Source of the DNA: a virus | Virus record (IMG/VR): IMGVR_UViG_3300033571_004576 | Coordinates: 1-28,180 of that record | Length of the DNA stretch: 28,180 nucleotides | Strand: one strand, 5' to 3' | The notes under the pieces: generated by a model | Told to the model about the DNA's origin: nothing | Databases searched by the model: none | What the model saw: the letters and a program-made list of their open reading frames with translations, nothing else | Made by a program: the position numbers and the translations under genes | Shown: in pieces, positions 1 to 28,180 of the stretch | How the letters are laid out: each line of letters starts with the position of its first letter | Position numbering within the stretch: position 1 is the stretch's first letter

Positions 1-101
1 ACCAACGTGGCTTCAATCCTGCCCAGCATCCGGGAAATATCACCCGCTCGGGTGACGGGTACTCGCTCGGCAAAGGACTCATTGAGGGCGTCGTCGCTCA
101 T
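1..101 (-). CDS. Partial hypothetical protein, cut by the window edge
   Basis: An ATG at 101 opens a frame that stays open to base 1 (33 complete codons; begins MSDDALNESFAERVPVTRAG). A good ribosome binding site (GAGGCAGG directly before the ATG) and a 6-nt gap after the stop of the preceding gene at 108 support it as the next gene of the same transcript. In T7-like phages, small genes for holin, small terminase and Rz-type proteins follow the fibre genes, but the visible N-terminus shows no membrane segment or motif that would decide between them. Function unknown; the C-terminal part is outside the window. Confidence 0.6.
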   Translation of the reverse strand, partial: MSDDALNESFAERVPVTRAGDISRMLGRIEATL

Positions 102-107
102 CCTGCC

Positions 108-728
108 TCAGCTGGGGGTGGGAGCCAGCGAGTAGAGGGTCGCCAGGTTGAACTGTTCGAGCAGTTCTTGCAGTTCCTCCTGCATCTCCTGGTTGGGTGC
201 CAGCTCCTCCAGCAGGATCCAGAGGGCTGCCTGCAGGGCGGCGGGGTTCCCCCGGTCGTTGCGGGCCTCGCTGAACTGGCTCTCGAAGATCGTCAGCCGG
301 CCGCTGATCGTGGTGGACAGGCCGCTCAGCACCAGCGGCAGGACAACCTCCTGGTAGGTCCGCGAGATCAGCAGGGCCCGGTAGAACCCCACGTAATCCG
401 GTGGTGGGGTGTTGGCCGCGTCATAGGCCGCGATCTCCTTCTCCGTCGCATCACGCACGGCCCACTGCTGCAGCCAGGCCTCCTTCCCGCCCACCTCCAC
501 GGGGCCCCAGATCGGGGTCACCTCCTCCACCCTCTTGAGGCGTGGATCGACCACGGGGGGCTCCGTTGGCTTCGGACGGGCCACATACACCCCGACAGCT
601 GCCAGCGAGGCTAGCTCGTGGTCGGGCAGTTCGGCGCTCAGGCTTAGATGTGGCTCCTGGGCCCGCAGGTTGGCTGCGGTGTAGGGCCACTGAATGTAAT
701 TTTCGCGGAGTCGGAGGAGGTCGGTCAT
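108..728 (-). CDS. Hypothetical protein after the tail-fibre genes (206 aa)
   Basis: Starts at ATG 728, 5 nt after the TAA of the LamG-like gene, and ends 6 nt before the next ATG, so it belongs to the same transcript. The protein is soluble and acidic, with a proline-rich stretch near residues 50-62 (RPKPTEPPVVDPRLKR), a tryptophan-rich middle (IWGPVEVGGKEAWLQQWAV) and a mostly helical C-terminal half. The position directly after fibre/lectin genes and the general look of the N-terminal half are compatible with a fibre chaperone or a virion accessory protein, but I do not recognise a family. GC content returns to the high level of the backbone after the lower-GC LamG-like gene. Confidence 0.75.
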   Translation of the reverse strand: MTDLLRLRENYIQWPYTAANLRAQEPHLSLSAELPDHELASLAAVGVYVARPKPTEPPVVDPRLKRVEEVTPIWGPVEVGGKEAWLQQWAVRDATEKEIAAYDAANTPPPDYVGFYRALLISRTYQEVVLPLVLSGLSTTISGRLTIFESQFSEARNDRGNPAALQAALWILLEELAPNQEMQEELQELLEQFNLATLYSLAPTPS

Positions 729-733
729 GGTGG

Positions 734-1630
734 TTAAATCATCGGGGGAGCAGACTTATATGGGTGGCCTGCCGCAAGGATGCTCTGCTGGTTCCACTCA
801 GCAGGGCTAGCCAGATAGCCTTCGCACCTTTGTGCTATGTCGATGGCAGCGGATATCCCCGCAAAGGGCAAGATCAGCCACTCGAATATATCGCCAACCA
901 ATGGGATCACTGGACCCGCAGAATTGCCGGCTGCTCCTATCATCATCTGATGAGTAGAGGTCGCCGAGGACGCAGTATTTGTGAGTGTATTGCCCTGAAC
1001 TGCCGTATTACCGTTGATCCTGATCAGTGATCGATCGGCGGCGGCTGCCGCGCCGGGGTTGTTGATTACTGTGATAATTGTGGGCGTATTGGCTAGATGG
1101 GCGTTGTCTGCCGTTTCATTGAATGATGCAGCACCCGCCACCCCTCTGGATATTTGAGTAATCAATCTGTCATTGACCGGCCTGCTACTTCTGTCATCAT
1201 AAGCAATGTAGAATCCCACATTGCTTGACGATGCCGCGTTTGTTCCGCATAGTGCGTAAATCGCGTTAGGGTTACCGGTAGTTCCGGCCCTCCATAAAGC
1301 GATGAATATCCCACCAGTCGGGTTGTGCAGGATGTCCGTTATTGATTGTGCGCCAGCAAAAATCAGAAACTGCGACCCGTTAAACGTCAGCGCGGCCCTA
1401 CCATTTAAAGCATTTGACGTTATCGTAGGCCTGTTTCCGGTAGTCCCCTGGTCATAGTTTCTCCCAGCAGTTCCCTTTACGTCTCTTACTTGCTGGACGC
1501 CCGACGATACTGTAACCGTACTGGCGACATCCGGCCTCCCCCATGATTCCGTGGTGGTGTCAAAAGGCGTCCATGGCCGCTGGCCGCTGGCAGCCGCCAA
1601 GAACGCCAGATCCTGGAGCCCGAGCGTCAC
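734..1630 (-). CDS. LamG/concanavalin-like lectin-type virion protein
   Basis: Probable receptor-binding or adhesin-type virion protein of 298 aa. I chose the GTG at 1630 because it overlaps the TGA of the preceding fibre gene as GTGA; the longer frame up to 1747 is only the shadow of that gene's C-terminus. The body has the pattern of a LamG-like jelly roll: a short N-terminal segment, then alternating beta-strand sequences (NGRAALTFNGSQFLIFAG, GGIFIALWRAG, NVGFYIAYDDR, NTPTIITVINN). The end (CEGYLASPAEWN...HPYKSAPP) matches the closing motif common in phage LamG-like proteins (GYLA...LP..HPY...PP). Base composition is clearly lower in GC (about 47% in a sampled 60 bp) than the virion genes upstream, suggesting exchange of a host-range module. 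It follows two other fibre genes. The exact ligand cannot be read from the sequence. Confidence 0.8.
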   Translation of the reverse strand: MTLGLQDLAFLAAASGQRPWTPFDTTTESWGRPDVASTVTVSSGVQQVRDVKGTAGRNYDQGTTGNRPTITSNALNGRAALTFNGSQFLIFAGAQSITDILHNPTGGIFIALWRAGTTGNPNAIYALCGTNAASSSNVGFYIAYDDRSSRPVNDRLITQISRGVAGAASFNETADNAHLANTPTIITVINNPGAAAAADRSLIRINGNTAVQGNTLTNTASSATSTHQMMIGAAGNSAGPVIPLVGDIFEWLILPFAGISAAIDIAQRCEGYLASPAEWNQQSILAAGHPYKSAPPMI

Positions 1631-2886
1631 GCCTGTACCCCCCAGGCCGCGATGCAATCCGCGTCCGCCGTGCCGAAGAACGTCAGCGACAACACGCCCG
1701 TCTTTGTCGCTGCGATGTTGGCCGGCTTCGACCCGAGGAACACCCACCCCGCCGGCACTGTCAGCGTCCGCAGGGTGCCATCACAGATCAGCCGGAGTGT
1801 GACCGTCCGCCCGTCCGCCCGGTTGCTTGAGGTCAGCGTCAGGTTCCCGGTGAGGGAGATGGTGCGGTACAGGCCGGTGAGCGCCGCCATGTCCAGATCG
1901 ATGGTCGCCGCGTAGGTGATCGCTGCGGAGGCGAACGTCAGCGGCTGGGCGCCAGCGTTGGCAGCCGTGATGTCGTCCAGGTGCGCGATCGTGCCGGACT
2001 TGTTCTGCAGCGTGTAGGCGCGGTCTGCCGTGTTCGAGGTGCCGTCGAAGGTGCGGATGAATCCGTTGGCCCCTCTCCACGAAAGTGCGTTGCTGGGATT
2101 CGCGTAGAGCGTGAAGCCTGTGGTCGGTGCTGCCGGCGCCGTGCCCGCCAGGAATGACGCCAGCGTGAGCCGCCCGCTGGTGGGATCGATCAGCAACCCC
2201 GAGGCACCAGCGAAGGCGCCGCCCGCTGTGCGGTACTGCGTCTGGCCCGTGCTGCCGCCAGGGGTGGGAAGTGTGGGGATGCCACTCAGGTCCCCATAGG
2301 CCCCGCTCAGGGCCACCGGGCTCAGGCCGAGGAGCACCTGCTGCGCCGGCACGTTCGCCGCCGTGAACAGTGCCCTGCCGGCCGCCGTGCTGTCGCTGAT
2401 CGAGGTGGCCAGCTGCGTGTGGGGCAGCGGGGCCCTGGCATCGGTGAACCGTGCATCGTCGCCAGCGGCCACCGTGCCGGCTGCGGTGCCGACATTCCGC
2501 GCCGCAGCGTTGCCCAGGGTCGGGCGACCGCTCAGGTCCGCATAGGCCCCGCTGGTGGCCACCGGCGCCAGGGCTGCGGCGATCACACCCAGGGAGTCGA
2601 GCAGGGTCTTATCCGCTGCGGTCAGCAGCCCCGCCAGGAGGGTGGTTGCCGCCGGCACCGTCGCATCGACGCCGGTGCTGCTGGCGATGTCGAGGGTGCT
2701 GGCGTTCCTGTTGATGATCGACAGGCTTGTGGGGGATCCGCCTTCTCCCCCGCCACCCGGCACGCCCCCGCTGTCTACAAGCTGCCGCTGGGTGAGTGTG
2801 CCGCCCCAAGAGGAATCTTCGCTCATGCCACCCATGAACTGGTTCAGCGTGACGCCGCCACCCCAATCGAGGTCTTCCCCGGGCAT
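1627..2886 (-). CDS. Repeat-containing tail fibre-like protein
   Basis: Probable tail fibre subunit of 419 aa. ATG 2886 is the first possible start after an in-frame TAG at 2919-2917, but it has no good ribosome binding site; the ATG at 2826 (MSEDSSWGG) is an alternative. The N-terminus contains two related short units (MPGEDLDWGGGVTLNQ and MSEDSSWGGTLTQRQ). Two copies of a fibre repeat follow (PVATSGAYADLSGRPTLG near residues 109-125 and PVALSGAYGDLSGIPTL near 190-206), a repeat type common in phage tail fibres. The C-terminal ~120 residues form a beta-rich domain (DLDMAALTGLYRTISLTGN...ending CIAAWGVQA) of the kind seen at fibre tips. It sits between the tailspike and the LamG-like gene and ends in a GTGA overlap with the latter. 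Receptor unknown. Confidence 0.75.
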   Translation of the reverse strand: MPGEDLDWGGGVTLNQFMGGMSEDSSWGGTLTQRQLVDSGGVPGGGGEGGSPTSLSIINRNASTLDIASSTGVDATVPAATTLLAGLLTAADKTLLDSLGVIAAALAPVATSGAYADLSGRPTLGNAAARNVGTAAGTVAAGDDARFTDARAPLPHTQLATSISDSTAAGRALFTAANVPAQQVLLGLSPVALSGAYGDLSGIPTLPTPGGSTGQTQYRTAGGAFAGASGLLIDPTSGRLTLASFLAGTAPAAPTTGFTLYANPSNALSWRGANGFIRTFDGTSNTADRAYTLQNKSGTIAHLDDITAANAGAQPLTFASAAITYAATIDLDMAALTGLYRTISLTGNLTLTSSNRADGRTVTLRLICDGTLRTLTVPAGWVFLGSKPANIAATKTGVLSLTFFGTADADCIAAWGVQA

Positions 2887-2915
2887 GACGAAAGGAGGCG
2901 GCGACTCCCTGGAAG

Positions 2916-2931
2916 TCTACGTGGGTGCAGA
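2916..2931 (-). promoter_or_regulatory. Degenerate copy of the junction hairpin, upstream of the second fibre gene
   Basis: Coding-strand sequence TCTGCACCCACGTAGA in the 108-nt gap between the tailspike stop and the next fibre start. The left half with its flanking base (CTCTGCACCC) is identical over ten bases to the palindrome before the tailspike gene, but the right half is degenerate; as RNA it still pairs TCTGC with GTAGA through one G-U. The rest of the gap (2887-2994) contains no other feature except an in-frame remnant described in the findings. Confidence 0.4.
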
Positions 2932-2994
2932 GGTGGCGCCATCCCTGCGGCGGATCACGCCGGGGCCAAGGAGTGGGAGCGCTGCGGCTGGGCG

Positions 2995-5151
2995 TTATGC
3001 GGTCCTGGCGATGCTCAGGAAGGCATCATTTCGGTTGTAACTCAGCGGGTTGCCAGAGTCCTGCCAGATTTCAAAGCGGATATTATCCCCCTGCGCAAGA
3101 TAGAGGACGGCAGTGGCGAATACCCGCGTGTAACTCGTTGGGTGCGGAGGGAAGCGCATTTCCTGGCCGATTGGCGCACCGTTTCGCAAAATCTGAATCT
3201 TCCTGTTACCCGTGCTGTTGGCGTTAAAGGTGGCCGTTGCGTTGATCAAATACAGGCCCGATTCTTTGATATAAGCAGCGGCTGCATTGCTTGATGTGCT
3301 GTGCAGGCCTGAGGCGTCGTAAATCTCTGTGCCGAGCAAGTCCACAGCGGTCCACTCGCTGGTTTGCGTGACCCCTGCATTTGCGTCCCCCTTCAGGGTC
3401 GCACCGGGGAACTGAATCCCCTGATAATGCACAGCAGCCCCGCTCACCTCGCAATTCTTGCACGAAATGGTGATGTTCTTGTTGTAGTCCGTGGCGAGTG
3501 GGTTGATCGCAGGAACATTGTTCGCAAATCCGTAGCCAGTGGTTGGCACTGCTTGATTGTCCTCGACGGAGCACCCAACAAACTTTATATCTCTTGGGTA
3601 CAAGCCATCGCTGTCTGTGTCTACATAGAACCCAGCCCGTGTTACATCAGCCCACCCTCCGGGCAGGCAGTTGACAGCCTTGCACCCTACGAAAAGGAGG
3701 CCCTGAGTCCTAAAGCTGTTGTTAGCAAGCGGGTGGGCAGGTTCTTGCGAAGAGCACACAAATCCGGATCCGGTCGTGTTATTCGCTATGCACCCAACGA
3801 TCAGGCCATCATGGGTAACGTTGGCAAACTTAAATCCCCAGGTGCCTGAGTTGTTGGCCGCACATCCTGTCAGCGTGAAACGCCTGTTCCCTTCGTAGGA
3901 GGAAGGGCTTGTGCCGTCGATAACGCTTCCTGAAAAGTCGAAGCCTTGGTCGGCGATGGTAGGGATGCAGTTGTTTACGGCGAAGTCTCGGCACTCAGCA
4001 AAAAGGAATCCACGGGTCCACTTCAGCGTGACAACTCCGGCGAGCCTGGTCCGTAAGTTGTATGCCTGGCAGTCGTCAAGTGTAAAGTTAGCGCAGTTGT
4101 TAATATGGAATCCATTCTGCGAATCATTGGTAGGGTCCGGGGAAGATCCTGATACGCGGTCTCTGACCATGCAGCTGACCACGCTGAAGCGCTTGGCGTG
4201 ACGGATGTGGATACCAGTGCCGCAACCATTCCCGGTAACGGTGACGTTTGAAATGTAAAAGCTCTCGACGTAGGTAGTAGTGGTCCCAGGGCCGGAGCCG
4301 GATTGAGTGCCCAGAACGAACAGCCCGCTATTCACGTCATCCCCGAACAGCGTTGTGATATTGGTGCCCATGTTGATATTGACGTTCTCTACAAGGAAGC
4401 CAGAGATTCCCTCAATACGCAAGGTATGAGCTTGGGAAACGGTAGTGTTGCCGATCTGAATGAGGGTTGCGTTCCTTAGGCCCTTGAAAGATGTGGGCTG
4501 AAGGGTTCCATTGATCGCATACGAAAGCCCCCCTCCGTCTATAACTTTCCCGCTTTCAAGTGCGGCCTTGAGTGCGGCCCGGTCATCCGTGACCCCATCC
4601 CCCACTGCCCCGAAGGCCAACGGGGTCAGGGTGGTGCCGGCGGTGCCCTCGATCTCGGAAATGAGCTGCTTGAGCGCTCGCCCCTGGTTGGCGCTCAGCG
4701 CCGCCAGTTGGCTGGTGCTGGTCAGGTTGTCGATCACCTGGATCAGTGGCGCACCGCCCGCCACAAGGGCAATGGCGTCCTGCGTGATCGCCACCCGGTC
4801 GATGTACTCCTGAACTGCGTACAGGTTCTGGAGGTCTGCAGCGGTCAGCTCAGCAGCCGTGGGCGGGCTGCCGGCCTGCCACACCGATACCAGCGAATCG
4901 ATGGGGGTCACCCTCGCCACCGTGACCGTCTTCCCCAGTGGCGGGGGGACGGTCACGGTCACCAAGGTGTCACTCGGCCAGGTGAAGCCAGTTCCCGGCG
5001 CCAGCTCGCTCTCGAACTCCCCGGTGGTCGCGTTCCTGTTGATGTAGACCCGGACGTGTTCGCGGGCGATGTAAGGGAACGGCACCGCGAACGTGACGGT
5101 GGATCCATTCCCATCGTAAGTGCGATAGGAGTAAGGGGTGGGGAGCGCCAC
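2995..5151 (-). CDS. Tailspike / T7 gp17-like tail fibre with beta-helix domain
   Basis: Tail fibre or spike of 718 aa that should bind the host surface and may degrade polysaccharide. Residues 1-115 resemble the T7 gp17 N-terminal anchoring domain (SYRTYDGNGSTVTFAVPFPYIAR..., ...AADLQNLYAVQEYIDR). A short linker with SANQGRALKQLI follows. From about residue 175 (AFGAVGDGVTDDRAALKAAL) to about 560 there is a pectate-lyase-3/right-handed beta-helix pattern with repeated N-rich strands, typical of depolymerase spikes. The last ~120 residues (SEWTAVDLLGTEIYD...GLYLINATATFNAN...) look like a C1q-like jelly roll used for trimerisation. The only start available is GTG 5151, since an in-frame TGA lies at 5178-5176; it sits 6 nt after a perfect 18-nt hairpin and lacks a strong ribosome binding site. 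GC content falls from the anchor region to the beta-helix, suggesting domain exchange. Confidence 0.88.
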   Translation of the reverse strand: MALPTPYSYRTYDGNGSTVTFAVPFPYIAREHVRVYINRNATTGEFESELAPGTGFTWPSDTLVTVTVPPPLGKTVTVARVTPIDSLVSVWQAGSPPTAAELTAADLQNLYAVQEYIDRVAITQDAIALVAGGAPLIQVIDNLTSTSQLAALSANQGRALKQLISEIEGTAGTTLTPLAFGAVGDGVTDDRAALKAALESGKVIDGGGLSYAINGTLQPTSFKGLRNATLIQIGNTTVSQAHTLRIEGISGFLVENVNINMGTNITTLFGDDVNSGLFVLGTQSGSGPGTTTTYVESFYISNVTVTGNGCGTGIHIRHAKRFSVVSCMVRDRVSGSSPDPTNDSQNGFHINNCANFTLDDCQAYNLRTRLAGVVTLKWTRGFLFAECRDFAVNNCIPTIADQGFDFSGSVIDGTSPSSYEGNRRFTLTGCAANNSGTWGFKFANVTHDGLIVGCIANNTTGSGFVCSSQEPAHPLANNSFRTQGLLFVGCKAVNCLPGGWADVTRAGFYVDTDSDGLYPRDIKFVGCSVEDNQAVPTTGYGFANNVPAINPLATDYNKNITISCKNCEVSGAAVHYQGIQFPGATLKGDANAGVTQTSEWTAVDLLGTEIYDASGLHSTSSNAAAAYIKESGLYLINATATFNANSTGNRKIQILRNGAPIGQEMRFPPHPTSYTRVFATAVLYLAQGDNIRFEIWQDSGNPLSYNRNDAFLSIARTA

Positions 5152-5157
5152 GGACTG

Positions 5158-5175
5158 CTCTGCACGGGTGCAGAG
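5158..5175 (-). promoter_or_regulatory. Perfect hairpin/palindrome before the tailspike gene
   Basis: CTCTGCACCCGTGCAGAG on the coding strand: 7-bp perfect arms around a CCCG loop, filling most of the 24-nt gap between the small membrane protein gene and the tailspike GTG. It belongs to a family with core CTGCANCC(C/G)TGCAG found at the gapped gene junctions of this genome. It may be a phage promoter (compare T7 phi17, just upstream of the tail fibre gene), an operator, or an mRNA hairpin masking the start; the sequence alone does not decide. There is no T-run, so it is not a standard terminator. Confidence 0.55.
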
Positions 5176-5430
5176 TCATTCTGCCGGGTCGTCCTCCTCG
5201 CGCCTAGTTCGGCGTCGTGCCTGGTTCAGGGCCGGGTTGGGGGTCCAGAAGCCGGTCTCGTAGCCAGCGCGGCCCGCAGTCCCCAGGCCCGCCAGGGCGC
5301 CGCCGGTCAGGTAGCAGCTGTCCACCTTGCCGCCGTGCACCCGGCAGTCAACCAGAAAAATTACCCCGAAGGCGATGGCCAGCCAGGAGGCCCCGCCGAT
5401 GGCGCGGGCAGTGGCGCGGGGATCCCTCAC
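5176..5430 (-). CDS. Small membrane protein (84 aa), holin candidate
   Basis: Starts at GTG 5430, overlapping the TGA of the upstream giant gene as GTGA, so it is probably translationally coupled to it. A clear membrane segment is present at about residues 12-28 (GGASWLAIAFGVIFLVD). A second weakly hydrophobic, glycine/alanine-rich stretch lies at about 39-55. The tail is charged and ends RRRTRREEDDPAE. A small membrane protein with a charged C-terminus next to the tail fibre gene resembles the placement of the T7 holin gp17.5, although here it precedes the fibre gene. It could equally be a virion-associated membrane protein. Function is inferred from topology and position only. Confidence 0.7.
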   Translation of the reverse strand: MRDPRATARAIGGASWLAIAFGVIFLVDCRVHGGKVDSCYLTGGALAGLGTAGRAGYETGFWTPNPALNQARRRTRREEDDPAE

Positions 5431-8400
5431 CTCGCGCCACTCAGGGCGTTGATGATCGCCTGCAGCTTCTCCAGCGACTCCTTGGTGCGGGCCTTGACCG
5501 CAGTGGTCTTGGCATCGCTCCAGGCCTTGGCCTCGGCGCTCTTGCCTTCCCTGGCGCGAATCTCCAGCTCGTTGCGGGTCCGCTCCAGGTAATGCTCCTT
5601 GATGATCTGGATCATCAGCTGGGCCGGCTGCTGGCGTCGCAGCGACTGGGGCATGTCCTTGCGGGACAGGTCGGAGGTCAGCCGGGGGTCGGCCTCAAAC
5701 CGCTGGTAGAGCGGGTCGTTGAACAGGGAGCGCATGGCCTCGGCCACCTTCTTCCCCCTGACGTGCTTCTCGAGGTAGCTGGCCAGTTCGATGCTGACCG
5801 TCTCCCCGTCCTTCACCCGGACCCCGTTGGGCAGGACCGCCTGGTACTCGATCGGGTATCTGGCTGTGATGTTCCTGCCGGTCATCTCGTTAAGGGCCAG
5901 CAGCTTGTCACCCCTGACCGATCCGTAGATGTCCACGAACTCCCGCTGCAGGGCTGCAGACATCCCCACCCCGTCGAGGTTGCGGCGGCGGAGCTGCACC
6001 GGCGGGTCCAGCGCACCCATGGCCTCCAGCTCGGGATAGATCGGATCGTTTGGCCAGGCGCCAGGGAAGCCGATCGGGATCACCTTGGCGAAATCGATGC
6101 CGGCGATGTGGCCTCGGGGGCTGCCCAGCCAGTCCACATCTTTCTTGTTGCCTTGGAAGCCGGCCACGAACGGCACGGCGCTGTAGGCGAAATCCCGGAG
6201 CCTCTTCTGCACATCGGCCAGGGGGCCATCGATGTCACCAGCGAGGCCCAGCTGGTACTGCATCATGGGGGTGTTCTTGCCGTCCTGGTACTGGTTGGCC
6301 AGGTCCATGCCGAAAAGGCGCTCGACCGAGTTCACGGCGCCGACGAAGGGCACATAGCCGCCCTTCACCATGAAGCCACCGAACTTGATCAGCGCATCCC
6401 ACGCATCCATGTTCCCGTCCCCCAAGGCACTGACCAGTTGCTGCAGCTGAGCCATACCGGTGCCGCGCATGATGTAGCCGGTCAGCACCTGGGCGACCCC
6501 GTTGAACAACTCGTTGCCGTCCAGGTCGCTGGCGCCCGCCTTGGTCGCCGCGTCCTTGACGTCCTTCCACAAGAACAGGGTGGACAAGATGGGGATGCCG
6601 CCCAGGTAGGGGAGCCCCATGAAGCTGTTCCGCTTGGCGGGATCGGGGTGGGTGTTGCCGGTGATCAGGCCTGCCTGGTCCACGGCGGTGAACAGGGACA
6701 GCAGGCCCAGGGAAATGACCCAGTGGCCAGCCACTTCCTGAAAGAGCTCATCGTCCGAAGCCTTCCGGAACCCTTCGCCGACGTCGGAGAAAAAGCTCCC
6801 GACCCCCTTAAAGTCTGTCTGCTTATAGATCATCGCCAGCATCTTGATCGGGTCGTAGAAGGGGCCGGTGGCCAGCCGCAGATCGAACAGAGTGGCATTG
6901 GCCGGGGCCCGCCAGTAGGGCACGATCGTGTCGAGCCTCCAATCCTTTTTCGCCGCCATCACTGTGCGGTCAACGCCGCTGATCCAGTCTGTCCCGGGCT
7001 CCGCGCCCATGATGCGGCCCCAGTCCGAACTCGGCGTGCCCTGCATCCGCATCTCGGCTGAGTAGTTGAAGGCCCGCACCGATGCGGGGGTGGCAAAGGT
7101 TGGGCCACCGGCCACCTTCTGCTTCACCATCAGGTCCATCACCTCCTGATCGGTGTACCGGAAAAGGTCGTCATCGACCTCAGGCATCCCGTCAAGGCCC
7201 AGCTGGCCATCCATCTGGCCCAGTTTGTGCTGCTTGCGATACGCCTTGATGTTCGCCTCCGTGGGCGTCACCTGATAGATCGCCTGTTCGATCTGGTCCT
7301 GCACCCAGACGTCACGCTTGGCGGGGGTGTCCAGCTCCAGCGTCACTGCCTCAGCCCTGGCCTTCACCTCCAGGTCGCTCATCAGGTGGAACATGTATTG
7401 GAACTTCCCGTGCACCTCATCGAAGGCGCCGAGCAACCGGAGGGCCGGCTGCAGGGGCATGTCGTGCCACAGCTCCTGCAGCTTCAGTCGGACGGCCACA
7501 TTCAACTTGGGCCCGGCCATTGCCACGTTGGCCAGGAAGTTCTTGGTGGCCCACTGCTGCTGTGCGATCCGGTTGGCCTCTGCCCGCACCTCTGCGTTGG
7601 TGCTCATCCGTTTGCCGTAGGTGTCGGGGTTGCCCCCGAACTGACTTTTGCCCCTGAGCACGGCATCCTTGAATAGCTTCTTAAGCCCCTGCCGCGTCAT
7701 GTGTAGGGCGTAGTTGTAGGCCTTGGCGCTGATCTTGGCGCTGTCCAGCAGCCCCAGCCGCTTCAGGCTGCCGGTGCCGGCGGGGACCATCACCAGCCCG
7801 TTCTTCATGGTCTTCTGAAGGGGCCCGTAGAGCATCATTGAGATGTTGGGCATTTCCCCGGACTTGATCAGGGTGACGGTGCTCGATAGCTGCGAGTCCT
7901 TGACCCAGGCCCGCCCCAGTCGCATGGTGGTGTTGAACCAGTCCTTGTCCAGCTTGGCCTTGGGGTCGATGCCTTCGATCTCCAGGGCCTCCACGATGTC
8001 CCGGAGCTGCTGGGCGCCGCCGGGGCCCTGATCCACCGCGTCGATGATGCGGCCGATCACGGAATCAGGACCGACATCCTCAGCCGTCAGCCCCAGGGTT
8101 TCCTCCGGGCCTATCACGCGGGTGGGCATCACGTCTCCATCCTTGGCGCCCTCGGCGCCCCCGGGGATCAGCCGGTCCTCGGGCTTGGACAGCCAAGGCA
8201 CATCAATGAAGTCGGGGATGTCCCCCTCGATCATGTCCGACTGCAGGCTCCGCAGGGTCTTGGCGGTTTGCCCACGGGCGAAGGCCCAGTGGCGCTCACC
8301 CAGTAGGGCCAGCTTCGACCACTTGTAGGCGTCTTGCTTGTACGCGGCGGGCACCTCGGCGCCGGGCAGCCCCTCCATGAAGTCGGCCAGCCTCTCGGTG

Positions 8401-9011
8401 GCAGCCATGAGCTTCTTCTTCGTCCGATCGGCGAACAGGCGGATCCTCGCCATCCGCTCCACCAGTCCGATGAAGCCCGCGGCGTCGTTGGCCATGCGGG
8501 CCTGCACCTCGGGCACCGTTACCCCGAACTCGCTCAGCGCCTCGGCCATGACCTCGGCCATCCGCTCGCGCCCGTACACCTGAGTGACGAAGGCGTAATC
8601 CTTGGGGTCCATCTTTTCCCAGGCATAGCCCAGGGCCCGCGCCAGCTTGGCGTAGTCCTTGGCTTGGGAGATGTCAATCTCCCGCAGGATCCGGTCATAG
8701 TTCTGGAACTGCCCCTCGGATCCCACTGGGCGCCGCCGCAGCCCCATCGACCGATCAACGAAATCCTCGAGCTGCTTGCTGTCCAGTGAATCGGCCAACT
8801 GCTGGAGGCCACGGTTCAGGTCGCTCGTGTTCACGATCCGGGGCTTCCCATCGACCCCCGGCAGGATCACGTCGTTGCCGGCCTCGGCGGTGGTGAAGCG
8901 ATCACCGGCCCGGCGGGCCCGCTCGGATTCCTCCAGCCGGCGCTGGAGCTCCTGCTTCTGCTTCTGCAGTTCTTGGGACTGCTGGAAGAAATCGTCGCAA
9001 GTGTTGGCCAT
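5427..9011 (-). CDS. Giant internal virion protein (1194 aa), gp16-like / polyvalent-type
   Basis: Probable internal core protein ejected into the host with the DNA, occupying the T7 gp16 position just before the fibre region. ATG 9011 lies 2 nt after the previous stop. The N-terminus is a strong coiled coil (QQSQELQKQKQELQRRLEESERARRA). The middle is largely helical. Around residues 695-790 there is a segment (VPYWRAPANATLFDLRLATG, then the hydrophobic stretch GHWVISLGLLSLFTAVDQAG followed by LITGN) that resembles domains at the end of large phage 'polyvalent' proteins (LPD38-like, from memory). Hydrophobic segments here could help cross the host membrane. No lytic transglycosylase motif like that at the N-terminus of T7 gp16 was seen. 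Shares the motif MPTxVxGxE (V at residue 294) with the neighbouring 1139-aa protein. Internal virion role is well supported; biochemical activity is unknown. Confidence 0.75.
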   Translation of the reverse strand: MANTCDDFFQQSQELQKQKQELQRRLEESERARRAGDRFTTAEAGNDVILPGVDGKPRIVNTSDLNRGLQQLADSLDSKQLEDFVDRSMGLRRRPVGSEGQFQNYDRILREIDISQAKDYAKLARALGYAWEKMDPKDYAFVTQVYGRERMAEVMAEALSEFGVTVPEVQARMANDAAGFIGLVERMARIRLFADRTKKKLMAATERLADFMEGLPGAEVPAAYKQDAYKWSKLALLGERHWAFARGQTAKTLRSLQSDMIEGDIPDFIDVPWLSKPEDRLIPGGAEGAKDGDVMPTRVIGPEETLGLTAEDVGPDSVIGRIIDAVDQGPGGAQQLRDIVEALEIEGIDPKAKLDKDWFNTTMRLGRAWVKDSQLSSTVTLIKSGEMPNISMMLYGPLQKTMKNGLVMVPAGTGSLKRLGLLDSAKISAKAYNYALHMTRQGLKKLFKDAVLRGKSQFGGNPDTYGKRMSTNAEVRAEANRIAQQQWATKNFLANVAMAGPKLNVAVRLKLQELWHDMPLQPALRLLGAFDEVHGKFQYMFHLMSDLEVKARAEAVTLELDTPAKRDVWVQDQIEQAIYQVTPTEANIKAYRKQHKLGQMDGQLGLDGMPEVDDDLFRYTDQEVMDLMVKQKVAGGPTFATPASVRAFNYSAEMRMQGTPSSDWGRIMGAEPGTDWISGVDRTVMAAKKDWRLDTIVPYWRAPANATLFDLRLATGPFYDPIKMLAMIYKQTDFKGVGSFFSDVGEGFRKASDDELFQEVAGHWVISLGLLSLFTAVDQAGLITGNTHPDPAKRNSFMGLPYLGGIPILSTLFLWKDVKDAATKAGASDLDGNELFNGVAQVLTGYIMRGTGMAQLQQLVSALGDGNMDAWDALIKFGGFMVKGGYVPFVGAVNSVERLFGMDLANQYQDGKNTPMMQYQLGLAGDIDGPLADVQKRLRDFAYSAVPFVAGFQGNKKDVDWLGSPRGHIAGIDFAKVIPIGFPGAWPNDPIYPELEAMGALDPPVQLRRRNLDGVGMSAALQREFVDIYGSVRGDKLLALNEMTGRNITARYPIEYQAVLPNGVRVKDGETVSIELASYLEKHVRGKKVAEAMRSLFNDPLYQRFEADPRLTSDLSRKDMPQSLRRQQPAQLMIQIIKEHYLERTRNELEIRAREGKSAEAKAWSDAKTTAVKARTKESLEKLQAIINALSGAR
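5946..5959 (-). repeat. Intragenic copy of the CTGCANCC(C/G)TGCAG palindrome
   Basis: CTGCAGCCCTGCAG lies inside the 1194-aa protein gene, where it encodes part of MSAALQRE. It is identical over 15 bases (TCTGCAGCCCTGCAG) to the copy at 24927-24940. It is about 520 nt upstream of the next gene start. It may be functional (T7 promoters are often intragenic) or just the codon run GCA-GCC-CTG-CAG. Confidence 0.3.
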
Positions 9012-9013
9012 GA

Positions 9014-12000
9014 TCAGCAGCCCTCCTCGGCGGCACGTTGGCGGATGGATTCCAGCTCCGCATCGATGGCGTCGATGGCTCCCTTGATGCTCTTGGGCTT
9101 GCTCTTGGGTTTGACCCCCTTGCCGCCCGTCTCGTTCAGAAGTTTCTCGGTGTCGTTGAGCAGCTGGTCGATCTCCTTGAACATGCGGCGGTCGCTCTCC
9201 ACCAGTTCTCTCAGGGTTTCTCTCATGCCATCGGCCACGGGGGTGCGGCTGGGCTCCTTGCCCATCACGGTGGTGGGCATCACGCCGTCATCCGGGGGCT
9301 CGCTCAGCCGCAGCCGCTCGGGGCGGACAGGGGCCTGGATCTCTCCGGCTTCCGCCTTGGGCGCGGGCGCCTCGGCGTCATCCCACCCATCGATCATCCC
9401 CAGCGCCTTCTTCTCCTCGAAGGTGCGCTCGTCGTAGCCGTAGGCCTCCCGCAGTTGCTGCTCGGCCTCCCACCGGTTGGCGGCATCGTCCAGGGCCTGC
9501 TCACCGGTCAGCCGGATCTCATCCTCCAGGGCCTGGGCTCCGGGGCTGCCGGGCTCCACCGCCTGGCGGGCATGGATGTCGGCAATGGCGTCGTCGGGCC
9601 GCACCCTTGGGCCATCGCTCAGCTCGGGGATTGGGGTGGTGGGCGGCCGGGCTTCGCCGTTCCGGATCGCCCTGGCCGTGATCCGCATCTTGGCGGCCTC
9701 CAGCTCCGCGCCCGTGGGCCTGGGCTCCACTGGCGGCCCGGCCTGCTCGGGCGGGGCGAACAGATCCACCTGGTCGGGGTTGGCCTCGGGGACCGGCGCC
9801 TTGCCCATGGCGGCGTCCATCTCCCGCTGCAGGATCGCCGGCATGTCATCGGCCACCTGGCGCGCCACCGCCGCCGGCTGCTCACCATCGGCGATCTGCT
9901 GGGCTGCACGGTTCAGGCGGTCGGACACCTCGCCCGTCTGGTACTTGAGCCGGCTGAAGGCATCCAAGGTCGCCGTGGACTCCTCGGCCACCGCCTTGGA
10001 GCCGGCCCGGTCGATCGTGTTTGCGGCCTTGCTCTCCAGTTGGCCGGCGGCCCTGGCCACCCCACCGAACGCCTTGGCGTCCTTCCGCAGCAGCTCCTCC
10101 ACCTGGCGCACCAGCCGCACCTTGGCCCGCGCCCCCTCGTCCACCCCGTAGCTCTCCATGCCGGGGATGCCCCCCTGGCGGGGCTTCACCGCCGGGGAGC
10201 TGGCGGTCATGGTGCCGAGCTCCTTCAGCTCCCAGTCGGGGATGTTCGGATTCCTCCGCACCTCATCGGCCAGCATCCGCATCCCGCCCTCCGGCAGGCC
10301 CGAGTCACCGATGATCACCGCCTTTCGCAGGCTGATGTCGCCCTTCACCGCGGAGCCATAGAGGTCGTCGGGCAGCTTGCTGAGCGCCAGGCCATCACGG
10401 GCCCAGCTGCGCTCCCCGGTCATCCCGGCGGCCTTCAGTTGCTGGGGGGTGGTGAGGCCTGATTCCCGCATGAACTTGGCGGCATCGAAGGCATTGCCCT
10501 GGCCTTGGGCGATGTTGGAGATTGCCCCAAAGGCTCGGGCCGCTGATGCCTTGGTGGCCGTGATCCGGTTGATCGGGAGGCTGGGGATCCCCAATTTTTC
10601 GGCGAGCGCAAGGCGGTTGTGACCGTTCCCCATGTATGTCTGCCCGTCCGCTGGGTCGTCCCACACATCCACCACCCCCTCGGCCTTGGGGTTCCAGAAC
10701 TCTTCGTCCGATAGGGACGCACCGATCTGCTCGCCCTTCTCGTTGACCCCACCCTTGTACTGGAACCGCACCGGATCCCGTCTCATGTCGGCGGTCGCCA
10801 TGAACTCCTGGCCGCTCAGCCGCTCCACCAGCACCGTGCGCCCCTTGTGGGACAGAGACCGCAGCGCATCCCGGATGTCGGTGGCTGTGGCGTCCTCCCA
10901 GCCGCCCCGCATGTTGATCAGCTCCTGCACCACCTCGGGGGAGGCGTCGGGGTTGTTCAGGGCCCTCAGTGCCGCCGGGTCCACGGCGTCCAGCATCGCG
11001 CTCCAGCCCTCAACCTCGCCCATGCCCTCCATGTAGAGCTGGCTGACCCGATCGGTGGGGGCCGCCACCTGATCGAAGCGGATCGGCTCGGGCTGCGGCG
11101 TCATCGCCTGCTCCTCCTGGAACCGCTGCACCGGCTCGGTGATCGGCCCATCGGTGCGGTCCAGTTCTCGGATCTGCTCGGGGGCGAGCTCATCCAGCGT
11201 CTTCAGCACATCAGTGGCCTCGGGCAGCTCTGGGTCGAAGTCGTCCCATGGGTTCACCTCCGGGTCCATGGGATCGGGCAGATCCCCCTGCTTGGGCTTG
11301 GCGAACCCCTCCACCGCTGCGGTGTTCTGCTGGTTCATCGCAGCGATCTGGCTATCCACGTCGGCCAGTTGCTGCTGCAGGGCGGGGTCCGCCGCAGGGG
11401 TGGGCGCCGGCTCCTGCCCCAGCCGCTGGCGCATGGCCGCATCAGCCTCGGCGAAACCCGCCGGGGGCTTCTGTGGTGCCGCATCGGCCACAGCAGGGCC
11501 CGGCCTGGTGGCGCCATCCCCGGTGTCCTCGGTCACCCCGCCCTGGTTCAGGCGGCCCCGGGCGTTCACCTCGTTCTGTCTCAGCCTCGCCCCCCGCAGC
11601 CAGCGGGCCGTGGCAGGCAGCGCCTTGGCAGCAGCGCCGATGGTGGCACCGACCGCCTGGCCGCCCACCACGTTCCCCATGAAGGTGGCGCCGGCCGCAT
11701 CGATCATGTCGAGCTTGCCGGCCTTGTCCCCCAGCCCGCCCGGCAGCTTGGTGCCCAGCATCTGGTTCACGAAGTCCACGAACCCGCCGCCGGTGTTGTC
11801 GTCCAGGAGCTGGCTCAGGGCCTCGTTCGCGCTGAAGCTGGCGGCGCCGCGTACCATTTTCCCGGTCAGGGTGGCCGCCCTCAGCGCACTGACGCCGCCG
11901 GTGGCGGGGGCCAGGCCAATGTTCAGGAGGAGGGAGCGGTTGAACATGTCCTTGTCCCGCTCCCCCCTCGTCTGCTCGCTGGGAGGCTTGGCCCCCAGCA

Positions 12001-12433
12001 GCCGGTAGGCGTTGTCCACCCCACCGTCCAGGAGCGGCCCAAGCCGCCCCCCGCTGGGGTCCGCACGCTTGGCGCCTCGCGACCGCTGGTAGGCCGAGTA
12101 GCCCATCCGCAGGGCGTTGTCGGCCACCCCAACCGGGCCGGCCAGCATCTGGGGGGCGTTGACGTTGCCGAAGGCCACCCGCGTCATCGCAGGGTTCACG
12201 TTCCTTGCCAGCCGCATCATCGACCGCACCGGATCCCTGCGGGCCTGGCGGAACTCGTAGGTGACATCGTTGGCCAGCTGCTGAAACGGGTTCAGCGGCC
12301 GGCGGCGGGCGGCGGGCCGTGGCTTCGGCTTGGCCTTGGTGTCCTCCTGCGGCACAGAAGGCAACAGGTCTGCAGAGGAATCCGTGCCGACGATCGTGGC
12401 TTTTCCGTTGATGATGCGGATGCTGGTGGGCAT
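9014..12433 (-). CDS. Giant internal virion protein (1139 aa) with ParB-like domain
   Basis: Probable ejected internal virion protein. ATG 12433 overlaps the previous stop as TGATG. The sequence is low-complexity in large parts (A/P/E/Q-rich). The N-terminal ~70 residues are basic and proline-rich. The recognisable domain is at about residues 545-690: WDDPADGQTYMGNGHNRLAL followed by AEKLGIPSLPINRI matches the ParB/Srx-like signature (D-G-x-x-x-x-G-H-x-R-x-x-A followed by a G-I-x-x-x-P strand; His at residue 605). Next comes an AISNIAQGQGNAFDAAKF helix and a KLPDDLYGSAVKGDISLRKA segment as in DdrB/ParB-like domains of phage polyvalent proteins. ParB-fold proteins bind CTP or hydrolyse phosphodiester/ATP bonds; which applies here is unknown. 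C-terminal MPTTVMGKE (V1051) is shared with the 1194-aa neighbour. Very high GC (77% in a sampled 60 bp). Confidence 0.72.
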   Translation of the reverse strand: MPTSIRIINGKATIVGTDSSADLLPSVPQEDTKAKPKPRPAARRRPLNPFQQLANDVTYEFRQARRDPVRSMMRLARNVNPAMTRVAFGNVNAPQMLAGPVGVADNALRMGYSAYQRSRGAKRADPSGGRLGPLLDGGVDNAYRLLGAKPPSEQTRGERDKDMFNRSLLLNIGLAPATGGVSALRAATLTGKMVRGAASFSANEALSQLLDDNTGGGFVDFVNQMLGTKLPGGLGDKAGKLDMIDAAGATFMGNVVGGQAVGATIGAAAKALPATARWLRGARLRQNEVNARGRLNQGGVTEDTGDGATRPGPAVADAAPQKPPAGFAEADAAMRQRLGQEPAPTPAADPALQQQLADVDSQIAAMNQQNTAAVEGFAKPKQGDLPDPMDPEVNPWDDFDPELPEATDVLKTLDELAPEQIRELDRTDGPITEPVQRFQEEQAMTPQPEPIRFDQVAAPTDRVSQLYMEGMGEVEGWSAMLDAVDPAALRALNNPDASPEVVQELINMRGGWEDATATDIRDALRSLSHKGRTVLVERLSGQEFMATADMRRDPVRFQYKGGVNEKGEQIGASLSDEEFWNPKAEGVVDVWDDPADGQTYMGNGHNRLALAEKLGIPSLPINRITATKASAARAFGAISNIAQGQGNAFDAAKFMRESGLTTPQQLKAAGMTGERSWARDGLALSKLPDDLYGSAVKGDISLRKAVIIGDSGLPEGGMRMLADEVRRNPNIPDWELKELGTMTASSPAVKPRQGGIPGMESYGVDEGARAKVRLVRQVEELLRKDAKAFGGVARAAGQLESKAANTIDRAGSKAVAEESTATLDAFSRLKYQTGEVSDRLNRAAQQIADGEQPAAVARQVADDMPAILQREMDAAMGKAPVPEANPDQVDLFAPPEQAGPPVEPRPTGAELEAAKMRITARAIRNGEARPPTTPIPELSDGPRVRPDDAIADIHARQAVEPGSPGAQALEDEIRLTGEQALDDAANRWEAEQQLREAYGYDERTFEEKKALGMIDGWDDAEAPAPKAEAGEIQAPVRPERLRLSEPPDDGVMPTTVMGKEPSRTPVADGMRETLRELVESDRRMFKEIDQLLNDTEKLLNETGGKGVKPKSKPKSIKGAIDAIDAELESIRQRAAEEGC

Positions 12434-15400
12434 CAGGGTTTTCCTCGTTGGTTCGGATCGACCATGACCCGGATGCGCTCCACACCCCGGCTGGTGGAGC
12501 CAAACAGCCTCGTAAAGGCTACCGGTGACAGGTCGATCAGGCGATCCGCTGGCTTCTTCTCAGTGCCGCCCATCTGCCCGGTGTCGTTGGCCCAGACCCG
12601 GACTTTCCGGCCGGTGTTCACGTCCTCCACGATGAGCCATTTGTTCATCAGCCTCGGCTTCAGCGACCACTGCACGGCTGCAGTCATCTGCTTGCCGGTG
12701 AACACCTCCCCATTGGCGGTCCTGCCACCCAGCACCCCATCACTGCCGCCGCTGCCGGTGTAGAAGGTGGCCATGCCGGTCATGGCCCCACGGGCGCCGC
12801 TGCCGCGCCCCCCTGACGCGCCAGGGCTGCCAACGCGAATCAGCCCGATGGCCCCGCTTCGGGATGGGTTCAGCTTGCCGCGGGTTGTCTCGGCAGTCCC
12901 CATCCTGCCGCTCAGGTGCTCAAGGTGAAGATGTGGCCCCGTGCTCCTACCGCTGCCAACCTCTCCCTTCGCACCACCGGAATACGCAATGATCTGATTG
13001 GGCGAGATTGGCGTTCCGTTCCGGATGTTGTCGGGGATGCGCGAAAGGTGCGCCATCCGGATCACGGAACCATTGGGGAGCTGGACATCAACGAAGTTGC
13101 CGTATCCCCCATTGGCTTCGGAGGCCCTGCTGTTCGTCCTGGAGACGCGGACAACGGTCCCACCTACGCCCAGGCCAAGCGGGGTTCCTTGTGCGATCGC
13201 GGCATCCTGGCCTTCGTGGGGGCGGCGGCGGAACGATTCATGCGCGCCGAAACCGCTGCCCAGTTCAGCGGGCTTTAGGCCCCGTGGGGATGCCAGCATG
13301 GTCTGGCCTTCCGATCCCTCGGTGAACCGGCTCCGCAGGGAATGGAAAGGCATCCCGCCTCTGCTCGCGGCCCTGGCCGGCTGGATCCCCAGCATGATGT
13401 CGGCCAGCCAGTTGCCGGCCACTGCGAACGGGCTGGGCCTGCCGGAGCTGCTGATCTTCTGGCCGGCGGCGGTGGCCTTGTTCGCCTTGTCCAGCAGCCG
13501 CTTGCGCTCGGCTGGCCCCAGCAGCCCGGGGTAGCCGTCGCTCTGGCGCAGGAGCCACCGGGCGGGGCTCATGCCGGCGGCCCTCGCCGCACGCTGCACG
13601 GCTGCGCTGGGCGCCTGCCCATCCAGCACCCGCATCACCTCCTTCCTGGCACTGGGCTTTTCGAGGACGACATCGCCGCGCTGGAGCACCTTCGGGTCCA
13701 CGTTGTCGAGGTTGCTGCTGGTGACCGTGGGCGTCCTGCTCCACTGCCGGCCGGGTGGGGGCGGCGGTTCCGGGTTGCCGGTGCCGGACTGCGGCGGCTC
13801 CACCTTCCCGCCCTGGACGCCCGGGCCGCCGCTGAGGCCACCGGGGAACAGGTACTTCCGCAGGTTCTCGTCCTTGGTGGCCAGATACTCGTTGAGGGCC
13901 TGGGTGGCGATGGCGGTCTGCTGGGTGTTGTTCAGCCGGCCGCCGGCCTTGACCTCCGCCTCGTCTATCCGCGCCTGCATGTGCTTGCGGGCCCCCTCGG
14001 ACAGGCGGGTTGTAGCGGTGCTGAGGTTGGCATCGTTGAATGCTATGAACCCCTCTATGTCCTTCAGCCCTAGTTTCAACGCCGCCGCAATGCTCTCCGG
14101 ATACTCGCGCTGCAGTGCCGCAATGACCCCCTGTCTCAGGATCGGGTCGATGATCCCCCGCTTGCTGTTCTGCGCCTCCTTCTCCTTGGCGGTCGCCATG
14201 ACGTGGAACCGCTTCAGGTATTCGGCTTGGACGTCATCGGGCATCCCGGCGATCCGCGCCTTCAGTTCCAGCAGTGCTCTGGCCCGGTTGAAGCCTGCCG
14301 GGCCGATGGCGTCCAGGGCACCCAAGAGCTCCTCCGGGCCGGTTCGCACGGCTTCGCGCTCGGCGATGTTGCCGACGACCCGCCCGTACTTGTCGGTGGC
14401 CTCCAGCATCTGGGCCTTCCCCATCCCCTTCTTTTTCCATTCGGCTTCCAGCTCCAGCAGTGCCGCGCCCCGCTCGGGTGACGCCTCCGGGTATTCGGAA
14501 AGCACCATCGCCAGTTCGTCCTCGTAGCCCCTCTGCAGCGTTGCCTCCTGCCGGGCCTGCTCCTCATACCTCCAACGCTTCTCTGCCCTTATCTCCTCAC
14601 GGCTCTGACTTTCGTCTTCCGCGAAGTCAGGAGCGAACATGCTCCACGCCCGCGGCCTCTTGCCGTCCTTGCCCTTGGGCCCCACCGGGACCCCCTGCAG
14701 GATCTCAAGGAACTCCGTCATCTCCCCCTCTTCTTCCTCGGTCTTCGCCTGGGTCAGCCGGCTATAGGTGACCTCTCGCAGGTAGTCGATGGTTTTGCGG
14801 ATCGTTTCCGTGGTCTCCCCCCGGAGGCCCATCTCTGCCCGGATCCTGCTGATGGACTGGCCAAGCACCAGCTGCATGACGTTCTTGAAGTTGGGGTCAC
14901 CCACCGCTGCAGTCAGAACGATCCGTTCGCCAGTGTCATCGTCGAATCCCCTGTAGGTGACGCTCCCCTCCGTCCTGGCGTTGGCGTAGCTCTGCAGCAT
15001 CTCCACGGCAGCCATCGGCGCCACGGTGCTCTTCTGGAAGGCAGAGAAGGCGTCGTAGTGCTCGGACGAAACCCTGTCCCACGCCTGCGCGATCTCCGGG
15101 TTCACGTAGTCCTGGAAGCCGGCGCTGGTCTCGCTCAGCCCGTACTTCTGCAGCAGCCCCTTGGTGGCGTCCACCTTGATCTGGGCCAGCCGCGGGTCGT
15201 TCGGCTCCCAGGTGTTCGCCTCCGGCGTGCTGCGGTACGCGTCAAGGACGGTGGTCTTCACCTCCCCCGCCGCCAGCCGGGCCAATTGGTTCTCTCGCCC
15301 GGCCTGCCGGAACGGGTTCACCCGATCCATCAGCTGACCGGCGATCGGATCGACCGCATCCACCGCCCGGTTCTGTGCCGCATACTCAGCCCCCGCCCGC

Positions 15401-15738
15401 AGCCGCTGCTGGTTGGCGAGCACCTGGGCCCGCACGGCGTCGTTCCGGCCCTTCTGATACTCGGTGCTGGCGTAGAGCTCCACCCCGGCGCCGGCCGCCT
15501 TGGTCAGCGCGGCGTTGAAGGGCTGCAGGGCATTGGCCAGCTGGGCCCACTGGTTGGAACCCTCCGTGCTCCCGCCGGTGCCTGCCACCGTGGTCTGCAT
15601 CTGCAACGGGTTGCTGCTCAGCACCCGAAGCTGGGGGAGGCCAGCCTGTTGGTTGCGGGCTGCCGGCCGCAGGAAGGTGTCTACCCCCTGGGCGACAGGG
15701 ACGATCGAACCGCCTGGTAGTTCTCTCATGGTCGTCAC
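12433..15738 (-). CDS. Internal virion protein with M23 peptidase and RlpA-like domains (gp15 position)
   Basis: Probable ejected virion protein of 1101 aa that opens the peptidoglycan layer during DNA entry. Residues 1-700 are mostly helical, compatible with a T7 gp15-like core part. Residues ~825-950 form an M23/LytM metallopeptidase domain: HEGQD (HxGxD motif, His at 841) and PHLHLEH (HxH at 936/938) supply the usual zinc ligands and catalytic histidine, so it looks active. Residues ~986-1101 match the RlpA double-psi beta-barrel: MATFYTG, TANGEVF, MTAA, GRKVRVWANDTGQ (Asp at 1052, the position of the conserved ND-GP Asp) and RLIDLSPVAF. RlpA enzymes are lytic transglycosylases acting on peptide-free glycan, so the two domains could act in sequence. 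The GTG start at 15738 overlaps the previous stop as GTGA; ATG 15729 is an alternative. No separate endolysin gene is seen in the window. Confidence 0.85.
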   Translation of the reverse strand: MTTMRELPGGSIVPVAQGVDTFLRPAARNQQAGLPQLRVLSSNPLQMQTTVAGTGGSTEGSNQWAQLANALQPFNAALTKAAGAGVELYASTEYQKGRNDAVRAQVLANQQRLRAGAEYAAQNRAVDAVDPIAGQLMDRVNPFRQAGRENQLARLAAGEVKTTVLDAYRSTPEANTWEPNDPRLAQIKVDATKGLLQKYGLSETSAGFQDYVNPEIAQAWDRVSSEHYDAFSAFQKSTVAPMAAVEMLQSYANARTEGSVTYRGFDDDTGERIVLTAAVGDPNFKNVMQLVLGQSISRIRAEMGLRGETTETIRKTIDYLREVTYSRLTQAKTEEEEGEMTEFLEILQGVPVGPKGKDGKRPRAWSMFAPDFAEDESQSREEIRAEKRWRYEEQARQEATLQRGYEDELAMVLSEYPEASPERGAALLELEAEWKKKGMGKAQMLEATDKYGRVVGNIAEREAVRTGPEELLGALDAIGPAGFNRARALLELKARIAGMPDDVQAEYLKRFHVMATAKEKEAQNSKRGIIDPILRQGVIAALQREYPESIAAALKLGLKDIEGFIAFNDANLSTATTRLSEGARKHMQARIDEAEVKAGGRLNNTQQTAIATQALNEYLATKDENLRKYLFPGGLSGGPGVQGGKVEPPQSGTGNPEPPPPPGRQWSRTPTVTSSNLDNVDPKVLQRGDVVLEKPSARKEVMRVLDGQAPSAAVQRAARAAGMSPARWLLRQSDGYPGLLGPAERKRLLDKANKATAAGQKISSSGRPSPFAVAGNWLADIMLGIQPARAASRGGMPFHSLRSRFTEGSEGQTMLASPRGLKPAELGSGFGAHESFRRRPHEGQDAAIAQGTPLGLGVGGTVVRVSRTNSRASEANGGYGNFVDVQLPNGSVIRMAHLSRIPDNIRNGTPISPNQIIAYSGGAKGEVGSGRSTGPHLHLEHLSGRMGTAETTRGKLNPSRSGAIGLIRVGSPGASGGRGSGARGAMTGMATFYTGSGGSDGVLGGRTANGEVFTGKQMTAAVQWSLKPRLMNKWLIVEDVNTGRKVRVWANDTGQMGGTEKKPADRLIDLSPVAFTRLFGSTSRGVERIRVMVDPNQRGKP
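12670..12683 (-). repeat. Intragenic copy of the palindrome in the RlpA-domain coding region
   Basis: CTGCAGCCGTGCAG on the coding strand, flanked by A and T so that the arms extend to 6 bp (ACTGCA/TGCAGT). It encodes part of MTAAVQW in the RlpA-like domain and lies about 240 nt before the start of the 1139-aa protein gene. The MTAA residues are conserved for protein reasons, so coincidence is a real possibility. Confidence 0.25.
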
Positions 15739-16622
15739 TTATCGAGGAGGGAGCCCTTCACTGCCCAGCCGGCCATGGCACTGCTGGATCCCGAAAGGGG
15801 GTTGGACTTGCCGCTGCCGGTGTAGGACTGGAACCGGTTGGTGGCCTTGACGCCGTAATCAATCCCGCTGAGCACTGCAGTGCCGATGCGGAGGCCGGCG
15901 GCGGCACTGCTGGGCGCCGCGCCGGTCATCGTCGGGGCCCCGGGCAGCACCAGCGACGGCAGCGGAATGAAGGGCGCCATCGGCTCCAGATAGGGCTGGG
16001 CCTCATAGAACGCCTGGCTGTTGTAGGCATTGAGGTACTGGGCCACCGCCCCCGCCTGCTCCCGCCGGTACTGCCGCTTCCTCAGCCCCTCATTGATGGC
16101 GGTGATCGTCTGGTAGTCACCCTCCTGCCGCAGGAAATCATTCATCAGCCGGTCGATCGTGGCGCCCATCTGCGGGTTGGCACGGATCGCGGCCCGGTTC
16201 TTCAGGGCCGCGATGCTGTACTGCTGCAGCGCCACAGCATCGGCCATGCCCTGCTCGCTCAGCCGCTGCTGGATCGCGTCGGCAGTGGCGACGAACTGCT
16301 CGCCGGCCGCCTGGCGGGTCTCGCGCACGATCTCGGCCTGGTCGATCTGCTTCACCAGATCGACGTTCCTCTGCGACCGTGCATAGGCGAGATCCTGGTT
16401 GTACTGGACCGTCTGCGCCCAGTAGTTCTGCTGCTGGTTGGCCCGGTTGATCGCCGTTTCGATTGAGGTCCGCCAGCCGGCGTAACGTGCGTTCGCCTGC
16501 TGCAGTGCCTGCTCGTTCAGATACTGCTGCTGCTCGGCCCTGTTCGTCGCAACGGCGCCGAAGATGTTCAGGCCCGTGTTGACGGCGCCGAGACCAATGC
16601 CGAGCAGCGCAGGAAGGGCCAT
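15735..16622 (-). CDS. Internal virion protein, T7 gp14-like (295 aa)
   Basis: Probable internal core protein that is ejected and spans the outer membrane during infection, by analogy with T7 gp14. ATG 16622 overlaps the TAA of the gp13-like gene as TAATG. The N-terminus is hydrophobic and glycine-rich (ALPALLGIGLGAVNTGLNIFGAVA), then a long helical, Q/N/A-rich region (residues ~30-190) and a proline-rich stretch near 215-235 (PYLEPMAPFIPLPSLVLPGAP). It is longer than T7 gp14 (196 aa), as in many related marine podoviruses. Its place between the gp13-like gene and the giant internal proteins fits the T7 order exactly. Confidence 0.78.
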   Translation of the reverse strand: MALPALLGIGLGAVNTGLNIFGAVATNRAEQQQYLNEQALQQANARYAGWRTSIETAINRANQQQNYWAQTVQYNQDLAYARSQRNVDLVKQIDQAEIVRETRQAAGEQFVATADAIQQRLSEQGMADAVALQQYSIAALKNRAAIRANPQMGATIDRLMNDFLRQEGDYQTITAINEGLRKRQYRREQAGAVAQYLNAYNSQAFYEAQPYLEPMAPFIPLPSLVLPGAPTMTGAAPSSAAAGLRIGTAVLSGIDYGVKATNRFQSYTGSGKSNPLSGSSSAMAGWAVKGSLLDK

Positions 16623-17080
16623 TACATCTTCAGCCTGAAGTAGTGGAACAGGTTGCAGCTGGGTCCGTGCGGCTCAGGTGGGAACACCTCGAACCCCAAA
16701 GACTGCAGCCACCGCACCGATTCTAAGTTGCGTGCACAGACCCAGTTATGGAGCAGTGCCCCGCCGCTCTGCAGTCTCTCCTGCACCAGTGAATTGATCC
16801 AGGCCCTGGCACCCCGGGCCAGTTGCCGCCGGTGCGATTCGGTCGCGGTGAGCGCATCGGTGCCGAGCATCCAGACAAAATGCCCGTTCACCCCGGCCAG
16901 GCCGCAGGGCTGCCCGTCGTCCCCTTCGATCCCGATCACCACATCGCTGTGGCAGAAGGCATCCATGCACGCGATCTGTGGGTGCCGGCCCTCGGCCGCC
17001 TGGAGTTCGAAGCGGTCAGCCTGCCGCAGGTTGCGGGCCACGGCGCGGGCGAAGGCCCCCGATGGGCGGACGATCCTCAT
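16622..17080 (-). CDS. T7 gp13-like protein with acetyltransferase (GNAT)-like fold (152 aa)
   Basis: Small morphogenesis/virion protein in the gp13 position between tail tube B and gp14. I chose ATG 17080 because it overlaps the tail tube B stop as ATGA; the upstream in-frame ATG at 17131 would lie within that gene. The C-terminal part (NLESVRWLQSLGFEVFPPEPHG) has the N-x-x-S-x-x-x-x-x-x-L-G-F pattern of GNAT acetyltransferases and of the phage gp13 family, which is thought to keep the fold without proven catalysis. The core (GDDGQPCGLAGVNGHFVWMLGTDAL) fits the beta strands of the same fold. Whether acetyl-CoA is bound is unknown. Confidence 0.78.
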   Translation of the reverse strand: MRIVRPSGAFARAVARNLRQADRFELQAAEGRHPQIACMDAFCHSDVVIGIEGDDGQPCGLAGVNGHFVWMLGTDALTATESHRRQLARGARAWINSLVQERLQSGGALLHNWVCARNLESVRWLQSLGFEVFPPEPHGPSCNLFHYFRLKM

Positions 17081-19530
17081 CGTGCCTTCCCTCCCAGGAT
17101 CCCCACCCACTCCAGCGTGGTGAACTTGCACGGCCTGGCGGTCCCGTTTCGCAGCGTCACCCTGGCCCGCCGGCCCTCGCTCATGATCGGGATCGAGAAG
17201 ATCCCCTCGGCCGCCGGCCCGGGAGCAGTGAACCGGTAGACCGCTTCGGCCCGGCCCTCGGGCGTCACCGTGGCCTCGAAGTAGCCGCTGTCGTGGTAGC
17301 GGAGCTTGGCGCTCCGGATCTGGGTCCGCACCTCATTCAGCGCCACCTTGCCGCCCCCGATCTCCTTCATTGCCTTGAACCGGGTGAACTCGTAGAAGAA
17401 GTCGTAGGCCTCCCCGAAGAACACCTGGGCTGCGCTCCAGTTCCCTTTCGCGGTGATGGTGGTGGCCCACATGCTGGCCGTGCCGATCCTCACCCCCTCC
17501 TCCCAGGCGCCGCCGCTGCCGTAGGCCGACCACGCCTGCACGGGGCCCGCCGCGTAATAGGGCAGGGTCCAGGTGGTGGTCTGGGTCGTTGCGTTGTACA
17601 CCCCGGGCGCCACCCGCAGGGCCGCCGGTGTCGCCGTGGTGGTGCTTACCCGCCGGTCCAGCAGCAGGGGGTGCAGGGGGCTGTCGTCGTCCACCTGGCG
17701 GTCAGCCACCCGCATCCGCTCCAGCCACACGGACCCGTCCGGGTACTGCACCAACAGGTACAGCACCTCCTCGACCACGCTGATCTCCATGATCTTGGTG
17801 GCGCCGTTGATCTGCCAGTAGCTCCAACTGGCCTGCACCCGCTCGCCGCCGGCCCCGCTGTTGCGGAAGAAGAACTTGTGGGTGTAGATCCGGTTCCGGT
17901 AGCCCGCCTTCTGGCTGATCGCATACCAGGCGTTGCCGGTGGCGTTCACCGCCAGCCGGAACACATCGCCAGGCACATAGGAGCCGGCCTTCTCGTTCAG
18001 GCCCTGGGCATCGGCCACCAGTGCGTTGCCTGCCCCCCGGATCGAGAACTCTCTGAACTGGGTCCACTGCCCGTTCTTCTGGGCGAACACGATGGCGCCG
18101 GCCACCTGGATAGGCCGCACGTCCGGGTCGATCTCGTACTGGGTAAGGACCGTGATCTGCGCCGATGCGGGGGTCAGTGCCTGCTCGGAAGATCCAAGGC
18201 GGAATTGCAGCTGCTCGGAGAACAGAATCAGCTCGTCCTGATAGGTGACCGCATACCGCAGGATCGAAACCTGATTGTTGCTGGCGCTCAGATCGATGGG
18301 GTCGCTGTCGAGAACTGCGATCGTGGTCTCGGGGAAGAACTCGAAGAAGTCCTGTGCCCGACTGAGGATCACCGCCTCGTCTGACAGTATGCCCAACCGG
18401 TTCCGATATACGAAAATGTCGTTAATCGGCTTCCCTATAAATGTCGGGTCAGGCGCACTTTCGTAGTCCCCAGCCGTTCGCCCGCCCCACTGCGGCAGTT
18501 CATAGCCGCTGTAGGTGGTGCCATTGGCCGGGCCGAAGTAGAACTGTCCGCTCGCCAGGCGCACCAGCACGTGGGGCATGGTGGCCGGGTTGATCTTGTA
18601 CTCCACCCCGGGCGCGACGGTCTCCTCCCAGCTCCCCTCCCCGAAGGTGCCGCCGCCAGTCCGCACCTGGAAGCTCACGTAGTAGCCGTCGTAACGGTTG
18701 CCAGGATCGCCCACTACCTCCACCTGATACCCCTGCGGGGCGATGGTCGGCAACTGGGTGAATGACTGCACGCTGTTGGTGATGGCGGTGATGTCGGCGT
18801 TCGCCCGCGCATCGGTGGCCTGCAGGGTGATGGGGTATTCGCTCATGAAATGCAGGACCGATCCCCTCTGATCCATGTACACCCAAGGCGTGACCACCCC
18901 GCCCGTAAACAGGGCCTGTCTCAGCTCGGTGGCGATTCCCTCAGTGCTGATCGGGTAGGTGGTCGTCGTGCCGCCGCTGACGATCACCGGCGCCACCTGA
19001 GTCGTCACGGTGGCCTGGACGCCGTTTACGTTCAGCTTGTAGGTCTGGCCATAGCTCGCGGCCTTTACCCACACCAAGGCCTCATGCACTGCCCGGGGGG
19101 TTGCCGGGGCCAGGGCGTAGTCCATGGCGGCCGACACCAGCCGGTTGGAGATGAAGGTGACATCGGCGATGGATGTGGCCCGCAACTGCCCGTTCGGATC
19201 GGTCACCCCCGCCAGGTAGCCATAGCCGCTCGGGGCGTTCACCGTTCGCGGGCTGCCGTCGAGGGCGAACACGTTGATGCCACCGGCGCGGATCACCGCC
19301 TGGTAGCGCTCGTTCCCGTCGCGAAGGATCGTGTGAACGAACGCATCGCCGTAGCTGCCGTCGGATATCTTGGCCAGGGCCACCGTGGGATCGCGCTTCC
19401 GCAGCCCCTCGCCCAGGGAGCTGACGGCGTTGATCTGCTCCTTGGCCTGGGTCGGATCCCGCTGGGCATCCGCCTGCTGGGACACCCCCTGGATCAGGTT
19501 CGGGATCAGGTAGGTGGTGAGCTCAGCCAC
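17077..19530 (-). CDS. Tail tubular protein B (T7 gp12-like nozzle)
   Basis: Structural protein of 817 aa (T7 gp12 is 794) forming the tail nozzle below the gp11 ring. The N-terminus LTTYLIPNLIQGVSQQADAQRDPTQ...EQINAV is the family signature (PNLxxGVSQQ). Further family-like stretches are FVHTILRDGNERY and DFFEFFPETTIAVLDSDPIDL with the following SNNQVSILRYAVTYQDELILFSE. GTG 19530 overlaps the end of the tail tube A gene by 8 nt, and the gene ends with an ATGA overlap to the gp13-like gene, so all three are probably translated in a coupled way. Complete, no sign of disruption. Confidence 0.93.
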   Translation of the reverse strand: MAELTTYLIPNLIQGVSQQADAQRDPTQAKEQINAVSSLGEGLRKRDPTVALAKISDGSYGDAFVHTILRDGNERYQAVIRAGGINVFALDGSPRTVNAPSGYGYLAGVTDPNGQLRATSIADVTFISNRLVSAAMDYALAPATPRAVHEALVWVKAASYGQTYKLNVNGVQATVTTQVAPVIVSGGTTTTYPISTEGIATELRQALFTGGVVTPWVYMDQRGSVLHFMSEYPITLQATDARANADITAITNSVQSFTQLPTIAPQGYQVEVVGDPGNRYDGYYVSFQVRTGGGTFGEGSWEETVAPGVEYKINPATMPHVLVRLASGQFYFGPANGTTYSGYELPQWGGRTAGDYESAPDPTFIGKPINDIFVYRNRLGILSDEAVILSRAQDFFEFFPETTIAVLDSDPIDLSASNNQVSILRYAVTYQDELILFSEQLQFRLGSSEQALTPASAQITVLTQYEIDPDVRPIQVAGAIVFAQKNGQWTQFREFSIRGAGNALVADAQGLNEKAGSYVPGDVFRLAVNATGNAWYAISQKAGYRNRIYTHKFFFRNSGAGGERVQASWSYWQINGATKIMEISVVEEVLYLLVQYPDGSVWLERMRVADRQVDDDSPLHPLLLDRRVSTTTATPAALRVAPGVYNATTQTTTWTLPYYAAGPVQAWSAYGSGGAWEEGVRIGTASMWATTITAKGNWSAAQVFFGEAYDFFYEFTRFKAMKEIGGGKVALNEVRTQIRSAKLRYHDSGYFEATVTPEGRAEAVYRFTAPGPAAEGIFSIPIMSEGRRARVTLRNGTARPCKFTTLEWVGILGGKAR

Positions 19531-20179
19531 GGAGAATCGAGGTGCGGCGGCCGTGGACCAGCCCGAAGCCGGGGCTGAAGGTGGGGAAGGGCTGCAGCCC
19601 AGGGCCGGCGGTGAGGATGTTGGGCTGCTGCTGGTCGTTCTCCACCCGCAGCAGTTCCGCCCATGCCCTGGCCTCCTGCTCGGCGCTGCTCTGGCTCACC
19701 GCCTGGCTGGTCAGCACCCGCTCCGAGAACACCCGGGAGGCCCGCACCGTGACCCACCGGTTGTAGGCCTCGGGGCACTCGTCCCAGCTCAGGAACAGGA
19801 TCACGTCGGCCTCCAGGTAGGCCACGTCCAGCTCATAGGTGCGGGCTTCCTTGTCGTAGACCCGCAGGCCCCGCAGCTGGAACCGGTGCGCCCACTGGAA
19901 CCGATCGGTGGTGAAGCTCACCACGTTGGCTGGGACCACGATCTCGCCCGTGGAAACATCCCGCTCGAACCTGTAGCCCTCCTCCCGGTTCCACGTCCAT
20001 CCCCTGGTCTGCCCCTCCTTGTGGAGCTCCAGGATCACCCGTTCGGCCATCATGGCCTCGGCGTTCTGCTCGTCCTCGAGGGTGGCCACCGGCGACTCGC
20101 CGATGGCGCCCAGCAGCACGTTCACCGCCTCCACAAGGTTCGTCCGCCCTGGGGTCAGGCTCTGGTTCAGCAGGCCCAC
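19523..20179 (-). CDS. Tail tubular protein A (T7 gp11-like gatekeeper)
   Basis: Structural protein forming the ring between portal and nozzle. The N-terminal signature LVEAVNVLLGAIGESPVATLED matches gp11 (AVNxxLxxIGExPVxTLE). The frame is open far upstream, to an ATG at 20308 inside the capsid gene, but the T7 protein begins only ~15 residues before the signature, so I place the start at GTG 20179 (218 aa; T7 gp11 is 196). That GTG is 5 nt after a perfect 7-bp-arm hairpin and has no Shine-Dalgarno sequence. It is the first gene after the capsid terminator, as in T7. The start is inferred; the identity is solid. Confidence 0.88.
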   Translation of the reverse strand: MGLLNQSLTPGRTNLVEAVNVLLGAIGESPVATLEDEQNAEAMMAERVILELHKEGQTRGWTWNREEGYRFERDVSTGEIVVPANVVSFTTDRFQWAHRFQLRGLRVYDKEARTYELDVAYLEADVILFLSWDECPEAYNRWVTVRASRVFSERVLTSQAVSQSSAEQEARAWAELLRVENDQQQPNILTAGPGLQPFPTFSPGFGLVHGRRTSILRG

Positions 20180-20184
20180 GGGAT

Positions 20185-20202
20185 GGCTGCAGGGGTGCAG
20201 CC
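20185..20202 (-). promoter_or_regulatory. Perfect hairpin/palindrome before tail tube A
   Basis: GGCTGCACCCCTGCAGCC on the coding strand: 7-bp perfect arms, CCCC loop, located 5 nt upstream of the proposed GTG of the tail tube A gene and 27 nt downstream of the capsid terminator. Same family as the copies at 5158, 21367 and 24927. The placement directly after a terminator would suit a promoter restarting transcription of the tail genes; a translational hairpin is the alternative. Confidence 0.55.
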
Positions 20203-20229
20203 CAATCGTACCGGCGAACTGCAGCCATG

Positions 20230-20258
20230 AAAAAGGGGGCCCCCTCACAGGCCCCCTG
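20230..20258 (-). terminator. Rho-independent terminator downstream of the capsid gene
   Basis: On the coding strand AGGGGGCC, an 8-nt loop, GGCCCCCT and then TTTT: an 8-bp GC-rich stem (arms at 20250-20257 and 20234-20241) followed by a T-run. It starts about 23 nt after the capsid stop and corresponds in position to T7 Tphi, which reduces transcription from capsid into tail genes. It is the only clear stem plus T-run that I found in the window. Confidence 0.85.
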
Positions 20259-20280
20259 GTTCTGCCTTCGCCCTCAGAGT

Positions 20281-21288
20281 TTAGGGGATGGAGATGCTGG
20301 CGGCACACTCGGGCCTGAGACTCTTCATGCCGATGGCCATTTTGGCGGTCATCAGGTGAGCCTGGTACATCTTGAAGAAGTCACCGCTGGGATCGGTCAT
20401 CTCCAAGGTGGGCCGCTTCAGGATCAGCAGGCCGGCGGCGTCCGGGTGCCAGATCAGGGCCCGACACTTGGTTAGATCCTGCTGGTACTCCGCGTTCCGG
20501 TCGCCGGTCACGTTGGTGTAGGCGGCCTGGGTGACGTGGTTCGACTCGATCACCGGGATCCCCTTGATCCGAAGCCGGGGGGAGCCGTCAGCAATCGAAC
20601 CGTTCTCACGGCCGGCGAAGTCGGCGTTAATGGCGCGGGTCGATTCCAGGAGGAAGTCGTACTCGTCCGGCGGAACAGCACAGATGAGGTTGTTCGTGGG
20701 GACGCGCTTCTTCTTCATGGCCACCTTGGCGTTACCGATCAGGGAGATCAGTTCGTCGCCTTTGGCGGCCTTGGTGGCAGCGGCATAGCCGGCGCTCGTG
20801 GTCAGGCTGGTGCCGACCCGGTTGGCGTTGATGGCCTTCGCCAGCTGGGGGGTGCTCCGCTTGGAACAAGCAAAGATCACCCGGGCCCCACGGCGGTCCA
20901 CGTCCTCAGCCAGTGCCTCGCCGGCCTGGTGGGAATAGTCCTGCCGCACCGAGTAGTACGCCATGGCCTCGTCCAGCTCGTAGATCTTCTGGGGCGCCAC
21001 AAGCAGCGCATCCAGGTTGATCTCCTCCTCGGCGTGGTCCGAAGGTACGTTGGTGTCCATCTCCGCGATGTTCACACCGGGGGTGTGATACGCGGCGACG
21101 GCGCGGCCGCTCACCGGGAACTTGGCCGAACGGCCACCGGTGATGGTGCGGGTCTTCAGCTTGTCTTTGAAAACGCAGTTCTCATCGAACGAGGTAAGCA
21201 TCTCGGCAATGCCGAGCCGGAGGAACATGGCGAGTGCGTCGCCGGTCCCTCCGATTTGCCCAGTACGGGCGAGGTTGATGGTGGCCAT
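20281..21288 (-). CDS. Major capsid protein (T7 gp10A-like)
   Basis: Forms the icosahedral head shell (HK97 fold in this family). 335 aa, close to T7 gp10A (345). Family features are the N-terminus ending FLRLGIAEMLTSFDENCVFKDK, the VPSDHAEEEINLDALLVAPQKIYELDEAMAYYSVR region split around the usual E-loop/P-domain boundary, and the C-terminal KCRALIWHPDAAGLLILKRP stretch. ATG 21288 follows a 117-nt leader with several inverted repeats and no Shine-Dalgarno sequence; the gene is followed by a terminator. The stop context is CCCC-TAA, and the -1 frame beyond it runs open into tail tube A (see findings). Highly expressed by analogy with T7. Confidence 0.95.
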   Translation of the reverse strand: MATINLARTGQIGGTGDALAMFLRLGIAEMLTSFDENCVFKDKLKTRTITGGRSAKFPVSGRAVAAYHTPGVNIAEMDTNVPSDHAEEEINLDALLVAPQKIYELDEAMAYYSVRQDYSHQAGEALAEDVDRRGARVIFACSKRSTPQLAKAINANRVGTSLTTSAGYAAATKAAKGDELISLIGNAKVAMKKKRVPTNNLICAVPPDEYDFLLESTRAINADFAGRENGSIADGSPRLRIKGIPVIESNHVTQAAYTNVTGDRNAEYQQDLTKCRALIWHPDAAGLLILKRPTLEMTDPSGDFFKMYQAHLMTAKMAIGMKSLRPECAASISIP

Positions 21289-21405
21289 TGGCCCAGGGTT
21301 TGCAGTGAGCGACTGCTACCTCTCTGGGCCTGGCCGGGTTCTCCCCCTCGGGGGGCCCTCCATCCACTGCAGGGTTGCAGAGCAGACTCGTGACGCAAGG
21401 TTACG
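21289..21405 (-). other. Structured 117-nt leader of the capsid gene
   Basis: The longest intergenic gap of the window. Reading in the coding direction it holds an 18-bp dyad overlapping the scaffold stop (21391-21408), the shared palindrome (21367-21380), a CCCCC/GGGGG hairpin with a short loop (21343-21355), and a GCAGT/ACTGC hairpin (21302-21316) about 14 nt before the ATG. No AGGAG-like site precedes the ATG. The capsid gene of T7 also has its own promoter and a stabilising leader hairpin, so this region probably controls capsid mRNA synthesis, processing or stability. Confidence 0.6.
21367..21380 (-). promoter_or_regulatory. Palindrome in the capsid leader
   Basis: CTGCAACCCTGCAG on the coding strand, 5-bp arms, 78 nt upstream of the capsid ATG. 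With flanks (TCTGCAACCCTGCAGTG) it matches the copy at 24927 at 16 of 17 positions. The position corresponds to T7 phi10, the strongest T7 promoter. Confidence 0.5.
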
Positions 21406-21408
21406 TCA
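21391..21408. promoter_or_regulatory. 18-bp inverted repeat overlapping the scaffold stop codon
   Basis: TGACGCAAGGTTACGTCA on the plus strand: 8-bp half sites (TGACGCAA/TTACGTCA) with one mismatched pair and a 2-bp centre. As coding-strand RNA the mismatch becomes a G-U pair. No T-run follows. It may be a protein-binding dyad or an mRNA processing hairpin between scaffold and capsid. Confidence 0.4.
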
Positions 21409-22317
21409 GAAGTTGCTCCGTGCAACTGCAGCGTCTACTTCTTTTCGGTATTTCGGGTCCGTGGTGTAGAGCTTCCGGCCGCGCTCATCCGTCTTGGCCA
21501 TGGCCGCCTGCAGTTCCTCCATGTCCTCGAAGACCATCCCGCCGCCGCTGAGGTTCGCCTTCCCCCCGGCGATCAGCTGGGGCTCCCGGGGCGTCGCCGC
21601 GCTGTAGCGGGCATCGAAGCCCTTCAGCATCGCCAGGGCCGCGGCGCGGTTGCCGCTCTCCAGCATCCCGTTGAAGGCTTCGATCTCGGCCTGATCCACG
21701 TTGGCGGTGACCCACTCATTCACCCGGGCCATGCGCTCAGCGCCGCCGGCCTGCTGCACGATCTCAGCCACGGCGGCCTGATCCAGCGGGGTGCCCTGGG
21801 GGGCGGCCTCGGGCGCCGGGCGGAAGGAGTTGATGTAGCCCTCCACTACTGCCTTGGGGTGGCCGGTGGCCTCGGCCAGCTTGTCGATCGTGGCGGCGTC
21901 GATCTCCTGTCCGGCCCGCACCTTGGCGTCGATCTCGTAGGGGTTCACCTCAGCCGACTCAAAGGCCGCTGTCAGGCCCTCGCCGTAGTCGGCGACGGAC
22001 TTCTCGCGGTTGAACTCGGGCGCCTCCACCGGGGCGGGGGGCTGCTGGTTGGCGCGGTACTCCTGCTCGATCTGCATCAGCCGGAACACCTCGGCCGCGC
22101 TCTTGCCCTTGTATTTCTCGGGCAGGCCGTCGTCCTCGGCGGGGGCCGGGGGCTCCTCCTGCCCCTGCAGGAACTGGCTCAGCGGATCGGCGGCGCCGCC
22201 CCGGCCCTGCTCCTCGCCGGTCTGTTCCTGCAGGAACTCTTCAAGCAGTCCTTCCTGGCCAGGGCCAGCCATGAAGGCAAGTGGGTGCTTCTCGGTGGTG
22301 GTCGGGGTGGTGGTCAT
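21406..22317 (-). CDS. Capsid assembly scaffolding protein (T7 gp9-like)
   Basis: Guides procapsid assembly and leaves before DNA packaging. 303 aa (T7 gp9 is 307). Acidic, E/P/Q-rich and largely helical, with the family landmarks PEKYKGKSAAEVFRLMQIEQ, a middle GxTxxxFxxA-type segment (EGLTAAFESAEVNPYEID) and the basic, capsid-binding C-terminus (GRKLYTTDPKYRKEVDAAVARS). ATG 22317 overlaps the portal stop as ATGA, giving coupled translation of portal and scaffold. Followed by the structured capsid leader. Confidence 0.9.
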   Translation of the reverse strand: MTTTPTTTEKHPLAFMAGPGQEGLLEEFLQEQTGEEQGRGGAADPLSQFLQGQEEPPAPAEDDGLPEKYKGKSAAEVFRLMQIEQEYRANQQPPAPVEAPEFNREKSVADYGEGLTAAFESAEVNPYEIDAKVRAGQEIDAATIDKLAEATGHPKAVVEGYINSFRPAPEAAPQGTPLDQAAVAEIVQQAGGAERMARVNEWVTANVDQAEIEAFNGMLESGNRAAALAMLKGFDARYSAATPREPQLIAGGKANLSGGGMVFEDMEELQAAMAKTDERGRKLYTTDPKYRKEVDAAVARSNF

Positions 22318-23960
22318 GGTTGGGTGGTGGGTTGTTCGCCTTCCGGCGGGGTGTTGGCCATCTGCTGGTAGGCCTGGGCCGCCTGCGCCTGCTTGGCGGG
22401 GTCAGCCGCCGGGGCGGCCATGGCGGCCTGGGCCATCTCCATCTGCCGCTGCTGCTGCATCTGCTCCTGTGCCGCCTGGGCCTCCTGCGCCAGCTCCTCC
22501 TCCGTCTTGATCGCATCGAGGTTTGGCAGGTTGCTGGCGGTCGCCATCTGGGTCACCAGTCGGTTCACCTTCAGGAATTGCGGCACGGCCTCGGGGCCCA
22601 GCAGCTTCACCAGCAGATCCACGAACTGGGTGATCCGCTCCAGGTCGTTGCCACGGCCAACGGCGGCCAGGCCCACGGACACCACCGGCTTGACCAGCCT
22701 CTTGTCCAGCGTCGGCAGCTTCCCTTCCCTCGTCAGCAGGGCGATCATCCGGCGCACGTAGGGGTGCTGGAACTCCACCACGAGGATGCTGTAGAGCGAC
22801 CCCAGGGCGTTCTCCAGCTGGAGCGCCTGCAGCCGCACCTCGCTGGCTGTGGTCCGCTCGGAGTCGCGGAAGTTCTGCAGCATCATGGCCTGGGACAGCC
22901 TGGCGGTGATCCGCTGCTCGGTCTGGGCTGCCACCGCCAAGTCGGCACTCTTGCCCACCTGGATCGGAAACACGTCATCCGGCATCACGGAGATGGCCGC
23001 ACCGTTCGCCGCATCGGTGAACTGCTTGGGTGTCACCTGGCTGTGGGGCTTCACCCCGAAGATGCACCGGGCGCTGATCAGGGCCCCCTCGGCGATCGCC
23101 TGGCTCAGCACATCACCGGTGTGCAGGTCGGCCATGCAGGCGGCCTCCACGAACCCGGGGCTGTAGTCCTGGCCGTCCAGGTGGTACATCCGGAGCGGGA
23201 TCCAGGGCGACTCATCGATCGGGCTGTGCCCATTGGTGTCCGGGATCTTCTGCTTGTGGAGCTCCTGATGCCAGGTGACCTTCTTCGCCTTCCAGTCCCA
23301 CTCGATCAGGGTGTAGACCTTCACCAGCTTGTGCTGGCTGCCCAGGCCCGGGGCCCGCTCGTCCTCCTTGCCCACGCTGGCCTTATGGATCTTCAGCGCC
23401 GCCTCGGGCAAACTCTTAACCGTGAGCTGTTCGCAGATCACCGCCAGGCTCGGCCGCCCGCTCGGCTCCCGCTTCAGCACGTACCGGCCCAGCCCGTACA
23501 TCCGCAGCCCCTCGGCCGGCCGGTAGGCCAGCACGTTGCCAACCACCAGCAGTTGCAGCACCCCCTCATGCAGCACTGGCCGGTCGTTGCTGTGCTCGAT
23601 CGCCTTCAGCGTGCTGCGCTCGATCACATTCAGCGCCTTGTCGAACTCGGCGCGCTCCTTCGCCACCTGATCCTTGTCCTCCCGGTCGGCGGTGACTCGG
23701 GCCATCTCGATCTCATCAATCGTCAGGCGGAAGAACGGCTCGGTCGGTGGCAGCAGTGCCATCAGCAACCGGCTTGCCAGGTTGGTGATCCCCTGCTGGC
23801 CCACGCCATTCCACGGCAGCGACAGATCAGGGGTGGACCCCGGGGTGGGGGTCTCCTCTGGCATCAGGTAGGGGATGGTCAGCTGGGCCGCCTGCTTCCC
23901 CCGGTTGATCCAGTAAGCCCGGTCACTCAGCAGATCGTTGTAAAGCTCCTCGGCGCTCAC
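22314..23960 (-). CDS. Portal protein (T7 gp8-like head-tail connector)
   Basis: Dodecameric portal through which DNA is packaged and ejected; 548 aa against 536 in T7. The N-terminus shows family features: RAYWINRGKQAAQLTIPYLMP, the WNGVGQQGITNLASRLLMALLPP segment split over WNGVGQQGITN and LASRLLMALLP, and FFRLTID. The C-terminal ~50 residues are Q/A/M-rich. The start is GTG 23960, one base after the TGA of the upstream MCGGG protein gene. It ends in an ATGA overlap with scaffold. Complete. Confidence 0.93.
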   Translation of the reverse strand: MSAEELYNDLLSDRAYWINRGKQAAQLTIPYLMPEETPTPGSTPDLSLPWNGVGQQGITNLASRLLMALLPPTEPFFRLTIDEIEMARVTADREDKDQVAKERAEFDKALNVIERSTLKAIEHSNDRPVLHEGVLQLLVVGNVLAYRPAEGLRMYGLGRYVLKREPSGRPSLAVICEQLTVKSLPEAALKIHKASVGKEDERAPGLGSQHKLVKVYTLIEWDWKAKKVTWHQELHKQKIPDTNGHSPIDESPWIPLRMYHLDGQDYSPGFVEAACMADLHTGDVLSQAIAEGALISARCIFGVKPHSQVTPKQFTDAANGAAISVMPDDVFPIQVGKSADLAVAAQTEQRITARLSQAMMLQNFRDSERTTASEVRLQALQLENALGSLYSILVVEFQHPYVRRMIALLTREGKLPTLDKRLVKPVVSVGLAAVGRGNDLERITQFVDLLVKLLGPEAVPQFLKVNRLVTQMATASNLPNLDAIKTEEELAQEAQAAQEQMQQQRQMEMAQAAMAAPAADPAKQAQAAQAYQQMANTPPEGEQPTTQP

Positions 23961-23961
23961 G

Positions 23962-24354
23962 TCACACCCCCAGGTTCAGGCCAGCGCCTGCTTCGTTCTG
24001 GGTGCTGCCGGGCGTGATCTTCAGGCTGTCCTTCCGCTTGCGCCGTGGCGTGGTCGCCTCCGTGGTCAGCGGTGTGGTGGGCGCCTCGGCCGTGGTTGTG
24101 GTGGCGTAGGTGGTGGTCTGCCTGGCGGCGGCCTCAGCAGCAGCGGCGGCCTCTTCGGCGGCCAGCTCTTGCTGGCGCTGCAGCGTCATCTGGGTGATCG
24201 TGTCCGTCTGCGCCTGCAGCTGTGCAGCCATCGCCTGCTGCTGAGCGTTGGATTCCTGGATGAACTGCTTGGTTTCCTTCTCCTGCTTCCGCATCGCCTT
24301 CTTGTCGTACTTCTCTTCCCGCTGGCGTGGCTGGGTTGGTCCTCCTCCGCACAT
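23962..24354 (-). CDS. MCGGG-type small coiled-coil protein 2, upstream of portal (130 aa)
   Basis: I chose ATG 24354 because GAGG lies 8 nt upstream and overlaps the stop of the preceding gene; the ATG at 24396 would start inside that gene. The protein begins MCGGGPTQPRQREEKYDKKA, then a long charged/Q-rich coiled coil (residues ~15-80), a T/A-rich linker and a basic motif (TPRRKRKDSLKITPG) near the C-terminus. A small protein with an N-terminal cysteine-glycine run just before the portal gene is common in podoviruses; a head-completion or minor virion role is likely but unproven. It is similar in opening and C-terminal layout to the next gene upstream, so the two may be diverged duplicates. 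Confidence 0.78.
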   Translation of the reverse strand: MCGGGPTQPRQREEKYDKKAMRKQEKETKQFIQESNAQQQAMAAQLQAQTDTITQMTLQRQQELAAEEAAAAAEAAARQTTTYATTTTAEAPTTPLTTEATTPRRKRKDSLKITPGSTQNEAGAGLNLGV

Positions 24355-24364
24355 GGCAAAATCC

Positions 24365-24760
24365 TCAGGTGATGTTGAGACCGACGCCGACCGCATCGGG
24401 GATGGTGCTGGCGCGGTTGATCCGCAGCAACCTCTTGCCCTCTGCCCGCTTCTGTCCGGTGCGGGCGTCGGCCACCTTCGGGGCCTCGGCGGTTTTCTCC
24501 GGCGCCGGGGGGCCCAGCAGGTTGGCCAGGCGATCGGCGTTCGCCTGGGTCTCGTTGGCGCGTAGGGTCTTCACCTGGGCCAGGTCTTCCAGCACCAGCT
24601 CCTGCCCCTGCAGCGCCATGTTCAGCCCCACCTGTGCCGCCTCGAGGACGCCTTGGCGCTGGGCCTTCATCACCTTCAGCTGGAGGGCCGCCTGCTCGTT
24701 CGCCTGCTTGTAGTTGGGGGATGTGATCGTGGCGCCCCCGCCGCCCCCACCGCCGCACAT
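24365..24760 (-). CDS. MCGGG-type small protein 1 (131 aa)
   Basis: ATG 24760 overlaps the stop of the 55-aa gene as TGATG. The protein starts with MCGGGGGGGATITSPNYKQA, followed by a helical, Q/A-rich region (residues ~18-75) and a C-terminal KRLLRINRASTIPDAVGVGLNIT. The C-terminus (VGVGLNI) resembles the end of the following protein (GAGLNLGV). No signal peptide precedes the cysteine, so this is not a lipoprotein. Probable minor head or virion protein by position; function unknown. Confidence 0.75.
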   Translation of the reverse strand: MCGGGGGGGATITSPNYKQANEQAALQLKVMKAQRQGVLEAAQVGLNMALQGQELVLEDLAQVKTLRANETQANADRLANLLGPPAPEKTAEAPKVADARTGQKRAEGKRLLRINRASTIPDAVGVGLNIT

Positions 24761-24927
24761 CAGTAGTGCCCCTTGTTGAGGTTGATTTCAGCCTCTACCA
24801 ACCGCACCACTTCGACGTTGCCGGTGATGCGATCCATGGTGCGATGATCGGTGCCCGGGTCAGGACACCGATCAGGGAAGCGGGCCCTGAGCCACGCGAG
24901 ATGTTCCTCGGTCCAGATCGGGAGCAC
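24760..24927 (-). CDS. Short hypothetical protein at the start of the head module (55 aa)
   Basis: Frame from GTG 24927 to TGA 24760, too short for usual ORF cut-offs. The sequence (GTG)LPIWTEEHLAWLRARFPD... continuing to ...NVEVVRLVEAEINLNKGHY is amphipathic and protein-like, with a WTEEHLAWLRARF helix. It ends in TGATG with the next gene. An in-frame TAG at 24957-24955 (the stop of the preceding gene) limits the start; apart from the GTG the first alternative is ATG 24834, which would give only 24 residues. The GTG is part of the palindrome CTGCAGCCCTGCAGTG. No Shine-Dalgarno sequence. Function unknown. Confidence 0.6.
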   Translation of the reverse strand: MLPIWTEEHLAWLRARFPDRCPDPGTDHRTMDRITGNVEVVRLVEAEINLNKGHY

Positions 24928-24940
24928 TGCAGGGCTGCAG
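24927..24940 (-). promoter_or_regulatory. Palindrome at the border of replication and head genes
   Basis: CTGCAGCCCTGCAG on the coding strand in a 27-nt gap, just after the stop of the CFGGPLDG protein gene and ending in the GTG of the 55-aa gene. It marks the switch from DNA-metabolism genes to virion genes, a typical place for a class III (late) promoter in T7-like phages. Identical to the intragenic copy at 5946. Confidence 0.5.
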
Positions 24941-24954
24941 ATGTTGGCCCAAGT

Positions 24955-25212
24955 CTACGGGTCCCCGCTATCGCTTCCTAGGCCTTGCCACACCAGGCAC
25001 AGCCCGTGGCCGGCCCGGCGCCGCAGCACGTAGGTGACAACGGTCAGAAACTTTTTCTCCCACGGCGTACTGGGGTCGGTCGGCACATCCCAGGGGACTT
25101 GCTCGGGATCTTCGGGCAAGTTGAATTGGAAGGTGGTGCCCACGAGCCCGACAGTGACGAGGCGGCCATCCAGGGGGCCGCCGAAGCACTTGAAGGTGCG
25201 CTGTTCAGTCAT
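24955..25212 (-). CDS. Small hypothetical protein with CFGGPLDG motif (85 aa)
   Basis: ATG 25212 overlaps the wHTH gene stop by 8 nt and has a strong ribosome binding site (GGAGGTGGAGG). The N-terminus MTEQRTFKCFGGPLDGRLVTVG contains the CxGGPxDG motif seen in many small phage and bacterial proteins of unknown function. The C-terminal half has YVLRRRAGHGLCLVWQGL. An earlier in-frame ATG at 25242 lies within the upstream gene and is unlikely. It is the last gene before the palindrome that opens the head module. Confidence 0.75.
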   Translation of the reverse strand: MTEQRTFKCFGGPLDGRLVTVGLVGTTFQFNLPEDPEQVPWDVPTDPSTPWEKKFLTVVTYVLRRRAGHGLCLVWQGLGSDSGDP

Positions 25213-25678
25213 GGTCCTCCACCTCCAGGTCGTGGGGGCCACCGACCAGTTCCCAGCGGCCCCGCATGACCTTCTGCTGGCCTTCCAGAAAGTGGGACAG
25301 GGTGGAGTAGGGGATGCTCCACCTTCTGGCCCATGCCTTGCACTGATCCACGGGGATCCGCTGCCGCATCCGAGACTTCAGATCGCGGATCACATAGGCC
25401 GGCGCCAGATTGGGGTCCATCCTGTCGTTCGCGGATCGCTTCACCCAGTACACCCAGGTGCCCCGGGTGTTGGCGTTGGGGCACGCACCCACCAGCCCCT
25501 TCCGCATGAGCCGGTAGAGGTTGCGGGTGAGCGTGTCCCTGCAGAGTCCTAGGTCTTCGGCCAGCTCGGTCTGGCTGGGCCACCAGCTGGGGCAGCGCTG
25601 CTCCAGCTGCACCATCGTCAGCAGCATCTCGGCGCGGATCGTGCCCCGGAGGGAGGTGAGGAAGGCGGGGTCGATCAT
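25205..25678 (-). CDS. Winged helix-turn-helix DNA-binding protein (157 aa)
   Basis: Probable DNA-binding regulator or replication accessory protein. Residues 35-61 (PSQTELAEDLGLCRDTLTRN plus LYRLMRKGLV) form a classical helix-turn-helix with recognition helix, and residues 62-80 (GTWVYWVKRS) can form the wing. Residues ~111-134 (QCKAWARRWSIPYSTLSHFL) look like a second helix-turn-helix. ATG 25678 overlaps the ASCH gene stop as ATGA. It lies directly upstream of the late genes whose junctions carry palindromes, so a role in late-gene control is an attractive but untested idea. Confidence 0.75.
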   Translation of the reverse strand: MIDPAFLTSLRGTIRAEMLLTMVQLEQRCPSWWPSQTELAEDLGLCRDTLTRNLYRLMRKGLVGACPNANTRGTWVYWVKRSANDRMDPNLAPAYVIRDLKSRMRQRIPVDQCKAWARRWSIPYSTLSHFLEGQQKVMRGRWELVGGPHDLEVEDHD

Positions 25679-26307
25679 GACGCCACACCTCCGTCAATCC
25701 GCCGGAACGACAGGACCCACACCAATGGGTTGGCGTCCCATGAGCCGTCACCATGGATAGAGCGCCAGAGCCGCAGAAACGCGCCCCGTGGTGTTCGTGA
25801 GTGCATGGACCGATGAGGAGCAGCAGTCCACCACGCCCCCGGCTCGTCACCCTGTAGTGAAAGCTCTGTGATCCCTTCCAACCGGGCATCGTCGTCGCTG
25901 ATCTCGTGCAGCCGCTCCACCCGCACGTCGGTGATCTCCAGCAGGATGCGGGAGGCAGCGCGGGGCATGAAGATCGACGGGCGCCAGCGAAGCCCCGTCT
26001 GTTCGTCGTCCCATCCGGGGTCTGTGGCCCGATACAGAACGCCATCGGCGTCATCGGGGCATCCGGTGCCGCCTGATAGCCAGGCGAACGTCTCCCGCAC
26101 CCAGAGCCGGTCCCCTGGCACGCCGTAGCGGCAGCGATAGGGGCGGGCGTCGGTGTCGTGCCATGGCCCGTTGATGAGCTTGGCAAGGCCATCTTCGTCG
26201 GGCTGCGGCTTCACCACCCGCCTTGTCTTCGTCTTGGTGCCGGCCAGGATGGCGCGGATCATCGGGCCGGAAAACAGGATCGGCCTTTCCTTCGTGGGGT
26301 CGATCAT
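25675..26307 (-). CDS. ASCH-domain protein (PUA-like fold, RNA/nucleoside-binding)
   Basis: Belongs to a family frequent in phages: ERPILFSGPMIRAILAGTKT followed by KTRRVVKPQP, then PGDRLWVRETFAW, and ASRILLEITDVRVERLHEIS with DDARLEGI form the ASCH signature over most of the protein, with W-x-x-NP-x-VWVLSF at the end. ASCH proteins bind RNA or modified nucleosides, and some hydrolyse N4-acetylcytidine; the phage role is not established. I chose ATG 26307 (MIDPTKERP, 210 aa) because it overlaps the exonuclease stop as ATGA; ATG 26319 is four codons earlier. Confidence 0.85.
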   Translation of the reverse strand: MIDPTKERPILFSGPMIRAILAGTKTKTRRVVKPQPDEDGLAKLINGPWHDTDARPYRCRYGVPGDRLWVRETFAWLSGGTGCPDDADGVLYRATDPGWDDEQTGLRWRPSIFMPRAASRILLEITDVRVERLHEISDDDARLEGITELSLQGDEPGAWWTAAPHRSMHSRTPRGAFLRLWRSIHGDGSWDANPLVWVLSFRRIDGGVAS

Positions 26308-27038
26308 CCCGGCACCCACAAGCGAGGAACCCCCAGGTCGAAGTCATATTCCCCCGGGCGGAGGATGCGGGCGCATCTCGCCTGTTGCAGGGCGAACACC
26401 TCGGACTGCCCTGCCTTGGCGAAGGTGGCCACCACCCTCTCCCACATCTCCTGAACGGTGGAGGCCTCCCCCAGAACCTGCTCGGCCTTCACGGAGCCGA
26501 TGCCCTTGCAGCCGGGGTAACCATCGGCCGTGTCACCAGTGAGGGTCTGGATCATCCACTGCCGATCTGCCATCGCCTCGGTGATCTCCAGCAGCTCCCC
26601 GTTCCGCAGGAGGACTCCCGGCACCGTGAGCATGTCCTTGTCGTCGCTGGCGATCACATCCCCCGGAAAGGCCAGCAAGGCCATGGCGTCGTCCCCCTCC
26701 GCCTCCGCCATGGTCATAGACATCCAGCCCATCCCCCGGCCAGCGGTCTTCACCCACTCGGCCAGGGCCCGGTAGCCGGCGGGTTTCTTGAGGCCCTTTC
26801 GGTTGCTCTTGTAGCCGGGGTAGACCCCGTAGCGGAAGCTGGCGGGGCCACCGAAAGCCATCACCGGCTGGTGGTCGGGGGCGATGGCCATCAAGTCGGA
26901 GACGATCCCCTGGAATCCCGCCTTGGCATCGCCGTGGCGGCAGAGGTAGGTCCATTCGTCGGGGGCCCACTCGGCTTCGTACTCGGCCGCGGCGGCGGCA
27001 CGGAAGAGGTAGAGCTCGGCGTCGATTAGTAACTTCAT
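26304..27038 (-). CDS. 5'-3' exonuclease, T7 gp6-like (FEN/PIN fold)
   Basis: Degrades DNA from 5' ends; in T7 this removes primers and recycles host DNA. 244 aa. Metal-binding acidic residues appear in the expected order: D6 (LLIDAELYLFRAA), E112-D117 (AEAEGDDAMA), D132/D133/D135 (ASDDKDML) and D169/D172 (TGDTADGYPG), followed by the helix-three-turn-helix DNA-binding motif PGCKGIGSVKA (175-185). YKSNRK (76-81) is the usual arch/DNA-contact segment. ATG 27038 has GGAG 6 nt upstream and overlaps the previous stop as ATGA. Position before the head module matches T7 gene 6. Confidence 0.92.
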   Translation of the reverse strand: MKLLIDAELYLFRAAAAAEYEAEWAPDEWTYLCRHGDAKAGFQGIVSDLMAIAPDHQPVMAFGGPASFRYGVYPGYKSNRKGLKKPAGYRALAEWVKTAGRGMGWMSMTMAEAEGDDAMALLAFPGDVIASDDKDMLTVPGVLLRNGELLEITEAMADRQWMIQTLTGDTADGYPGCKGIGSVKAEQVLGEASTVQEMWERVVATFAKAGQSEVFALQQARCARILRPGEYDFDLGVPRLWVPG

Positions 27039-27400
27039 GGATTACTCCAGTCGAATGTCGCGTTGATTGGCTGAACATGCTTCCAGCGAGAGATCTCCGT
27101 CTTGATCTGTCTTGCGTTGGCGCGGGACTTGATTTCGCCCTTTTCCCTAAGGTGCATCCTTCGCTCTCTGTAGGTTGCCTGAATCTCGGCTCCTACGCTG
27201 AAGGTTGGCCAAGAGTCCATCCAGTTTTCGGGGCCACTTCTCGCGGCCAGCAGCTTCACCCTCTCCAAGAACTCAATCTTTTCCTCTAGGTAGGCGATCT
27301 GCTTCATTAGAAATGTGTACCTTTCCCGATCTTCGCCTGTCAGCAGTGAGGGTCGGTACAGATTCTTCAGCGTCTTTTGCGCCTTAACCGATCCGCTCAT
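27035..27400 (-). CDS. Hypothetical protein before the exonuclease (121 aa)
   Basis: Start at ATG 27400 (MSGSVKAQKTLKNLYRPSLL), which has AAGAGG 8 nt upstream; an in-frame ATG at 27460 would overlap the preceding small gene. Basic and helical: residues ~25-50 (RYTFLMKQIAYLEEKIEFLE) form a likely coiled coil, and the C-terminus is rich in R/K and aromatic residues (MHLREKGEIKSRANARQIKT). Its GC content is visibly lower than that of neighbours. No recognised domain. It ends in an ATGA overlap with the exonuclease. Confidence 0.75.
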   Translation of the reverse strand: MSGSVKAQKTLKNLYRPSLLTGEDRERYTFLMKQIAYLEEKIEFLERVKLLAARSGPENWMDSWPTFSVGAEIQATYRERRMHLREKGEIKSRANARQIKTEISRWKHVQPINATFDWSNP

Positions 27401-27422
27401 CGGCTGGGCCTCTTGAAGGTGT

Positions 27423-27602
27423 TCATGGTGGCGGTGTGGTGGTGGTGTTGTGATACCCAAGGATTACAAGCGCCTCATCCAGGGCTTCGATGAACCCTGC
27501 GATGTGGTCGCCATCGGAGGCGGTGCGGTTGCGCTTCGGATCCCAGAACTCCTGGGCCTTCTCCTCCCGCAACTCGAGGATTCGCCAGATTTCAGGGGTC
27601 AT
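27423..27602 (-). CDS. Short hypothetical protein (59 aa)
   Basis: ATG 27602 to TGA 27423, overlapping the end of the preceding gene by 11 nt and ending 22 nt before the next start. The sequence (MTPEIWRILELREEKAQEFW, DPKRNRTASDGDHIAGFIEA, LDEALVILGY plus a T/P-rich tail) is acidic, helical and protein-like. It fills the gap between two coupled genes, which supports it despite its length. No family recognised. Confidence 0.65.
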   Translation of the reverse strand: MTPEIWRILELREEKAQEFWDPKRNRTASDGDHIAGFIEALDEALVILGYHNTTTTPPP

Positions 27603-27813
27603 GGCCCTGTCTCCTGCGATAGGCCGCGAGGTCTCGGAAGTGGCGGTCCTTGAACTGGGGGTGCTGCTCCAGGAACTCCAGGCTTGGGAGCACCGGACTC
27701 AGTGCATTGCCCCGGATGATGTCGTTGACGGACCAGAGGCCATGCAGCAGGCCACGCTCAAAGATCCGGCGCAGTTCCTCCTGCGAGTAGAGGCCGGGCT
27801 GCTCAGGTGGCAT
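27592..27813 (-). CDS. Short hypothetical protein (73 aa)
   Basis: ATG 27813 overlaps the preceding stop by 11 nt. Begins MPPEQPGLYSQEELRRIFER and continues with an amphipathic helix and GLLHGLWSVNDIIRG; the end is basic (DRHFRDLAAYRRRQGHDP). The run of short overlapping genes in the region before the exonuclease is typical of T7-like phages. No function can be assigned. Confidence 0.65.
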   Translation of the reverse strand: MPPEQPGLYSQEELRRIFERGLLHGLWSVNDIIRGNALSPVLPSLEFLEQHPQFKDRHFRDLAAYRRRQGHDP

Positions 27814-28165
27814 GGGCCTCCCCTCGCAGGTAGGCCTCCCACTGTTCGTCTGTCATCCCCACCTCCGCCCGTTTGGGTGGCAGCAGGGACTGTTCGCCGC
27901 CGGACGACATAAAGCACTGGTATTCGGCCCCGGGGTGGGGCTTCAGGGTCTGCGCCTGGCGGGGCAGCAGGGCCCGCTGCTGCTCGGTGGGCTGGAGCCA
28001 GGCCGGCAGGGATCCCCTGAAGCCATAGGAGCGGTTGGCCAGGCCCCCCTCGGTGCCATAGAGGTTGGCCATCAGCTCGGCCCAGGCGGGGAAGCGCAGG
28101 AAGTCCTGCCCCGCCGTGCCCTGGATCCACTGCTCGCAGGCCCATAGGAACTGCTCGCGGTCCAC
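27803..28165 (-). CDS. Hypothetical protein, possibly cut at its 5' end (120 aa visible)
   Basis: Frame from GTG 28165 to TGA 27803. The frame stays open to the window edge (five more codons, GAFPE), so the true start may lie outside. The core FLRFPAWAELMANLYGTEGG followed by LANRSYGFRGSLPAWLQPT has a conserved, aromatic-rich look. The C-terminal VGMTDEQWEAYLRGEAHAT is helical. It is the first of the small genes upstream of the exonuclease. No function assigned. Confidence 0.65.
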   Translation of the reverse strand: MDREQFLWACEQWIQGTAGQDFLRFPAWAELMANLYGTEGGLANRSYGFRGSLPAWLQPTEQQRALLPRQAQTLKPHPGAEYQCFMSSGGEQSLLPPKRAEVGMTDEQWEAYLRGEAHAT

Positions 28166-28180
28166 CTCAGGGAAGGCGCC

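Follow-up and report, generated by a model that had tools for sequence, protein, structure and literature searches.

A palindrome at the gene junctions of a T7-like phage as a probable operator of the phage's own MarR-family protein

The 28.2-kb virus fragment analysed here (the window) carries a short palindrome, CTGCAN4TGCAG, that is probably an operator bound by a homodimer of a MarR-family protein encoded by the same phage. The original prediction listed a repressor or activator operator among several alternatives, and this is the reading that the evidence supports, with the MarR-family protein as the putative binder. It draws on the occurrence, intergenic placement, conservation and half-site behaviour of the palindrome as computed, on the MarR fold of the protein, and on an association between the palindrome arms and the MarR recognition helix; binding, dimerisation, repression and lysogeny are proposed from these. 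T7-like phages are textbook lytic phages. A single MarR-type protein could hold much of such a virus silent, which touches on whether and how some T7-like phages become temperate.

The window matches contig G001 (IMGVR_UViG_3300032308_001472, 43,214 bases) from end to end at 99.96% identity and corresponds to G001 positions 6777–34956. The genome beyond the window was taken from this near-identical contig. The virus belongs to the T7-like phages (Autographiviridae). Among isolates, Synechococcus phage S-SRP02 is the closest (capsid identity 59%), and by analogy with it the host is presumably cyanobacterial. The original prediction had asked if a single-subunit RNA polymerase (RNAP) is encoded; a T7-type RNAP is present in G001, and PF00940 is likewise found in G003 and G006. 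The features are collected in Table 1.

Table 1. Genes, candidate operators and -10-like elements of the window and of contig G001 (window coordinates unless G001 is given).
Feature	Coordinates	Strand	Remarks
Candidate operator CTGCAGCCCTGCAG	24927..24940	-	Ahead of small head-module gene; last base is the G of its GTG start
Candidate operator CTGCAACCCTGCAG	21367..21380	-	78 nt upstream of capsid start
Candidate operator CTGCACCCCTGCAG	20187..20200	-	7 nt before tail tube A start
Candidate operator CTGCACCCGTGCAG	5160..5173	-	8 nt before tail fibre start; 7-bp arms over 5158-5175
Decayed candidate operator CTGCA-CCCA-CGTAG	2917..2930	-	Fifth large gap; one good half-site; followed by GTAGACTT
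Gene-internal copy	5946..5959	-	Within a gene in relative G002 too
Gene-internal copy	12670..12683	-	
Gene-internal palindrome, different loop	24214..24227	-	
-10-like TAGACT in CCCGTAGACTTGGG	24952..24957	-	11 nt upstream of head-module operator; putative function
-10-like TACGAT	20205..20210	-	4 nt upstream of tail-tube operator
-10-like CAGAAT	5178..5183	-	4 nt upstream of tail-fibre operator; equivalent in relatives
HTH_36-like protein	25205-25678		Within window; match below Pfam cut-off
Small gene leading head module	24760-24927	-	GTG start
Major capsid protein (Gp10A-like)	20281..21288	-	Pfam PF21703, E 1.5e-29
Tail tube A gene	19523..20179	-	Gene finder and post-capsid position as in S-SRP02
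Tail fibre gene	2995..5151	-	PHROG tail fibre families, best E 2.4e-18
T7-type RNA polymerase gene	G001 36926-39367		PF00940
Integrase-like protein	G001 40169-41167		
MarR-like protein	G001 41534-41848	reverse	Beside integrase, outside window

Occurrence and placement of the palindrome

The window contains seven copies of CTGCAN4TGCAG against 0.04 expected from dinucleotide shuffles, a motif-excess check that the original prediction had proposed. The six copies described as CTGCANCC(C/G)TGCAG are all located where they had been reported and all lie on the coding (minus) strand. With the full gene list, exactly five gaps exceed 23 nt (108, 24, 101, 117 and 27 nt) and four of the seven perfect copies touch four of them (binomial p = 2e-6), in agreement with the original count; the fifth gap does hold the partial copy claimed for it. 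Three copies were correctly placed inside genes (5946, 12670 and 24214) and are probably coding coincidences. The statement that a start codon lies within 6 nt of three copies was accurate for the head-module copy, which overlaps its start, but in two others the start codon falls 7–8 nt past the 14-mer.

The same junctions could be followed in relatives, as had also been suggested. The head-module copy has the same place and start overlap in G015, G017, G018, G019 and others. The capsid-junction copy is kept in about 80 relatives, at -86 to -97, and the tail-tube copy is kept in about 45. Across 22 related sequences with 2–18% noncoding DNA, perfect copies number 104, of which 83 fall between genes, a figure which, like every intergenic count given here, depends on a custom gene finder that recovered 42 of the 47 annotated stops in S-SRP02. 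In G025, there is little intergenic enrichment. When every possible pair of 5-bp arms separated by a 4-nt spacer was counted in the intergenic DNA of ten genomes, CTGCA occurred 44 times and the next arm five times; the signal is therefore one sequence and not hairpins in general.

Copies beyond the late genes, another point to be checked, are present in G001 near the RNAP and MarR genes. Those at 36869 and 39904 (loops CTGA and CTGT) precede genes after RNAP, a degenerate copy at 39431 falls between the start of the RNAP gene and its upstream neighbour, and a second degenerate copy at 42036 lies upstream of the MarR gene. The terminase operon runs in the opposite direction and has copies ahead of it at 3821 and 1346 with the motif reversed likewise.

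Conserved arms, a free loop and a -10-like element

At the capsid and tail-tube junctions the arms are kept in relatives while the loop is free. The common loop orientation noted originally holds within the window; however, both the NCC(C/G) loop and the way it points are local to the window lineage. In the distinct sequences compared at the two junctions (34 for the capsid, 43 for the tail tube), changes in the arms are one-sided (C-A, G-G, A-A, A-C) and never lead to another Watson-Crick pair, so that no both-sided paired stem change is found in the 77. At the capsid junction, pair 1–14 is C-A in 47% of sequences. The decayed half-sites include CTCCA, TTGCA and CAACA on the left and TGGAG, TGCAA and TGTAG on the right, and equivalent changes occur in either arm (CTCCA or TGGAG, TTGCA or TGCAA, CTACA or TGTAG). 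Either half varies alone, which is the behaviour of the palindromic half-sites of a MarR-family operator. Since the changes are one-sided and equivalent in the two arms, the arms behave like the half-sites of a protein dimer and not like a selected RNA stem.

A -10-like element is located upstream of the palindrome at several junctions. At the tail-tube junction, 42 of the 43 distinct sequences have a [TC]ANNAT that ends 4–5 nt ahead of the palindrome, and the tail-fibre sites are alike. The small head-module gene has a spacing of about 9 nt and the capsid one of about 16 nt. A spacing that varies by junction type is as expected of two independent elements. Use of these putative promoters by a host-type polymerase is favoured, because the -10-like element is constant while the specificity loop of the phage RNAP changes. 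The 8-mer GTAGACTT recurs in the complete genome, where three junctions carry it. As a candidate phage promoter, GTAGACTTGGG occurs in only three places in G001, and the exact GTAGACTT was not found in S-SRP02, G006 or G008.

The capsid junction has some features of its own. A longer element, CATGAGTTGNTCTGCAC, was considered as a general promoter and discarded; it occurs about once per genome and at the capsid only. The left arm and upstream flank are better conserved at this junction than the right arm. Conservation of this extent exceeds the needs of a plain dimer site, which counts against the operator reading here, and an overlapping phage-polymerase promoter is possible at this position.

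The MarR-family protein and its recognition helix

The G001 MarR protein is very short (about 105 aa). It does not reach the curated threshold for Pfam MarR_2, but its structural similarity is clear: the monomer modelled with AlphaFold (pLDDT = 92.6) matches known MarR structures, among them 5h3r (E. coli MarR with its operator) and 4lll (MepR with DNA). A MarR-fold protein is consequently encoded in the same genome as the palindromes. A module of MarR, integrase and RNAP was identified in every genome covering the region, including the MedDCM phages S31-C1, S37-C6 and S38-C3; the G002 and G007 contigs are without the MarR region and fall outside this comparison.

The MarR residues that vary between phages (51–53) are at the start of helix 50–60, the recognition helix according to the model. 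In S37-C6, the equivalent junctions carry CTAC-N6-GTAG and the MarR helix reads NASASR, not NS[ST]VSR. Two further scans of the sequence collection with MarR gave about 90 MarR loci. CTGCA sites were found in 17 of 17 dereplicated loci with an S51 helix (NS[ST]V) and a clear operator, and CTAC-type sites in 17 of 17 dereplicated loci with an A51 helix (NA[SA][AV]); the site follows the recognition helix. The search patterns for the operator types were picked after S37-C6 had been seen, and unsupervised arm counts in G001, G014, G022, G028, G044 and S37-C6 agree with them.

With the helix columns left out of the MarR tree, two changes of operator are seen, one at a deep split and one in L302/G044, and the helix changes both times; with only two independent operator changes, the helix-arm association cannot reach significance by independent pairs. 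A third operator type, GTGCA-N4-TGCAT, accompanies the PSAV and NSAV helices and adds one event: G046 (helix PSAV) has GTGCA-N4-TGCA[TC] sites at three intergenic positions and none in genes, and G047 (helix NSAV) has GTGCACTAGTGCAT at its tail-tube junction. G044 (helix NASVSRT) has four CTAC-N6-GTAG sites and five mixed sites, and mixed half-sites also accompany the NASVSRT helix in G045 and contig P385. Few recognisable perfect sites are present in the NAAV helix group, a point against the operator reading.

The palindrome sits on the -10-like element or shortly after it, and apparently marks the beginning of almost all transcription units, whether early or late. With a MarR dimer bound there, the transcription start would be covered and initiation or early elongation blocked. 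The phage would thereby stay silent, either as a lysogen or up to the release of the repressor, and a single phage repressor may act in this way on most transcription units of both classes. Late structural genes would then be repressed directly and not only starved of phage RNA polymerase. Extended to the clade that comprises the window lineage, S-SRP02 and the Nohivirus, Oinezvirus and Stopalavirus relatives, there is about an even chance that one MarR acts on early, polymerase and late structural promoters and that paired helix-operator changes have split the clade into specificity (immunity) groups, namely NS[ST]V/CTGCA, NASV/mixed, NASA/CTAC and PSAV/GTGCA. If true, these groups predict which phages of the clade exclude one another.

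Alternative readings and known systems

The original prediction likened the palindrome to a T7-type promoter, and it could form part of the recognition sequence of the phage's single-subunit RNAP (T7/Syn5-like). Part of that proposal stands: the copies are positioned like T7 late promoters, are conserved and not due to chance, and the phage encodes a T7-type RNAP. Moreover, the copies follow the direction of transcription, including that of the opposite-strand terminase operon, the capsid-junction left arm and upstream flank are the better conserved part, and no second intergenic repeat of similar strength emerged. What does not follow is the polymerase itself. The RNAP specificity loops of G001 (GLQSMQMDIQEAAPDGE), G006 (GKPCYVN...), S-SRP02 (GNRRWQA...) and S38C3 (GQKAWSF...) are very different yet all occur with CTGCA arms, whereas G046 and G047 have the RRW-type loop of the S-SRP02 group and other arms. 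The promoter reading is weakened as a result, and the arms follow MarR and not RNAP. The site is also a palindrome whose distance from the upstream element varies, and the mapped LUZ100 phage promoters are non-palindromic. A particular link to Syn5 had been drawn from the GCACCC core; since the loop is free in relatives, this resemblance carries no weight. The Syn5 promoter requires a fixed 15-bp sequence (PMC3950665), and a search of the genome for ATTGGGCACCCGTAA gave no match with fewer than 3 mismatches, the best (3–4 mismatches) being away from the palindromes. The copies share with Syn5 and T7 promoters a position before late genes, and some copies also share GCACNNGT; they differ in being palindromes with a free loop and with arms that are independent of the RNAP specificity loop. 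Recognition by the phage polymerase is considered unlikely.

Another dimeric regulator, either a host protein or a different phage DNA-binding protein such as the HTH_36-like protein of the window, would agree with the symmetric half-sites, which indicate only a dimer. However, the arms differ among phages of a single clade, something not easily attributed to a host factor, and it is the MarR recognition helix that tracks them, with a MarR gene universal in the clade; such a regulator is very improbable. An RNA hairpin at mRNA 5' ends, serving as a processing site, a stabiliser or a mask of the start codon, is suggested by a 5–7 bp stem (one arm pair being a perfect 7 bp) and a 4-nt loop that adjoins many start codons. 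This alternative from the original prediction failed the covariation test, as pairs are often broken and never compensated. The capsid copy is also some 75–90 nt away from its start codon, and it is the stem sequence that is fixed and the loop sequence that is free. A hairpin function is barely credible.

The proposed MarR operator may be compared with several known systems. Operators of the MarR family, such as those of E. coli MarR and S. aureus MepR, are palindromes read by a winged-helix dimer at one or two divergent promoters. The window phage resembles these in its palindromic site and in the modelled MarR fold of its protein, and differs in the small size of that protein and in a predicted genome-wide phage regulon.

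LUZ100 is a temperate T7-like phage in which a MarR-like gene adjoins a tyrosine integrase upstream of the phage RNAP (PMC10134795). MarR as a lysis/lysogeny repressor of the RNAP promoter is an earlier proposal, as cited there, and MarR repression of the polymerase of temperate T7-like phages has to that extent already been put forward. The window clade shares the module of LUZ100; in contrast, its sites are also present at late structural and terminase junctions, form a defined palindrome and show a helix-operator correspondence. No such palindrome was found at the phage promoters among the mapped LUZ100 start sites, and these promoters were rejected as a model for it. The text of the S-SRP02 paper mentions MarR and integrase with no word on promoters or motifs. 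What appears to be new is the palindrome, its presence across late structural genes and the correspondence between helix and operator.

The nearest functional analogues are the L5-type stoperators of Cluster A mycobacteriophages, which are asymmetric sites for a monomeric repressor (PMC9283540, PMC6550527). Both systems have many candidate repressor sites that are distributed genome-wide in short intergenic gaps and aligned with transcription. The sites of the window clade are, unlike the stoperators, palindromic with equivalent halves; a -10-like element immediately precedes them, and their putative binder has a MarR fold.

From sequence alone, a named candidate repressor, its operator and a predicted regulon are obtained, and the question of temperate growth becomes testable with short pieces of DNA and one small protein. 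In a search for prophages, the RNAP was compared with 399 genomes of one cyanobacterial order and gave strong matches in four genomes, the rest being much weaker. The best of the full contigs, G385 C17 (44.8 kb), consists of an entire phage and has no host flanks, and therefore gives no proof of integration.

Operator loops and junction structures

In all the operators listed in the table, CTGCA-N4-TGCAG palindromes proposed to bind the phage MarR-family dimer, the loop reads NCC(C/G) along the direction of transcription, and this common orientation is not accounted for by a symmetric dimer. An exact 8-mer, GTAGACTT, recurs at three junctions of the near-identical contig G001, where it is upstream of an operator in two cases and adjoins the decayed operator (CTGCA-CCCA-CGTAG) in the third. 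The 8-mer possibly belongs to a promoter peculiar to this lineage.

Downstream of the operator in the capsid 5' leader is a nested inverted repeat, retained at the same place in relatives (L036-L105), that could possibly form a leader structure. A terminator-like hairpin with a T-run immediately follows the capsid gene, just upstream of the tail-tube operator, and is retained in nearly all relatives.

Coordinates of the features discussed
Feature	Location	Remark
Operators with NCC(C/G) loop	window 5160, 20187, 21367, 24927; G001 3821, 1346	
8-mer GTAGACTT	G001 3803, 9689, 31727	exact
Inverted repeat GGGCCTCC..GGGAG(A)..CCC	window 21300-21366	
Terminator-like hairpin	window about 20226-20250	
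tRNA-Leu-like stretch GGCGGAATCGGTATACGCAGCGGACTTAAAA	G001 about 39450-39480 (L019 about 19450-19480)	reverse strand
HTH_36-like protein	window 25205-25678	just below Pfam cut-off
Two MarR-like genes	G035 (L354) about 3407-4579	close to each other

The integrase-RNAP interval and other putative regulators

By eye, a stretch between the integrase and the T7-type RNA polymerase (RNAP) genes resembles part of a tRNA-Leu gene; similar stretches occur in the isolate S-SRP02 and the related sequences G006 and P385. It is likely an attachment site just upstream of RNAP. The HTH_36-like protein is possibly a second regulator. One phage, G035, carries two MarR-like genes within a short distance.

Related contigs in cellular assemblies

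An entire related phage contig (G385 C17, L402-L404; 44.8 kb) lies within a cyanobacterial genome assembly, and no host flanks were seen on it. Contigs of the same phage clade as the window are also included in a MAG titled Gammaproteobacteria bacterium MED656 (G055 / L357), probably through a binning error.
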